A stretch of 64,000 bases of DNA, from positions 434,001 to 498,000 of the forward strand of contig NZ_CP047357.1 in NCBI RefSeq assembly GCF_030408835.1, given 5' to 3'. Position 1 is the stretch's first letter, and each line of letters opens with the position of its first letter. Positions 1 through 64,000 of this stretch are shown one piece after another. The position numbers and the translations under genes were made by a program. This stretch comes from Corynebacterium freneyi (GTDB lineage: Bacteria > Actinomycetota > Actinomycetes > Mycobacteriales > Mycobacteriaceae). The notes under the pieces are model-generated. The model saw only the letters and a list, made by a program, of their open reading frames with translations, did not search any database and was not told the DNA's origin.

Positions 1-1563
1 TCGACGCTGCCGGCGCTGACCGCGTCGATCGGGCTCGTCGACCGGCCGCTGGAGCAGCGGCAGGATCCGTTCACCGTGGACCTGTCGGGGCCGGGCGGGC
101 ATGCGGCGATCGTCGGAGCGCCGAGGTCGGGCAAGTCGACGGCGGTGCGCACGTTGGTGGCGTCGCTGGCGCTGACGACGCGGCCGACGCAGTTGCACGT
201 CCATGTCATCGATTACGGTGCGGGCGGCTTGGCGGACCTCGCGGGGCTGCCGCACGTGGCGTCGGTGACGCACCGCGGCGACGTCGACAAGCTCAACCGC
301 GTCGTGTCGGCGGTGTCGGCCGAGGTGGCCGCGCGCGAGGAACGGCACCGCGCGCGGGGCTGGCACACCATCGCCGACGCCCGGACCGGCGGTGAACCGG
401 ACGTGCTGCTGGTCATCGACGGCTGGCCGGCGCTGCGGCAGGAGCATCAGGCGTTGGGGGATCTGGTGCAGTCGATCCTGTCGGACGGGTTGGCCGTCGG
501 CGTGCACGTCGCGGTGACCGCGCACCGGTGGACGGAGTTGCGCCCGGCGGTGCGCGATCTGCTGGGCACACGCATCGAACTGCGGCAAGCCGAGGCCATC
601 GACTCGGTCATCGACCGCAAGGCCGCCAAACTCGTGCCGGATGCGCCGGGGCGCGGGCTGTCGCCGGACGGGTGCGGCGTGCTCGTCGCCGATTCCGGGT
701 CCTCGGACATCGCCGAGGTGGCCGCCGTGTGCCGGGCCCGCGGGGATGAGCGGGTACCTGCCCTGAAGATGCTGCCCGCGCGCGTGGAATGGGCCGAGAT
801 CGCCCCGGCCGTGGCGGGTGGGGCGGTGGCCGTGGGCCTGGATGAAAGTGCCCTGGCGCCGGTGCTTTTCGACGCCGACCGGGATCGCCACCTGCTGATC
901 TTCGGTTCGGCGGGGTCGGGGCGCACCACCGCGCTGCGGACGATGATCGCCGGCTTGCTGCACACCCGGCCGCGGTTGAAGTTCCTGGTCATCGACTATC
1001 GGCGGGGCCTGATCGACGCGGTGCCCGCCGATCGGCTGGCCGGGTACGCGGGCTCGCCGGCGGTGGCCGAACCGATGGTCGTGGAATTGGCCGAGGCGCT
1101 GCGTGGGCGGCTGCCGGGGCCGGACGTCACCCCGGAGCGCCTGCGGGCACGGGATTGGTGGACGGGGCCCGACATCGCGGTCGTCGTCGACGATTACGAC
1201 CTCGTGTCCGGTTCGCGAGGATCGCCGTTGACGGTGCTCGGAGAGTTCATCCCGCATGCCGCCGACATCGGCCTGCACATGGTGTTGGCCCGCCGCACCG
1301 GTGCGGCCACGCGGTCGTTGCATGATCCGGTGCTCGGCGCGGCGAAGGACCAGGGGGCGACGGGCCTGGTGCTCGACGGTTCCCGCGACGACGGTCCGTT
1401 GATGGGCGTGGCCCTGCGTCAACGGCCGCCCGGTCGGGGTACGTGGGTCGAGCACGGCAAACCGCCGCGCGTGGTGCAGGTGGCCCTGCCGCCGGAGCCC
1501 GGAGGGGCACACCCCGGCGGCGATCGAAACGAGGAGGTGACGCCCGATGGCGGCGACGACTGA
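1..1563 (+). CDS. eccC: Type VII (ESX-4-like) secretion ATPase EccC, C-terminal part, 5'-truncated
   Basis: This is the C-terminal 520 residues of an FtsK/SpoIIIE-type ATPase that powers export of WXG100 proteins through the ESX membrane complex. The frame is open from base 1, so the gene starts outside the window; the GTG at 76 is internal. The phrase GLVDRP-EQRQDPF before the first visible ATPase domain is typical of EccC. Two Walker A motifs are visible, GAPRSGKST and GSAGSGRTT, each followed by a hydrophobic Walker B strand (VLLVIDG and AVVVDDYD). They should be the second and third ATPase domains of the three-domain protein. The last 17 bases overlap the next gene, so the two are probably translationally coupled. 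Neighbouring WXG100 genes and rplM downstream match the mycobacterial ESX-4 locus, which supports the EccC4 assignment. Confidence 0.93.
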   Translation, partial: STLPALTASIGLVDRPLEQRQDPFTVDLSGPGGHAAIVGAPRSGKSTAVRTLVASLALTTRPTQLHVHVIDYGAGGLADLAGLPHVASVTHRGDVDKLNRVVSAVSAEVAAREERHRARGWHTIADARTGGEPDVLLVIDGWPALRQEHQALGDLVQSILSDGLAVGVHVAVTAHRWTELRPAVRDLLGTRIELRQAEAIDSVIDRKAAKLVPDAPGRGLSPDGCGVLVADSGSSDIAEVAAVCRARGDERVPALKMLPARVEWAEIAPAVAGGAVAVGLDESALAPVLFDADRDRHLLIFGSAGSGRTTALRTMIAGLLHTRPRLKFLVIDYRRGLIDAVPADRLAGYAGSPAVAEPMVVELAEALRGRLPGPDVTPERLRARDWWTGPDIAVVVDDYDLVSGSRGSPLTVLGEFIPHAADIGLHMVLARRTGAATRSLHDPVLGAAKDQGATGLVLDGSRDDGPLMGVALRQRPPGRGTWVEHGKPPRVVQVALPPEPGGAHPGGDRNEEVTPDGGDD

Positions 1564-3043
1564 CCGCGCACCCGGCCCGGCGGTGCTCCACGCATGGGGC
1601 CCGGCCGCCTGCGGTCCCGAGGGCGATGCGGCGTTGATCGACGGGTTCGGGGCGGTCCCGCAGGTCGTCATCACCCCGTCGTACTGGGGCGGGCGCAGGC
1701 GCGAGCTTTTCGCCGGGGAGCTGGTGCGCCGCGGCGCCGATCCCCGGATCGGGGATCTGGCCACGGAATTGATGGGCCTGGAGCATCCGGCCGTCGGCCA
1801 CAGTTTCCTCGTGGAGGTCGAGCCCGGCCGCATCTGCGTGTCCCGCCTCGACTTCGACGCGGGATTGGCCGACGGCCGGTTGTCGTTTCGCGGCGGCGAC
1901 GCGCTCGAGATCATCCGCGATCTGGTCGCCGAGTTGCTCGCCGACGCCGACGGGGCCGACGGCGCCGACGGCGGCGACCGGGTCCCGGATGACGGTGACG
2001 TCGAATTCATCGTCGCGTCCGGCGACGACCGGCTCATCGCCGACATGCGCCGCCGGGGTTGGCTGGCGTTTCCGGTTCCGGTGGAGCTCCTCGGCGGCGC
2101 ACTGTCCCGCGCGGATGCGGGTGCCGCGGCCGGCCGTCGTCACGCGCTCCACTCCGATGTCGAACGGGCCGGGGCGGAACCGGCGGGTGCGGAACCGGCC
2201 GTGGTCGAACCATCCGGGACCGAAGAGGAGCGGCGAGACGGGTCCGACCGGGAGCTGCGGCACGGGACATCCGGTGCGATGGAACCGGAGGCGCGGTCGG
2301 GAGGTCTGGACATCGCGGCGCTGCGTCGCCGGGCCCGGGCACAGGAGTCCGCGCGGCGCAGGCCCCGGAGCCGGCTGCATGCGGCGCCGGCGGTGGCCGT
2401 GGGCGCGGTGGCGTGTCTGGTCGCGGCGGCGGTGATCGTCCTCATCCTCGACGGCCCCGTTGGCGGGGCATTGCAGGATGAGGCCATGGTCGCCGCGGCC
2501 GCCGATGCGGGAGGGGGCCGCGGGCCGGACGACGTGGTCGATTCCGGGGATTCCGGACCGGACAACCCGCCGGCCCGCCCCGGATCCGGCGGCGGCTCAA
2601 CCGTGCCGGACGGGCCCGAGGTAGCCGCCGCCCATGAATTGGAGGGCAAGGGCGTGCGCGTCGAACTGCCCGATCGGTGGCGCATCGATGAACGGGCCAC
2701 CGCCGACGCGCTGGTCCTCGTCGACGGGGGACCGATGCGGATTCTGGTCACCGCCGGCGAAGTCGCCTGGGGCATGGACGCCGACGGGCTCGCCGCGGGC
2801 CTGACCGCCCACGCGGCGGGCGATCCCACGATGGATCGCGTCCGGCGGGAGGCCATCGAGGGCCTCGACGTCGTCGTCCACGAGGAACGCCCCGACGCGG
2901 GATCCGTGGTGCTGTGGCAGCACCGGCTCGTCGACGGATGGCAGGTGTCGGTCGGCTGCCAATTCCGGGGAGCGACCATTCCACAGCTCCGTCCCGTGTG
3001 CGGCCAGGCGCTGCGCACCGCCGCCGTGGTCCGGGCCGAGTGA
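1547..3043 (+). CDS. Type VII secretion-associated membrane protein (Rv3446c family)
   Basis: The 498-residue product matches in position and layout the Rv3446c-type protein found between eccC4 and the esx pair in ESX-4 loci. Its molecular role is not established. Residues 1-220 form a soluble domain with an actin-like or regulatory flavour that I cannot assign further. A basic, charged linker follows, then one strongly hydrophobic segment at about 283-303 (AVGAVACLVAAAVIVLILDG). A Gly/Pro/Asp-rich linker leads to an extracytoplasmic C-terminal domain of about 130 residues with two cysteines that could pair. The ATG overlaps the end of eccC, which supports coupling and membership of the same operon. 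The family name is inferred from gene order and topology, not from a catalytic motif. Confidence 0.82.
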   Translation: MAATTDRAPGPAVLHAWGPAACGPEGDAALIDGFGAVPQVVITPSYWGGRRRELFAGELVRRGADPRIGDLATELMGLEHPAVGHSFLVEVEPGRICVSRLDFDAGLADGRLSFRGGDALEIIRDLVAELLADADGADGADGGDRVPDDGDVEFIVASGDDRLIADMRRRGWLAFPVPVELLGGALSRADAGAAAGRRHALHSDVERAGAEPAGAEPAVVEPSGTEEERRDGSDRELRHGTSGAMEPEARSGGLDIAALRRRARAQESARRRPRSRLHAAPAVAVGAVACLVAAAVIVLILDGPVGGALQDEAMVAAAADAGGGRGPDDVVDSGDSGPDNPPARPGSGGGSTVPDGPEVAAAHELEGKGVRVELPDRWRIDERATADALVLVDGGPMRILVTAGEVAWGMDADGLAAGLTAHAAGDPTMDRVRREAIEGLDVVVHEERPDAGSVVLWQHRLVDGWQVSVGCQFRGATIPQLRPVCGQALRTAAVVRAE

Positions 3044-3268
3044 CCGGACTGCGGAAGCGGGCTGCGGAGCAGGAGGTGATCGGACTGCGGATCAGAAGTT
3101 GACGGGCCTGCCGCGACTGCGGTGACGGGGGTGGGGCAGGGGGAGGGGCGGAAAAAAGATGGAACCGATCGGGCGCGGGGCGCGTCCAATCATGTGGCGG
3201 CCGGGGACGGGATCCCGGCCGACCGGGAACACGAGATACATCGAGCATCCAACATGAGGGGGAATGAC

Positions 3269-3598
3269 ATGACCGGCGGGATCTTCACCACCGAGTCCAG
3301 CACGATGACCACGACGGCGGGCGACGTCGACGGGGTGAACCAGGAAGTGTCCGGAGAGCTGGCGCGGCTGCGCGGCGTCGTCGACGGATTGGCGGGGGAT
3401 TGGAAGGGCCAGGCCAAGCTGGCCTTCGACGACGTCATGGTCCGGTGGGACGAGGCCGCGGCCAAGCTGTCGGGCGCGCTTTCCGACATCGCCCAGAACA
3501 TCCGCGACAACGCCGCCAGCTTCGACGAGGGCGAGGAGACCGGCGCGGCGGACTTCAACCGCGTCGGCGCCGCCGGCGGCGGCCTGCTGAACCTGTAA
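3269..3598 (+). CDS. esxU: WXG100 protein, EsxU-like (ESX-4 substrate)
   Basis: A 109-residue helical hairpin protein of the WXG100 (ESAT-6/CFP-10) family, expected to be exported by the adjacent ESX-4-like machine as a heterodimer with the next gene product. The W-K-G motif at residues 45-47 sits at the turn between two amphipathic helices, and there are no cysteines. I chose the ATG at 3269 because AGGGGG lies 6 bases upstream; an in-frame ATG at 3254 has no comparable site. The start of the frame further upstream is not supported. Order (first of the pair, just before EsxT and rplM) equals Rv3445c. The C-terminus lacks a clear YxxxD/E export signal, so the partner may carry the signal. Confidence 0.9.
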   Translation: MTGGIFTTESSTMTTTAGDVDGVNQEVSGELARLRGVVDGLAGDWKGQAKLAFDDVMVRWDEAAAKLSGALSDIAQNIRDNAASFDEGEETGAADFNRVGAAGGGLLNL

Positions 3599-3666
3599 GG
3601 GCCATGAACGCACGGCCGCAAACGCACGGCCGGACATCGCACGACAATCACACAGAGGGGGACCAC

Positions 3667-3957
3667 ATGACCGACACCATCCGCTACCAGTTCGGCTCCA
3701 TCGCCACCGGCGCCGCCGACATCCGCACCACGTCCGGGCACATCCAGACCCTGCTCGGCGACCTGAAGACCCGCATCGCGCCGATGACCGCGACGTGGGA
3801 GGGCGAGTCCGCCATCGCCTACGAAGACGCCCAGCGCGCGTGGGACGAGTCCGCCGAGGAGCTCAACCAGATCCTCGAGACCATCGCCCGCACCGTCGAA
3901 GAGGGCAACGACCGCATGTCCGACATCAACCGACGCGCCGCCGCCAGCTGGGGCTGA
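3667..3957 (+). CDS. esxT: WXG100 protein, EsxT-like (ESX-4 substrate)
   Basis: A 96-residue WXG100 protein with W-E-G at residues 44-46 between two predicted helices. It is probably the partner of the preceding EsxU-like protein, from which it is separated by 68 bases. The start is the ATG at 3667, preceded by GAGGGGG at 5-6 bases spacing. The position immediately before rplM matches Rv3444c (EsxT). The last residues are AAASWG, and a tyrosine-based export signal is not obvious. The strong hairpin terminator after this gene ends the ESX transcription unit before the ribosomal protein operon. Confidence 0.9.
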   Translation: MTDTIRYQFGSIATGAADIRTTSGHIQTLLGDLKTRIAPMTATWEGESAIAYEDAQRAWDESAEELNQILETIARTVEEGNDRMSDINRRAAASWG

Positions 3958-4022
3958 CCGGCGCACCAGACCACTTCCATCGATTGCACCGAACACACCG
4001 GCCCCGGCGCGCGCCGGGCGGT

Positions 4023-4033
4023 GCTTGACGACG
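4023..4033 (+). repeat. First copy of the dispersed 11-bp motif GCTTNRCGACG (25 copies in the window)
   Basis: Exact matches on the + strand start at 4023, 6926, 13174, 15208, 16535, 21855, 37202, 39783, 45851, 51204, 55615 and 61444. Matches on the - strand (read as CGTCGYNAAGC) start at 4171, 8991, 13293, 14194, 17920, 22732, 25082, 32737, 34555, 36241, 41166, 46041 and 55595. About twelve copies are intergenic (4023, 4171, 6926, 8991, 13174, 15208, 22732, 25082, 32737, 51204, 55595, 55615), several next to or inside terminator stems; the rest are in genes. I recognise no known element. Confidence 0.8.
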
Positions 4034-4084
4034 GCCGATGCACCCTCCCCTCACCGGGGCAGGGCGCATCGGCCGTCGCGTTTT
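4029..4084 (+). terminator. Rho-independent terminator after the esx pair
   Basis: A perfect 13-bp stem (CGACGGCCGATGC with GCATCGGCCGTCG, 24-base loop) is followed after two bases by TTTT. The left arm overlaps one copy of the dispersed GCTTNRCGACG motif. Confidence 0.85.
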
Positions 4085-4279
4085 GGTCTGGGCGGCCCGC
4101 ACCGGTAGGCTGAAACGCCTGTGTGCACCACTCTTCCCGCACGCACGACGACGCACGCCCGCAGGCGGGTCGTCGTCAAGCAAAAACGGGAAGCGACACC
4201 CCCGGGTCTCCACCGGCCGCCGGGGGCAGGGTACGCGGTGCGCGCCGGCCGGCAGAATCACACGGACCCGTAAGGAGTC
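4085..4279 (+). promoter_or_regulatory. rplM promoter and leader region
   Basis: No gene lies here. A TAGGCT hexamer at 4106-4111 is a plausible -10 box and would give a leader of about 160 bases. That leader contains a dispersed-motif copy at 4171 and a GC-rich hairpin (CCCCCGG paired with CCGGGGG, about 4199-4227). The rplM ribosome binding site AAGGAGT ends 2 bases before the ATG. A known L13 leader motif is not recognised. Confidence 0.4.
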
Positions 4280-4726
4280 ATGTTGCCTACTTTCCACCCC
4301 AAGGACGGTGACATCGAGCGCAAGTGGTACGTCATCGACGCCACTGACGTCGTGCTCGGTCGCCTCGCCACCCACGCCGCCGACCTGCTGCGCGGCAAGG
4401 GCAAGCCCTACTTCGCCCCCAACGTCGACTGCGGCGACCACGTCATCGTGATCAACGCCGACAAGGTCCACATCTCCTCCAACAAGCGGGACCGCGAGAT
4501 GCGCTACCGCCACTCCGGCTTCCCGGGCGGCCTGAAGTCGATGACCCTCGGCCGCTCCCTCGAGGTGCACCCCGAGCGCGTCATCGCCGAGGCCATCGAG
4601 GGCATGATGCCGCACAACAAGCTGTCGCGTCAGTCCATCAAGAAGCTTCACGTCTACGCCGGTGCGGAGCACCCCTTCGCCGGCCAGAAGCCCGAGAACT
4701 ACGAGATCAAGGCGGTGGCGCAGTGA
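4280..4726 (+). CDS. rplM: 50S ribosomal protein L13
   Basis: A 148-residue L13, an early-assembly protein of the large subunit that binds 23S rRNA. The family hallmarks KWYVIDA near the N-terminus, VLGRLAT, a [12 protein letters not shown] stretch and [14 protein letters not shown] sequence (here [10 protein letters not shown]) are all visible, and the length is normal. The start is the ATG at 4280 behind an AAGGAGT ribosome binding site. The gene overlaps rpsI by four bases (GTGA), the usual rplM-rpsI coupling. Base composition shows the strong C-ending codon preference of highly expressed genes here. Confidence 0.98.
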
Positions 4727-5286
4727 CCAACCCCCAGGACACCAACGAGGCCCAGGTCGACAACACCGAGGCCACCTACGACGACGTTCAGGCTGCCGCC
4801 GAGGCCGCCACCGAGGACTTCACCTCCACCATCGGCGACTCGCTCGTCGATGAGACCGCCGAGGTCGAGGACGTCGTCGTCGCCGAGCCCGCCGCCCTGG
4901 ATCGCCCGATCCAGACCGTCGGTCGCCGCAAGCGCGCCGTCGCCCGCGTCAACCTGACCGCCGGCACCGGCAAGATCACCTGCAACGGCCGCGACATCGA
5001 GGACTACTTCCCGAACAAGCTGCACCAGCAGGAGATCAAGGACCCGCTGGTCCTGCTCGAGCGCGAGAACCAGTTCGACATCGCCGCCAACATCAACGGC
5101 GGCGGCCCGTCCGGCCAGGCCGGCGCCCTGCGTCTGGCCATCGCCCGCGCCCTCAACGAGTACAACCCGGAGGAGCGCGGCCAGCTGAAGAAGGCCGGCT
5201 TCCTCACCCGCGACGCCCGCGCCGTCGAGCGCAAGAAGGCCGGTCTGCACAAGGCCCGCCGCGCGCCGCAGTACTCGAAGCGCTAA
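4723..5286 (+). CDS. rpsI: 30S ribosomal protein S9 with acidic N-terminal extension
   Basis: S9 of the small subunit, whose C-terminal tail reaches the P-site tRNA. The conserved core runs from about residue 62 ([15 protein letters not shown]) to the end, where the terminal S-K-R is the expected P-site contact. The first 60 residues are an Asp/Glu/Ala-rich extension, making 187 residues against about 130 in most bacteria. Similar long acidic extensions occur in other Corynebacteriales, so this is lineage-typical rather than a mis-called start. The GTG start shares bases with the rplM stop codon. A terminator follows about 110 bases downstream. Confidence 0.97.
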
Positions 5287-5394
5287 ACCGAAGCGTTCGC
5301 TTCCGCGGTGCCGCCGGTTCGCCGGTGGCCCGCAACGCAGCGGGAGGCCACGGTGCCGCATGGCGCCGGGCAGCGCCCGCCCGCGCTTTTCACG

Positions 5395-5434
5395 AAACGC
5401 CCCATCCCGGGTTCGACCCGAGGTGGGGCGTTTT
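5395..5434 (+). terminator. Rho-independent terminator of rplM-rpsI
   Basis: Stem AAACGCCCCA paired with TGGGGCGTTT, with an inner CCCGGG/TTCG-type hairpin, followed by TTTT. The ACGCCCC stem core recurs in other terminators of the window. Confidence 0.85.
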
Positions 5435-5563
5435 CGTCGCATCACCCGGGTTTGCGCCGGGTTGGCGTCGACGACGTGTCCGACGGGTGGCACAATGTCG
5501 GGATACGGAAAACGGCCCCGCGACCCGGCGGCCGGCACCCGACGATCAGGAGTTGCATCTGAC

Positions 5564-6907
5564 ATGGCCCGTCTTTTCGGCACCGACGGTGTCCGCGGAC
5601 TCGCGAACGAGACCCTCACCGCGCCTTTGGCGATGAAACTGGGGGCCGCGGCCGCCACCGTCCTGACGCGCGGGGCGAACCCGGGCAAGCGTCGTCCGAC
5701 CGCGATCATCGGCCGTGACCCGCGGGTGTCCGGCGAGATGCTCGCCGCGGCGATGGCGGCGGGCATGGCATCGAAGGGGGTCGACGTGCTGCGCGTGGGC
5801 GTGCTGCCGACGCCGGCGGTGGCGTTCCTGACGGACGACTACGGCGCCGACATGGGCGTGATGATCTCCGCGTCGCACAACCCGATGCCCGACAACGGCA
5901 TCAAGTTCTTCGCGGCCGGCGGCACGAAGCTCGACGACACGGTGGAGAAGGAGATCGAGCACGCGCTGCTGAACCTTGAGGACGGCGGCCCGACGGGCAC
6001 CGGCGTCGGCCGCGTCATCGAGGAGGCCACCGACGGCCTGGACCGCTACCTGTTCCACTTGGCCAAGGCGGTTCCGGCGAAGATCGACGGCATTCGCGTG
6101 GTGGTCGACTGCGCCAACGGCGCCGCCTCCGAGGCCGCCCCGCTGGCGTATGCGGCCGCGGGCGCGGATGTGGTGGCCATCCACAATTCGCCGAATTCGT
6201 ACAACATCAACGACGGTTGCGGTTCGACGCACATCGACGTGCTGCAGAAGGCGGTGCTGGAGCACGGCGCCGACCTGGGGCTGGCCCATGACGGTGACGC
6301 GGACCGGTGCCTGGCGGTCGATTCCGAGGGCAACGTCGTCGACGGCGACCAGATCATGGCGGTGTTGGCGGTGGCCATGAAGGAGCAGGGTCTGCTGCAC
6401 CACAACACGTTGGTGGCCACGGTGATGTCGAATCTGGGCCTGAAGCTGGCGATGCGGGGCAACGGCATCGAGATGCGCACCACGAAGGTCGGCGACCGGT
6501 ATGTGCTGGCGGATCTCAACGCGGGCGGGTACTCGCTGGGCGGCGAGCAGTCGGGCCATCTGGTCATCCCGGATTTCGCGACGACGGGCGACGGCACGCT
6601 GACGGGCCTGTACCTGATGGCGCGGATGGCGAAGACGGGCAAGTCGCTGGCGGAGTTGGCGTCGGTGATGAAGGTGCTGCCGCAGACCCTGATCAACGTG
6701 CCGGTGGCGGACAAGGCGGCCATCTCCGATGCTCCGGCGGTGAAGGAGGCCATCGCCCGCGCGGAGGAGCAGCTCGGCGACACGGGTCGCGTGCTGTTGC
6801 GTGCGTCGGGCACGGAGGAGCTGTTCCGCGTCATGGTGGAGGCCCCGGATGCCGAGACCGCGCGTCGCATCGCCGGTGAGCTCGCGGCGGTGGTTGCGGC
6901 GGTGTAG
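5564..6907 (+). CDS. glmM: Phosphoglucosamine mutase
   Basis: A 447-residue alpha-D-phosphohexomutase that converts glucosamine-6-phosphate to glucosamine-1-phosphate, the step after GlmS on the way to UDP-GlcNAc and peptidoglycan. The N-terminus [12 protein letters not shown] is diagnostic of GlmM. The phosphoserine loop is SASHNP with Ser104, the metal-binding loop is DGDADRC, the substrate loop is GEQSGH, and the C-terminal phosphate-binding loop is [12 protein letters not shown]. The ATG at 5564 was preferred to upstream in-frame starts because only this one gives the conserved N-terminus; AGGAG lies 11 bases before it. Placement after rplM-rpsI matches mycobacteria. The downstream hairpin closes the unit. 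Confidence 0.98.
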
Positions 6908-6929
6908 CTTTCCCCTTTCCTTTTTGCTT

Positions 6930-6968
6930 GACGACGTCCCGCGTGTTGGCGGGGCGTCGTCACGCTTT
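6930..6968 (+). terminator. Rho-independent terminator of glmM
   Basis: A 13-bp stem (GACGACGTCCCGC with GCGGGGCGTCGTC, one G-T pair) with a six-base loop, then ACGCTTTT. The left arm lies within a dispersed-motif copy. Confidence 0.85.
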
Positions 6969-7118
6969 TCTTGGTGGGCCGGTGACGAGAGCGGGGCGCC
7001 ACCCCCGGACCGGGGCGGCGGGCAAATCGGATGGAACCGATGGGCGTCGGGACGCGTCTAAACGGGGTGTCAGGGAAAGTTCTTCCGCGGATGATGCGGC
7101 AACAGAAGGGGGAAGACC

Positions 7119-7448
7119 GTGATTGCGGGCGGGGATGACATGCGGATGTCGGGGGACGAGGTGGCGCGTGTGGCCGCCGACGTTTCCGGGCGGGCGGTCG
7201 ACGGTGACGGACGGTGGGCCGCGGTGCCCGGGTTCGCGCCGATTGCCGCGGGGGCGGCGTTCGTCGATCGGGGCGTGCGCCTGGAGATCGCCGTGGAGGC
7301 GATGCGCGGGCGTGGCCGCCGGGCGCACGGGACGTTGGGGGAGTACGCGCCCGCGGTGGCCGGGCAGTTCGGCGCGTTGGCCGACGTCGATGGTGCGGTC
7401 CGTGATGCGGTCGGCCGGATCGACGTGACGGGAGGGGATTCGGCGTGA
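7119..7448 (+). CDS. Hypothetical helical protein, Rv3440c position; possible ESX-linked small protein
   Basis: The 109-residue Ala/Gly/Val-rich product is of unknown function. The sequence suggests two or three helices and no signal peptide or membrane segment. It has the general look of small type VII substrates or EspC-like partners, but no W-X-G is present, so that is only a possibility. The GTG start at 7119 is supported by AAGGGGGA five bases upstream; the ATG at 7140 lacks a site. The stop overlaps the next start (GTGA), so it is coupled to the Ala/Pro-rich gene. The pair occupies the place of Rv3440c and Rv3439c, between glmM and the Rv3438-type hydrolase. Confidence 0.78.
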
Positions 7449-8695
7449 ACGGGGAGTTCATCAGCACCGGAGTGGCGGGATTGGGGGCCGTGCTCGGCGC
7501 GGCCGACGCGTGCGCGGTGCCCTATGGCGCGCCGCCGGTGGCTCCGGCGGCGGTGCCCGAGGCGTCGCTGGCTGCGGCGGCCGTTGACGGATTGGACCCG
7601 GGTGCGTTTGCGGCGGTGGCCGAAGGCGTGAACCTGGGGTGCGCCGAGGCGGCGGGCAACGGGGCGGTGGGTTTCGCGGGCCTGGGCGGCGCGGCCGCCG
7701 ACGCGATGGCCGGTGCCGTCGCCGGGGCCGACGCCGCATGCCTCGGGCAGTGGGCCTCGGCTGCGGGGGCGGGGTTCGGCATGCTGTGCGCGGGAGGGGC
7801 GGCTGCGACGGTAGCGGCGGCGGCCGATGCGTCGATGTGCGGTGCGATCGATGCGGCCGGGGCGGTGATCGGCGGGTGCGAGGCGACGGCCGGACTGCCG
7901 GGTGCGGGTCCGGCGGTGGCGCAGGTGGCCGCCCAGGTGTCGGGTGCGTTGGTCGGCTGCCTCAACGGGATCATCGCCGCCCGCGACGTCTGCGTCGGCG
8001 AGATCCTCGACTGCGCCATCGCCGACGTCGAGGCATGCGTCGCGGAATCGGACGCGGCGTCCGTGCCGGAGTGCCCCGACGTCGTCGTCGACCGTGAACC
8101 GGTCGCGCCGACCGTTCCCGCTGCGTCGACGGTGCCCGCTGTTTCTGCCGGGCCGTCCGCGTCCGTGGAGGCGGTGGCCGGTGCGGCGGGTGCGATCGCC
8201 GCGCAGATCACCGGCGCGGTCGTCGGCGGCATCTCGGTGGCGGTGAACGCGGGAGGGATGCTCGACCTGTGCCTGCCCGCGGAGTGCGTCGAGCCCGGAG
8301 CGAACCCGGAACCGGCGGAATGCGTCGAGCCCGAGCGCGAGCCCGAACCGGTGGAATGCGTCGAACCCGAGCCGGAGTTGGAGCCGGTCGAGTGCGTCGA
8401 ACCCGAACCCGAGCCTGAGCCGGCGCCGGAGCCGGAACCCGAGCCCGAGCCCGAGCCCGAGCCCTGGGAGCCGCCGCCACCGGCCGGAAAGCTGGAGCAC
8501 ATGTACGGCGGTGGCGGTGAGCAGGCACCCGACCCCGCACCGGAACCGGCGCCGGAGCAGGTGCCGGAGCCGACTGCGCCGACGGCACCGGTGCAGGCTC
8601 CCGCCGACCCCTCGCCTGCGGACCCCGCGCCCGAGGAACCGGCCGCCGCCGCTGCCGGCACGGTGCATGCGCCGTCGGCGGGAGGGTGGGCGTGA
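7445..8695 (+). CDS. Ala/Pro/Glu-rich protein with periodic cysteines and E-C-V-E-P repeats (Rv3439c position)
   Basis: A 416-residue low-complexity protein of unknown function. Residues 1-270 are Ala/Gly/Val-rich, with isolated cysteines spaced through them (more than a dozen), unusual in this GC-rich Ala-rich context. Residues about 278-345 carry four imperfect copies of an ECVEPE-x-EPEPV unit that decay into a run of Pro-Glu. A short [18 protein letters not shown] segment and a second Pro/Ala-rich tail follow. No signal peptide is evident. The GTG start overlaps the preceding stop and the TGA overlaps the next ATG, so three genes form one tight unit. Position and composition resemble the Ala/Pro-rich Rv3439c. 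A surface or envelope role is conceivable but not shown. Confidence 0.75.
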
Positions 8696-8976
8696 TGGAT
8701 GCACCGGCGGGCATGGACCCGCTGCAGTGGGCCCGGTACGACGCCGCCATGCAGCGTTACCGCGACACCGTCGCCGCCCACCGGGCGACGTTCGAATCCG
8801 AATTACGCAGGGCGAAAGACGCGCTGGCGGAACTCAATCGACGACACCGATCGAATGGCACCGCCTCCGCGACGGACGGACGCCACCCCGGAGTCGTGGG
8901 GAAAGCCGATGCGCAACCCCGCCGGGTGCGGGCGGCGGGCGGTCCGGTGCAGTCGATCCTCAACAAGGGCGGCTGA
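8695..8976 (+). CDS. Hypothetical 93-residue coiled-coil protein
   Basis: Function not recognised. The protein begins [22 protein letters not shown] and continues with a charged helix of about 45 residues with heptad-like spacing, then a basic, disordered tail ending ILNKGG. The ATG overlaps the upstream stop (TGATG), and a GGAGGG site lies eight bases upstream, so translation is coupled to the repeat protein. It looks like the last gene of the 7119-8976 unit, since the next gene is on the other strand. A few short upstream starts are possible but less well placed. Confidence 0.7.
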   Translation: MDAPAGMDPLQWARYDAAMQRYRDTVAAHRATFESELRRAKDALAELNRRHRSNGTASATDGRHPGVVGKADAQPRRVRAAGGPVQSILNKGG

Positions 8977-9010
8977 CGGAAACCGGCGGGCGTCGCAAAG
9001 CAACGACGAA

Positions 9011-9044
9011 AAGAAAACCGCCGCCCGGAAAAACCGGACGGCGG
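9011..9044 (-). terminator. Terminator for the downstream minus-strand hydrolase
   Basis: Stem CCGCCGCCCGG with CCGGACGGCGG around AAAAA; read on the minus strand it is followed by TTTTCTTTT. Confidence 0.75.
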
Positions 9045-9058
9045 CGCAAACAAAAACG

Positions 9059-9916
9059 CTAGGAACGGGGCTCGCCCGGCAGCGGCACGTACTCGGTCTC
9101 CGGCAACTGATCGCGCAACCACTCCATGCTGCGGTTGGTGACGCCCTTCATCTTCAGGTCCGGCTCGGTGAAGGCGGAGTACTTCTTCTCCCCGCCGACC
9201 GTGGCCAGAATGTACCCGGTCAGGGCGGCGCGTGTGATCTCCTGCTGCTTCACGCTCGACTTGGAAAAGCCCAGCAGACGGCGAGACAGGGGAGTTTCGG
9301 AGAAATCGGCCTGCTCGGCGCCGTCGACCTCGCGGAAAATGACGTCACCGGCCCAATTCGCGGCCAGACGCTTCGGGTTGCCCCGATCCAGCCACTGATT
9401 CTCGCCGGGGCCGAGCACCAGACCCGGGCAATGCACGTTCGTCGCCGCCGCCTCCGCCGACGGAGACGTGTCCGCCGGGAACACGCACGACACGGACCGA
9501 ATGTTCTCGCGGCCCGCCGCAGCCAGCACCGCCGCGCCCGCACCCATGCCGTGGCCGGCCAGGCCCAGCTTCGCCGGAGACACCCGCACCTCGCCCTCGC
9601 CCAAGAGGACGCCGCCGAGGATCTGCAACGCCGACTCCAGGTCATTGGCCAGGCCCCGGTGATCCGCCACGAACCCGGTCTCGGTGTTCGGCGCGGCCAC
9701 CGCGATGCCCCACGACGCCAGATGACGCAAGGTCGCGTGGTAATCGTCGACCGGCGAACGCCAGTCATGACCGAAGGCGATGCCGGGGACGCCCTTGCCC
9801 TTCGCCGGCGTGTACACCACGCCGGGCAACCCGACGTAGGCGAGATCGCCGACGAGGACGCGGTGCGGACCGCGCTTCGACAGATTGGAGACGAGGGTCT
9901 TCAGGTTCTCAGCCAC
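9059..9916 (-). CDS. Alpha/beta hydrolase (Rv3438 / chlorophyllase-dienelactone hydrolase type)
   Basis: A 285-residue predicted cytosolic serine hydrolase; substrate unknown. The nucleophile elbow reads LAGHGMGAGAAV, where the expected GxSxG appears as G-H-G-M-G, so the usual serine is replaced by glycine in this frame. An oxyanion-type HDW segment (AFGHDWRSPVDDY) precedes it. The loss of serine suggests either a non-hydrolytic role or use of another nucleophile. The start is placed at the GTG giving VAENLKTLVSN, because longer starts run almost into divergent glmS. This gene stands where Rv3438 stands in M. tuberculosis. The exact start is uncertain. Confidence 0.82.
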   Translation of the reverse strand: MAENLKTLVSNLSKRGPHRVLVGDLAYVGLPGVVYTPAKGKGVPGIAFGHDWRSPVDDYHATLRHLASWGIAVAAPNTETGFVADHRGLANDLESALQILGGVLLGEGEVRVSPAKLGLAGHGMGAGAAVLAAAGRENIRSVSCVFPADTSPSAEAAATNVHCPGLVLGPGENQWLDRGNPKRLAANWAGDVIFREVDGAEQADFSETPLSRRLLGFSKSSVKQQEITRAALTGYILATVGGEKKYSAFTEPDLKMKGVTNRSMEWLRDQLPETEYVPLPGEPRS

Positions 9917-10019
9917 GTGGCCAGCATATCGGCAATGGACGGGCCCATGTGCGGCGGCGTCGGAAACGCCGACCGGAATTTCCCTCTTTTTCGATGAGGG
10001 CAACGGGGCCGGGCACGGT

Positions 10020-10025
10020 TATTCT
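10020..10025 (+). promoter_or_regulatory. glmS -10 box, leaderless start
   Basis: TATTCT ends seven bases before the glmS ATG and no Shine-Dalgarno sequence lies between, so transcription probably starts at or beside the A of the start codon. Confidence 0.55.
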
Positions 10026-10032
10026 GTACGGC

Positions 10033-11907
10033 ATGTGCGGAATCGTTGGATACGTGGGACGGCAGCCGGCGCTCGACATCGCGGTCGAGGCGCTGCGACG
10101 GATGGAATACCGGGGCTACGACTCGGCGGGAATCGCCGTCCTCGACGGTGCCGGCGGCGTCAACGTGGAGAAGAAGGCCGGCAAGCTCGCCAACCTGGAA
10201 AACGAGCTCGACGCCGCCGGGCGCGACCGTTTCGCCGGTGAGGCCTGCATCGGCCACACCCGGTGGGCCACGCACGGCCGCCCGACCGACGCCAACGCGC
10301 ACCCGCACGTCTCCTACGACGGCAAGGTCGCCATCGTCCACAACGGCATCATCGAAAACTTCGCCCCGCTGCGCGCCGAACTGGAGGCCGCCGGCGTCGA
10401 GCTGAAGTCCGACACCGACTCCGAGGTCGCCTGCCACCTGCTGGCCCGCGCCTACAACGGCGAGGACGAGTCCGGCACCGCCGGTGATTTCGAGGCCTCC
10501 GCCCTGGCGGTGCTGAACCGCCTCGAGGGCGCGTTCACCCTGCTGTTCACCCACGCCGACCACGCGGACCGCATCATCGCGGCCCGCCGCTCCACCCCGC
10601 TGATCGTGGGCGTGGGCGGCGACGGCATGTACCTCGGCTCCGACGTGGCGGCGTTCATCGCCCACACCAAGGAGGCCGTGGAACTGGGCCAGGACAACGT
10701 CGTGGTCATCACCGCCGACGACTACAGGATCATGGGTTTCGACGGCACGGAGCAGTCCGGCCGCCCGTTCACCATCGACTGGGACCTCGCCGCCGCGGAG
10801 AAGGGCGGCTACGACTCCTTCATGATCAAGGAGATCCACGAGCAGCCCGGCGCCGTCCGCGACACCCTGGCCGGCCACCTGGTCGACGGCCGCGTCGTCC
10901 TCGACGAGCAGCGCATGACGGACCAGGATCTGCGGGACATCGAGAAGGTCTTCGTCGTCGCCTGCGGCACGGCGTACCACTCGGGCCTGCTGGCCAAGTA
11001 CGCCATCGAGCATTGGGTGCGCATCCCGGTGGAGATCGAGGTCGCCTCGGAGTTCCGCTACCGTGACCCGGTCCTGGACCGGCAGACGCTGGTGGTGGCC
11101 ATCTCGCAGTCCGGCGAGACCGCCGACACGCTGGAGGCCGTGCGCCACGCGAAGTCGCAGGGCGCCCGCGTGCTGGCGGTGTGCAACACCAACGGCGCGC
11201 AGATCCCCCGCGAGTCCGACGCGGTGCTGTACACCCACGCCGGCCCGGAGATCGGCGTCGCCGCCACGAAGTCCTTCCTGGCGCAGGTCGCCGCGAACTA
11301 CATCGTCGGCCTGGCGCTGGCGCAGGCCCGCGGCACGAAGTACCCCGACGAGGTCACCCGCGAGTACCGCGAGCTGGAGTCCATCCCGGACAAGATCGCG
11401 CAGGTCGTGGCGATGCAGGAGCAGATCTACGACATCGCCCGCGAGCTCGGCGCGATTCCGACGATGCTGTTCCTGGGCCGTCACGTCGGCTTCCCGGTGG
11501 CCCTGGAGGGTGCGCTGAAGCTGAAGGAGCTGGCGTACATCCACGCCGAGGGCTTCCCGGCCGGCGAGCTGAAGCACGGCCCGATCGCCCTGATCGAGGA
11601 GGATCTGCCGGTGGTCGTGGTGGTGCCGTCGCCGAAGGGCCGTGCGGTGCTGCACTCGAAGATCGTGTCGAACATCCAGGAGATCCGCGCCCGCGGCGCC
11701 AAGACGATCGTGATCGCGGAGAAGGGCGACGAGAAGGTCCGCCCGTTCGCGAATTACCTCATCGAGATCCCGGAGTCGTCGACGCTGCTGCAGCCGCTGC
11801 TGTCGACGATCCCGCTGCAGTTCCTGGCCGCGGAGATCGCGCGCCAGTGCGGCAACGAGGACATCGACAAGCCCCGTAACCTGGCGAAGTCGGTGACGGT
11901 GGAGTAG
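10033..11907 (+). CDS. glmS: Glutamine-fructose-6-phosphate aminotransferase (isomerising)
   Basis: A 624-residue amidotransferase that makes glucosamine-6-phosphate, the committed step to UDP-GlcNAc; its product is used by GlmM nearby. The N-terminal MCGIVGYVG exposes the catalytic Cys after Met removal, and the class II glutaminase domain (TRWATHGRP, HNGIIEN, the SDTDSEV stretch) covers about residues 1-220. Two SIS sugar-isomerase domains follow (SQSGETADT and the LGRHVGFPVALEGALKLKE region), and the C-terminus DKPRNLAKSVTVE is the standard isomerase tail. The ATG at 10033 is fixed by the Cys2 requirement. No glmS ribozyme is present in the 117-base divergent gap. Confidence 0.98.
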   Translation: MCGIVGYVGRQPALDIAVEALRRMEYRGYDSAGIAVLDGAGGVNVEKKAGKLANLENELDAAGRDRFAGEACIGHTRWATHGRPTDANAHPHVSYDGKVAIVHNGIIENFAPLRAELEAAGVELKSDTDSEVACHLLARAYNGEDESGTAGDFEASALAVLNRLEGAFTLLFTHADHADRIIAARRSTPLIVGVGGDGMYLGSDVAAFIAHTKEAVELGQDNVVVITADDYRIMGFDGTEQSGRPFTIDWDLAAAEKGGYDSFMIKEIHEQPGAVRDTLAGHLVDGRVVLDEQRMTDQDLRDIEKVFVVACGTAYHSGLLAKYAIEHWVRIPVEIEVASEFRYRDPVLDRQTLVVAISQSGETADTLEAVRHAKSQGARVLAVCNTNGAQIPRESDAVLYTHAGPEIGVAATKSFLAQVAANYIVGLALAQARGTKYPDEVTREYRELESIPDKIAQVVAMQEQIYDIARELGAIPTMLFLGRHVGFPVALEGALKLKELAYIHAEGFPAGELKHGPIALIEEDLPVVVVVPSPKGRAVLHSKIVSNIQEIRARGAKTIVIAEKGDEKVRPFANYLIEIPESSTLLQPLLSTIPLQFLAAEIARQCGNEDIDKPRNLAKSVTVE

Positions 11908-11982
11908 TTTTCCGCCCGGCGTCCGGTGCCCAGCGCCCGGCGTCCGGTTCCGGCTCGACTCGACTTCGAAGGAAAAGTTCAC

Positions 11983-13107
11983 GTGAATGGCAACCATGGT
12001 TTCGGCGGGGGCCCGCGGAATTACGGCGGAGGGTTCAACGGAGGATTCAACGGGTCCTTCGGCGACGGGAACCGTAGTGGTTTCGGGGGCGGCGCAGGGG
12101 GCAACTCCTTCGGCGCACCGGGACCGGCCAGCGGGTTCGGGGGCGCTCCGGGGCCCGGTTTCCAGGGCTTTCCGACGCCGCCCCCGGCGCCGATGCCCGG
12201 GCCCCCGCAGAAGAACGGGGGAGGCAAGAAGGTCGCGATCGGAGCCGCCGCGGCCGCCGTCGTGGTGGCGTTGGTGGGGGCCGCGGCCCTGGCCTTTTCC
12301 GCCGGGGATGATTCGGCGAACGCCGACGGTGACCCCGGGGTCGATCAGGCGGGCGTGACCACGGAGGCCGTGCCCGACGGGGACGCGGGTTCGGGCAGCG
12401 GCGACGCGGAGGACTCGGCGAACATCGACTCGGAGGACGGGGCGGACATTCCCGAGTCCGACATCCCGGACGCGGACGACGATTCCGCGATCTTCCACGA
12501 CAGTGAGGAATGGCAATTCCTGTCGATGCCGGGGGCCGTCGTTCCGGGCGGCATCATCGTCAACGACACCGATGAGTCGAGTTGCTCGGTGGGGTACGTC
12601 GTGTCGACGGACAATCGGGACTTCGTGTTGACCGCGGGGCATTGCGGTGAGGAGGACGACCAGTTCTCCATCGTGGACGAAGACGGGTCATCGACGTACA
12701 TCGGTTCGATGGTCGAGTCGGAGTTTCTGACGGCCGGCGGCGCGGATTACGGGTTGATCGACATCACCCGCGCGCGACCGCATGTCCAGACGTTCCCGTT
12801 CGACGCGCCGTTGAAGGGATGGCGCGACGTGTCGTGGCTGGAGGAGAACAAGCCGAGGATTTGCCGGCTGGGTTTCCGCACCGGTTTGTCGTGCGGCGAG
12901 TATCTGGGCGTCGACGACAACGGGATCCTCAGTTTCCGCGGCATCGCCGACCACGGTGATTCGGGCGGCCCGGTGTTCGCCCAGACGGACGACGGCTTCT
13001 ACGCGGTCGGGCTGCAGTCCTACGGGCAGCCCGCCGACGCCACGCGGGTGTCGGCGATGACGATCGCCGAGCCCATGAACTTGTGGGGGCTGACGCTGTA
13101 CGCGTGA
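11983..13107 (+). CDS. Membrane-anchored trypsin-like serine protease
   Basis: A 374-residue type II membrane protein. A cytoplasmic Gly/Asn/Phe/Pro-rich tail (about 1-80) precedes KK and a hydrophobic helix at about 84-106. An acidic Asp/Glu/Ser-rich linker follows (107-180), then an S1 peptidase domain. The catalytic triad is visible as LTAGHC (His220), GGADYG (Asp255) and DHGDSGGP (Ser327). Cys201 and Cys221 flank the His loop and could form the usual disulfide, and Cys294/Cys304 could form another. The GTG start at 11983 has GAAGGAAA upstream; a longer in-frame start at 11926 lacks one. Extracytoplasmic proteolysis is expected; the substrate is unknown. The residue before the Ser loop gives no clear specificity. 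Confidence 0.88.
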   Translation: MNGNHGFGGGPRNYGGGFNGGFNGSFGDGNRSGFGGGAGGNSFGAPGPASGFGGAPGPGFQGFPTPPPAPMPGPPQKNGGGKKVAIGAAAAAVVVALVGAAALAFSAGDDSANADGDPGVDQAGVTTEAVPDGDAGSGSGDAEDSANIDSEDGADIPESDIPDADDDSAIFHDSEEWQFLSMPGAVVPGGIIVNDTDESSCSVGYVVSTDNRDFVLTAGHCGEEDDQFSIVDEDGSSTYIGSMVESEFLTAGGADYGLIDITRARPHVQTFPFDAPLKGWRDVSWLEENKPRICRLGFRTGLSCGEYLGVDDNGILSFRGIADHGDSGGPVFAQTDDGFYAVGLQSYGQPADATRVSAMTIAEPMNLWGLTLYA

Positions 13108-13185
13108 CGGTCGGCGTCGCCGTCGCGGCGATGCCGGTCGGCCGCGCCGTGCCTCGGCCCGTGTCGGGGCCGGTGCTTTACGACG

Positions 13186-15024
13186 TCAGCACGTGGACGG
13201 CACCCCGTCCTCCCGGTTGACCCACTGTTGGAGCGCATCGTGCACGGCATCGGCGTAGGCGGTGGCGCCGGTGAGGGTCGGGTGGATGAGGTCGTCGCGA
13301 AGCAGCGTCGTGTCGGCCGTCGCCGCCTGGCACCACTCGGCGCCGTAGACGTTGTCGTACTTCTTGGCGAAGTCGATGACCTGCTGCTTGGCTTCCGGCA
13401 TGTACCAGCGGTCGCCGTAGGGCATGACCAGGATGATGACGCGGTCCTCGCCGAGGAGGTCGACGATGTCCTCGAATTCGCCCTCGCGGGCCGCGCCGTT
13501 GGTGCCGAAGCCGAGGACCACGAACTGGTCCAGGGTGCCGGCGGCCTCCATGTTGGAGATGATCGTCGGCAGGGCCTCGTAGTGGCGCGACACCGCACCG
13601 TCGACGTAGATGCCGGGGAACTCCTCTTCCAGCGCCATGGAGCTGGCCAGCATCACGGAGTCGCCGATGGCGGTGATGCGGTCGCCCGTCGGCATCTTCC
13701 GCGTCGGCAGTTTCGGTGCGGCGGCCTGGGCGGCTTCCTGACGTTGGGCGAGGGCCTCGAGATCGGCCTCCAGGTTCTCGCCCGGACGCGCGCCACCGGT
13801 GACGGCGGCGGGCAGACCCATCAGCGCCACGGCGACGAGCACGACCGTCGCGCCGGCGAAGATCGTGCGGGGAGTGCCCGGGCCGGGGACCTCGTCGCGG
13901 CGGGCGCGGCGACGGGCGGCGCGCCACCGGCGGAACGGTTCGACGACGCCGTTGCGGCGGATCGGATCCTCCACGAGCGTCCACGACATCGCGGCCAGAA
14001 GGAAGGACAGCACGATGACCGCGGCGCCGCGGGCCAGCGGCATGTCGTCGAGCTCCTTCGGCAGGTACACCGTCACCGGCAGGTGCCACAGGTAGATGCC
14101 GTAGGAACGCTCGCCGATCCACCGCATCGGCGCGATGCCCAGCACCCGCGACACGAGCGTGCGCTGGTCGAGGATCGAGTAAATCGCGGCCATCGTCGCA
14201 AAGCTCAGGACCACCAGGCCGCCGCCGAAGAGGAACGGCGAATCATCGGGCATCACCGCGACGAGGACCACGATGACGGCGATGCCGACGAGTCCCGACG
14301 CTTCCGCGGGGAAGCGTTTGATCTCCGCCGTGCCGTTCCTGCGCACCAGCAGGATCGCCAGCAGCGCGCCGAGCAGCAGACCGCCGGCGCGGGTGTCGGT
14401 GCCCTCGTAGATGCGGGTGGCGTCGGCTCCGACGTTGGACAGGTGGGCCATCCAGGCGAAGCTCGCCGCGGCCAGCGCCAACGTCGCCCCGCCGATGAAC
14501 CATCTCGCCTTTCGCCGCCGCCCGAACAACGCGAACAGCAGCGCCAGCACCAGCGGCCAGACGAGGTAGAACTGCTCCTCGATGGACAGCGACCACATGT
14601 GGTCCAACGGGCCGGTCGACTCGAACTGGTCGAAATACGACTGCCCCTGGGCGATGACGTACCAGTTGTTGACGTACAGCAGCGAACTGATCGATTCGCC
14701 GACGCGGTCGCCGAGTTCCCCCGGCGTCGACAGCGCCGTGACCAGGAACACCGCCGCCACCGTGACCACCACGGCGGGCACGAGCCGCCGGAATCTGCGC
14801 AACCAGAAGGTGCTCAACCGGAAGGAATCGTGCCGGTACTTCGCGCGCAGCAGATTGGTGCTGATGAGGTAGCCCGACAGCGTGAAGAACACGGCCACGC
14901 CCAGCAGACCGCCCGGCGCCCACGAGGCGTCGAGGTGGTAGAACAGCACGGCCATCACGGCGATGGTCCGAAGGCCATCGAGCGCCGGGACGTAGGTGGT
15001 GCGGGAATCCACGGGTTTGGGCAT
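13186..15024 (-). CDS. Membrane O-acyltransferase (OafA/YrhL type) with SGNH-like periplasmic domain
   Basis: A 612-residue protein with the acyltransferase-3 fold at residues about 8-370 (YVPALDGLRTIAVMAV, then SLSIEEQFYLVWP and about ten membrane helices). After a final helix and an Arg-rich loop, an extracytoplasmic SGNH-hydrolase-like domain begins at about 455. It contains the block-I-like ITAIGDSVML and the block-V-like DLIHPT with the catalytic Asp/His pair. Such fusions transfer acetyl or other acyl groups onto cell-wall polysaccharide, lipids or peptidoglycan; the acceptor here is unknown. The ATG giving MPKPVDSRTTYVPALDG was chosen because AGGAG lies about 12 bases upstream. Two copies of the dispersed 11-bp motif fall inside the gene. 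Confidence 0.88.
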   Translation of the reverse strand: MPKPVDSRTTYVPALDGLRTIAVMAVLFYHLDASWAPGGLLGVAVFFTLSGYLISTNLLRAKYRHDSFRLSTFWLRRFRRLVPAVVVTVAAVFLVTALSTPGELGDRVGESISSLLYVNNWYVIAQGQSYFDQFESTGPLDHMWSLSIEEQFYLVWPLVLALLFALFGRRRKARWFIGGATLALAAASFAWMAHLSNVGADATRIYEGTDTRAGGLLLGALLAILLVRRNGTAEIKRFPAEASGLVGIAVIVVLVAVMPDDSPFLFGGGLVVLSFATMAAIYSILDQRTLVSRVLGIAPMRWIGERSYGIYLWHLPVTVYLPKELDDMPLARGAAVIVLSFLLAAMSWTLVEDPIRRNGVVEPFRRWRAARRRARRDEVPGPGTPRTIFAGATVVLVAVALMGLPAAVTGGARPGENLEADLEALAQRQEAAQAAAPKLPTRKMPTGDRITAIGDSVMLASSMALEEEFPGIYVDGAVSRHYEALPTIISNMEAAGTLDQFVVLGFGTNGAAREGEFEDIVDLLGEDRVIILVMPYGDRWYMPEAKQQVIDFAKKYDNVYGAEWCQAATADTTLLRDDLIHPTLTGATAYADAVHDALQQWVNREDGVPSTC

Positions 15025-15308
15025 GTGGCGAGGGCTCTCCTGGGGACGGACGAGGGACGGGGCACGGGGCCCGGAGCACGGCGCGGCGGGGCGCGCCCGA
15101 CCGATGGCCACCGCGCGATTGCAACATAGTCCCCTCCACCGCCGCGTCGGCGTTAGTCGCCGTCGGGCTTTCGCCGAATTTGGGGGTGGTGCATCTCGTC
15201 GGGCCCCGCTTGGCGACGGTCGGCGCCTGGATCCGCGACAGCCGGGTGGCGTCGTCGTCGCCGTGGTCGCCTCGGGCGTGAATCCGCGGCCGGACGTAGT
15301 CTCGGGTC
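15025..15308. promoter_or_regulatory. Divergent intergenic region, acyltransferase / nnr
   Basis: No gene recognised. TAGTCT at 15297-15302 is a -10 box six bases before the nnr ATG, giving a leaderless nnr mRNA. A GCTTGGCGACG copy of the dispersed motif lies at 15208. Nothing else stands out. Confidence 0.45.
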
Positions 15309-17189
15309 ATGGAAGCCGTCTTCACCGTCGACCAGATCCGCCGTGCCGAAGGGCCCCTGTTGAGGGCGCAGGATGAACCGGATGAATTGATGAGGCACGC
15401 GGCCAAGGCCGTCGCCGACGCGGCGAAGGTGATGCTCTCCGCCCCGAAACCGTATTTCCTGGGCCGCTACGCCACGCGCGTTCTGTTGCTGGTCGGCTCG
15501 GGCGGCAACGGCGGCGACGCCCTGTACGCGGGGTCGCTGTTGGCCGCCGAGGGCATCGGCGTCGACGCGGTGCTGCTGGGCGACGCCCCGCACGAGCGCG
15601 CGCTGGCCACGTTCCGCCGCCGCGGTGGGGCGGTGCTGGTCGACGGGTTGCCGGATTTCCCTGCGGGCCTGCGTGGCGACGGCAACCCCGAGCCGCTGGA
15701 TCCCGCGCACCCGGAGTCGGCGCGTCCGTGGGGGTATTGCCTGGTCATCGACGGCATCGTGGGGCTCGGGGGCACGGGGGCGCTGCGGGAGAAGGCGGCG
15801 CGGATCGTGCGGGTGGCGGCGAAGAACCACGCCCGTTTCCTGTCCATCGACGTCCCCTCGGGCGTGGCCGCGGATACGGGGGAGACCGTGCCGGGGGCGT
15901 CGATCCCGGACCCGCAGTGGGAGCCGGGGGATCCGGATGAGCCGTCGCCGCGCACGCTGGAATTGCCGGGCCACGTCACCGCCGATGTGACGGTGACGTT
16001 CGGCGGTCTGCGTTTCGCCCATGCGCTGTCGGACCAGTGCGGCGAGGTCGTGGTGGCGGACATCGCGCTCGACGGCGACGGCCCCGAGTTGCATCTGCTG
16101 CCGCGGGAGAAGTGGCCGGCGGGTGCGGAGGCCGGCCGCAGTCTGCATGGCCAGTTGCATCGGGATCTCGCCCGCGACGCCGCCGAGAGCACCACGGAGA
16201 CGTGGACGTATTACCGGTCGCTGGCGGTGCCGCCGCGCAATGCCTTCACGTGGCCGACGCTGTACGACGTCGATCCGGGTGACGTGTGGACCTCGGTCGG
16301 CGATCATCCGCGCCCGCCCCGCCCGGGTTTTCCGCGTGATCTGGAGCCGGGTGCCGAGGATGACAAGTACTCCGGCGGGGTCGTCGGCATCTGCGCGGGC
16401 GGTGACAGGTATCCGGGTGCGGGCGTGCTGGCGACCACGGCGGCGGTGCGGGCGACGTCCGCGATGGTCCGCTACGTCGGTGCCGTGTCGGCGGAGGTGG
16501 TGCGCGCGCTGCCGGAGGTGGTCGCGCATGCTTCGCTTGACGACGCCGGCCGGGTCGACGCGTGGGTGGTCGGTTCGGGCCGCGGCACCGATGATGCGGC
16601 GGCTGCGGAGTTGGCTGAGTTGTTGAGCCGTGACGAGCCCCTGCTCGTCGACGCCGACGCCATCACCCTGCTGGCGCGGCACCCGGAACTGAGGGAGAAG
16701 CTCGTGGCCCGCGAGGGGGAGACGTTGTTGACTCCGCACGCCGGGGAGTTCCGCCGTCTGTCCGATGCGATGGCGGAAGCGGGAGCCGAGGCGCTGCCCG
16801 ATCCCGCCGACCATCCGATCGGCGCCGCGAAGGCGATGGCCGTCGCCCTGGATTGTGCGGTGCTGCTCAAGGGCCGGCGCACCGTCGTGGCGATGCCGGC
16901 CGGGCACGGCCACCGCACGGGCACGGTGCGCATCATCGACGCGGGCACGTCGTGGGCGGCGACGCCCGGCAGCGGTGACGTGCTGTCCGGTCTGGTCGGG
17001 GCGTGGATGGCCAAGGACGGCATGGCGGGGATCGCGCCGGCGGTCACCGTCCACGCCCGGGCGGCCGAAGTCGCGGCCCGCACGCCGGCCGGGTATGCGC
17101 CGACGTCGGCGTCGCTCATCGCCGGGGCCATCCGGGAGGCCACTGCGGCACTGGCGGCGGAGACCGCGTGGCCGTCGGTGGCACAATGA
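15309..17189 (+). CDS. nnr: Bifunctional NAD(P)H-hydrate epimerase / ADP- or ATP-dependent dehydratase
   Basis: A 626-residue metabolite-repair enzyme that restores damaged NADH and NADPH hydrates. The YjeF_N epimerase domain occupies about residues 1-240, with GSGGNGGDALYAG and the VIDGIVGLGGTG segment. The carbohydrate-kinase-like dehydratase domain occupies about 350-620. It contains GVVGICAGGD, SALPEVV-like phrasing, LTPHAGEFRRL and the nucleotide-binding GSGDVLSGLVGAWMA. The two-domain fusion equals Rv3433c in layout. The TGA overlaps the ATG of alr (ATGA), indicating coupling. A near-consensus -10 box sits six bases before the ATG without a ribosome binding site. A region of about 90 residues between domains is longer than usual. 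Confidence 0.95.
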   Translation: MEAVFTVDQIRRAEGPLLRAQDEPDELMRHAAKAVADAAKVMLSAPKPYFLGRYATRVLLLVGSGGNGGDALYAGSLLAAEGIGVDAVLLGDAPHERALATFRRRGGAVLVDGLPDFPAGLRGDGNPEPLDPAHPESARPWGYCLVIDGIVGLGGTGALREKAARIVRVAAKNHARFLSIDVPSGVAADTGETVPGASIPDPQWEPGDPDEPSPRTLELPGHVTADVTVTFGGLRFAHALSDQCGEVVVADIALDGDGPELHLLPREKWPAGAEAGRSLHGQLHRDLARDAAESTTETWTYYRSLAVPPRNAFTWPTLYDVDPGDVWTSVGDHPRPPRPGFPRDLEPGAEDDKYSGGVVGICAGGDRYPGAGVLATTAAVRATSAMVRYVGAVSAEVVRALPEVVAHASLDDAGRVDAWVVGSGRGTDDAAAAELAELLSRDEPLLVDADAITLLARHPELREKLVAREGETLLTPHAGEFRRLSDAMAEAGAEALPDPADHPIGAAKAMAVALDCAVLLKGRRTVVAMPAGHGHRTGTVRIIDAGTSWAATPGSGDVLSGLVGAWMAKDGMAGIAPAVTVHARAAEVAARTPAGYAPTSASLIAGAIREATAALAAETAWPSVAQ

Positions 17190-18481
17190 CCGACATGAAC
17201 GCCGCACGAGGAGCGAACGCATCCGACGATCGGACACCATCCGGGAATCGGAATCCGTCGGACGAAGGGGCCGGCCCCGGGGAGACCGTCCCGTCCCCGG
17301 CCGATCCCACGTTTCCCGGGTTGCTCGTGCAGACGGTGGATCTTGCGGCGGTGCGCCACAACATCGGGACCATCAAGAAGGCGTCGGGCGCCCGGCGCCT
17401 GATGGCCGTGGTGAAGGCCGACGGTTACTCGCAGGGGGCCACCGAGGTCGCGGGCGCCGCGGTGCGGGCCGGCGCCGACCAACTCGGCGTGGCCACGCTC
17501 CAGGAGGCGCTGGACCTGCGCGAGTCGCTGGAGCTGCGCGGCACGTCGGCGATGATCCTGGCGTGGCTGTGGCACCCCGATGAGGCGCTGGAGCTGGAGG
17601 CGGCCGTGGCGTCGGGCATTCACCTGGGCGTGGCGTCGGAGGAGCACCTGGCCGCGGTCATCGCCGCCGGTCGCCGCGCCAACGTCCGCCCGACGGTCAC
17701 CGCCATGGCGGACACGGGGCTCAACCGCTCGGGCATCTCCGTCGTCGACGGCGCCTTCGAACGCGTCGCCGCCCGGTTCGGCGACGCCCACGCCCGCGGC
17801 GAAATCGACTGCACCGGCGTTTTCTCGCACCTGGCCTGCGCCGACGAGCCCGACAACCCCGCAAACGACATGCAGGCGGGGAGGTTCCGCGAGGCGGCGG
17901 CCATTCTGGAGAAGGCGGGCGTCGTCAAGCAACTCAACCACCTGTCCAACTCGCCGGGAGCGCTGACCCGCCCCGACCTGTCCTTCGACATGGTCCGCCC
18001 CGGCCTGTCCGTCTATGGCCTGGAACCGGTCGCCGGCCGCGCCCACGGACTGCGCCCGGTGATGCGGTGGGAGGCGCGCATCCCCGTGATCAAGGACGTC
18101 CCCGCCGGCGAGGCCGTCAGCTACGGGCGCACGTGGGTCGCCGAACGCGACACCCGGACGGCGATCATCCCATGCGGCTACGCCGACGGCATGCCGCGCT
18201 CGGCGTCGGGCAAGTTCGACGTCAGCATCAACGGGGTGCGCTACCCGCAGGTCGGGCGCGTGTGCATGGACCAGTTCGTCGTCGACCTCGGTCCCGACGC
18301 CCCGGTGCGGCCCGGCGACGTCGCCGTCATCGTGGGCACGCGCGAGGGCGAGCCGACCGCCGACGAACTCGCCGCGGCGGCGGGCACCATCAACTACGAG
18401 ATTCTGACGGCGCCGCGCGGCCGCACGCGCAGGCGGCACGTCGGGGTCGGCGAATCGGGGGCGGACCATGGCCGGACGTAG
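17186..18481 (+). CDS. alr: Alanine racemase
   Basis: A 431-residue PLP enzyme that interconverts L- and D-alanine for peptidoglycan. The PLP lysine is in MAVVKADGYSQG (Lys77), and the second catalytic residue, a tyrosine, is in AVSYGRTW. The fold-type III barrel signatures RPGLSVYGLEP and VGRVCMDQFVVDLG are present. The first 45 residues are a Ser/Pro/Asn-rich extension not needed for the fold. The ATG at 17186 was used because it overlaps the nnr stop; an in-frame ATG at 17195 is almost equivalent. The last 14 bases overlap the next gene. Clustering with tsaEBD and rimI is conserved in actinobacteria. Confidence 0.97.
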   Translation: MTDMNAARGANASDDRTPSGNRNPSDEGAGPGETVPSPADPTFPGLLVQTVDLAAVRHNIGTIKKASGARRLMAVVKADGYSQGATEVAGAAVRAGADQLGVATLQEALDLRESLELRGTSAMILAWLWHPDEALELEAAVASGIHLGVASEEHLAAVIAAGRRANVRPTVTAMADTGLNRSGISVVDGAFERVAARFGDAHARGEIDCTGVFSHLACADEPDNPANDMQAGRFREAAAILEKAGVVKQLNHLSNSPGALTRPDLSFDMVRPGLSVYGLEPVAGRAHGLRPVMRWEARIPVIKDVPAGEAVSYGRTWVAERDTRTAIIPCGYADGMPRSASGKFDVSINGVRYPQVGRVCMDQFVVDLGPDAPVRPGDVAVIVGTREGEPTADELAAAAGTINYEILTAPRGRTRRRHVGVGESGADHGRT

Positions 18482-19550
18482 TCGTGGCGCGGTCGGGGCG
18501 GGGCGGTCCGGCGGGCGGGGCGGCATTCCCGGGTGGGGGATCGTCGCCGGCGCCGGTGCGCTGGCCACCGCGGCCGGCGCGGGCGTCATCGGCTGGCGCG
18601 AGCACTGGCTCGCCCGCAACGCCGCGACCGTCCCGCCCGAGCTGCTGACGCTGGGCGATGCCACCTGGTCGGGGACGGTGACCTCGTCGGACGGCCTCGA
18701 CCTGTGCGTCGTCGAGCGCGGATTCCAGACCGCCCCGGTGACCATCGTGTTCACCCACGGGTACTGCCAGCGCAAGGATTCGTGGTGCCTGCTGTCGCAT
18801 CAGTTCCGCAAGAGCTTCGGCGATGATGTGCGGTTGCTGTTCTGGGATCAGCGCGGCCACGGCGATTCCGGCGACCCAGAGGCCGAGGCCTGCACCATCG
18901 GCCACACGGCCGATGATTTGGCGTGCATCATCCGCGAGCGCGTCCCGGCCGGGCGCATTTTCCTGGTCGGGCATTCGATGGGCGGCATGACCGTGATGTC
19001 CTTCGCCCGCCGACACCCGGAGTTGATGGAGCGGGTGTCGGGAGTGGCGCTGCTGGCCACGGCGTCGGCGGGGCTGTCCAAGGGCGGCATTCCGCAGATG
19101 ATGCTCGGGCCCGTCGGCCAGGCGCTGACGAAGACCGCGAAGTCGTTGCCCCAGTTGGCCAACCAGGTCCGGCAGTTGGCGACGGTGGGGGAGATGCCCC
19201 TCATCCGCGGCGCTTCCTTCGGGGATCAGCGGACGCCGCGTGCGATCGTGAAACTCAACGAGAAGATGATCGACGATACGCACGCCACGACGATCTTCAA
19301 TTTCTTCGGCGCGTTGCAGCTTCACGACGAGTCGGAGGGCGTCGCCGCGTTGGAGGGCCATCCCGGCGTGGTCATCGCCGGCGACAAGGATCGGATGATC
19401 CCGTACGAGCGGGCGGTGGACATCATCGAGGGCTGGCCCGGCGCCCGCCTGGTGAGGGTGCCCGGCGCCGGCCACATGGTGCAGCTGGAGCAGCCGAAGC
19501 TGGTCGGCGGGGCCATCGAGACCCTCGTCCGCGAGAACTGGCCGGTGTAG
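18468..19550 (+). CDS. Alpha/beta hydrolase with N-terminal membrane segment
   Basis: A 360-residue hydrolase of unknown substrate that lies in the alr-tsa cluster. An Arg/Gly-rich start leads to a hydrophobic segment at about residues 22-42 (VAGAGALATAAGAGVIGW), which may act as a signal anchor. The hydrolase core shows HGYCQRKDSW (oxyanion region), DQRGHGDS, the nucleophile elbow VGHSMGGM, an acidic residue at VIAGDKDRMI and the final His in PGAGHMVQLEQP, so a complete triad is present. The ATG overlaps the alr coding end by 14 bases. A lipase, thioesterase or peptidase-like role is possible; nothing in the sequence decides. Confidence 0.88.
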   Translation: MAGRSRGAVGAGRSGGRGGIPGWGIVAGAGALATAAGAGVIGWREHWLARNAATVPPELLTLGDATWSGTVTSSDGLDLCVVERGFQTAPVTIVFTHGYCQRKDSWCLLSHQFRKSFGDDVRLLFWDQRGHGDSGDPEAEACTIGHTADDLACIIRERVPAGRIFLVGHSMGGMTVMSFARRHPELMERVSGVALLATASAGLSKGGIPQMMLGPVGQALTKTAKSLPQLANQVRQLATVGEMPLIRGASFGDQRTPRAIVKLNEKMIDDTHATTIFNFFGALQLHDESEGVAALEGHPGVVIAGDKDRMIPYERAVDIIEGWPGARLVRVPGAGHMVQLEQPKLVGGAIETLVRENWPV

Positions 19551-19633
19551 GAGGCGGCCGGTGGACGAACCGGCCGACGCAGACGAAAACCGGCCGGTGC
19601 GCGGCCCCGGTGGGGGCGATCCGGGGCCCGCAT

Positions 19634-19639
19634 TACGAT
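19634..19639 (+). promoter_or_regulatory. tsaE -10 box, leaderless start
   Basis: TACGAT ends six bases before the tsaE ATG with no ribosome binding site, which would give an internal promoter in the alr-tsa cluster. Confidence 0.45.
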
Positions 19640-19645
19640 GTCCCC

Positions 19646-20164
19646 ATGACTTCCCGCCCCAGCACTTTCCAGGAATCCGGTGCACGGACATTGCCGACGG
19701 CCGAGGACATGCGGGCCTTCGGCGAGGAACTCGGGGCCACGTTGGTCGCCGGTGATCTGGTCATCCTCGATGGTCCGCTGGGCGCGGGCAAGACCACGCT
19801 GACCCAGGGCATCGCCGCGGGCATGAACGTTCGCGGGCGGGTGACCAGCCCGACGTTCACCATCGCCCGTCACCACCGCAGCCTGGGCGGCGGACCGGAT
19901 CTGGTCCACGTCGACGCCTACCGGCTGTTCGGCGAGGAAGGACCGGACACAGGGGAGGCCGGTGGCGCCTCGTCCGTCGGGGGCCTCGACGCCCTCGACG
20001 CCCTGGACTCCCTCGACCTGGACACGGATCTGGAGTCCTGCGTCGTCGTCGCCGAATGGGGCGCCGGCCTGGTCGAGCAACTGTCCGACTCCCTGCTGCT
20101 GGTGAGCATCGACCGTTCCTCGGCGGATGACGTCCGGGAAGTGACGTGGCGGCGGGTATCGTGA
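19646..20164 (+). CDS. tsaE: tRNA t6A biosynthesis ATPase TsaE
   Basis: A 172-residue P-loop ATPase that activates the TsaB-TsaD complex for threonylcarbamoyl transfer to A37 of ANN-decoding tRNAs. Walker A is GPLGAGKTT (residues 43-51), followed by the family motif VTSPTFTIA and the HVDAYRL segment, and WGAG near the end. Between DAYRLFGEE and the second half there is a Gly/Leu/Asp-rich insertion of about 35 residues with repeated LDALD units, not present in typical short TsaE. The ATG at 19646 gives the family-like length. The TGA overlaps the tsaB start. Confidence 0.95.
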   Translation: MTSRPSTFQESGARTLPTAEDMRAFGEELGATLVAGDLVILDGPLGAGKTTLTQGIAAGMNVRGRVTSPTFTIARHHRSLGGGPDLVHVDAYRLFGEEGPDTGEAGGASSVGGLDALDALDSLDLDTDLESCVVVAEWGAGLVEQLSDSLLLVSIDRSSADDVREVTWRRVS

Positions 20165-21051
20165 CGGACATGTTCGTACTCGCCGTCGACACGTCCACGC
20201 CGCAGGTCACCGCCGGTCTCGTCCACGTCGCCGAGCTGCCCGGCGAGCGTGCGGCCAACGGTCGCCGGTCGCCGATGCTCGAGGAATTGTCGGCGGCCGG
20301 TCACGTCGACGCGCGCGCCCACAATGAGGTGCTCACGCCGCTGATCCGGACGTGCCTGGCCGACGCCGGGCTCGGGGGTGGCGCCGCCCGCGCGGTCGGG
20401 GCCGTCGTCGTCGGCTGCGGCCCCGGCCCCTTCACCGGCCTTCGGGTGGGCATGGCCACCGCGGCGTCGTTCGCCGATGCGTGGGAGGTGCCGGCCCACG
20501 GCGCATGTTCGCTCGACGCGCTGGCCCATCCGGGCGGGGAAGCCCTGCCCGGCGACGTCATGGTGGTCACCGACGCCCGTCGCCGGGAGGTCTACGTCGC
20601 CGCCTACCGCGATGGTCGACGGGTGTGGGGGCCGGCTGTGATGGCTGCGGCGGCCTGCGCCGATGCCGTGCTGGAGGACGTCCCCGATTTCGTGCCCGGG
20701 CAGTTCGTCGGCGACGCGGACAAGTGCGCCGACGTCCGGGCGGGCTTCGCCGACACCGACGTCGCCGCGGTGGTCGCGGATTCCCGCATCACCGGCGCAT
20801 ATCCGACGCCCGCCGGACTCGTCGCCGCCGCCGTCGCCGAGTTGGAATACCACCACGACGAAGACGGTCCGGACGCCGACGGCGACGGCGAACCCGACCA
20901 CACGCCGTTTTCCGCCACCGCCGCTCTCGCGGGGCCGGCCGCCGCATTGGTGCCGCTGTACCTCCGACGCCCCGACGCGACTCCGCCGAAACCCGTGCCC
21001 AAGTCCCCTGCGATTCCGGACGTGGACGTCGCGAAGCGGGACGGCGCGTGA
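20161..21051 (+). CDS. tsaB: tRNA t6A biosynthesis protein TsaB
   Basis: A protein of about 296 residues from the ASKHA family, the non-catalytic partner of TsaD. It begins with FVLAVDTSTPQVTAGL, continues with HNEVLTPLI and the conserved GCGPGPFTGLRVGMATA, and has VVTDARRREVY. I used the GTG that overlaps the tsaE stop (GTGA); the ATG nine bases later gives MFVLAVDT, more like the family N-terminus, and may be the true start. A 20-residue Asp-rich insert near residue 235 (HHDEDGPDADGDGEPD) is a local expansion. The stop overlaps the rimI GTG, so the three tsa/rim genes are coupled. Confidence 0.94.
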   Translation: MTDMFVLAVDTSTPQVTAGLVHVAELPGERAANGRRSPMLEELSAAGHVDARAHNEVLTPLIRTCLADAGLGGGAARAVGAVVVGCGPGPFTGLRVGMATAASFADAWEVPAHGACSLDALAHPGGEALPGDVMVVTDARRREVYVAAYRDGRRVWGPAVMAAAACADAVLEDVPDFVPGQFVGDADKCADVRAGFADTDVAAVVADSRITGAYPTPAGLVAAAVAELEYHHDEDGPDADGDGEPDHTPFSATAALAGPAAALVPLYLRRPDATPPKPVPKSPAIPDVDVAKRDGA

Positions 21052-21581
21052 TCGGCGCGGGACCCGGCCCGAACCCGGATCAGCTGTTGGCCGCCGCCAC
21101 CTTCGGGCGGCTGGCTCCCGGGGCGGCGTCGGGATGCGCCGCGCTGGAAGCCCAGATCTTCGCCGGCGACGACCCGTGGCCCGAGTCCGCCTTCGCCGCC
21201 GAACTGGCCAGCCCCGCCAACCTCTACCTCGGTTGGGTCATCCCCGACGGCGGTGCCGCGAAGGGCGTCGACCGGGTGCTCGCCTACGGCGGAATCACCA
21301 GGCTGGGGCCGGAGTCGGCGCCCGAGTACGAGATCCACACCATCGCCGTCGACTCCGTCCTGCGCGGCCGCGGCGTGGGCCGGGAACTGCTGGAACATCT
21401 GCTGTCCGTCGCCGACGCCGCGCCGGGGCCGGTGTTCCTGGAAGTGCGCACAGACAACGAACCGGCGGTCGGCCTGTACACCGCGCACGGGTTCGAAACC
21501 ATCGGGGTGCGCAAGCGCTACTACCGCCAGTCCGGCGCCGACGCGTACACGATGCGTCGGCCGGCGGCGGGCGGGTCGTAG
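21048..21581 (+). CDS. rimI: Ribosomal-protein-alanine N-acetyltransferase RimI (GNAT family)
   Basis: A 177-residue GNAT acetyltransferase that acetylates the N-terminus of ribosomal protein S18 in the family's best-known member. The acetyl-CoA binding A-motif is VLRGRGVGRELLEHLL, preceded by EYEIHTIAVDS. The B-motif region EVRTDNEPAVGLYTAHGFETIGVRKRYY, which I read here as its two halves, includes the family's terminal Tyr residues. The GTG overlaps the tsaB stop codon. A leading 20-residue Gly/Pro segment is dispensable for the fold. Position between tsaB and tsaD is conserved in actinobacteria. Confidence 0.93.
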   Translation: MIGAGPGPNPDQLLAAATFGRLAPGAASGCAALEAQIFAGDDPWPESAFAAELASPANLYLGWVIPDGGAAKGVDRVLAYGGITRLGPESAPEYEIHTIAVDSVLRGRGVGRELLEHLLSVADAAPGPVFLEVRTDNEPAVGLYTAHGFETIGVRKRYYRQSGADAYTMRRPAAGGS

Positions 21582-21584
21582 AAT
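21579..21584 (+). promoter_or_regulatory. tsaD -10 box, leaderless start
   Basis: TAGAAT overlaps the rimI stop codon and ends six bases before the tsaD ATG, with no ribosome binding site between. Confidence 0.5.
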
Positions 21585-21590
21585 TCGGGC

Positions 21591-22739
21591 ATGACCTCCA
21601 GCGCCGCCGCCCAGCACAGCCGCACGATCCTCGCCGTCGAAAGCTCCTGCGACGAAACGGGCGCCGCCGTCATGCGCGTCACCTGGTCGGATGACCTTCC
21701 CGCGGAGCAGGAGGGTTCGGCCGACCGTCCGCGGATCGAGGTCCTCTCCGATGTCGTGGCGTCGTCGATGGAGCAGCACGCCCGCTTCGGCGGCGTCGTG
21801 CCCGAGATCGCCTCGCGCGCGCACTTGGAGGCCCTGCAGCCGGTGGTCCGCGAGGCTTTGCGACGTGCGGGGGAGGCGCTCGGCCCCGACTCCGGGGAGG
21901 GGCGTTTCATCCCCGATTGCGTCGCCGCCACGGTGGGGCCCGGATTGGCGGGGGCGCTGCTGGTCGGGTCGGCCGGCGCGAAGGCGTACGCGGCGGCGTG
22001 GGACGTGCCGTTCTACGGGGTCAACCATCTGGGCGGCCACGTTGCCGTCGGCGCCCTCGATGGCGCGGACCTGACCAATGCCGTGGCGCTGCTGGTCTCC
22101 GGCGGGCACACGCAGCTGCTGCACGTGCGCGGTGCCGGGCGTCCGATGACGGAATTGGGATCGACCCTCGACGACGCCGCCGGCGAGGCCTACGACAAGG
22201 TCTCGAGGCTGCTCGGCCTGGGCTACCCCGGCGGACCCGTCATCGACCGCCTGGCCAAGGACGGCGACCCCGCGGCGGTGAAGTTCCCCCGCGGGATGAT
22301 GCGGCCGCAGGATTCCCGGCACGACTTTTCGTTCTCCGGCCTGAAGACCGCCGTCGCCCGATACGTCGAAGCCGCCGAACGCGAGGGCCGCGTCATCGAC
22401 ATGGCCGACACCTGCGCGTCGTTCCAGGAGGCGGTGTGCGACGTGCTGACGTTCAAGGCCGTCCGCGCCGCGAAGGACGTCGGCGCGACGACCCTGCTGC
22501 TGGGCGGGGGAGTGGCCGCCAACTCCCGACTGCGCGAACTCGCCGCCGAGCGGTGCGCCGAAGCGGGCCTGACGCTGCACGTGCCGCCGATGCGCCTGTG
22601 CACCGACAACGGGGTGATGATCGGCGCCATCGCCGCCCACCTCATCGCCGCCGGCGCCGAACCGTCCGGCTACGGGTGCGCCACCGACCCGTCGATGCCG
22701 GTGGAGGAGCTCATCGCGCTTCCCGGCGGGGCGTCGTAA
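21591..22739 (+). CDS. tsaD: tRNA N6-adenosine threonylcarbamoyltransferase TsaD
   Basis: A 382-residue ASKHA-fold catalytic subunit that transfers threonylcarbamoyl from its AMP carrier to tRNA A37. Signature sequences are [30 protein letters not shown], the metal ligands of [24 protein letters not shown] and [11 protein letters not shown]. The length is slightly above the usual 340 because of extra residues around 30-45 and 90-105. The ATG at 21591 follows a -10 box by six bases, which suggests its own leaderless mRNA besides read-through. The TAA stop lies inside a dispersed-motif copy (CGTCGTAAAGC). groES is 267 bases downstream. Confidence 0.97.
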
Positions 22740-22831
22740 AGCAAACCCCGCACGCCCCGCCCGCCTCGGCGGGGCGCGGCCGCCCGCACCGGCCGCGACC
22801 GTACGCGCGGCCCGCACCCTCCAAGGTTGAG

Positions 22832-22862
22832 TGCTGGCACTCGCGGGGGTAGAGTGCCAGCA
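22832..22862. promoter_or_regulatory. CIRCE element (HrcA operator) upstream of groES
   Basis: The inverted repeat TGCTGGCACTC-N9-GAGTGCCAGCA is a clear CIRCE variant, the operator of the heat-shock repressor HrcA. It lies about 145 bases before the groES start. A heat-shock role follows from known HrcA systems; hrcA itself is not in the window. Confidence 0.92.
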
Positions 22863-23006
22863 AGGTTGTTTGACACACAGTTGTTCACCCGCGACGACGG
22901 CTGTGCACGGCAGACCAACCGGCACAAGAACATCAACCAGGCGCCCGCCGCCCGCACCCGACGAAAAAGGGCCGCGACGGGTGCCCCGCTCATGGAGGAA
23001 TTCATC

Positions 23007-24925
<1,919 letters not shown>

Positions 24926-24952
24926 TCGCGCGTGGGCGCCCCCTTCGCCCTG

Positions 24953-24995
24953 CGACGCCCCATTCGGCCGATTGGCCGGGTGGGGCGTCGTTTTT
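24953..24995 (+). terminator. Rho-independent terminator of groESL
   Basis: Stem CGACGCCCCA with TGGGGCGTCG, containing an inner CGGCCG hairpin, then TTTTT. It shares the ACGCCCC/GGGGCGT core of other terminators here. Confidence 0.88.
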
Positions 24996-25123
24996 CGTTT
25001 CGGTGCCGCAGCGTGATGTTTCGGTGCTGCGGTGCGGCCCGGGTGCGAGGCGTGACCCGGGTGGGATGCCCGCCCCGTGGTCGTCGCAAAGCCAACGAAG
25101 CCGGGCCGGCCCGAACCCGGGCC

Positions 25124-25162
25124 GAAAGAAAAACCGCCGCGACCCTGCACGGGCGGCGGCGG
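25124..25162 (-). terminator. Terminator of the whiB3-like gene
   Basis: CCGCCGC pairs with GCGGCGG around a 12-base loop; on the minus strand it runs into TTTTTCTTT. Confidence 0.6.
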
Positions 25163-25167
25163 TGGCG

Positions 25168-25485
25168 TCACACCAGGACGGTCTCGCGAACCTTGTCGCG
25201 TCGGCGACGCGGGCGGTTGCGGAGGATCTCCGACCGCTCGGCCTCGCTCATGCCGCCCCAGATGCCGTACGGCTCACCGACCGACAGCGCATGGGTGCGG
25301 CACTGCTCCAGCACCGGGCACGCCTGGCAAATGGACTTGGCGCGCATCTCGCGCATTGCCCGGGCGCGGCCGCGCTCACCTTCGGGATGGAAGAACACCG
25401 AGGAATCCGCGCCACGGCAGGAACCGTGGAGCTGCCAGTCCCACAGGTCCGCATTCGGTCCGGGGAGGTGATCGATGTGAGTCAT
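25168..25485 (-). CDS. whiB3: WhiB-family iron-sulfur regulator, WhiB3-like
   Basis: A 105-residue redox-sensing transcription factor. The four cluster-ligating cysteines are Cys23, Cys53, Cys56 and Cys62 in the C-x29-C-x2-C-x5-C arrangement, and the family turn is GIWGGMSEAER. A basic RRPRRRR-type tail (NRPRRRRDK) provides DNA contact. In mycobacteria WhiB3 works with the housekeeping sigma factor and controls redox and lipid genes. Placement on the opposite strand between groEL1 and sigD matches Rv3416. A short upstream leader with AGGAGA supports the ATG at 25485. WhiB numbering in Corynebacterium differs, so the symbol rests on synteny. Confidence 0.88.
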   Translation of the reverse strand: MTHIDHLPGPNADLWDWQLHGSCRGADSSVFFHPEGERGRARAMREMRAKSICQACPVLEQCRTHALSVGEPYGIWGGMSEAERSEILRNRPRRRRDKVRETVLV

Positions 25486-25920
25486 GGCCGGGAATCTCCT
25501 AGATAAAAGACACTCGTGTATCGCATCAAACGCGGATCGGTCCGCCGGGGCGGCCCGCGTGCGTCGTCCTCGGGTCGGGGACGGTCACGGCGGCCAGTGT
25601 GGGCCCGCATGGTGAACCGTTGGTTACGTCCGGGGAACCAATCGGCAGAATCGGGGCACAGTTTCGGAGAACTTCTCGGGCAGGCGGGATCTGAGGGGTT
25701 CCGGCAGTGGCGCGGCTCACGGGGCCGGCGCCGCCGCCCGCGGCTGCGAATACCTCTATTTGCGGTGTTGTACGATCAATGCACATTGGCGACGAACGTC
25801 AACGTCGGACGATTCGGTTCGCGGGCCGCGTCCCCGCGACGGCCACCGCGCCGCCGATCACCGCGATGGCCCGTCCCGGCGGCGGAAACCCCGGCCGACG
25901 GCGGATAGGGAAGGAATGGC
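25486..25920. promoter_or_regulatory. 435-base divergent gap between whiB3-like and sigD
   Basis: No gene is supported. The sigD gene has an AAGGA site just before its ATG. TACGAT at 25771-25776 is a possible -10 for the sigD side, preceded by a TTTGCGG stretch, which would give a leader of about 140 bases. On the minus side TTATCT near 25504 could serve whiB3. This gap is locally less GC-rich than the genes. Confidence 0.35.
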
Positions 25921-26514
25921 ATGGCCGACGATGACATGGTCCGCGATTGGGTGCGGCGTGCCATCGACGGCGACGGAGCCGCATTCGACTCCCTGATGCG
26001 CCACATCCACCCGCCCATCGTCCGCTACTGCCGCGCGCGCATGGGCCAGGACGGTGCGGTGTCCGCCGACGACGTCGCGCAGGAGACCATGCTCGCCGTG
26101 GCCAAGTCCCTCGACCGGTACACCGATCGCGGACGGCCGTTCATGGCGTACGTATACGGAGTCGCCTCCCACAAGGTCGCCGACGCCCACCGCGCCGGCG
26201 CCAGGGACCTGTCCCACCCCAGCGACACGCTGCCGGATACCCCCGTGACGGGGAGCGGGCCGGAAGAAGCCGTGCTCCTGGAAGATGCCGGTAACGAAGT
26301 CCGCGACCTTCTCGATTCACTGAGTGACAAGGCCCGCGACATCATCATCCTGAGGGTGTTCGAGGGGCTGCCGGCGGAGGAAGTCGCGCAGCTCGTCGGA
26401 AGCACCCCCGGCGCGGTCCGGGTCGCACAGCACCGCGCGTTGGCGAAGCTCCGCGCGGTGGTCGAGGAAAAGGCGTCGCGCGAACGAACCGGGGAAACCC
26501 GGAAGGCGCGATGA
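25921..26514 (+). CDS. sigD: ECF RNA polymerase sigma factor SigD
   Basis: A 197-residue extracytoplasmic-function sigma factor. Region 2 covers about residues 20-90 (FDSLMRHIHPPIVRYC, then DDVAQETMLAVAKSL and FMAYVYGVASHKVADAHR). Region 4 covers about 128-185 (LLDSLSDKARDIIILRVFEGLPAEEVAQLVGSTPGAVRVAQHRALAKLR, read in parts). Regulation by the membrane anti-sigma factor encoded next is expected. The ATG at 25921 follows AAGGAATGGC. The stop overlaps the rsdA ATG (ATGA). Position downstream of groEL1/whiB3 equals Rv3414c. Regulon content cannot be read from here. Confidence 0.94.
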   Translation: MADDDMVRDWVRRAIDGDGAAFDSLMRHIHPPIVRYCRARMGQDGAVSADDVAQETMLAVAKSLDRYTDRGRPFMAYVYGVASHKVADAHRAGARDLSHPSDTLPDTPVTGSGPEEAVLLEDAGNEVRDLLDSLSDKARDIIILRVFEGLPAEEVAQLVGSTPGAVRVAQHRALAKLRAVVEEKASRERTGETRKAR

Positions 26515-27527
26515 CCGTGAACGGACGGAAGGACGAGGAGACGGCGATGGGCGATCACCGTGACCCCCGGGGCACCCGGCGGGGTCATGCGGTGTCTGGC
26601 GTGGAGCATATGCCCACCCAGCAGGAGTTGGCGGCGGACGATCGATTCCTCGACGCCCTCGCCGCCGGTCGACGCGACGTGTGCGGAGCCGGCGTCTACG
26701 GCACCGATTCCTACCTCGCGTCCCTGATCGCCGACGCCCGCATCGCCGCCGATGCCGAGCTGCCGCCGTTTCCGGACATCGACCCCGCCGTGGCCATGCC
26801 CGCGCGCGACGTCGTGGACGTCGAGGTCGTGGCGACCGAAGACGACGTCGAGGCAGACGCCGCAGTCGAGGACGACGCCGCCGGGGACGGATCCGGCACC
26901 GCCGACGATGCGTCGGGCACCGTCGTCGAGGGGCCCGCCGCCTGGTGGCGGCCGTCACGCATCGGCAGCGCCCTGATCGGCGCGGCCGCGTCTCTGGTGC
27001 TGGTCGCCGGAGGTCTTTCCGCCGTCCACTCCGCCACCCCGGGCAGCTCCCTGTGGCCGGCGCGGGTGACCCTGTTCGGGGACCGCTCCGTGGAGTTGGA
27101 ACTGGCGTCGACTCTGGACGAGGCCGACGCCGCGGGCAAGGCCGGCGATGCCGAACGCGCCCGCGAATTGCTGGAGCATGCCGAGCGGCTGCTGGCGGAG
27201 GTAGAGGAAAACGACCGCCCCGCGTTGGAATCGCAGATGCGTGAGACGGTCGAGCGCGTCCGCACCGTCACCCGAGCCCCGGAGACGGTGACCAACGAGC
27301 GCACCACCACCCACCGGGAAACGCGGACGCTGGAACCGGGGGTGGTCACCCACACCGAGGTGCGCACCGAGACCGTGACGGAGACGGTGACGTCGACCGT
27401 CGGCCAGGGGTCGTCGGGCGCGCCGGAAGAGACCGTCGGCCCGCCGTTGGTCAATGAACAGCCGACGCTGCCGACGGCCGACCCCGAGACGGTGCGTTCG
27501 GCGCTGCCGCAGATGCCGGGTGAATGA
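26511..27527 (+). CDS. rsdA: Anti-sigma-D factor RsdA
   Basis: A 338-residue single-pass membrane anti-sigma factor. The N-terminal cytoplasmic part (about 35-90) has the helical LAADDRFLDALAAGR segment that in the family binds SigD. A long acidic linker leads to one membrane helix at about 151-171. The external part contains the typical TPGSSLWPARVTLFGDRS segment, a coiled helix (residues about 195-240) and a Thr/Glu-rich tail with repeats such as TRTLEPGVVTHTEVRTETVTE. Release of SigD probably needs proteolysis, as known for Rv3413c. The start overlaps sigD by four bases. Orthology is based on order and topology. Confidence 0.88.
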   Translation: MTVNGRKDEETAMGDHRDPRGTRRGHAVSGVEHMPTQQELAADDRFLDALAAGRRDVCGAGVYGTDSYLASLIADARIAADAELPPFPDIDPAVAMPARDVVDVEVVATEDDVEADAAVEDDAAGDGSGTADDASGTVVEGPAAWWRPSRIGSALIGAAASLVLVAGGLSAVHSATPGSSLWPARVTLFGDRSVELELASTLDEADAAGKAGDAERARELLEHAERLLAEVEENDRPALESQMRETVERVRTVTRAPETVTNERTTTHRETRTLEPGVVTHTEVRTETVTETVTSTVGQGSSGAPEETVGPPLVNEQPTLPTADPETVRSALPQMPGE

Positions 27528-27551
27528 CCGCGCCGGGGCGCGGCTGCGGGA

Positions 27552-27929
27552 CTAGCGGTCGCGGCGCCCGTCGACGTAGCCCGCGCAGTAGTCCCACGGC
27601 GCGTATCGCGACGGATCCGGGTCGTACTGCGGTTCGTGGACGGGGGACTGCTCGCCCTTGAGCAGCAGCACGTAGTGCGTTTCCAGGACGTCCCAGTTGT
27701 AGTAGTGCGGCTCGTTGCAGTCCTCGCACATCATGGACACGCCCCACAGGCCCCTGGGGGCGAGGTCGGCGCGGAACGTGCGCACGGCTTCGAGGTCCTC
27801 CTCGACCTCGCGGCGCTCCTGGGCGGTCAGCGGAACGAAGGGTTCGTCCGGTTCGAGCAGGTGCGACGGGTCGTCGGGATCGCCCTCGAAAGGGTCACGC
27901 GGCATGGACGACCAAAAATCACGATTCAC
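27552..27929 (-). CDS. DUF5319-type conserved protein (Rv3412 position)
   Basis: A 125-residue soluble acidic protein of unknown function, present beside sigD/guaB across Corynebacteriales. It has RDPFEGDPDDP near the start, then MCEDCNEPHYYNWDVLETHYVLLLKGEQ and PWDYCAGY near the end. The C-x2-C pair with later Cys and His could bind a metal. I placed the start at the GTG seven bases downstream of a TACGGT -10 box (27937-27942, minus strand), which implies a leaderless mRNA; an ATG 24 bases further in is an alternative. The gene is convergent with rsdA and divergent from guaB. Confidence 0.85.
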   Translation of the reverse strand: MNRDFWSSMPRDPFEGDPDDPSHLLEPDEPFVPLTAQERREVEEDLEAVRTFRADLAPRGLWGVSMMCEDCNEPHYYNWDVLETHYVLLLKGEQSPVHEPQYDPDPSRYAPWDYCAGYVDGRRDR

Positions 27930-27980
27930 ACCGCCCACCGTAGCCGGGGCCGGGGCCAAGTTACTACCCGCCCGAGATTG

Positions 27981-29568
<1,588 letters not shown>

Positions 29569-29648
29569 TTTCCCGCTGTATCGCCGCGCCCCGGGCCCTC
29601 CCGTGGTGGGGCGGCCGCGGGCACAACGCCTAAAGAAGGAATTCCACA

Positions 29649-30785
29649 TTGCGTGACATGGTCGAAATCGGCATGGGCCGCGAGGCCCGCCGCACCTATG
29701 AGCTCGAGGACGTCGCCATCGTGCCGTCCCGCCGCACCCGTTCGTCGAAGGACGTGGACACGCGGTGGAACATCGACGCCTACGAGTTCGGCTTCCCGCT
29801 TATGATGCACCCGACCGATTCGATCTCCGGCCCGGAGTCGGCGGCGGAGTTCGCCCGCCTGGGTGGCCTGGCGGTGCTGAACGCGGAGGGCATTTGGGCC
29901 CGCCACGAGGACGGTGCCGCGGCGATCGCGAAGGTCGTCGAGGCCGCGTCGGGTGCGGAGTGGACGCCCGAGTCCGCGAACAAGGTGCTGCAGGAGCTGC
30001 ATGCGGCGCCGATCGACGAGGAACTGCTGGTCCGCCGGATCACCGAGCTGCGCGAGACCGGCGCCATCACGGCCGTGCGAGTCAGCCCGCAGCGGTGCCG
30101 TGAACTGACCCCGATCCTGGTGAAGGCGGGCATCGACCTGCTGGTCGTCCAGGGCACCCTGATTTCCGCGGAGCACGTCACCTCCGACGGCGAGCCGCTG
30201 AACCTGAAGGACTTCATCGGCTCGCTCGACGTGCCGGTCATCGTGGGCGGCGTGGTGGACTACCGCACGGCGCTGCACATGATGCGCACGGGCGCGGCCG
30301 GCGTCATCGTCGGCCCGGGCACCACGACGACGCCGTCGGCTCTGGGCATCGACGTGCCCATGGCCACGGCCATCGCCGACGCCGCCGCGGCCCGCCGCGA
30401 CTACCTGGACGAGACCGGCGGCCGCTACGTCCACGTCATCGCCGACGGCGGCATCGAAACCGCGGGTTGCATCGCCAAGGCCATCGCCTGCGGCGCCGAT
30501 GCGGTTGCGCTGTCGCACCTGCTGGCCGACGCTGCGGAGGCGCCGGGCAAGGGCTGGCACTGGCCGTCGGCCGCCGCGCACCCGAAGTACCCGCGCGGTT
30601 TCGTCGACAACGTCCACCTGGCCCCGGAGAGCGCCGAGCACCCGTCGATGGAGGAGCTGCTCTTCGGCCCGGCCGCCGATCCGTTCGGCACCCGCAACCT
30701 GGTCGGCGGCATCAAGCGGGCCATGGCCAAGTGCGGCTTCACGGACGTGAAGTCCTTCCAGCGCGTGGACCTGGCCATCCACTAG
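29649..30785 (+). CDS. guaB3: GuaB3-family IMP dehydrogenase-like protein, no CBS domains
   Basis: A 378-residue IMPDH/GMP-reductase-fold protein. CBS domains are absent. The barrel phrases HVIADGGIETAGCIAKAIACGADAVAL and VPVIVGGVVDYRTAL are clear. In the loop where IMP dehydrogenase has G-x-C-T-T, this protein reads GPGTTTTPS with no cysteine, so classical covalent catalysis is unlikely. The family's reaction in actinobacteria is not settled. The TTG at 29649 has AAGGAA upstream at good spacing; the ATG at 29658 does not. Placement after guaB is conserved (Rv3410c). Confidence 0.92.
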   Translation: MRDMVEIGMGREARRTYELEDVAIVPSRRTRSSKDVDTRWNIDAYEFGFPLMMHPTDSISGPESAAEFARLGGLAVLNAEGIWARHEDGAAAIAKVVEAASGAEWTPESANKVLQELHAAPIDEELLVRRITELRETGAITAVRVSPQRCRELTPILVKAGIDLLVVQGTLISAEHVTSDGEPLNLKDFIGSLDVPVIVGGVVDYRTALHMMRTGAAGVIVGPGTTTTPSALGIDVPMATAIADAAAARRDYLDETGGRYVHVIADGGIETAGCIAKAIACGADAVALSHLLADAAEAPGKGWHWPSAAAHPKYPRGFVDNVHLAPESAEHPSMEELLFGPAADPFGTRNLVGGIKRAMAKCGFTDVKSFQRVDLAIH

Positions 30786-30820
30786 TTTTTCGCGCGGTCG
30801 GACACCGCGTTTCATGGAGG

Positions 30821-30852
30821 GCGGCGCCCGGGTTTGTCCCGGGCGCCGCTTT
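30821..30852 (+). terminator. Terminator-like hairpin after guaB3
   Basis: A perfect 12-bp stem (GCGGCGCCCGGG with CCCGGGCGCCGC) with a TTTGT loop, followed by only TTT. The short T-run makes its strength uncertain. Confidence 0.6.
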
Positions 30853-30991
30853 CGCGTCGCGGGCGCGAGTCTCCGGAAAAACGGTTCCGGCAACCGGGTT
30901 GATTGCTACCGTTGCCAAAAAGAGGCGGTGCGCCACCAGCCCGGCCGCCGCCCGGAACGTCCGCCCCGCGGGGCGGGGAGGGAAGAGTGAC

Positions 30992-32713
30992 ATGGGTGCG
31001 CGACGCGACTATGACGTGTTGGTGATCGGCTCGGGCTTCGGAGGCTCGGTGGCCGCGCTGCGGCTGACCGAGAAGGGATACCGCGTCGGCGTGATCGAGG
31101 CGGGCCGCCGGTTCGAGGACCATGAGTTCGCCAAGACCAGCTGGCGGCTGCACAAGTACCTGTGGGCCCCGCAGTTCGGCCTGTTCGGCGTGCAGCGGGT
31201 CCACCTGCTCAAGGACGTGATGATCCTCGCCGGCGCCGGCGTCGGCGGCGGGTCGCTGAACTACGCCAACACGCTGTACAAGCCGCCGTCGCCGTTCTTC
31301 CGGGATCCGCAGTGGGCGGACATCACCGACTGGGAGAAGGAGCTGACCCCGTACTACGAGCAGGCCCGCAAGATGCTCGGCGTGGTCACCAACCCGTCGG
31401 TCACCCCCGCCGACCGCGTCATGCGGGAAGTCGCCGAGGACATGGGCGTCGGCGACACGTTCGTGCCGACGCCCGTCGGCGTGTTCTTCGGCGAAAAGAC
31501 CGGCGGCGAGGGCGCTCCGGGCGAACTCGTGCCCGACCCGTACTTCGGCGGTGCCGGCCCCGAGCGCCGCGCGTGCACCGAATGCGGCGAGTGCATGACC
31601 GGCTGCCGCCACAACGCCAAGAACACCCTGCTGAAGAACTACCTCCACCTGGCGGAGGCGGCCGGGGCGCACATCATCCCGCGCACCACCGTCCGCGAGC
31701 TCCACCCGCGGGCCGACGGCTCGTGGGACGTCGTCACCGAGCGCACGGGCGCCTGGGTGAACAAGCGCCGCCGCACGTACACCGCGGACCAGGTCATCGT
31801 CGCCGCCGGTTCCTGGGGCAGCCAGAACCTGCTGCACCGCCAGCGCAGCGACGGACACCTGCCCAACATGTCGTCGCGCCTGGGCTACCTGACCCGCACC
31901 AACTCCGAGGCCATCGTCGGCGCCATGCGCCCGACCCTCGACCCGAACGCCGACTACTCGGAGGGCGTGGCCATCACGTCGTCGTTCTTCCCGGAGCCCA
32001 ACACCCACATCGAGCCGGTGCGCTACGGCAAGGGGTCCAACGCCATCGCCCTGCTGCAGACCCTCATGACCGACGGCGGCGCCGGCGGGCCGCGCTGGTG
32101 GAAGCTGATCAAGGAGCTCGCCGCCGACCCGAAGGTCATTTTCCAGCTGTTCAACCTGCGCAAGTGGTCGCAGCGCACCGTGATCTCGCTGGTGATGCAG
32201 AACTCGAACAACAGCCTGACCACCCACCTGAACAAGTGGGGGCCGCTGCGCCTGCTGTCGTCGCGTCAGGGCGAGGGCGAACCCAACCCGTCGTGGATCC
32301 CCGCGGGCAACGAAGCCACCCGCCGCGTCGCCGAGAAGATCGGCGGCATCGCCGGCGGCACATGGGGCGAGATCTTCAACATTCCGCTCACCGCCCACTT
32401 CATCGGCGGTGCGCCGATCTCGGCTTCCCCGGAGCGCGGCGTCGTCGACCCGTACAACCGCGTGTGGGGATACCCGACGCTGCACATCACCGACGGCACG
32501 TCCATGCCCGCCAACCCGGGCGTCAACCCGTCGCTGTCCATCACCGCGATCGCCGAGCGCGCCACCGCCCTGTGGCCGAACAAGGGCGAGGCCGACCCCC
32601 GCCCGTCGCAGGACGAGGCCTACCGCGACGTCGCGCCCGTGGCCCCGGTCGCCCCGACCGTGCCCGCCGACGCCCCGGCCGCCCTCAATTTGGGCATGCC
32701 CGTCCGCAGGTGA
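30992..32713 (+). CDS. GMC-family FAD oxidoreductase (choD-like)
   Basis: A 573-residue flavoprotein. The FAD-binding Rossmann motif GSGFGGSVAALRL is at residues about 14-26, and the GMC substrate loop GAGVGGGSLNYANTLY is present. A C-x2-C-x2-C-x3-C cluster (CTECGECMTGC) near residue 192 resembles an iron-sulfur site. The C-terminal GMC phrase DGTSMPANPGVNPSLSITAIAERA ends the catalytic core. In M. tuberculosis the gene at this position (choD) was annotated cholesterol oxidase. Whether sterols are substrates here is unknown, and corynebacteria may use it for another alcohol. GGGAGGGAAGAG supports the ATG at 30992. Confidence 0.87.
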   Translation: MGARRDYDVLVIGSGFGGSVAALRLTEKGYRVGVIEAGRRFEDHEFAKTSWRLHKYLWAPQFGLFGVQRVHLLKDVMILAGAGVGGGSLNYANTLYKPPSPFFRDPQWADITDWEKELTPYYEQARKMLGVVTNPSVTPADRVMREVAEDMGVGDTFVPTPVGVFFGEKTGGEGAPGELVPDPYFGGAGPERRACTECGECMTGCRHNAKNTLLKNYLHLAEAAGAHIIPRTTVRELHPRADGSWDVVTERTGAWVNKRRRTYTADQVIVAAGSWGSQNLLHRQRSDGHLPNMSSRLGYLTRTNSEAIVGAMRPTLDPNADYSEGVAITSSFFPEPNTHIEPVRYGKGSNAIALLQTLMTDGGAGGPRWWKLIKELAADPKVIFQLFNLRKWSQRTVISLVMQNSNNSLTTHLNKWGPLRLLSSRQGEGEPNPSWIPAGNEATRRVAEKIGGIAGGTWGEIFNIPLTAHFIGGAPISASPERGVVDPYNRVWGYPTLHITDGTSMPANPGVNPSLSITAIAERATALWPNKGEADPRPSQDEAYRDVAPVAPVAPTVPADAPAALNLGMPVRR

Positions 32714-32805
32714 CGGTGGACGGGCGACGCGGCGGGCGTCGTAAAGCATGAAGCCGACGCGAAGCCGGGGGCGGAGCCGAAAAGGGCCCGCCCCCGCACG
32801 TGCGC

Positions 32806-32811
32806 TAAAAT
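32806..32811 (+). promoter_or_regulatory. guaA -10 box, leaderless start
   Basis: TAAAAT, a near-consensus hexamer, ends six bases before the guaA GTG with no ribosome binding site. It is among the clearest leaderless promoters in the window. Confidence 0.62.
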
Positions 32812-32817
32812 CGCGGT

Positions 32818-34386
<1,569 letters not shown>

Positions 34387-34420
34387 GCCCGGTGGTCGGG
34401 TCGCCGTCGAGCATGGCTTC

Positions 34421-35182
34421 CTAGCCGGCGAGGGCCGTGTCCGTGAGTTGAGCGAACTCGCGGGCGCGGCCCTTTTCCGTCAGTGCGGAGGTGTTCTTCG
34501 CGATGGTGATGCGCCCATCGGCCTCCAGGGTGCGGAGAGCGGCGTGCACGGCATCGTCGTCAAGCATGGCGAAGTAGGACAGGTGGTCGGTGAAGAAGAC
34601 GTAACCGTCGCGTAGACGTGCGACGAAGAGGACCGCGAGGATGCGGGCCTCTGGTGAGTCGGCGGGGTAGGGGCAGCGCTGTGCGAAGTTGTCGGGAAGT
34701 TGTGCGGCCGCCGGGAGGAATCCGAATTGCTGCGGCAGGATTGCGCAGGTAGCGGTGATGGCCGAAAGTGCGATGACCACGACAGTCGCGACGGAGCTTG
34801 AGGGGATGTGCTCGGTGACAGCAGCAATAATCCATGCGCCTGGGAACATCAGCAGCATGCTTATGCCGCCAGTCCAGGAAATGTCGTTCGGCGACTCGCG
34901 CATCGGCTCGGCGAAACGGGATGGCCTGGTTTTTTCGTCGGGTGTTTTCGCGTGGCGCGCGAAGACGCTGATGCCGATGAGCGCCAGCAAAAGCGCCGTC
35001 ACGCTCCACCAGCCGATGGCGCCGATGATCCGGGCCTGGAGCAGCGCGAGCAGTGCGATGAGCGCAGTGGCGGCGCCAATCACCGTTCCCAGCCGCACGG
35101 GGTCGTTGATGAATGCCGTCGTGCGTTCGGCGGCGTCCCGGTAAGACGCCGAAGAGTGCAGGCGTTGGTTGCGCTCGGTCAT
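34421..35182 (-). CDS. Multi-pass membrane protein with C-terminal winged-helix-like domain
   Basis: A 253-residue protein of unknown function. Four hydrophobic segments are visible (about 32-50, 56-74, 104-122, 128-148), the first pair separated from the second by a charged loop. Residues about 170-250 form a soluble domain (SPEARILAVLFVARLRDGYVFF, DDAVHAALRTLEADGRITI, LTEKGRAREFAQL) that reads like a winged helix. It could sense something in the membrane or be a DNA-bound regulator. A TACAGT box lies eight bases upstream of the ATG. Base composition is lower in GC than that of guaA, so recent acquisition is possible. Confidence 0.72.
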   Translation of the reverse strand: MTERNQRLHSSASYRDAAERTTAFINDPVRLGTVIGAATALIALLALLQARIIGAIGWWSVTALLLALIGISVFARHAKTPDEKTRPSRFAEPMRESPNDISWTGGISMLLMFPGAWIIAAVTEHIPSSSVATVVVIALSAITATCAILPQQFGFLPAAAQLPDNFAQRCPYPADSPEARILAVLFVARLRDGYVFFTDHLSYFAMLDDDAVHAALRTLEADGRITIAKNTSALTEKGRAREFAQLTDTALAG

Positions 35183-35247
35183 GCTTCTTCACTGTAGTAA
35201 CGCGGGGACCATGGATTGCCCGGTGCCGGATGGCTAGGGTTATGCCC

Positions 35248-35559
35248 ATGAGCATCGTCAAGATCAACGCCATTTCCGTTCCCGAAGGCGCCGGCGAGGA
35301 GCTGGAGCGTCGCTTTTCCGCCAACTCCTCGAAGATGGCCGACGTCCCGGGCTTCATCGGTTTCCAGCTGCTGCGTCCGACCGCGGGGGAGAGCCGCTAC
35401 TTCGTCTTCACCGAGTGGGAGAACGAGGAGGCCTACCAGGGCTGGCGCGGTGGCCGTGCTTTCAAGGCCTCGCACGAGGGCGAGGAGCGCAAGCCGGTGT
35501 CGTCGTCGGCTGAGCTGCTGGAGTTCGACGTCGTCCTGGACGTGCCCGGCTCCGCGTAG
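35248..35559 (+). CDS. IsdG/MhuD-type haem-degrading monooxygenase (ABM fold)
   Basis: A 103-residue ferredoxin-like-fold protein of the antibiotic biosynthesis monooxygenase superfamily. The Asn-Trp-His triad known from IsdG and IsdI (N6/7, W66/67, H76/77) is matched by Asn7, Trp66 and His76. Haem cleavage with iron release is therefore plausible. The surrounding sequence MADVPGFIGFQLLRP and FTEWENEEAYQGW is typical of the family. The start is the ATG after a TAGGGT -10 box (gap seven bases), with no Shine-Dalgarno; an ATG six bases upstream is less likely. A strong terminator follows, so it is monocistronic. Corynebacteria are better known for canonical HmuO-type haem oxygenase. Confidence 0.82.
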   Translation: MSIVKINAISVPEGAGEELERRFSANSSKMADVPGFIGFQLLRPTAGESRYFVFTEWENEEAYQGWRGGRAFKASHEGEERKPVSSSAELLEFDVVLDVPGSA

Positions 35560-35601
35560 CCGTTCTTGGGGCGGGACGACGACCCGCCCGCCCCGCCTGT
35601 T

Positions 35602-35632
35602 CCGCCGACCTTTTCGGTCGGCGGTTTTCGCG
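35602..35632 (+). terminator. Rho-independent terminator of the haem monooxygenase gene
   Basis: Perfect 9-bp stem CCGCCGACC-TTTTC-GGTCGGCGG, then TTTTCGCG and a further TTTTT. Confidence 0.92.
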
Positions 35633-35690
35633 TTTTTCGGGGCCGTCGGTCGGGTGACCGGGACTGTTGACGACGTTCCGGGCATGCGCA

Positions 35691-35720
35691 TACACTTTCG
35701 AACGTAGTAAATGTGTTCGA
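35691..35720 (+). promoter_or_regulatory. imuA'-imuB promoter with LexA (SOS) box
   Basis: TACACT at 35691-35696 is a -10 box. TAGTAAATGTGTTCGA at 35705-35720 matches the corynebacterial/mycobacterial LexA palindrome TCGAACATGTGTTCGA at 13 of 16 positions and overlaps the expected start of transcription, a place where LexA would block initiation. Confidence 0.72.
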
Positions 35721-35737
35721 TCGTCGGGGAGGTCGTC

Positions 35738-36598
35738 ATGTCCGCGTTGCGCGCCGTGCCGGACCTGTCCGGGTTGAATCGCGAGGACACCGTCGCCGCG
35801 TTGCGGAAATCCATGGCGGGGTTGGGGGCCGTCGTGCCCGAGCCTGCCAGTGGTCGCGGCGGCGACGGGGGTCGCGGTTCCCATGTCGTGGTCGGCGATG
35901 GTGGAGTCGGCGATGGTGGCGGTGTTGTTCCTGCAGCTGGAGATGGGTATTCCGTCGCTGATGGGCGCGTTCCCGTTCCCGCCGGACTTGCGGGGCTTCT
36001 CGACGGCGGCCTGCTCAAGGGTGCCGTCAGTTCCATTGACGCCGCCGGTGCGGTGGTGGCGGGGATTCTCGCCGAAGTCACCGCCGTCGGCGGGCATGTC
36101 GCGCTCGTCGGCCTGCCGGATTTCGCGCCGCTGAGCATCGTCGAACACGGTGGCGATCTCTCCCGGGTTCTCGACGTGCCGGAACCCGGCGAATCGCCCC
36201 TCGAGGTGGTGGCGCTCTTGGCCGATGGCGTCGACGTGGTCGTCGTCAAGCTGGAGCGCATGCCCCCGCCCTCGGCCGCGCGTCCCGTCATGGCCCGGCT
36301 GCGGGGGTCGGGGTGCGCGCTGCTGTACGTCGGCGAGGGATGGCCGGGATCGAAGGTGTCGGTGGCGTCGCGGGTGACGGCGATCCACGGGCTCGGCGCG
36401 GGGCACGGGCGCATCCGCGGGGTCGAGTTCCACGTCACGGCGCGCGGGGCGGGGCGGCCCGAACGTGGCGTGCGCTGGACCATCGGCGACTGCCCGACGT
36501 CGGAGGCTGCGGCGACGGAGGCGACGGCGCTCGACGTGCGGGAAGGCTCCGGCGCGGCCGGCGGCGTGGTCCCGTTGCCGCTGCGGAAGGCCGAATGA
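35738..36598 (+). CDS. imuA': Mutasome accessory protein ImuA' (RecA-like fold)
   Basis: A 286-residue protein, the Rv3395c-type partner of ImuB and DnaE2 in mutagenic translesion synthesis. It reads as a RecA/SulA-like alpha-beta domain: a strand-rich core LKGAVSSIDAAGAVVAGILAEVTAVGGHVALVG, read in pieces, with hydrophobic strand VDVVVVKLER and a closing RGVEFHV segment. The P-loop is degraded, as is typical of ImuA', so ATP hydrolysis is not expected. A Gly/Val-rich stretch around residues 35-90 is low-complexity. GGGGAGG lies five bases before the ATG. The SOS box just upstream and imuB 13 bases downstream define a DNA-damage-induced operon. Confidence 0.84.
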   Translation: MSALRAVPDLSGLNREDTVAALRKSMAGLGAVVPEPASGRGGDGGRGSHVVVGDGGVGDGGGVVPAAGDGYSVADGRVPVPAGLAGLLDGGLLKGAVSSIDAAGAVVAGILAEVTAVGGHVALVGLPDFAPLSIVEHGGDLSRVLDVPEPGESPLEVVALLADGVDVVVVKLERMPPPSAARPVMARLRGSGCALLYVGEGWPGSKVSVASRVTAIHGLGAGHGRIRGVEFHVTARGAGRPERGVRWTIGDCPTSEAAATEATALDVREGSGAAGGVVPLPLRKAE

Positions 36599-36611
36599 GG
36601 GGCGGGCGACG

Positions 36612-38324
36612 GTGACGCGGATCCTGGGCATGTGGCTGCCCGATTGGCCGATTCAGGCGGCGCGGTTTTCCGGCGCGACGGGCGGGGCCGGGCCGCAGGC
36701 GCCCATCGCGGTGCTGTCCGACGCGACCGTGGCGGCCTGCTCCGATGCGGCGCGGCGGGCGGGCGTGCGGCGTGGCCAGGGGCGTCGGCATGCGCAGGCG
36801 GCATGTCCCGACCTGATCGTCGTCGACGCTGACCCGGCGCGCGACGCCCGCGAGTTCGAGCCGGTGCTCGACCGCATCGGCGACGTCGCCGCGGGAGTGG
36901 AGGCGCTGCGGCCCGGACTGGTGGTCCTCGGCGTCGACGGCCCGGCGAAGTATCACGGCGGCGAGGCGAAGACGGTGGAGATGCTCCTCGACGCCGCCGC
37001 GCTCGCCGGGGCGGATTGCCTCGTCGGCATCGCCGATGACGTGACCACCGCGGTGCTCGCCGCGAGGCGGGGCGTGCAGCTGCCCGTCGGCGGTGGCCCG
37101 GCGTTTTTGCGCGGGGTGTCGTTGGCGGAGGTCGCGGCGGAAACGGCCCTGGATTTCCCGGCGGCGCTGGGGCGGGCCTGGGTGGATCTGGGTTTGCGGA
37201 CGCTTGGCGACGTCGCCGACCTTCCCGCCCGCGACGTGGCGGGCCGGTTCGGGACGGAGGGCGCGAGATGGCGGAAGGTCGCCGCCGGGGAGCTGGAGCG
37301 GCGGGTGGCGCCCCGGACGCCGCCGCGGGACCTGGCGATCGTGCATCGCCCGGAGGAGACGCTGACGCGCGTCGACGCCGCCGCGTTCATCGCCCGCGCG
37401 CTGGCGGCGAAGCTGCATCATCGGCTGCGCGAGCACGGGTTGGCGTGTCATCGGCTCGCGGTGACCGCGGAGTTCACCGACGGCGCCGAACTGCGCCGCG
37501 TGTGGCGTTGCGCCGGTCCGCTCGACGAAGCGGCCACCGCCGACCGCGTGCGCTGGCAGCTCGACGGGTGGTTGACCGGGCGCGCCATCGCCGCAGCGGA
37601 GGCCGCGGCGGGGACCACCGCGCAGACGGCGGTGGAGGGGGAGGGCGACTCCGCCGGCCCGGTCGACGTCGTCGATGACGCCATCGACGACGATGCCCCC
37701 GACGCCCGCGGCATCGCGGCGTTGACGTTGGAGCCGCTGGAGGTCATCGTCGCCGGCGTCGAACGCGATGCGCTGTGGGGCGGGGCCGATGCGGCGTCGG
37801 AACGGGCGGGCAGGGCCGCCGCCCGAGTCCAGGGTCTGCTCGGCCCGGAGGCGGTGCGCCGACCCGTCGACGTCGGCGGCCGCGGCCCGTCCGAACGCGT
37901 GGCCATGGTCCCGGTGGGGGAGGAGGCCCCTCCCGTCACGGGGCGGTGGCCCGGGGCGCTGCCCGCGCCGAACCCGGCGGTCACGCCGGGCGGGTCGGCG
38001 TCCCCTCAGTCACCGTCGGCGCGTCACCCCGCGTCGAAGGTCGGGTTGCACGACGCCGCCGGCGACACCATCGCCGTCACCGGGCGGGGCACCCTCACCG
38101 GCGTGCCCGCCGTGTTGCGCTGGGGCGGCCGCGACCACGAGGTCACCGCATGGGCCGGGCCATGGCCCGTCGACGAACGCTGGTGGACCCCCGACGACGC
38201 CCGCCGCGCCGCCCGCATGCACGTCGCCGTGGACGCCCCCGCCGGGGCGGGTGGGCGCGGGCCGCAGGCGTTCCTGCTCATCGGCCACGCGGGAAAGTGG
38301 CGCATCGAAGGCAGATACGGCTGA
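36612..38324 (+). CDS. imuB: Y-family polymerase-like mutasome protein ImuB
   Basis: A 570-residue Y-family DNA polymerase homologue that tethers DnaE2 to the beta clamp in damage-induced mutagenesis. It starts RILGMWLPDWPIQA, with helix-hairpin-helix phrases (GRAWVDLGLRTLGDVADLPARDVAGRFG), the little-finger domain and the C-terminal ImuB tail ending WRIEGRYG. The catalytic acidic residues of active Y polymerases are not in the expected places (the VLGVDGPAKYHGG region lacks the D-E pair), fitting a non-catalytic role. The GTG at 36612 was chosen over the ATG at 36630 because VTRILGMW is family-like. Coupled to imuA'; dnaE2 is 4.8 kb away. Confidence 0.92.
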   Translation: MTRILGMWLPDWPIQAARFSGATGGAGPQAPIAVLSDATVAACSDAARRAGVRRGQGRRHAQAACPDLIVVDADPARDAREFEPVLDRIGDVAAGVEALRPGLVVLGVDGPAKYHGGEAKTVEMLLDAAALAGADCLVGIADDVTTAVLAARRGVQLPVGGGPAFLRGVSLAEVAAETALDFPAALGRAWVDLGLRTLGDVADLPARDVAGRFGTEGARWRKVAAGELERRVAPRTPPRDLAIVHRPEETLTRVDAAAFIARALAAKLHHRLREHGLACHRLAVTAEFTDGAELRRVWRCAGPLDEAATADRVRWQLDGWLTGRAIAAAEAAAGTTAQTAVEGEGDSAGPVDVVDDAIDDDAPDARGIAALTLEPLEVIVAGVERDALWGGADAASERAGRAAARVQGLLGPEAVRRPVDVGGRGPSERVAMVPVGEEAPPVTGRWPGALPAPNPAVTPGGSASPQSPSARHPASKVGLHDAAGDTIAVTGRGTLTGVPAVLRWGGRDHEVTAWAGPWPVDERWWTPDDARRAARMHVAVDAPAGAGGRGPQAFLLIGHAGKWRIEGRYG

Positions 38325-38338
38325 GGGAAACGGTGAAC

Positions 38339-39010
38339 TTAACGGGCCTCGATGTCGATGATCAGCCGCGTCGGATTCTGGGCCTTGAACACCTTGAACC
38401 CGGGGCGCTCGCCGTCGATGCCCACCACGTACTGCGTGGCGCCCTCGAAGGTGCCGAAACCGCGGACCTCCGTGATCGCCGACGTGCCCTCCGGCTTGAC
38501 CGGGCCATTCGGGTAATCCTCCACGTTGAAGTCGAAGGGATAGCCCGTGCCGCGCACGTCGACGGACAACTTGTGGGCGCCGCTGACGCTGATCGGGTTG
38601 CCGCTGCCCTGCTGGGTCGGCATGTCCTCGTACCGCACCCAGTACCCCGGCTCGCCGTCGCCGATGAACTCGATGACGATGCGGTCGAAACCATCGTGCG
38701 AGCCGATGCGGACATCCTTGATGCCCAGGTAGGAACCGTCCGCGGGGGCCGCCTCCGCCGGGGCGTCCGAGTAGTCGACGTCGGGGGCGGGGTCGGCCTC
38801 CAGCGTCGCCGGCGCCCCTCCGCCGCCGTCGGCGCCCGAGGACGTGGGCGTGCCCTCCGAGCGCATCGACACCGCCGAATCGACGTCCGGCTCCGCCCCG
38901 GACGAGCAGGCGGCGAGGCCGAGGACGAGGGAGCCCGCGGCGATCACCGCCGCCACGGAGCGGGCGGTGGCGCGGTTCGAACGGGTCGAGGTGCGGGGGC
39001 CGAGCATCAT
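38339..39010 (-). CDS. Secreted lipoprotein with AMIN-like domain
   Basis: A 223-residue predicted lipoprotein. The lipobox LGLAAC places the lipidated Cys at residue 35, after an Arg-rich n-region and a hydrophobic core. A Gly/Ala/Ser-rich linker leads to a beta-rich C-terminal domain. It contains IGSHDGFDRIVIEFIGDGEPGYWVRY and ends NPTRLIIDIEA, phrasing typical of AMIN-like carbohydrate- or peptidoglycan-binding domains. A cell-wall-binding role is inferred; no enzyme motif is present. The start follows a TACGGT -10 box by seven bases on the minus strand (leaderless). The gene is convergent with imuB, separated by only 14 bases. Confidence 0.83.
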   Translation of the reverse strand: MMLGPRTSTRSNRATARSVAAVIAAGSLVLGLAACSSGAEPDVDSAVSMRSEGTPTSSGADGGGGAPATLEADPAPDVDYSDAPAEAAPADGSYLGIKDVRIGSHDGFDRIVIEFIGDGEPGYWVRYEDMPTQQGSGNPISVSGAHKLSVDVRGTGYPFDFNVEDYPNGPVKPEGTSAITEVRGFGTFEGATQYVVGIDGERPGFKVFKAQNPTRLIIDIEAR

Positions 39011-39159
39011 GCTTTCGACCGTAGGACGGCTTTTTTTGAATGGCAATTAGCCCGAAGCGCAAAACCCCAGGTCGCTGGGTACAGAGTGAAAAGTGTTGTC
39101 AAACGGTGACCGGACGGGGGAGGCAACCGTGACCCCGGACACCTTGTTAGGCTTAACTC

Positions 39160-40170
39160 ATGACGGAAACCGTGTGCTCTGACCTGGGACATGAGCCGCT
39201 GCCGGGTACGGCGAAAGGCGGCGTCCTGTTCATCGCGCTCGAGCATCAGTATGGGTGGAGCCACGACATCCTCGATGGCGGGGTGTTCGGCGAGGAGCTG
39301 ACCGCCCGCATCAAGGATTGGCTCGCCGAGCGCGGCGGTTCGCTGCAGTTGATCCGCAAGCCGGGGCGTCTCGGCCAGATCCCCTGTGACGGCGTGACCA
39401 TGTACGTGGCGCATTGCCCGCCGCGGATCGACGCGCCGGACGGGGCCGGGGCGGGGGAGGGCGCCGCGTTTTCGGCGCCGCGCCTGGAGGTCCGCACGGT
39501 CTGCGACGTCGAGGAGATGCTGTCGCTGGACGTTCGGCTGGGGCGGCCGACGGAGGGGGCTCGCGTCGTCGACGAGCCGTTGTTGCTGGTGTGCACGCAC
39601 GGCAAGCGCGACCGGTGCTGTGCGGTGAAGGGGCGGCCGATCGCCCAGGCGCTCAACAACGTCCACCCGGATGCGGTGTGGGAGACGTCGCATTCCAAGG
39701 GGCACCGGTTTGCGCCGGCGTTGGTGCTGTTGCCGTGGAATTACTCGTACGGGCGGCTGTCGGCGGTCGAGACGAAGCAGATGCTTGACGACGCCTCGTC
39801 GGGAATCCTCCACGCCGGAGGGTGCCGCGGCCGCGGGGTGTGGGATGCCCGCGGGCAGGTCGCGGAACTCGCGGCGCGCGGGGAGGTCGATGAGTGGGCG
39901 ATCGACGCCGTGGCCGCGGTGGACGTCGCCGACGTGGTCGACGCGGTGTTGGACGAGGGCGCCGGGCATTCGCCGGAGACGCTCGAGCGGCTGCGCGGGG
40001 TGCTGGTGCATGCGCCGGCCGCCGATGCCGCCGCCGTCGTGGAGTTCGACGACGGCCGCACCGTCGGCGTGGCTCTCGAGCAGACGGTCACCGAGGGCGT
40101 GGTGTCCTCCTGCGGCGACGCGCCCGGCCCGAAGAAGGGCTGGCGGGCGCTGGCCGCGGCGGAGATCTAG
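39160..40170 (+). CDS. Sucrase/ferredoxin-like family protein
   Basis: A 336-residue thioredoxin-like-fold protein of the Suc-Fer family. Conserved elements are CTHGKRDRCCAVKGRPI (probably iron-sulfur ligands, with Cys pairs), ETSHSKGHRFAPALVLLPWNYSYGRL and the C-terminal two-Cys-containing segment with SSCGD. The fungal homologue Apd1 carries a Cys/His-ligated 2Fe-2S cluster; the role in bacteria is unknown. A TAGGCT box six bases before the ATG suggests a leaderless mRNA. Convergent with metI, sharing a short hairpin. Confidence 0.84.
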   Translation: MTETVCSDLGHEPLPGTAKGGVLFIALEHQYGWSHDILDGGVFGEELTARIKDWLAERGGSLQLIRKPGRLGQIPCDGVTMYVAHCPPRIDAPDGAGAGEGAAFSAPRLEVRTVCDVEEMLSLDVRLGRPTEGARVVDEPLLLVCTHGKRDRCCAVKGRPIAQALNNVHPDAVWETSHSKGHRFAPALVLLPWNYSYGRLSAVETKQMLDDASSGILHAGGCRGRGVWDARGQVAELAARGEVDEWAIDAVAAVDVADVVDAVLDEGAGHSPETLERLRGVLVHAPAADAAAVVEFDDGRTVGVALEQTVTEGVVSSCGDAPGPKKGWRALAAAEI

Positions 40171-40172
40171 CG

Positions 40173-40199
40173 GGTCATGGCGCCTAGCGGCGCATGACC
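40173..40199. terminator. Bidirectional hairpin between converging genes
   Basis: GGTCAT-GCGC pairs with GCGC-ATGACC with one bulged base and a CTAGCG loop that includes the metI stop. There is no clear T-run on either side. Confidence 0.4.
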
Positions 40200-40912
40200 T
40201 TCTTCGCCAGGAAATTGCCCAGCAGCTGGGCGGCCTGGACGATGAGGATGATCACCAGGGTGGTCACCAGCGTCACGTTCCAGTCGAAGGCGCGGTAGCC
40301 GTAGACGATGGCGAAGTCGCCCAGGCCACCGCCGCCGATGTAGCCGGCCATGGCCGACATGTCGACGACCGCGATGAACGCGAAGGTGTAGCCCAGGATC
40401 AGCGGGCCGAGGGCCTCGGGGACGATGACCGTGCGGATGATCCGCCACGGCCCCGCGCCCATCGCCCGGGCGGCCTCGATGACGCCGGGGTCGATGGCCA
40501 TGAGGTTCTGCTCGACCAGGCGGGCGACGGCGAAGGACGCGGCGATGGTCATGACGAAGATCGCCGCCCCGGTGCCGATGGTCTTGCCCACCACGAGTTT
40601 GGTCAGCGGGCCGACGGCCGTGACCAGGATGATGAACGGGATCGGCCGCACGAAGTTCACGGCCAGGTTCAGCAGGGTGTGCAGCGGGCCGGACGGCAGC
40701 ACGCCGGACGACCGGGAGACGTACAGCAGCACGCCCAGCACCAGTCCGACGAGGCCGCCGATGACCATGGTCACGCAGACCATCCACAGCGTTTCGCCGA
40801 AGGCGTCCCACATGCGGGGGCCCAGCAGCTCCCAGTCGGTGTCGCGGGCGAGGATCTCGGTGGCCGTCGACGTGGCCGCCGCGGCGGTCGCGGTTGCGGT
40901 GGTGACGCTCAT
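40184..40912 (-). CDS. metI: Methionine ABC transporter permease
   Basis: A 242-residue inner-membrane permease of the MetI family with five predicted helices. The EAA loop is AARAMGAGPWRIIRTVIVPEALGPLI, where it docks with MetN. An Ala/Thr-rich N-terminal tail of about 20 residues precedes the conserved DTDWELLGPRMWDAFGETLWMV. The start overlaps the metN stop (TCAT), so metN and metI are translated together. Together with metQ and metN it forms an importer for methionine, probably D- and L-forms. The transcript is likely controlled from the metQ promoter. Confidence 0.95.
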   Translation of the reverse strand: MSVTTATATAAAATSTATEILARDTDWELLGPRMWDAFGETLWMVCVTMVIGGLVGLVLGVLLYVSRSSGVLPSGPLHTLLNLAVNFVRPIPFIILVTAVGPLTKLVVGKTIGTGAAIFVMTIAASFAVARLVEQNLMAIDPGVIEAARAMGAGPWRIIRTVIVPEALGPLILGYTFAFIAVVDMSAMAGYIGGGGLGDFAIVYGYRAFDWNVTLVTTLVIILIVQAAQLLGNFLAKKVMRR

Positions 40913-41976
40913 CGGATGACCTCGCTTTCGGTGAATTCGTCGAGCCGTGCGACGACGCGCTCGGCCGCCGCGGCCACGTCATCGGGGGCCGCGTCGCCCG
41001 TCGCGCTGAGGCGCAGCGTCAGACGGCCGAACGACCGGGCCTGCACGTTGGTCACGGACCCGTGCGCCACGGTGGCGTCGAGCCCTTCGGCGCGGGCGAT
41101 GTCGAGGACCCGGCCCAGGGGCACGGCGTCATCCACTCTGACGGTGACCAGCGCGGCGGCGGGGCCGTCGTCAAGCGAACCCAACGCCGAATCGAGCTCC
41201 CGGCCCTTCGGACGGTCCCGCAGCGCCGTGGAGGCGAAACGCCGGCCGACGTCGGTGGTCGGGTTGGCGAACAGATCATGGACCGTGGCGTGCTCGACGA
41301 CGCGACCGTTTTCCATCACCGCGACACGGTCGGCGATGGCGCGCACCACCGACATCTCATGGGTGATCAGCACGATGGTGACGCCGAACGTGCGGTTGAC
41401 CTCGCGCAGCAGCTCCAGGACATCCGCGGTGGTCTCCGGGTCGAGGGCCGAGGTGGCCTCGTCGGCCAGCAGCAGCGACGGGTTCGTGGCCAGCGCGCGG
41501 GCGATGCCGACGCGTTGTTTCTGCCCGCCGGACAGTTGCTCCGGGTAGGAATCGCCGCGGTCGCCGAGGCCCACGAACTCGAGGAGCTCGGCGACGCGGC
41601 GCTTGCGTTCGGCACGTTCCACGCCCGCCAACTCCAGCGGGTAGGCGACGTTGCCGGCCACCGTGCGGGAGGTGAAGAGATTGAACTGCTGGAAGATCAT
41701 GCCGATGTCCCGGCGGACCTCCCGCAGCTTCTTCTCCTTCATCCCCGCGATGTCGACTCCGTCGAGGAGCACCTCGCCCGAGGTCGGGTTCTCCAGCCCG
41801 TTGATCAGGCGGATCAGCGTCGACTTGCCGGCACCGGAGTAGCCGATGACGCCGAGCACCCCGCCCGGTTCGACGGACAGGGTGACGTCGTCGACGGCGC
41901 TGGTGGCGTTGGCGCCGGAGCCGAAGACCTTGGAAACTCCGCGCAGTTCGACGCGGGTGCCGGGCTTACTCGGCAT
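40909..41976 (-). CDS. metN: Methionine ABC transporter ATP-binding protein
   Basis: A 355-residue ATPase of the methionine uptake transporter. Walker A is GYSGAGKST, the Q-loop lies in GMIFQQFNL, the ABC signature is LSGGQKQRVGIARAL and Walker B is LLLADEATSALD. The C-terminal 90 residues form a NIL domain, which in MetN binds methionine for trans-inhibition of transport. The ATG overlaps the metQ stop by 11 bases. The gene lies between metQ and metI on the minus strand. Two dispersed-motif-like strings occur, one exact at 41166. Confidence 0.96.
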   Translation of the reverse strand: MPSKPGTRVELRGVSKVFGSGANATSAVDDVTLSVEPGGVLGVIGYSGAGKSTLIRLINGLENPTSGEVLLDGVDIAGMKEKKLREVRRDIGMIFQQFNLFTSRTVAGNVAYPLELAGVERAERKRRVAELLEFVGLGDRGDSYPEQLSGGQKQRVGIARALATNPSLLLADEATSALDPETTADVLELLREVNRTFGVTIVLITHEMSVVRAIADRVAVMENGRVVEHATVHDLFANPTTDVGRRFASTALRDRPKGRELDSALGSLDDGPAAALVTVRVDDAVPLGRVLDIARAEGLDATVAHGSVTNVQARSFGRLTLRLSATGDAAPDDVAAAAERVVARLDEFTESEVIR

Positions 41977-42862
41977 CGGGGTTCTCGCGGGCTTCCTGTT
42001 CGGCGTCGTCGAGGATCTTCTCCAGGTCTTCGACGGGGCGCTGCACCGGGATGGAGGTGCCGCGGGAGTCGCGGGCCACGGCCTCGGTGACCTCCGGGCC
42101 GTGCCAGATCTCGGCGAGCTTCTTCAGCTGCTCATTGTCCTTGTTGGCCTGGGTGGTGGCGAAGACGTTGATGTACGGCTCGGCGGCCTTGTCGTTCGGG
42201 TCGTCCTTGAAGATCGCCGAGTTCGGGTCGATGTCGGCGCGGTCGAGGAAGGTGTTGTTGATGACGGCCGGGGTGCCCTCGCCGTAGGCGGCGGGGGTCT
42301 GGGCGGCGTCGATCGGGGTGACGGTGACGCGGGACTTCTCCGTGTCGATGTCCAGAGGGGACGGGTTGGCGGAGTCGCCCTTGAGGGCGATGAGGCCGGC
42401 CTTCTCCAGCACGCTCAGGGCGCGGCCCTGGTTGGTGGAGTCGTTGGGGATGACGACCTCGGTGCCGTCCTTGATGTCGTCGACGGAGTCGCCGTCCTTC
42501 CAGTACAGACCCAGCGGGACGATCTCGGTCGAGGCGATCGGGGTGAGGTCGGCGCCGGAGCCGACGTTGTACTGCGCCAGGTACTTGATGTGCTGGAACA
42601 GGTTGACGTCGAGGTCGCCTTCGGCGAGGGCGGTGTTGACCGGCGGGTACTCCGTGAAGGGCACGATCTCCATGTCGATGCCGGCTTCCTCGACCTGCTT
42701 TTCGAAGACCTGCCAGGCCTCCTTTTCGAAGTCGGTGGTGCCGATGCGGATGGTGTCGCCTTCGGCGAGGGGTGCCGCGGGGTCGTCGTTGCCGCAGGCG
42801 ACCAGGCCGGTGGCCGCGAAGGCCAGGGCGACGGCGCCGGCTGCGAAACGTCGCAATGCCAT
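41966..42862 (-). CDS. metQ: Methionine-binding lipoprotein
   Basis: A 298-residue substrate-binding lipoprotein (NlpA/MetQ family). The lipobox TGLVAC puts the modified Cys at residue 23. The family phrases IRIGTTDFEKEAWQVF, DLDVNLFQHIKYL, DLTPIASTEIVPLGLY and VVIPNDSTNQGRAL are clear, and NNTFLDRADIDPN is the region near the ligand pocket. It delivers methionine to MetNI. AAGGAGAGACAC precedes the ATG. A TAGAC-N6-GTCTT box lies about 45 bases upstream, suggesting McbR repression by S-adenosylhomocysteine-responsive control. Confidence 0.95.
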   Translation of the reverse strand: MALRRFAAGAVALAFAATGLVACGNDDPAAPLAEGDTIRIGTTDFEKEAWQVFEKQVEEAGIDMEIVPFTEYPPVNTALAEGDLDVNLFQHIKYLAQYNVGSGADLTPIASTEIVPLGLYWKDGDSVDDIKDGTEVVIPNDSTNQGRALSVLEKAGLIALKGDSANPSPLDIDTEKSRVTVTPIDAAQTPAAYGEGTPAVINNTFLDRADIDPNSAIFKDDPNDKAAEPYINVFATTQANKDNEQLKKLAEIWHGPEVTEAVARDSRGTSIPVQRPVEDLEKILDDAEQEARENPDAE

Positions 42863-42903
42863 GTGTCTCTCCTTGCAGTGGGGTCCGTCGCACTGTTCGC
42901 GAA

Positions 42904-42919
42904 TAGACCAAGCTGTCTT
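42904..42919. promoter_or_regulatory. Putative McbR operator upstream of metQNI
   Basis: TAGAC-CAAGCT-GTCTT matches nine of the ten defined positions of the C. glutamicum McbR consensus TAGAC-N6-GTCTA, 42 bases before the metQ start. Confidence 0.66.
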
Positions 42920-43064
42920 GTTGTGGGATTAGCGTAGCACCCTGGGCGGATCAGCTAAAAAGCGCCGTCGGCGGTGGTGGGTGCGGGTGCGGTGGGGTGC
43001 GCGGTCGCGGGCGGTGCGTGACGACGGTCTGCGGGGGTGCGGGCAAGCCCCGGACCAGGAATGT

Positions 43065-43105
43065 TCGAATGCGTGTTCGCGCCAATCCGTGGTCGGGGCT
43101 AGCGT
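43065..43105 (+). promoter_or_regulatory. dnaE2 promoter with LexA-like box
   Basis: TCGAATGCGTGTTCGC at 43065-43080 retains the TCGAA and GTTCG half-sites of the LexA palindrome (12 of 16 positions). TAGCGT at 43100-43105 is a -10 box seven bases before the ATG. The box would sit over the -35 region. Confidence 0.62.
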
Positions 43106-43112
43106 GTGGGCC

Positions 43113-46100
43113 ATGAGCGTGTGGAGGGGTTTCGCGGGCGGCGTCGGTGATGGGGTCAATGATGGGATCGGTGGTGGAGTCGGCGACGGGGCCGGTGGTG
43201 CCGCCGGTGCCGGTGCGGGCTCTCGTGCCGGGGGGCCTTTGAGCTGGTCGAGAATCGAACGGATCTTGTCCGGGAGATCGGTGGGGACGTTGACTCCCGG
43301 GTACGGCTTCAACGGGCATCGTCGGGGCGGAGGCCGGGGAAGTGGTGTCGTCGGCGGGGGTGGCCGCGTCGATGGTCCCGCGAATGTCTGGGCGAATGTC
43401 CGATCGAATGGCGCATCGGATGGCGTCGGCGGCGATGTGTCCGTCGGCGTCGTCGGCCTAGTCGGCGGCGTCGACCTGCATTGCCGGACCAGCTACTCCT
43501 TCCTGCACGGGGCGTCCGACCCGGCCGATTTGGTGGACGAAGCGGTGCGGTTGGGGCTGCGGGCGCTGGGCATCGCCGATCGTGACGGGCTCTACGGGGT
43601 CGCCCGGTTCGCGGAGGCCGCGGCGGAGGCGGGACTGGACACGATCATCGGGGCGGAGCTGTCGCTGCCGCGGGCGCCGTTGACGGTGCTGGCGCGCGGG
43701 CCGGAGGGGTACCGGCGGCTCAGCCGCGTCATCAACGACGCCCTCATGTCCGGCGGGAAGAAGGGGGTGGCCCGCTACCCGGCGCTGCCGGAATTGGCGC
43801 AGGCCGCCGACGGGTACTGGCAGGTGCTCGCCGACGTCGCCTGGCTGCCGCATCTCGGGGAGCTGGTCGCGGCGTTCGGCCCGGACGACGTGGCGGTGGA
43901 CCATCACGTCGACCCGACCCCGGGCGCCGCCGACGACCAGCGCGATCTCGCCGCCGCGGCGGCCGAACACGGACTTCGGCAGGTGGCCGGCGCCGCGGCG
44001 ACGGCGGCGACTCCGGCGGATGCGCGGGTGGCCGGGGCGAAGCATGCGCTGGCGCAGCGCGAATCCCTCGACGACCATGAACCGAAGCTGCCGCCGACCG
44101 GGGGATCGTGGCTGCGGTCCAGCGCCGAGTTGGAGGCCATCTTCGGGCACCTGCCCGGCGTGCTGGACGCCACGGCGCAGGTGGCGGCGGAATGCGCGTT
44201 CACGCTGGACCTCATCGCGCCGAACCTGCCGGCCTGGGACGTTCCCGAAGGCCACGACGAGTCTTCATGGTTGGCCCACATCGCCCGCGCCGGGGCGTTG
44301 CGACGCTACGGGCCGGCCGAGGGGCTGGACGCCGACGCGACCGGAGCATCCGACGAGGGCGGGGGAGGTGCGCCGACCGTCGTCACGCAAGCCTGGAAGC
44401 AGCTGGAACGCGAACTCGACGTGATCGGGGAACTGGGCTTTCCGGGGTATTTCCTCATCGTCCACGACATCTGCGAATTCTGCCGACGCGAGAACATCCT
44501 GGCGCAGGGACGCGGCTCGGCGGCGAACTCGGTGGTGTGCTTCGCCCTGGGCATCACCAACGTCGACCCCATTGCGGCGGGGCTGCTGTTCGAACGGTTC
44601 CTGTCGCCCGAACGCGACGGCCCGCCCGACATCGACCTGGACATCGAATCCGGGCGGCGCGAGGAGGTCATCCAGTACGTCTACCGGCGCTACGGCCGCG
44701 ACAACGCCGCGCAGGTGGCCAACGTGATCACCTACCGGCGACGCGGGGCGCTGCGCGACGCCGCCCGGGCACTGGGGCACGCGCCGGGCGTCGTCGACGC
44801 GTGGGTCAACGGGACCGCGCAGCCGCCCGAGCAGGTCACCGCACTCGCCGAACGGTTGCTCGGGCAACCCCGACACCTGGGCATCCACTCCGGCGGCATG
44901 GTCATCTGCGACCGGCCCATCGCCGACGTCGTGCCCGTGGAATGGGCGCGGATGGAAAACCGGTCCGTGGTGCAGTGGGACAAGGACGACTGCGCGGCCG
45001 CCGGACTGGTGAAGTTCGACCTGCTGGGGCTGGGCATGCTCGAGGCGATCCACCACTGCATCGACCTGGTCGCCGAACACCGAGGGCGGACCGTGCGGCT
45101 GTGGGAGATCGACGTGGCCGAAAAAGCCGTCTACGACATGCTGTCGCGTGCCGACGCCGTCGGAGTGTTCCAGGTCGAATCGCGCGCGCAGCTGGCCACG
45201 CTGCCCAGGCTGCGGCCGCGGGAATTCTTCGACCTGGTCGTCGAGGTGGCGCTGATCCGCCCCGGCCCCATCCAGGGCGGCAGCGTCCACCCGTACATCC
45301 GGCGACGCAACGGGCTCGAACCGGTGACCTACGACCACCCGGTGCTGGAAAAATCGCTGGGCAAAACCCTGGGCATCCCCCTGTTCCAGGAACAGCTCAT
45401 GCAGATCGCCGTCGACGCCGCCGGGTTCACCGGGGCGGAAGCCGACTCGCTGCGCCGGGCGATGGGCGCCAAACGCTCCGTGGAGCGGATGGAGGCGCTG
45501 CGCACCCGGTTCCTCGACGGGCTGCGACGGACCAACGGCATCGTCGGCGACGTCGCGGACCGGCTGTGGAACAAGATCGTCGCCTTCGCCGCCTACGGGT
45601 TCCCCGAATCGCACGCCCAGTCCTTCGCGTCGCTGGTGTACTTCTCGGCGTGGTTCAAATACCACTACCCGGCGGAGTTCTGCGTCGCCTTGCTGCGGGC
45701 GCAGCCGATGGGCTTCTACTCGCCGCAGTCGCTGGTCGCCGACGCCCGCCGCCACGGAGTCGGGTGCGACGGCCCGGACGTCAACGTCTCCGGCGTCGAG
45801 GCGGACTGCCCGGGCGGGCGGATCCGGCTGGGTCTGGGGTCGGTGGCGGGGCTTGGCGACGACGCCGCCCGACGCATCGTCGACGCCCGGGACCGCTGCG
45901 GCGCGGAGGCCGACGAGGCCGGCCTTTTCCGTGGCGGACCTTTTCGCGACGTCGCCGACCTGGCGCGACGAGCGTCGCTCGACGTCTCCCACGTGGAGGC
46001 CCTGGCCCGGGCGGGGGCGCTGGAATGCCTGGGGATGGACCGTCGTCAAGCACTGTGGGCCGCCGGCATCGCGGCGACCGAACACGAGGGCATGCTGCCC

Positions 46101-46565
46101 GGATTGACCGTCGCCTCCGCCCCCGCGCTGCCCGGCATGACCGAATTCGAACTGGCGGCGGCCGACCTGGCGGGCACCGGCGTCACCCCGGGGGAGTACC
46201 CGGTGGCGCGACTGCGCGGGGAACTCGACGCGATCGGAGTGACCCCCGCGGCGCAGCTGGGCGCGGTGGAGGATTCGTCGCGGGTGCTGGTGGCGGGCAT
46301 CGTGACCCACCGGCAACGCCCCGGAACCGCCGGCGGCGTGATCTTCCTGGGCATGGAAGACGAAACCGGGCTGATGAACGTCCTGTGCACCCCGGGACTG
46401 TGGCAGCGGTTCCGGACCATCGCCACCGTCGAACGGGCGCTGGTGGTGCGCGGCATCGCCCAAAACGCCTCCGGCGCGGTGACCATCGTCGCCGACAAAC
46501 TCACCCCGCTGCGCGAGGTCGTCGCCGCCCCCGTCATCGCCGGGCGCAGCCGGGACTTCCGATGA
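43113..46565 (+). CDS. dnaE2: Error-prone DNA polymerase DnaE2
   Basis: A 1150-residue C-family polymerase for damage-induced mutagenic synthesis, working with ImuA' and ImuB. After a Gly-rich 40-residue start comes the family's LSWSRIERILSG segment and then the PHP domain (VDLHCRTSYSFLHGAS, RDGLYGVARF). The polymerase core has ILAQGRGSAANSVVCF, the aspartates of PPDIDLDIES, and FGPE-like RFLSPERDGP. The finger region has KRSVERMEALR, and the OB-fold lies near the C-terminus, which ends GRSRDFR as in the family. The second His of the PHP H-x-H is Arg here, so PHP metal binding is probably lost. The ATG was chosen by the N-terminal family match and -10 box. Confidence 0.95.
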   Translation: MSVWRGFAGGVGDGVNDGIGGGVGDGAGGAAGAGAGSRAGGPLSWSRIERILSGRSVGTLTPGYGFNGHRRGGGRGSGVVGGGGRVDGPANVWANVRSNGASDGVGGDVSVGVVGLVGGVDLHCRTSYSFLHGASDPADLVDEAVRLGLRALGIADRDGLYGVARFAEAAAEAGLDTIIGAELSLPRAPLTVLARGPEGYRRLSRVINDALMSGGKKGVARYPALPELAQAADGYWQVLADVAWLPHLGELVAAFGPDDVAVDHHVDPTPGAADDQRDLAAAAAEHGLRQVAGAAATAATPADARVAGAKHALAQRESLDDHEPKLPPTGGSWLRSSAELEAIFGHLPGVLDATAQVAAECAFTLDLIAPNLPAWDVPEGHDESSWLAHIARAGALRRYGPAEGLDADATGASDEGGGGAPTVVTQAWKQLERELDVIGELGFPGYFLIVHDICEFCRRENILAQGRGSAANSVVCFALGITNVDPIAAGLLFERFLSPERDGPPDIDLDIESGRREEVIQYVYRRYGRDNAAQVANVITYRRRGALRDAARALGHAPGVVDAWVNGTAQPPEQVTALAERLLGQPRHLGIHSGGMVICDRPIADVVPVEWARMENRSVVQWDKDDCAAAGLVKFDLLGLGMLEAIHHCIDLVAEHRGRTVRLWEIDVAEKAVYDMLSRADAVGVFQVESRAQLATLPRLRPREFFDLVVEVALIRPGPIQGGSVHPYIRRRNGLEPVTYDHPVLEKSLGKTLGIPLFQEQLMQIAVDAAGFTGAEADSLRRAMGAKRSVERMEALRTRFLDGLRRTNGIVGDVADRLWNKIVAFAAYGFPESHAQSFASLVYFSAWFKYHYPAEFCVALLRAQPMGFYSPQSLVADARRHGVGCDGPDVNVSGVEADCPGGRIRLGLGSVAGLGDDAARRIVDARDRCGAEADEAGLFRGGPFRDVADLARRASLDVSHVEALARAGALECLGMDRRQALWAAGIAATEHEGMLPGLTVASAPALPGMTEFELAAADLAGTGVTPGEYPVARLRGELDAIGVTPAAQLGAVEDSSRVLVAGIVTHRQRPGTAGGVIFLGMEDETGLMNVLCTPGLWQRFRTIATVERALVVRGIAQNASGAVTIVADKLTPLREVVAAPVIAGRSRDFR

Positions 46566-46642
46566 TCGGGGGAAGGGGCACAGCACGTGACCGGACGATC
46601 GGGGAAAGGGGCGCAGCACGTGATCCGATGATCGAGGGAAAG
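46562..46642 (+). repeat. 33-bp tandem repeat, two and a half units
   Basis: Unit ATGATCGGGGGAAGGGGCAC-like (33 bp) occurs at 46562-46594 and, with few differences, at 46595-46627, with a third partial copy from 46628. It lies directly after dnaE2 and starts on its stop codon. Confidence 0.75.
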
Positions 46643-46730
46643 CTGACGGCGTTGCTAGTCAGTCGCACCGCCGCAGTGATCCGGGGGCGCGCCGTCGTCG
46701 CGGGCCCCGCCTTTCCTATGATCGTCGGGT

Positions 46731-48605
46731 ATGCGGCACACCTATGCATCCTCCCTCGCGCCCGACGGCAGCGCGATCGCGTACATCGTGCGCGAACGCG
46801 GCTACCCCAAGGCCGTGCAGGTGGCGCTGACCGACGACGGTCTCGGCGACGAACGCCCCGTGAAACTCCCCGTCGACGGCCCCGTGACCCGCGTGCTGCA
46901 CTCGCCCGACGCCCGCTGGATCGCCTGCGAAGTCTCCCCGCTGGGCACCGAACGCCTGGAAACGTGGCTCGTGTCCACCGACCCCGCCATCCCCGGGGCC
47001 AAACGACTGCAACTGTCCGGCGACGCGAAGACCATGTTGGTCGAATGGGATCGCGACAAACTCGCCATGGACGCCGTCGACGCCGACGGCATCACCGAAG
47101 GCCGCCTCGTCGACCCCGAAACCGGCGACTACGCCGTCCTCGACCGCCGCACCGACTCGCTGCTGGTCTCCGCGGAATCCGGCCACGCCCTCATGCGGGT
47201 CGGCCCCCGCGGCAGCCGCGAACTGCTGCTGGTCAAGCCCGACGGGACGTGGCTGCCGCTGCTGCGCCCCGAACCCGGCGCCATGACCGACGCCGGCACC
47301 ATCCTGCGCGACGAATCCGCGACCGCCGACGGCCGCGTCACCGTCATCGCGTGTTCGGATCATTCCTCGGATCGTCGCCGCGTGCTGCGCATCGTCGTCG
47401 ACGGCCGCGACGTCACCGCCGAAGAGTGGATCGGCAACCCGGATTCGGACGTCGACGAGTTCGTCATCAGCGAAGACCTCACCACCGCCGCCGTGCTGTG
47501 GAACACCTCCGGCGTCTCCCTGTTGGACCTGCTCACCCTTGGCGACGACCAGAAAGTGCTGGTCCGACGGTCGGTGGAGCTGCCGGGCATGGTCGCTTCC
47601 GGCCTGTCCATCACCGACGACGGCGAGCTGCTGTCCCTGACCGTCGAAGGCCCGAATCTGCCGCCGACGGTGGAGATCCTGCGCACGTCGACCGGCAAGA
47701 TCGAGCCGATCAACGTCGACCGCACGCGCCGCATCGCCGAGCGCGCCCAGGAAAACTACATCCCGGAGCTGGTGCACTTCACCGCCCGCGACGGCCTGGA
47801 ACTGTCGGGTTGGCTCTACCACGGGGAAGGCGAGGACGCCGCGGGCCCGCAGCCGGTGTACATCCACCTGCACGGTGGCCCGGAGCTGCAGTCCAGGCCG
47901 GTCAACCATGACATCCTCACCACGCTGGTGGACTCCGGCGTCACCGTTTTCACCCCGAACATCCGCGGTTCGTCGGGCGCCGGGCGATCGGTGCTCCACG
48001 CCGACGACCGCTACGGGCGGTTCGCCGCCATCGACGACGTCGCCGACACCGCCCGTTTCCTCGTCGACACCGGCATCGGCGACCCGGAGCGGTTGGCGCT
48101 GGGCGGCCGCAGCTACGGCGGGTTCCTGTCGCTGCTCGTCGCGTCGCGGTACCCGGATCTGTTCCGGTGCATCGTCGATGCGTGCGGCATGACCAGCTTC
48201 GAAAGCTACTACGGGTCCACCGAGCCGTGGCTGGCTGCGGCCGCGTACCCGAAGTACGGATACCCGTTCCAGGACGCCGAGCTGCTGCGGCAGGTGTCGC
48301 CGCTGAACCGGGCGGCGGGCATCGTCACTCCGGTGCTGTTCATCCACGGCGAATGGGACACGAACGTGCCGGAGCGCGAGTCGCTGCAGATGCGCGATGC
48401 GCTCGGCGCCCGCGGCGTTCCCACCGAGTACCTGCGGGTTCCGGGGGAGGGGCACAAGTTCGCCAAGCCGAAGAGCCGCCGCCTCATCGCCGCGGCGCTG
48501 CTGGACTTTTTGGGCGACCATGGCTTGGTGACCACTCCGAACCTGGCTCCGCTCGATTCCCGCATCGCCGAAATGAAGGCCGGTGCCCCGGGGGTCGAAG
48601 ACTAG
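46731..48605 (+). CDS. S9-family prolyl oligopeptidase-like serine peptidase
   Basis: A 624-residue peptidase that cleaves short peptides in the S9 family. The N-terminal 370 residues form a beta-propeller that limits access (repeats such as DGSAIAYIV). The catalytic domain begins near 390 and has HLHGGPELQ as oxyanion region. The nucleophile elbow is GGRSYGGFLS, the acid is in HGEWDTNVP, and the His is in PGEGHKFAKPKS, so the triad is intact. No signal peptide is seen; a cytosolic role is likely. A TATGAT box eight bases upstream suggests a leaderless start. The stop codon lies inside the first copy of a 39-bp tandem repeat. Confidence 0.9.
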   Translation: MRHTYASSLAPDGSAIAYIVRERGYPKAVQVALTDDGLGDERPVKLPVDGPVTRVLHSPDARWIACEVSPLGTERLETWLVSTDPAIPGAKRLQLSGDAKTMLVEWDRDKLAMDAVDADGITEGRLVDPETGDYAVLDRRTDSLLVSAESGHALMRVGPRGSRELLLVKPDGTWLPLLRPEPGAMTDAGTILRDESATADGRVTVIACSDHSSDRRRVLRIVVDGRDVTAEEWIGNPDSDVDEFVISEDLTTAAVLWNTSGVSLLDLLTLGDDQKVLVRRSVELPGMVASGLSITDDGELLSLTVEGPNLPPTVEILRTSTGKIEPINVDRTRRIAERAQENYIPELVHFTARDGLELSGWLYHGEGEDAAGPQPVYIHLHGGPELQSRPVNHDILTTLVDSGVTVFTPNIRGSSGAGRSVLHADDRYGRFAAIDDVADTARFLVDTGIGDPERLALGGRSYGGFLSLLVASRYPDLFRCIVDACGMTSFESYYGSTEPWLAAAAYPKYGYPFQDAELLRQVSPLNRAAGIVTPVLFIHGEWDTNVPERESLQMRDALGARGVPTEYLRVPGEGHKFAKPKSRRLIAAALLDFLGDHGLVTTPNLAPLDSRIAEMKAGAPGVED

Positions 48606-48699
48606 GTGTCGTGTCCCGCCGACGCCCCGGGGGTCGAAGACTAGGTGTCGTGTCCCGCCGGCGCCCCGGGGGTCGAAGACTAGGTGTCGTGTCCCGCGG
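48585..48699 (+). repeat. 39-bp tandem repeat, three units, overlapping the S9 peptidase stop
   Basis: Three copies start at 48585, 48624 and 48663, each beginning GCCCCGGGGGTCGAAGACTA. The first provides the last five codons and TAG of the peptidase gene. A partly complementary string, CGGGACACGGCAGTTAG, follows at 48718-48734 and could pair with the CTAGGTGTCGTGTCCCG of the third copy. Confidence 0.9.
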
Positions 48700-48735
48700 A
48701 AGTCGTTCGCAACCTACCGGGACACGGCAGTTAGT

Positions 48736-48809
48736 CGACAAATGCAGCCACGGAATTTCTCGTCCTGGTCTTTTATCGGCGTTCACTCGGTGTGAGGCTG
48801 CATTTGTCG
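48736..48809. repeat. 14-bp perfect inverted repeat around 46 bases (MITE-like or regulatory)
   Basis: CGACAAATGCAGCC and GGCTGCATTTGTCG bound a 46-base less GC-rich core. No ORF, target-site duplication or transposase is evident. It could be a remnant or miniature element, or an RNA hairpin in the spacer before trmL. Confidence 0.7.
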
Positions 48810-48899
48810 TATTCAGGTCCTTCTCGGCGTCCCCATCGGGCCGCCATCCGCCGGGTCGGCGGCGACCGGCGATCCAGGTGCCGCGTACGCTGTTCCACC

Positions 48900-49604
48900 G
48901 TGACCGACACCCCCAGCGCAGGCGCCCCCGGGATCGGTGCGACCGAAGCCAACGCGTCAACGCCCGACGCCGATGCCCCTGCTTCGTCTCCGTATTGCCA
49001 CGTTCTCTTCGCCAGCCCGCAGATTCCGCCGAACACGGGCAACGCGATCCGCATGTGCGCGGGCACGGGGGCGGCGCTCCATCTGGCGGAGCCGCTGGGA
49101 TTCAACTTCGAGGAGCGCCACGTCCGCCGCGCCGGTCTCGACTACCACGATCTGGCCGAGGTTCACGTCCACCCTTCGTTGGACGTTGCGCTGACGCAGC
49201 TGGTGGGGCCGGTTTCTCTGCTTGCCGACGGTGAGGGGCCGTCCGCCGGTGGCGCTCGGAACGACGGCGACGGACTGCCTGAAGGGGACGCGCGGAACGC
49301 GGGTGACGGGCTGCCCGACGGTGCGGACCGGGAATCCGGGGCCGTTGGCGCGCGTCCGCGGGTGTTCGCGTTCACGGCGCACGCGGAGAAGTGGCACGTT
49401 GACGTGGACTACCGCCCGGGTGACGTGCTGCTGTTCGGCCCCGAGCCGACGGGTCTGTCCGACGAGGCGCTGGCCGACCCGAGGGTGACGGATCTGATTC
49501 GCATCCCGATGATCCCGGGGCGGCGCAGCATGAACCTGTCCAACGCGGCGGCGGTGGCGGCGTACGAGGCGTGGCGGCAGATGGGGTTCCCCGGCGGGCA
49601 TTAG
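48900..49604 (+). CDS. trmL: tRNA (cytidine/uridine-34-2'-O)-methyltransferase TrmL
   Basis: A 234-residue SPOUT methyltransferase that 2'-O-methylates the wobble base of certain tRNA-Leu. The trefoil knot signatures are FASPQIPPNTGNAIRMCAGTG, LLFGPEPTGLSDEAL and IPMIPGRRSMNLSNAAAV. An insertion of about 40 residues splits the middle (residues about 104-143) and is made of Gly/Asp-rich repeats reading ARNDGDGLPEGD and ARNAGDGLPDGA. The GTG start follows TACGCT by eight bases; the leading 25 residues are Ala/Ser/Pro-rich. Insert and extension make it longer than the usual 155 residues. Confidence 0.87.
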   Translation: MTDTPSAGAPGIGATEANASTPDADAPASSPYCHVLFASPQIPPNTGNAIRMCAGTGAALHLAEPLGFNFEERHVRRAGLDYHDLAEVHVHPSLDVALTQLVGPVSLLADGEGPSAGGARNDGDGLPEGDARNAGDGLPDGADRESGAVGARPRVFAFTAHAEKWHVDVDYRPGDVLLFGPEPTGLSDEALADPRVTDLIRIPMIPGRRSMNLSNAAAVAAYEAWRQMGFPGGH

Positions 49605-49666
49605 TACCCCGGCGGGCGGTAGAAGCGCGGGTGACATCGGTGGGGATGTCACGCATACTTTCCCCC

Positions 49667-50296
49667 ATGAACGACAATGAAACGGAAGACGTCCCTCCCG
49701 TCCTGCCGCGTAGGCGAGACCCCGGTTTCATGTGGGTGATCGGCTCGTCGTTCGTGTGGCTTCCCCTGCTGGCCTTCATATTCCGCGGCGCGTTGGTCGG
49801 GGTGTTGGGATGGTTCACGCTCATCCTGATCCTCTTTTGGGTTCCGGCGTTCGTGGTCCTCAATGGGGTGCTGACGGCGGTGTGGGCGGCGCGGTGGTAC
49901 GGGGGCGCGGCCCGCAGCAAGGCGGCCCGGACGTGCACTGGTCTTTGGTGGTTTTTCGCCGCGCTGGTCGTGGTGACCCCGGGGGATTTCACCGACGTGG
50001 ACGATCAAGGGAATCCGCTGGGCGATCTCATGGAGCGGCTGGTGCCCGTGTTCGGCGGGCAGGCGGACTCGGACTCGGCGATTGCGGCTTTCTTCTCGTT
50101 CGTCGCCGTCGTTTGGTTGGCGGTGACGGTTTGGGTCGTGGTGCAGCAGAGTTCGCGTGTGCCCGGCCCCGGCTCCATCCCGGGCGCTGGCCCCGGCCCC
50201 AACCCAGGCGCCGGCCCCGGCTCCAACCCGGGCGCGGGCCCCGGCCCCAACCCTGGTCCGGCGCCCGGTCCCGGCTCACCGCCGCCGGTGGTTTAG
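49667..50296 (+). CDS. Membrane protein with Pro/Gly/Asn-repeat tail
   Basis: A 209-residue protein of unknown function with four hydrophobic segments (about 22-44, 46-72, 88-102, 132-152). After the last helix a tail of about 50 residues repeats GAGPGPNP and GAGPGSNP units and ends GSPPPVV. An N-terminal acidic stretch and Arg triplet precede the first helix. TACTTT lies five bases before the ATG, with CCCCC between and no Shine-Dalgarno. It is encoded just upstream of folD and may share transcripts. Confidence 0.7.
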
Positions 50297-50329
50297 GGCT
50301 CCGCGTTCGGCCGCGGGGGCGGCTTTTGC

Positions 50330-50335
50330 CATACT
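50330..50335 (+). promoter_or_regulatory. folD -10-like box
   Basis: CATACT ends seven bases before the ATG. GGGAG also lies at a spacing of two bases to the ATG, too close for a good ribosome binding site. Confidence 0.35.
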
Positions 50336-50342
50336 GGGAGCC

Positions 50343-51197
50343 ATGACGGCGACGAAGCTTGACGGCAAGATGTACCGCGACGAGATCTTCGAGGATCTGG
50401 CCACGCGGGTGACGAAGTTGAAGGAAGCCGGCGTGACGCCGGGCTTGGCGACGGTCCTGGTCGGCGATGATCCGGGCAGCCATTCCTACGTGAAGATGAA
50501 GCACCGCGATTGCGAGCAGATCGGCATTTCCTCGATTCGCCGCGATCTGCCGGCGGAGACGACGCAGGAGGAGTTGGAGGCGGTCATCGCCGAGCTCAAC
50601 GCCGACGATGCCTGCACGGGGTACATCGTGCAGTTGCCGTTGCCGAAGCACTTGGACGAGAACCGTATTTTGGGGCTCATCGATCCGGAGAAGGATGCCG
50701 ATGGTCTGCATCCGGTGAATTTGGGCAAGTTGGTGCTCAATGAGCCGGCGCCGTTGCCGTGTACGCCGAATGGTTGCATTCATTTGCTGCGTCGTTTCGG
50801 CGTGGAGTTGGCGGGCGCGAAGGTGTGCGTCATCGGTCGCGGTGTGACGGTCGGTCGGCCGATTGGTTTGATGCTGACGCGCCGCAGCGAGAATTCCACG
50901 GTGACGCTGTGTCACACGGGGACGAAGGATCTGGCGGCGGAGACGCGGCAGGCGGATGTGGTCATCGCGGCGGCGGGCAAGGCGCACATGCTGACGGCGG
51001 ACATGGTCAAGCCGGGTGCGGCGGTGCTTGATGTGGGGGTGTCGCGTTTGGACGGCAAGTTGGCCGGCGACGTGCATCCGGATGTGTGGGAGGTTGCGGG
51101 CGCGGTGTCTCCGAATCCGGGTGGCGTTGGTCCGCTCACGCGTGCGTTCCTGGTGCGCAATGTGGTCGAGCGCGCCGAGCGCTTGGCGGGTCTGTAG
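50343..51197 (+). CDS. folD: Bifunctional methylenetetrahydrofolate dehydrogenase / cyclohydrolase
   Basis: A 284-residue FolD that interconverts methylene-, methenyl- and 10-formyl-THF with NADP. Hallmarks are [23 protein letters not shown] with the catalytic Lys, [12 protein letters not shown], the [13 protein letters not shown] stretch and [11 protein letters not shown]. The nucleotide-binding [16 protein letters not shown] and TVTLCHTGT follow. The terminal [11 protein letters not shown] is complete. It provides one-carbon units for purine and methionine synthesis. Placement ahead of the DUF3017 gene and metX matches mycobacteria. Confidence 0.97.
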
Positions 51198-51205
51198 GGG
51201 TTGGC

Positions 51206-51634
51206 TTGACGACGCCGCCGCGCCCCCGTCGTTCGCCGCACCTTCCGGAAGGGGGCGCGGGGCGTTTCGGCGGGCGTGAAATCGCGGAGCGGGCGAGTCG
51301 TGATGATTTGCCCGATCCGATGGTGAATCCTCATTCGCCGGAGGGGCCTGCGCGGGGGGAGGCGTGGCCGGAGCGCGTCCGGTGGTTGTTGTACGGGGGC
51401 CTGTTTTTCGGCCTCGGCGCTGCGGCGGTGTTTCTCGGGCTGGAGCGGTGGCGGCGGGCGACGTTCATGCTCGGGGTGACCATGATGTATTTGGGCGTCA
51501 TCCGTCAGTTTTTGCCCGATTCGCTGTTGGGTGTGTTCAGCGTCCGGTCGATGAAGTTCGACCTGTGGTTCTGTCTCCTCGTCGGTGGCGGCATGGTGTT
51601 TTTGGCCAGCTCGGTCGACGCGTTGGGGAGCTAG
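51206..51634 (+). CDS. DUF3017 membrane protein
   Basis: A protein of about 142 residues with three hydrophobic segments (RWLLYGGLFFGLGAAAVFLGL, FMLGVTMMYLGVI and LWFCLLVGGGMVFLAS). These helix lengths and spacing resemble DUF3017 proteins next to folD. Function unknown. The N-terminal 40 residues are Pro/Arg-rich and not predicted to fold. I placed the start at the TTG five bases after AGGGG; the ATG at 51320 gives a 104-residue protein without the tail and is a real alternative. A dispersed-motif copy overlaps the TTG. The stop overlaps the metX stop (CTAG). Confidence 0.72.
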   Translation: MTTPPRPRRSPHLPEGGAGRFGGREIAERASRDDLPDPMVNPHSPEGPARGEAWPERVRWLLYGGLFFGLGAAAVFLGLERWRRATFMLGVTMMYLGVIRQFLPDSLLGVFSVRSMKFDLWFCLLVGGGMVFLASSVDALGS

Positions 51635-52743
51635 ACCGGGGCGGCGAGGAACTTCCGGACGATGCCGTCGACGCGTTCGAATTCGGTGAGGAAGCCGTCG
51701 TGGCCGACGGCCGATTCGATGGTTTCCAGGCCCATGCAGTTGCCGAGGTTTCGGGCCAGGTGTTCCTGCTGGTGGAACGGGTACAGGATGTCGGTGTCCA
51801 CGCCGGCGACCATGGTGGGCACCGTCGAGGAGGCCAGGGCGTCGTTCATGCCGCCGCGGCCCCGGCCGATGTCATGGCGGTTGAGGGTGTCGGTGAGCAC
51901 CACGTAGGAGCCGGCGTCGAAGCGTGCAGCGAGTTTGTCCGCCTGGTGGTCCAGGTAGCTTTCCACCTGGAAGCGGTCGGTGGTGCGCATCGGGCCGAGG
52001 GGGTTTTCGCCGGGTTGGGCGGCGGCGCCGAAGCGGTCGTCGAGTTCCAGTTCGCCGCGGTAGGTCAGGTGGGCGACGCGGCGGGCGAAGCCGAGGCCGT
52101 GGACGGGGCGTTCGCCGGTGCCGTAGTAGTCGCCGCCGTGCCAGGCGGGATCGTTTTCGATGAACTGGATCTGCGCGGACTGAATGCCGATCTGCCAGGC
52201 GCTGGCGCGGGCGCCGACGCACAGGACCAGGGCGCGGCCGACTTCGTCGGGGTGCATCAGCGACCACTCCAGGGTGCGGGCGCCGCCCAGTGAGCCGCCG
52301 ATGACCGCCACGACCGATTCGATGCCGAGCTTCTTCAGGGCCATGCGTTCGACGGTGACGGTGTCGCGCACCGAAATGGCCGGGAAGCGCGAACCCCATG
52401 CGCCGCCGTCCGGGTGCTCCGACGACGGTCCGGTGGTGCCTCGGCAGCCGCCGATGACGTTGGTGCAGATGATGCAGTACTCGTCGGTGTCCAATGCCCG
52501 GCCGGAACCGATCATGCCGTTCCACCAGCCCGGCGTCGGGTGGTCGTCGTCGCACGGACCCGAGGCGTGGGCGTCGCCGGTCAGGGCGTGCTGCAGCAGG
52601 ATGACGTTCGATGCGTCGGCGTTGAGGCGTCCCCACCGCTCGAAGGCGACGGTGACGTCCGGGATGGTGGCGCCGGCCTCCGTGGTGACGTCGCCGATCT
52701 GGACGTACCCGGGCCGACCTTCGGGCGGGAGAGTGATGTTCAT
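51631..52743 (-). CDS. metX: Homoserine O-acetyltransferase
   Basis: A 370-residue alpha/beta-hydrolase-fold enzyme that acetylates homoserine for methionine synthesis via MetY. The nucleophile elbow is VIGGSLGGARTLEW, the family phrases HALTGDAHASG, CTNVIGGCRGTTGPSS and GDYYGTGERPVHGL are present, and the Asp/His of the triad lie in DTDILYPFHQQ and ESAVGHDGFL. The ATG is eight bases from a TAGTCT -10 box (minus strand), a leaderless start; a TTG nine bases upstream is less likely. The McbR box covers that -10. Convergent with the DUF3017 gene, overlapping it by four bases. Confidence 0.95.
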   Translation of the reverse strand: MNITLPPEGRPGYVQIGDVTTEAGATIPDVTVAFERWGRLNADASNVILLQHALTGDAHASGPCDDDHPTPGWWNGMIGSGRALDTDEYCIICTNVIGGCRGTTGPSSEHPDGGAWGSRFPAISVRDTVTVERMALKKLGIESVVAVIGGSLGGARTLEWSLMHPDEVGRALVLCVGARASAWQIGIQSAQIQFIENDPAWHGGDYYGTGERPVHGLGFARRVAHLTYRGELELDDRFGAAAQPGENPLGPMRTTDRFQVESYLDHQADKLAARFDAGSYVVLTDTLNRHDIGRGRGGMNDALASSTVPTMVAGVDTDILYPFHQQEHLARNLGNCMGLETIESAVGHDGFLTEFERVDGIVRKFLAAPV

Positions 52744-52750
52744 CGAAATC

Positions 52751-52766
52751 AAGACTACTTGGTCTA
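52751..52766. promoter_or_regulatory. Putative McbR operator over the metX promoter
   Basis: AAGAC-TACTTG-GTCTA matches nine of the ten McbR consensus positions and overlaps the metX -10 hexamer (AGACTA on this strand). Confidence 0.68.
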
Positions 52767-52866
52767 GTAGTTCCCGGGAAACCGCATCGCGGTCGGGTGC
52801 GCCGGTCGACGACGCGGCCCTCGGGTCGGACGGACGCCCATCACGGGGGCGGTCACGGTCGACGAA

Positions 52867-53448
52867 TCAACGATCTTCGGCGGAGAAGCTCCCGGCGGGC
52901 ATCCGCGCGAGCTGACGATCGATGAGATCGCGGCCCCGCTGCGCCGTCATTCGCGTCGGTTCGGTGAGGCGGGCCACGGCGATGCCGTCGAGCATCGAGA
53001 GCAGCAGCGCCGCCTCCTCCCGATCGCCCACGGCGGCGGCGAGATCGTCTTCCACGAGCTGCCACGATTCCCGGTACCCGGGGGCCGCCGGGCCGTCGGT
53101 GGCGGCTAATCCGGCGAAGGCCAGCCAGGCCGCGGTCGCCGCCCGCGTGTGGTCCGAATCGTCGGCGCAGCCGGCCAGCAGGTGGCAGGCAGCGCGGAGG
53201 CGTTCGGTGGGAGAGTCGATGGTCGCGAGCGTCGCCTCGAGGGTTTTCCGGAATGATGCGGCGGTGTGTTCGTAGGCGGCGACGATGAGCTGGTCGCGTG
53301 TGGAGAAGTGGTGCTGCACCGCGCCGGGCGACAATTCCGCCGCCGAGGCGACCTTGCGTACGGTGGCATGCTCCGCGCCCCGGGTGGCGAGCAGGGCGGT
53401 CGTGGCGTCGAGGATCAGCTCTCGGGTAGTTGCGGAGTTCCTGGTCAT
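52867..53448 (-). CDS. TetR-family transcriptional regulator
   Basis: A 193-residue repressor. The helix-turn-helix is at about residues 25-48 (ATVRKVASAAELSPGAVQHHFSTRDQLI), followed by an alpha-helical ligand domain; its ligand is unknown. The start is the ATG six bases after a TACGGT box (minus strand), with no ribosome binding site; longer N-terminal versions are not supported. It lies between metX and metY but is divergent from a DUF1707 gene. The two ATAC-N4-GTAT palindromes between them are the likely operators. It is not McbR-like enough to assign that name. Confidence 0.88.
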   Translation of the reverse strand: MTRNSATTRELILDATTALLATRGAEHATVRKVASAAELSPGAVQHHFSTRDQLIVAAYEHTAASFRKTLEATLATIDSPTERLRAACHLLAGCADDSDHTRAATAAWLAFAGLAATDGPAAPGYRESWQLVEDDLAAAVGDREEAALLLSMLDGIAVARLTEPTRMTAQRGRDLIDRQLARMPAGSFSAEDR

Positions 53449-53478
53449 TCTTTCACCGTAGATCGCGATCGCGAAAAA

Positions 53479-53490
53479 ATACATTCGTAT
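53479..53490. promoter_or_regulatory. TetR operator candidate 1 (ATACATTCGTAT)
   Basis: ATAC-ATTC-GTAT, a 4-4-4 palindrome followed by TGA, upstream of the tetR start. Confidence 0.65.
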
Positions 53491-53529
53491 TGACGTGGCG
53501 GCGTCGGGGATGCACAATGACCCCAAACC

Positions 53530-53541
53530 ATACGACTGTAT
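53530..53541. promoter_or_regulatory. TetR operator candidate 2 (ATACGACTGTAT)
   Basis: ATAC-GACT-GTAT, also followed by TGA, 51 bases from the first copy and just before the ribosome binding site of the DUF1707 gene. Confidence 0.65.
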
Positions 53542-53553
53542 TGAAGGGGTGTC

Positions 53554-54057
53554 ATGAACGAATCGTCTCGCAGGGATGTCCAGCCCGCCGATGAATCGCC
53601 GAGGTTGTCCGACGCGGATCGGTCGGCTGCGATGGAGGCTTTGGCCGATCATCTCGCCGCCGGGCGTTTGGACGTCGACGAGTTCGATGCCCGCTCGGCG
53701 CTCGTCGTCGCGGCGATCTGTGACGTCGATCTGGTGCCGGCGTTTCGGGGGCTCGGAGGGCCTCCCGCCGAAACGGCGCCCGACCCCGAAATGGCGCGCA
53801 TTCGCACCCGCGGGCGTCTCGTCGAGGGGCTCGACTGGTTTGGCGTGGCCCTTGCCGTCGTTCTCGGCGTGCTGTTCATGGTCACGGGCTGGGCCCCGCC
53901 GGCGGTCGCCATGGTGTCCATCGTGGTGTGTTCCATCGGTGGACGCATCGTCCTCGACTTCGGCGAGGACTCCGAATATGAGGCTCTGAAGAAGGCCGAC
54001 CGCCGCCGGCGCATCGAACGCATCGAAGGCGCCGACGATCGGCCGGCCGGCGAGTGA
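53554..54057 (+). CDS. DUF1707 (SHOCT-like) membrane protein
   Basis: A 167-residue protein whose N-terminal 60 residues match the DUF1707 pattern (RLSDADRSAAMEALADHLAAGRLDVDEFDAR). Two adjacent hydrophobic helices occupy about 95-112 and 118-138, followed by a charged Arg/Glu tail. Function unknown; the domain is common in actinobacterial membrane proteins. GAAGGGG is five bases before the ATG. It is divergently transcribed from the TetR gene, and the shared palindromes suggest repression by that regulator. A strong AT-rich, promoter-like stretch precedes it. Confidence 0.82.
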   Translation: MNESSRRDVQPADESPRLSDADRSAAMEALADHLAAGRLDVDEFDARSALVVAAICDVDLVPAFRGLGGPPAETAPDPEMARIRTRGRLVEGLDWFGVALAVVLGVLFMVTGWAPPAVAMVSIVVCSIGGRIVLDFGEDSEYEALKKADRRRRIERIEGADDRPAGE

Positions 54058-54094
54058 GACGGGGGTTCGGCGCCGACCCGAGCCCCGTCGCCGG

Positions 54095-55423
54095 CTACTT
54101 GCCGATGGCCGCGAACGCGCCCTCGAGGTCGGCGATGATGTCGTCGACGTTTTCGATGCCCACGGCCAGCCGGACGGTCGCCTGCGAAATGCCGGCGCGG
54201 GCGAGACCGTGCTCGTCGGACTGCGAGTGGGTGGTGGTGGCCGGGTGGACGACCAGCGAGCGGACGTCGCCGATGTTGGCCACGTTGGAGTGCAGCTTCA
54301 GGGCGTCGATGAACGTCCACGCCTCGTCCTTGCCGGCGTCGGCGAGATCGAAGGATAGCACGCCGCCGGCGCCGGCCAGGCCCAGCTTCTCCTTCGTCGC
54401 GTGCCAGGGCGACGACTTCAGTCCGGCGTAGTTGACCTTGGCCACGCTCGCGCGGCCCTCGAGGTACTCGGCGACCTTCTGGGCGTTGGAGTTGTGGCGC
54501 TCGATGCGCAGCGCCAGGGTGTCCAGGCCCTGCGCCAGCACCCACGCGTTGAACGGGGCGGGGGCGGCGCCGGTGTCGCGGAGGATGCCGGCGCGGGCGC
54601 GCAGCGCGAACGCCGGGGCGCCCAGGTCGGCGAACTTCAGGCCGTGGTAGGCCTCGTCGGCCTCGGTGAAGTTGGGGTGGACGTCGCCGCGGCCCTCGCG
54701 GGTCTGCGTCCAGTCGAACTTGCCGCCGTCGACGAGGATGCCGCCGAGGGCCGAACCGTTGCCGGTCAGGTACTTGGTGGTCGACGACACCACGATGTCG
54801 GCGCCGAGCTCCAGGGGGCGCAGCAGCGCCGGGGTGGCCACGGTGTTGTCGACGATGAGCGGCACGTTGTTGCGGTGCGCGACCTCGGCGACGGTGGCGA
54901 CGTCGAGGATGTCGGCCAGGGGGTTGGCGATGGTCTCGGCGTAGAAGCCGACGGTGTTGTCCTGCACGGCGGCCTGCCACGACTCCGGGTCGTCCGGGTT
55001 TTCCACGAACGTCGCGTCGATGCCCAGGCGCGGCAGCGTCACCTTGAACAGGGTCTCCGTGCCGCCGTACAGGCGCGGCGAGGTGACGATGTGGTCGCCC
55101 GCGCGCGCCAGCGTGAGAATCGCGGCGGTCTCCGCGGCCTGGCCGGACGAGAACAGCACGCCGGCCACGCCGCCCTCGAGGCTGGCCAGGCGCTGCTCGA
55201 CGGCGTCGACCGTGGGGTTGGTCAGGCGGGTGTAAATCGGACCGGGGTCGGAGAGGTTGAACCGGTTCGCGGCGTGCTCGGCGGAGTCGAACACGTAGGA
55301 GGTGGTGTTGTAAATCGGCAGGTTGCGCGAGCTGGTCTGCGCGTCGGGGGACTGGCCGACGTGGATGGCGCGGGTTTCCAGCGCCCAGTCGGCGGCACCG
55401 GAATTGTCGTAGCGGGTGGTCAT
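54095..55423 (-). CDS. metY: O-acetylhomoserine sulfhydrylase
   Basis: A 442-residue PLP enzyme that converts O-acetylhomoserine and sulfide to homocysteine. PLP-binding signatures are FSSGQAAETAAIL, the DNTVATPALLRPLELGADIVVSSTTKYLTG region with the Schiff-base Lys, and the C-terminal SLVVHPATTTH and VRLAVGIENVDDII. The ATG behind AAAGGAC was chosen over the longer 461-residue frame. A weak McbR-like box lies about 65 bases upstream. With metX it forms the direct-sulfhydrylation route known from C. glutamicum, but here the two genes are 1.4 kb apart with unrelated genes between. Confidence 0.95.
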   Translation of the reverse strand: MTTRYDNSGAADWALETRAIHVGQSPDAQTSSRNLPIYNTTSYVFDSAEHAANRFNLSDPGPIYTRLTNPTVDAVEQRLASLEGGVAGVLFSSGQAAETAAILTLARAGDHIVTSPRLYGGTETLFKVTLPRLGIDATFVENPDDPESWQAAVQDNTVGFYAETIANPLADILDVATVAEVAHRNNVPLIVDNTVATPALLRPLELGADIVVSSTTKYLTGNGSALGGILVDGGKFDWTQTREGRGDVHPNFTEADEAYHGLKFADLGAPAFALRARAGILRDTGAAPAPFNAWVLAQGLDTLALRIERHNSNAQKVAEYLEGRASVAKVNYAGLKSSPWHATKEKLGLAGAGGVLSFDLADAGKDEAWTFIDALKLHSNVANIGDVRSLVVHPATTTHSQSDEHGLARAGISQATVRLAVGIENVDDIIADLEGAFAAIGK

Positions 55424-55485
55424 GGCTTTCGTCCTTTCGTCGTCGTGCCGCACATCGCGTGCGCGGAACACTCCCGCCACCGTAA

Positions 55486-55501
55486 TGAACCGAGCTGTCT
55501 A
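55486..55501. promoter_or_regulatory. Weak McbR-like site upstream of metY
   Basis: TGAAC-CGAGCT-GTCTA keeps the right half-site fully and three of five left positions. The central CGAGCT resembles the CAAGCT of the metQ box. Confidence 0.45.
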
Positions 55502-55594
55502 GTGCAAAATAATGGTGAAATCCGCCGGTCGCGGGACAGTGAACCATGCGGTACGCCATGTCCCGGGGATCGGGCCGCTGACCGGGGGACGGGA

Positions 55595-55625
55595 CGTCGT
55601 CAAGCAGTGCCCCTGCTTTGCGACG
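55595..55625. repeat. Inverted pair of the dispersed 11-bp motif
   Basis: CGTCGTCAAGC and GCTTTGCGACG face each other across nine bases (AGTGCCCCT), forming a hairpin between the metY promoter region and the icd terminator. Confidence 0.72.
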
Positions 55626-55633
55626 ACGCCCAC

Positions 55634-55672
55634 GAAAAAACGCCCCGCCTCCCGGAAGGGGAAGCGGGGCGT
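55634..55672 (-). terminator. Terminator of icd
   Basis: ACGCCCCGC pairs with GCGGGGCGT; on the minus strand a T-run (TTTTTT) follows. Confidence 0.85.
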
Positions 55673-55686
55673 CCGATCAGCCGGAC

Positions 55687-57909
<2,223 letters not shown>

Positions 57910-58218
57910 GTGGTGAGTTCTCCTATTTGGTGCAGGATCCGTGAATGTCTGTGAACTGTTGGAGACCACGATACCCACTTCGCCGTTTTGCTTCAGATGC
58001 GTGAAATGACGCTCTACCTGCGGTGTGATCCACGTAACGCTTGATTGTGTTGCAAGTCACCGATATTTCGCGGATATTTGCGGTGCGATGGCGGATGCGT
58101 CCAATCCGTCAATTACTAATTTAAGACACAAAACTACCCCCGCGCTGGGGAGGGCGGCGGGATGCCGTCCACCCCGACGCGGGGGCTTCATGCCGTCGGG
58201 CGAGTGGCCGACGAGGTG
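57910..58218. promoter_or_regulatory. icd promoter region, AT-richer spacer with GlxR-like site
   Basis: No gene. TGTGT-TGCAAG-TCACC at 58046-58061 matches the cAMP-receptor GlxR consensus TGTGA-N6-TCACA at eight of ten positions, about 137 bases upstream of icd. A direct repeat GATATTTCGCG/GATATTTGCGG follows at 58062. The stretch 57955-58135 is clearly less GC-rich than the genes. Confidence 0.4.
58137..58185 (-). terminator. Terminator of the J-like membrane protein gene
   Basis: CCCCCGCG pairs with CGCGGGGG around a structured loop; on the minus strand it is followed by TAGTTTTGTG. Confidence 0.65.
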
Positions 58219-59610
58219 TCAGGCGCGGGAGTCGTCCGAGGCGTCCGCGCCGCCGTCCGAACCGGGGCCGTCTGAACCGGGGAAGGACGGGCGGTCGCCG
58301 AAGGGCTGGCCGTACTGGGATTGGCCGAACTGCGGGGACTGCTGCTGAGCACCGGCGCCGAACTGGGGCTGCCCGAACTGCGACTGGCCGTACGGGGACT
58401 GTCCGAACTGGGGCTGCTGGCTCTGCTGGGCCTGCTGATCCGAGCCGTACCGGGGCTGATCGAACTGCGGGGACTGCTGCGCCCCGTACGGGGACTGGCC
58501 GAACTGCGGGGACTGCTGCTGCGCACCGGCGCCGAACTGGGGCTGCTGGTTCGGCTGGTCCTGCTGCTGGGCGCCGTACTGGCCGTACTGGGGCCGGGGC
58601 GCCGCCGGCATGGCCGGAGCCGCGTACGTGCCGCCCAGCCACGCGCGGGTGTCGGCGAGGAAGGTCAGCACCGCCGCGGCGATCCAGGCCAGCATCAAGA
58701 TGACCTGGCTGGTGGTGGAAACGACCCCGTCGACCTCCAGGGTGATGTCGAGGACGATGTAACTGAGGTACAGGGCGGCCAAGCCGATGGAGGCTCCGGC
58801 GAGCGGGATGACCGCCGTCGAGTCGTTGCCGCGCAGCACCTTCGGGATGAGGAGCACGGCCACGGCGAGCGACAGGATGTGGCCGGTCCCCGCCCCCATG
58901 GTCGGGAAGCCGTCGAGCAACATGAGCAGCATCTCGACCAGGGTGATGAGCAGACAGAACGCGGCGATGCCGCCGAGCGTGAACATGAGGGCCTTGGCGG
59001 CGCCCGGCACGGCGTCCATCAGCTGTGCGACGCTGCCCTGCGGGGAGGGCGCGCCCTGCTGCCGGGGCTGCGCCGGAGCCTGGGCCATGGCGGGGGCGGG
59101 GCCGTCGGCGGCACGGCCGTACGGCTGCGCGGGCATGGCCGGCTGCCCGTGGGGTGCGGAGGAGTCGGCTTCGGCCGCGTGGGTGTCACCGGCGGCGTCC
59201 TCGTCGGAGTGGTCCTGCGGGCTCGGCTGGGCGGCGGGGATGACCGTGGTGGCCTGATCGTCGTGCGAACCCTGGCCGCGGGAACCCTGACCGGGGGAGC
59301 CCTGGGCGGGCGCGGCGGTGGGCGCCTGCTGCTCGTCGGGGAAGGAGCCGGTGGTGGCCAGCGCGCGGAGTTCGGGGATGCCCATCCGCGGGGCGGATTC
59401 GTCGGCCAGTCGGGCGTCGTACTTCGCGCGGACCCGGTCGTCGCCGAGCACGGCCAGCGCCACGGAGTTTTCCTGGGCTCGCGCGTCATGGGAGGGGACC
59501 TCGTCGCGCTTGAGGCCCTCGAGAGTCTCGAGGATGCTCGCCCTGAGGTCGGACGTGGAGGAGTTCTTGTCGAGGCCGAGGCTCTCGTAGAAGTCGTAAT
59601 GCGCGTTCAC
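58219..59610 (-). CDS. Membrane protein with J-like N-terminus and Gln/Tyr/Phe-rich tail
   Basis: A 463-residue protein of unknown function. Residues 1-70 (HYDFYESLGLDKNSSTSDLRASIL, then VLGDDRVRAKYDARL) resemble a DnaJ-type J domain, but the HPD motif is absent (SHDAR lies nearby). A Pro/Gln-rich linker leads to four membrane helices (about 212-236, 243-260, 273-292, 303-325). The tail, about 340-445, is made of PQFGQSPYG-like repeats rich in Gln, Tyr, Phe, Pro and Gly, a prion-like composition. The GTG is supported by AAAGGA at six bases. No partner gene is evident; it may scaffold cell-envelope or chaperone activity. Confidence 0.8.
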   Translation of the reverse strand: MNAHYDFYESLGLDKNSSTSDLRASILETLEGLKRDEVPSHDARAQENSVALAVLGDDRVRAKYDARLADESAPRMGIPELRALATTGSFPDEQQAPTAAPAQGSPGQGSRGQGSHDDQATTVIPAAQPSPQDHSDEDAAGDTHAAEADSSAPHGQPAMPAQPYGRAADGPAPAMAQAPAQPRQQGAPSPQGSVAQLMDAVPGAAKALMFTLGGIAAFCLLITLVEMLLMLLDGFPTMGAGTGHILSLAVAVLLIPKVLRGNDSTAVIPLAGASIGLAALYLSYIVLDITLEVDGVVSTTSQVILMLAWIAAAVLTFLADTRAWLGGTYAAPAMPAAPRPQYGQYGAQQQDQPNQQPQFGAGAQQQSPQFGQSPYGAQQSPQFDQPRYGSDQQAQQSQQPQFGQSPYGQSQFGQPQFGAGAQQQSPQFGQSQYGQPFGDRPSFPGSDGPGSDGGADASDDSRA

Positions 59611-59818
59611 GCGGGTCCTTTCCGGGGTTTTTCGTCGACCGCCGGGGCACGGTGCTCCGGAGGCATTGCACGATTTTTCACGATAACCAACCCGCAGGGC
59701 ATCCGCTATGATGACCGACTTCTTCCGGGTGGACCCATAACCTGCGGCTTCGTCGCCCGGACCAGCACTTTGACCGTATCGGTCACCCACGTTCGAGCAC
59801 CCGCACCCGGGAGGATCA

Positions 59819-61096
59819 TTGCCCAAGATCGTTCATCGACAGTCATTCTCGTCACACCGGCGGCCCGTGCCCCGCCAGGACGACGTGTCCGACGCGCGCC
59901 GCAATTGGGTCATCGCGGCCCTGTCGGTGGGTGCCTTCGGCATCGGCGTCACCGAATTCGTCGCCATGGGTTTGCTGCCGTACATCGCCGCGGACTTCGG
60001 ACGCAGCGAGGCGGAGTCCGGGGCGGTCATCTCCATGTACGCCCTCGGCGTCGTCGTCGGCGCCCCGCTGATCACGGTGCTGACCGGGTCCGTGCCGCGA
60101 CGCAGAATGCTCCTGCTGCTGATGGCGGCCTTCACCATCGGCAACGGCGCGACCGTGTGGGCGGGGTCGCTGGGGTCCTTCGGTGCGGTCATGGCCTCCC
60201 GCTTCATCGCCGGCATTCCCCACGGCGCGTACTTCTCGGTCGCCGCCCTCGTCGCGGCGTCGCTGGCCGCGCCGGGCAAACGCGGCCGCGCCGTCGCCCT
60301 GTCCGGGATGGGCCTGTCCGTGGCCACCGTCGCCGGCGTTCCCGCAGCGCAGGCGCTGGGCCAGCATTACGGCTGGCGGTCCGCGTTCGTGCTCGTCGCC
60401 GCCATCGGCGTCGCGGCGCTGGTGTCGCTGTGGTTCGCGGTGCCGCACATGAACCGCATGCCCGCCACCCGTCCGCTGGAGGAACTCGGCGCCCTGGCGA
60501 CCCCGCAGGTGTGGTTCACCGTCGCCATCGGCACGGTGGGTTTCGGCGGCATGTTCGCCGTGTACACGTACATCACGTGGACCATGACGGAGGTCGGCGG
60601 TCTGGCAGAGACGCTCATGTGGCTGGTGCTCATGGCCTACGGCGTGGGCATGGTCGCGGGCACGTACCTCGGCGGCTGGGTAAGCGACCGGGTGGGCGAC
60701 ATGGGCCTGCTGTGGACGCTCATCGCGATGGCGGTCGCCCTGGTCGCGTTTTTCTTCACGGCGCCGCTGGGCTGGCCGGCGGTGATCAACTTCGGCGTGA
60801 TCGGCATGCTCGGTTCGACGCTGGTGCCCAACCTGCAGACCCGCCTGATGGACGTCGCCGGTCGCGCCCAGACTCTCGCCGCCGCGTTGAATCAGGCGGC
60901 CCTCAACATGGCCAATGCGGGTGGTGCGGCCATCGGCGGCGCCGTCATCGCCGCGGGCTTCGGCTACCGGGCCCCGGCGTTGGCGGGTGCGGCCATGGCC
61001 GTCGCCGCGATTCTGGTGTGGGCCCCGGCGGCGTGGCTGCGGGCCCGGTCCCGACGGTCCGGGGCGGACCGGGACAAGGCCGTCCTGCAGGCCTGA
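59819..61096 (+). CDS. MFS transporter (drug/sugar efflux type)
   Basis: A 425-residue major facilitator with about twelve membrane helices. The start of TM1 reads VGAFGIGVTEFVAMGLLPYIA, typical of the AraJ/NepI/Cmx efflux group. The A-motif analogue lies in the TM2-3 loop (TGSVPRRRMLLL), and the TM5 motif region has GVPAAQALGQHYGWRSAFVL. Substrates may be antibiotics or sugars; the sequence does not decide. The TTG has GGGAGG six bases upstream. A basic N-terminal 25 residues precede the first helix. No regulator gene is adjacent. Confidence 0.87.
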   Translation: MPKIVHRQSFSSHRRPVPRQDDVSDARRNWVIAALSVGAFGIGVTEFVAMGLLPYIAADFGRSEAESGAVISMYALGVVVGAPLITVLTGSVPRRRMLLLLMAAFTIGNGATVWAGSLGSFGAVMASRFIAGIPHGAYFSVAALVAASLAAPGKRGRAVALSGMGLSVATVAGVPAAQALGQHYGWRSAFVLVAAIGVAALVSLWFAVPHMNRMPATRPLEELGALATPQVWFTVAIGTVGFGGMFAVYTYITWTMTEVGGLAETLMWLVLMAYGVGMVAGTYLGGWVSDRVGDMGLLWTLIAMAVALVAFFFTAPLGWPAVINFGVIGMLGSTLVPNLQTRLMDVAGRAQTLAAALNQAALNMANAGGAAIGGAVIAAGFGYRAPALAGAAMAVAAILVWAPAAWLRARSRRSGADRDKAVLQA

Positions 61097-61186
61097 CCCC
61101 GGACCCGCCTCCCGGCGCCGTTGGCCGCTGCGGCGGGACGCGGGCCGTCGTCACGCGGATCCGGGCTGGGAAGTAGGCTGCCGGGC

Positions 61187-62143
61187 ATGCCGCTCACCAT
61201 CGCAACCATCAACGTCAACGGCATCCGCGCAGCCGTGAAGAAGCGCCACGAGGACAACCCGGGCATGCTGCCCTGGCTGGAGGACACCTCCGCCGACGTG
61301 GTGTTGCTGCAGGAGGTCCGCGCCACCGACGATCAGGCCCGTGCGGCTCTGGCCCCGGCCCTGGAAGCGGGATGGCACTGGATCGGCGCGGAAAACGAGC
61401 TGGCCAAGGGGCGCGCGGGGGTGGGCATCCTGTCGCGGGCGGAGCTTGACGACGTCCGCGTGGGGTTCGGTTCCGACGAGTTCGACCGGATGGGCCGCTA
61501 CGTGTCGGGCGTGTTGCGTGCCGGGGATTCCGGAATCGCCGAGGACGTGCTCATCGCCAGCCTCTACCTGCCGTCGGGATCGGCGAAGACGGAGAAGCAG
61601 GACGAGAAGTACCGGTTCCTCGACGCGTTTTCCGGCCACCTCGCCGAGCTGGGGGCGGCGGGCCGGGAGGGCGCGCACGCCGTCATCGGCGGCGACTGGA
61701 ACATCTGCCACCGCGAGCAGGACCTGAAGAATTGGCGCACCAACCGCACCAAGTCCGGGTTCCTGCCGCAGGAGCGGGCGTGGATGGACTCCGTTTTCGG
61801 CACCTTCCCCGACGAGGCGCCGCAGGACACCCGACTCAACGCGTCGGCCCGCGAACTCGCCGCCGGCGTCTTCACCGACGGGTCGGAGTGGACCCCGCCC
61901 GCGGTCAACGCCGACCCCGACTGGTTCGACGTCACCCGCCGCCTGCACCCCGACGCCGACGGCCCGTGGTCGTGGTGGACCTACCGCGGCCAGGCGTTCG
62001 ACACCGACGCGGGATGGCGCATCGACTACCAGGCCGCGACGAAGCCGATGCTCGACCGCGCCGTGTCGTCCGTCGTGGACAAGCCGTCGGCCTACGACCG
62101 GCGGTGGACCGACCACGCGCCGGTCATCGTCGAATACCGCTAG
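61187..62143 (+). CDS. xthA: Exodeoxyribonuclease III (apurinic/apyrimidinic endonuclease)
   Basis: A 318-residue EEP-family nuclease for base-excision repair. Motifs are IATINVNGIRAA, LLQEVRATDDQ with the catalytic Glu, SLYLPSG, the GGDWNICHREQD with Asp-x-Asn, FDVTRRLHPDADGPWSWWTYRG and SDHAP-like WTDHAPVIVEY with the final His. It is longer than E. coli XthA by about 50 residues, mostly in loops. TAGGCT ends seven bases before the ATG and suggests a leaderless mRNA. It is convergent with the following membrane protein gene. Confidence 0.95.
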   Translation: MPLTIATINVNGIRAAVKKRHEDNPGMLPWLEDTSADVVLLQEVRATDDQARAALAPALEAGWHWIGAENELAKGRAGVGILSRAELDDVRVGFGSDEFDRMGRYVSGVLRAGDSGIAEDVLIASLYLPSGSAKTEKQDEKYRFLDAFSGHLAELGAAGREGAHAVIGGDWNICHREQDLKNWRTNRTKSGFLPQERAWMDSVFGTFPDEAPQDTRLNASARELAAGVFTDGSEWTPPAVNADPDWFDVTRRLHPDADGPWSWWTYRGQAFDTDAGWRIDYQAATKPMLDRAVSSVVDKPSAYDRRWTDHAPVIVEYR

Positions 62144-62162
62144 GCCCGCGCCCTGGGTCGGG

Positions 62163-64000
62163 TCAGGACTGCCGGAGCATCGAGGCGATGCCGTCGGCGA
62201 TGCCGCGGGCGTACCGGACCCGCCACTCGCGGGTCTCCAGGGCCTTGGCCTCGGCTGGGTCGTCGATGTTGCCCGCGGAGACGATCACCTCCGGGGTCCC
62301 GAACGACGACGGCGTGCCGAACGCGGGGGACAGGCCGTCGACGACGTCGCCGGGCCGCCCCTCCTCGTCGTACCGGTTGCCCGGGGAGAACCGGTGGAAC
62401 ACGAGGGCGTCGCGGATGCCCGCCGCCAGGTCCGCGGTGCCGGGGTCGGCGAAACCGTCCGCTCCCTCGTACAGGCCGGTCACCCGAGTTCCGGAGAACC
62501 CCGGGCCCTCCTCGTCGACCACGACGTTGATCACCGCGTCGAATGATCCTGCGGCGTCGGCATCGGCGGCGTCCTTGCCATCGACATCGGCGTGGGCATC
62601 TGCATCGGAGAGGTCACCGTCGGGCAGCTCGACGACGGTCGCCCCGCGGCCGCGCAGTTCCGCCACCGTAGCGTCGGCCAGTGCCTCCGCGACGTCGCCG
62701 ATGTCCGCGCGCACGCCGATCACCGCACCCGACAACGGAGAGACGGCTTCCCCCTCGGGGGCGACGATCGGCTGTCGGCGCGGCAGCCTGGCGGGATCCG
62801 GGTGCGCCGGCGGGTGCGGCGACGACGTCAGCACCTCCTCGAGCTCGGTGCCGGGAAACATCGCGTCGACGGCGAAAATCGTCGTCGGGCCATCCCGGTA
62901 CACCGGGGTCAACCCGTCGGTCCACCACGCCCACGATCGGCTGGCCAACGCCGCACCGCCGGCCATGCCGGCCGAAGGCGGGGACACGAACACGTACCGG
63001 ATGCCGAGCTTGCGCAGCGCGACATCGACGTCGTTGACGGCATTCGGATCGCCCGGAACACCGGTGCCGGCGAGGTCGAGGTCGTCGAGCGCTTCCCTGC
63101 TCATCACGGAATTTTCGTCCGGCCACGGGAAATGGGTGAACAGCGACGGCAGTCCGTTCAGCGCGTACATCCAGCCCGACCCCTCTGCGGGGTTGACCAG
63201 GACATGGCCCTCCATCGCGTGGGGCCGCCGCGCCAACCACTCCATCGCGCGCCGGTCCGCGTCCGAAACGTACGTGCTCCCGCGGCTGGCCGTCATGGTC
63301 AGTCGGGCATCGTCACCGGTCGCCCACGACACCGGGACGAGCACCAGCGACGCCACCGCCGCCGCCACCGTCGCCGCGGCGGTCGCACGTCGGGTGGGCG
63401 ACCGTTCCGCCACCCCCGGCGCACCTTCCCATGGGGCCGACGACGCGGACGAGGGGCCGTCGTCACGCCACCGCCCGCGACGCACCGACGACCATGCCCG
63501 AAGAACCAGCTCCGCCACCCACGCGACCGCGACGCCGATGCACACCAGACGCAGCACACCCATCGGCGCCTGCAGGCGATAGGCCATGTCATAGAAGAAC
63601 GTGCCCAACACGCGCAGCCACTCGCCCAACGGATCCGCCCATCGGGCCTGCGCATTGTCCGCGACCACGCCCAGGACCACGAGCCCTAACACCGGCCACG
63701 GCGTCCACGGCCGACGGCGCAACAGCAGAACGACCGCACCCACCAGGGTCAGGACCACCGCCGGCGGGTACCAGCCGATCGCCTGCGTGTGATTCGACTG
63801 GCCCGTCACCGTCCACCACGCCGACTGGGCGCGATCGATGCCGACCTGCCCGTGATACTCGGCGACGGAATCACCCGAACCCGCCGCCGACACCAGAACC
63901 GGCGCCAGCAACACCGCCACGATCGCGGCCGTGACGAGCAGGCGCACCAGAGAACCCGCGCGCGGGCGGGTCAGCCACCACAACAGGACAAAGACCGCCA
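62163..64000 (-). CDS. Large membrane protein, DUF6541-like, 5'-truncated, with amidase-like C-terminal domain
   Basis: The visible 612 residues are the C-terminal part of a polytopic membrane protein; the frame is open to the window edge. At least four helices are visible near the edge. An extracytoplasmic domain of the corynebacterial membrane-glycosyltransferase-like DUF6541 type follows (VSEADRRAMEWLARRP-like YVSDADRRAMEWLARRP, GSGWMYALNGLPSLFTHFPW). The last 190 residues read like an N-acetylmuramoyl-L-alanine amidase-3 domain: AEALADATVAELRGRGATVVEL, GTRVTGLYEG, ADLAAGIRDALV, PEVIVSAGNIDDPAEAKALE. However, the zinc-binding histidines are not recognisable, so catalysis is doubtful. The combination is unusual. 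Confidence 0.7.
   Translation of the reverse strand, partial: AVFVLLWWLTRPRAGSLVRLLVTAAIVAVLLAPVLVSAAGSGDSVAEYHGQVGIDRAQSAWWTVTGQSNHTQAIGWYPPAVVLTLVGAVVLLLRRRPWTPWPVLGLVVLGVVADNAQARWADPLGEWLRVLGTFFYDMAYRLQAPMGVLRLVCIGVAVAWVAELVLRAWSSVRRGRWRDDGPSSASSAPWEGAPGVAERSPTRRATAAATVAAAVASLVLVPVSWATGDDARLTMTASRGSTYVSDADRRAMEWLARRPHAMEGHVLVNPAEGSGWMYALNGLPSLFTHFPWPDENSVMSREALDDLDLAGTGVPGDPNAVNDVDVALRKLGIRYVFVSPPSAGMAGGAALASRSWAWWTDGLTPVYRDGPTTIFAVDAMFPGTELEEVLTSSPHPPAHPDPARLPRRQPIVAPEGEAVSPLSGAVIGVRADIGDVAEALADATVAELRGRGATVVELPDGDLSDADAHADVDGKDAADADAAGSFDAVINVVVDEEGPGFSGTRVTGLYEGADGFADPGTADLAAGIRDALVFHRFSPGNRYDEEGRPGDVVDGLSPAFGTPSSFGTPEVIVSAGNIDDPAEAKALETREWRVRYARGIADGIASMLRQS

Follow-up and report, generated by a model that had tools for sequence, protein, structure and literature searches.

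The window analysed here, a 64-kb stretch of the Corynebacterium freneyi chromosome, is strewn with copies of an 11-bp word, GCTTNRCGACG, and the question it raises is what a word so frequent might be for. The motif has the genomic hallmarks of a DNA uptake sequence (DUS), and its core form GCTTNNCGACG probably acts as one, labelling the whole genome as self for the natural transformation of corynebacteria. A transformation uptake sequence was the first candidate of an earlier note on this DNA and is favoured by the evidence below; the function we infer, since the receptor was not found and uptake is assumed.

The earlier note had counted 25 copies of GCTTNRCGACG in the window (12 in one orientation and 13 in the other). 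A recount gives 28, with 14 per strand, where dinucleotide shuffles of the window give a mean of 0.91 and a maximum of 3, so the over-representation is real and stronger than first claimed (Table 1). The whole 2.88-Mb genome has 1,108 copies, 558 forward and 550 reverse, against 68 of the reversed pattern. Restricting position 6 to a purine proved too strict; C and T are also over-represented there (146 A, 51 G, 50 C and 45 T in 444 kb) and the core was therefore taken as GCTTNNCGACG. The window contains this core 34 times, never with A at position 5, and 464 kb contain it 308 times, compared with 6.5 on average and 56 at most for 300 permuted versions. A match to a Markov expectation had been named as telling against the motif, and under a third-order model of 444 kb GCTTGACGACG occurs 89 times against 1.5 expected and GCTTTACGACG 38 times against 0.12. 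When the fixed bases are substituted, 0-50 copies are left against 197 for the motif itself, with at most 15 copies for each substitution at seven of the nine fixed positions. These own-genome statistics come from 444 or 464 kb out of 2.88 Mb, with one stretch (L020) excluded as it overlaps the window. Like DUS and USS, the motif is thus a short, non-palindromic word whose copies number in the hundreds to thousands, far above expectation.

Table 1. Copies of the motif GCTTNRCGACG in the window, together with core copies having a base other than R at position 6, and the tsaD gene.
Feature	Position	Strand	Location
core copy GCTTGTCGACG, outside earlier R	282..292	-	in gene
core copy GCTTTTCGACG, outside earlier R	864..874	+	in gene
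motif copy	4023..4033	+	intergenic
motif copy	4171..4181	-	intergenic
motif copy	6926..6936	+	intergenic, overlapping terminator-like hairpin 6929-6962
motif copy	8991..9001	-	intergenic, convergent genes
core copy GCTTTCCGACG	12167..12177	+	intergenic
motif copy	13175..13185	+	intergenic, adjoins gene 3' end
motif copy	13293..13303	-	in gene
motif copy	14194..14204	-	in gene
motif copy	15208..15218	+	intergenic
motif copy	16535..16545	+	in gene
motif copy	17920..17930	-	in gene
motif copy	19319..19329	+	in gene
motif copy	21027..21037	-	in tsaB-family gene
TsaD gene (TIGR03723)	21591..22739		
motif copy	21855..21865	+	in tsaD
motif copy	22732..22742	-	spans tsaD stop codon
motif copy	25082..25092	-	intergenic, convergent genes
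core copy GCTTGCCGACG	28782..28792	+	in IMP dehydrogenase gene
motif copy	32737..32747	-	intergenic
motif copy	34555..34565	-	in gene
core copy GCTTCTCGACG	35995..36005	+	in gene
motif copy	36241..36251	-	in gene
motif copy	37202..37212	+	in gene
motif copy	39783..39793	+	in gene
motif copy	41166..41176	-	in gene
motif copy	45851..45861	+	in error-prone DNA polymerase gene
motif copy	46041..46051	-	in error-prone DNA polymerase gene
core copy GCTTGCCGACG	49220..49230	+	in gene
motif copy	50443..50453	+	in gene
motif copy	51204..51214	+	intergenic, stop codon 6 bp before
motif copy	55595..55605	-	left arm, inverted pair
motif copy	55615..55625	+	right arm, inverted pair
motif copy	61444..61454	+	in gene

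The motif is widespread in the genus, with dozens to more than a thousand copies in most of the genomes sampled. Among 201 Corynebacterium genomes, a sample of the larger genus, 131 have at least 30 copies per Mb and 48 have neither of the two forms described here, a bimodal distribution with 12 genomes lying between the abundance classes. Of 24 genomes from other families in the same order, 22 have no more copies of the motif than of its reversed control, the two exceptions being G041 (46 against 41 reversed) and G044 (98 against 61). Besides the first form (the C dialect) there is a dialect differing by one base, GCTTNNCGATG (the T dialect), with 625-1,337 copies in each of 11 species. In ten of these 11 genomes the first form is at background level (2.3-16.4 per Mb, the reversed-control median being 13.2 per Mb), while one genome (G167) carries both dialects. 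Examples of full words are GCTTGACGACG in the dialect of the window and GCTTGACGATG in the other.

Of 21 copies shared by sister clades, 20 have kept their place with exactly the dialect base switched (10 of 11 and 10 of 10 shared orthologous copies in the two comparisons, at approximately 79-80% DNA identity). Conservation of the copies is incomplete: of the 15 C copies of locus L150, five have no match in L154 (one of the five could not be aligned), and in the second comparison, in which differing gene order left 25.7 kb alignable out of about 196-200 kb, eight of 18 aligned sites are present in one genome only. As with DUS and USS, dialects of one or two bases follow the phylogeny. The tree covers 21 of 24 Tad loci from the surveyed genomes, 30 of 31 from named Corynebacterium and 5 of 49 from the outgroup, leaving aside G188 (incomplete locus), L148 (too short) and G195 and G184 (duplicates of C. 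phocae and C. meridianum). A third dialect, the one-base variant GCTTNNTGATG suggested by four orthologous copies in C. macginleyi, was not supported in the genus sample, where no genome of the 201 has more than 111 copies; the sample may not include C. macginleyi. No comparably strong word was found in 100 kb of each of four motif-free genomes (G010, G014, G028, G171).

Plasmid-like DNA from eight C-dialect species (15 stretches, 231 kb) contains no copy of GCTTNRCGACG where 19.0 would be expected (P 5.6e-9). These contigs are of lower G+C (0.51-0.64), five of the 12 were sampled in part, and two 1-kb pieces (L255, L256) were not used. The looser GCTTNNCGACG has seven copies on them, where the rate in the outgroup would give about 3.3. 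Scarcity in mobile DNA, a further property of DUS and USS, is thus seen here for plasmid-like stretches.

The arrangement of the copies along the chromosome bears on simpler explanations, in which terminator hairpins, mobile repeats or codon-pair bias would produce the word with no labelling involved. The facing pair recorded in the earlier note (55595-55625) is present, as is the copy that it placed over the stop codon of tsaD. According to the same note about half of the copies are intergenic; here 11 of the 28 copies are in spacers, which make up 12.8% of the window, 16 are fully within genes and one is at a gene edge (simple gene calls from our own Markov caller). Some inverted pairs flank or make up the stems of terminator-like hairpins, and copy density peaks between convergent genes (2.13 against 1.25-1.32 per kb), both of which would suit a terminator-associated element, as would the single codon phase shared by 167 of 193 in-gene copies suit codon-pair bias. 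Such an element cannot, however, account for the 193 of 290 copies that lie in genes in 444 kb, of which synonymous shuffling explains 29 (29.2; shuffle maximum 41), and the motif is not confined to coding codon pairs, as had been considered, since the spacers of the same 444 kb hold 95 copies against 1.0 expected, an approximately 93-fold enrichment. A mobile-repeat family is excluded because homology does not extend beyond the core; almost all information lies within about 14 bp, falling below 0.2 bit past one base upstream and two bases downstream of the 11-mer. These explanations are already contradicted, and we give them the least credence of all. Occurrence in genes, enrichment in spacers and inverted pairs near predicted terminators are features that the motif shares with DUS and USS, although in the first 20 kb a search by consensus gave no excess of terminator-like sites (6 against 6.5 in shuffles).

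Its spread over both strands and the whole chromosome is another such feature: GCTTBNCGACG occurs 34 times in the window and 9-18 times per stretch in 20 sampled stretches of 20 kb. Copies are spaced more evenly than random (CV 0.83), and neighbours no more than 80 bp apart are inverted in 15 of 18 cases. Core copies have no significant strand bias (160:146, p 0.46; by chromosome half, with dnaA at the contig start, 167:139, p 0.12). The strong skew by replication arm of KOPS-type elements is not seen, nor is the bias expected of a polar motif for segregation or for recombination, the latter a candidate of the earlier note. Chi-like signals, which are short, over-represented and variable between species or groups, are normally oriented with replication. 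One of these, read by an AdnAB/RecBCD-type end-resecting helicase-nuclease that spares self DNA or promotes its recombination, would fit the abundance, the dialects and the scarcity on plasmid-like contigs; it is unlikely given that, unlike Chi sites, the motif has no significant orientation bias, and strong spacer enrichment and inverted pairs would be unexpected. We consider equally improbable a binding site for a genome-wide nucleoid or chromosome-organising protein, which would agree with the even spread over both strands and with the scarcity on plasmid-like contigs, but which offers nothing obvious to switch the same base at about a thousand sites together while the plasmids of the same cell are without them. 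Modification of self DNA at the motif by a methylation or restriction enzyme is less probable again. A changed recognition domain could account for one-base dialects, and the label would explain the contrast between self and foreign on plasmid-like DNA. Restriction sites, however, are usually avoided, whereas this motif is enriched, and as a two-part site GCTT-N2-CGACG has a spacing unusual for Type I.

For a DUS the host would need uptake machinery, and this is encoded almost throughout the genus. ComEC was found in all 201 genomes, a TadA-type ATPase in 192 over the cut-off (198 at E 0.001), a TadF-like protein in 193 over the cut-off (200 at E 0.01), and ComEA at nine of nine loci (tblastn with two ComEA sequences). 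The ComEC match is split in two in G001, G136 and G138, and among the matches listed that of G219 contains a stop; the first three nevertheless have 493, 118 and 212 copies, and G219 has 42. The nine genomes without TadA over the cut-off include motif-rich drafts, for example G137 and G021. Presence or absence of uptake genes was ruled out as the cause of the motif distribution, because these near-universal genes occur in species with neither dialect as well.

A receptor was sought among the Tad proteins. No residue tracking dialect was seen by eye in alignments of the Flp pilin (45 of 51 rows) or TadE (37 of 51), and for TadF a regular expression recovered three of 51 rows. The TadF-like protein is the most diverged Tad protein compared (68% between dialects, 93-96% among three T strains and 82% to C. 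macginleyi), and no causal residue was found in it. A weak TadF-like score tends to go with absence of the motif (15 of 25 genomes against 33 of 176, p 3.5e-5), the 25 having been hand-picked at E above 1e-16. As these genomes have common ancestry and many have a diverged TadA as well, the association is a lead only.

If the motif is indeed a DUS, it would be bound on free DNA by a receptor at the cell surface, most likely one of the minor pilins of the Tad/Flp pilus, and the pilus with ComEA and ComEC would import the DNA that bears it. Imported pieces would recombine so that chromosomal alleles are replaced by motif-bearing ones, and such biased import, repeated over time, would create and maintain the copies. 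Were receptor preference to shift by one base, existing copies would be converted in place and a new dialect would arise. A wider proposal, which we regard as quite possible though short of probable, is that corynebacteria independently evolved a code for the uptake of self DNA, which would be the first beyond Neisseriaceae and Pasteurellaceae, and that a Tad/Flp minor pilin (the best guess being the Rv3654c/TadF-like protein) reads it. On this view a one-base receptor change rewrote about a thousand copies, mostly in place, the genus went through two or more dialect changes, and related commensals were split into separate gene-exchange groups.

Competence is assumed in this proposal, as the open-access literature yielded no account of a Corynebacterium being naturally transformed. 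The earlier note knew of no equivalent in this genus, and in keeping with that no published description was found in open-access papers; among the matches listed for the exact motif in the text of papers there was unrelated work only. To our knowledge, uptake sequences have been described in two proteobacterial families only, Neisseriaceae and Pasteurellaceae. If the motif is what it appears to be, it would be the first self label outside these families. As a third code, unrelated to the other two and belonging to another phylum and another type of pilus, it would show that self-labelled uptake evolves repeatedly. Most Corynebacterium species, common human commensals included, would be now or recently naturally transformable, with dialects deciding their gene-exchange partners, and adding the right word to DNA would offer a practical route to their genetics. 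The two sister clades, whose orthologous copies differ by a single base, allow a direct test of how uptake sequences originate and switch (biased-uptake drive versus selection).

The DUS of Neisseriaceae are described as words of roughly 10 bp, numbering from about one thousand to several thousand per genome, with dialects that follow the species tree, some relatives without them, two dialects in the single genome of Simonsiella muelleri and inverted pairs in terminators (PMC3630211, PMC1852404). The Corynebacterium motif resembles this system (GCCGTCTGAA and its dialects, receptor ComP) in word length, copy scale, few-base dialects, motif-free relatives, inverted pairs and a two-dialect genome, here G167. 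It differs in its unrelated sequence, its phylum and its copy number, which reaches at most the bottom of the DUS range, and the genes present are those of a Tad/Flp pilus and not of a type IVa pilus with ComP.

The USS of Pasteurellaceae (AAGTGCGGT, with a variant in H. ducreyi) is described in PMC1852404 as having about nine fixed bases, copy numbers of many hundreds or higher over both strands, and terminator pairs, all of which the present motif parallels with an unrelated sequence in an unrelated phylum. The minor pilin PpdA/ComN is named in PMC12616744 as a predicted USS receptor, whereas none was found in Corynebacterium. A further comparison is the actinobacterium Micrococcus luteus. 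The term "uptake sequence" has no occurrences in the main text of the paper on this organism (PMC4322843), according to which its Flp/Tad pilus genes, including those for TadE and TadF, serve transformation, and the same Tad gene types are present in Corynebacterium.

The motif GCTTNRCGACG is present 28 times in the window, 14 copies per strand, against a mean of 0.91 and a maximum of 3 in 100 dinucleotide shuffles. The earlier note's claim of recurrence far above chance thus stands, with its count of 25 (12 and 13 per orientation) being too low. The complete C. freneyi genome, a single contig of 2,880,330 bp, has 558 + 550 copies, while a control pattern read backward has 33 + 35. A k-mer scan of 444 kb made without a prior motif (third-order Markov expectation) gave as its top four 11-mers GCTTGACGACG (89 copies, 1.5 expected), GCTTTACGACG (38, 0.12 expected), GCTTTGCGACG (33, 0.21 expected) and a one-base shift of GCTTGACGACG. 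The wider core GCTTNNCGACG was found 308 times in 464 kb of this genome, whereas 300 versions with its nine fixed letters permuted at random averaged 6.5 copies and never exceeded 56; GCTTBNCGACG has 290 copies in 444 kb, i.e., one per ~1.5 kb.

With the 197 intact copies in 444 kb as the base for comparison, a base change at seven of the nine fixed positions leaves only 0–15 copies; the two T positions are more tolerant, with up to 41 and 50 copies remaining after a change. A is all but absent at position 5, which takes G, T or C, position 6 tolerates all four bases with A the commonest, and there is a preference for T immediately 5′ of the motif and for C at the second base 3′. Beyond these flanking bases conservation is almost nil, and a transposon or repeat family was therefore ruled out.

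Genes contain 193 copies against a mean of 29.2 (maximum 41; 20 runs with synonymous codons shuffled within genes), and spacers 95 against 1.0 (maximum 3; first-order Markov model, 50 runs). A single codon phase takes 167 of the in-gene copies, 115 in the sense of the gene and 52 opposite. Copies are spaced more regularly than expected at random (CV 0.83), and 15 of 18 neighbors no more than 80 bp apart are inverted, several of these pairs surrounding stems resembling terminators. Density peaks between convergent genes (2.13 per kb vs. 1.25 and 1.32), with a stop codon being the nearest gene end for 53 of 82 spacer copies. In the window's first 20 kb, terminator-like sites located by a consensus scan were no more numerous than in shuffled sequence (6 vs. 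6.5).

Other recurrent words were also identified. In C. freneyi the 12-bp word AAACCACGGGGT occurs as direct and inverted copies in two intergenic clusters, possibly operators or a repeat array, which hold all 15 of its exact copies in 464 kb. Among the other sampled genomes, G199 (loci L090–L091) has TTCGGGGTGGG as a second over-represented word (39 kb hold 7 copies, with 0.04 expected), and G118 (L105–L109) an over-represented palindrome, TGAGCTCA (26 vs. 4.6 in 100 kb).

Among 201 Corynebacterium genomes, a sample from a larger group, 131 reach a motif density of at least 30 per Mb; below this class lies a trough at 15–20 per Mb that holds 2 genomes. Single loci of C. vitaeruminis, C. haemomassiliense, C. 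tuberculostearicum, C. striatum, C. minutissimum, C. aurimucosum, C. lubricantis and C. pollutisoli are likewise rich (4.0–9.8 per 10 kb). The core has 14 copies in 49 loci outside the genus (980 kb; 0.14 per 10 kb), and in 22 of 24 genomes from other families of the order the motif does not exceed its reversed control, the exceptions being G041 (46 vs. 41) and G044 (98 vs. 61).

A second dialect, the T form, differs by one base from the motif described so far, the C form. In 100 kb of the motif-poor genome G168, the T form GCTTNNCGATG occurs 52 times and GCTTNNCGACG not once. The T form reaches 625–1,337 copies in 11 of the 201 species, ten of which have GCTTNRCGACG at a density of 2.3–16.4 per Mb; G167, the remaining one, combines both dialects (T 1,337, C 158). 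The one-base variant GCTTNNTGATG, a negative control, has at most 111 copies in any of the 201 genomes, its highest counts being in T-dialect species G177 and G118. Another 48 genomes count as having neither form (GCTTNRCGACG <20 and T form <40 per Mb) and 12 lie between classes. In G077 (L110–L114) the T dialect is longer, with GCTTGCCGATGCC and part-words (CTTGCCGATGCC, 15 vs. 0.04 expected), as if the recognized word had been extended rightward. Dialect labels cluster on a 56-row tree of the Tad-linked helicase, where the T label must have changed two times or more if only well-supported branches count, and four times on the best tree. A clade of seven rows with full support contains both dialects: four rows with the T form, C. 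macginleyi among them, group together with full support, and the remainder (92/72) consists of C. tuberculostearicum plus two relatives, all with the C form.

Orthologous 22-kb loci of these sister groups (L150, C; L154, T; ~79% identity) have 11 copies in common at identical alignment columns. Ten of them have C as the dialect base in L150 and T in L154, the eleventh being T in all. L150 has 15 C copies, five of which are not matched in L154 (one falls in DNA that did not align), and two C-group relatives also show T-form copies at one or two other sites. C. macginleyi (L153) shows a single C-form copy, and at four orthologous copies TGATG replaces CGATG, through decay or as a private dialect. 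A second, disjoint comparison, of G006 (T) with G133 (C) over 25.7 kb of alignable sequence at 80.4% identity, gave the same difference at 10 of 10 common copies, with 8 further sites in only one genome. Both comparisons indicate that about two thirds of copies keep their place while one base is rewritten together genome-wide.

A factor that reads the word and drives its biased replacement would explain such a pattern; local function of each copy does not. Orientation of copies shows no significant bias by local GC skew (160 to 146, p 0.46) or by chromosome half (167 to 139, p 0.12) in the C. freneyi contig, of which dnaA is the first gene (start at base 52). On 15 stretches of small contigs with a plasmid-type replicase (PF03090; 231 kb, eight C-dialect species), putative plasmids by replicase and contig size, GCTTNRCGACG is absent against 19.0 copies predicted from host densities (P 5.6e-9), a caveat being the lower G+C of these contigs (0.51–0.64); the looser core has 7 copies vs. 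~3.3 at the outgroup rate.

Features of the C. freneyi genome (C1, its single contig; L024 and L029, loci extracted from it)
Feature	Position	Details
Tad/Flp pilus locus	209,810-214,904	adjoins DEAH helicase
CpaE-like	Tad/Flp locus	TIGR03815, slightly below cut-off
TadA	Tad/Flp locus	TIGR03819
Two T2SSF proteins	Tad/Flp locus	
Small pilin-like protein	Tad/Flp locus	DUF4244
TadE-family minor pilin	Tad/Flp locus	NF041390
TadF-like protein	Tad/Flp locus	TIGR03816
AAACCACGGGGT cluster	L024:10693-10940	~C1:1,018,700
AAACCACGGGGT cluster	L029:12525-13195	~C1:1,740,530

Transformation of Micrococcus luteus is reported to rely on such Tad genes (PMC4322843). In the genus, TadA is above cut-off in 192 of 201 genomes (198 at E 0.001), the TadF-like protein in 193 (200 at E 0.01), ComEC is present in all 201 and ComEA in 9 of 9 loci tested, and all four occur with or without the motif. 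Some motif-rich drafts (G137, G021, G125) match TadA only weakly. ComEC matches are split in two or carry a stop in G001, G136, G138 and G219, which may reflect assembly faults or a recent loss of uptake; three of the four are nonetheless rich in the motif. The TadF-like protein, only a candidate receptor, is the most diverged Tad protein compared, with 68% identity between sister groups (CpaE-like 73–74%, TadE 79–83%, TadA 84–86%, TadC-like fragment 91–92%). ComEA (73%) and ComEC (77%) of G006/G133 come near to this, and two other genes of the same loci are equally diverged (about 61% and 73%). Three T strains are 93–96% identical to one another in the TadF-like protein, and 82% to C. macginleyi, whose protein is the most diverged of its clade. 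In G097, where the T-dialect count is lowered (213), the TadF-like protein is matched only very weakly (E 4.2e-4); the motif may have eroded there after loss of its receptor.

Two terminator surveys (343 prokaryotes; thousands of genomes) report such words in terminators of Neisseriaceae and Pasteurellaceae, and the main text of neither mentions Corynebacterium; among the matches listed for the open-access literature, no description of such a motif for this genus was found. Together with the traits common to it and the DNA uptake sequences of these families (DUS/USS), this leads us to read the motif as probably an uptake sequence, one that would work like a DUS. Readings that compete with this one are a Chi-like signal, a chromosome-organizing site and a modification label. 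As five papers describe them, DUS/USS are abundant and strand-symmetric, used in spacers and hairpins, with dialects tracking phylogeny, two-dialect species, some species without the motif, and scarcity on mobile DNA (PMC3630211, PMC3868556, PMC7371117, PMC1852404, PMC13020248). The corynebacterial motif is likewise abundant, strand-symmetric, present in spacers and hairpins, divided into dialects by phylogeny, lacking from some species and scarce on plasmid-like DNA, with G167 as its two-dialect species.
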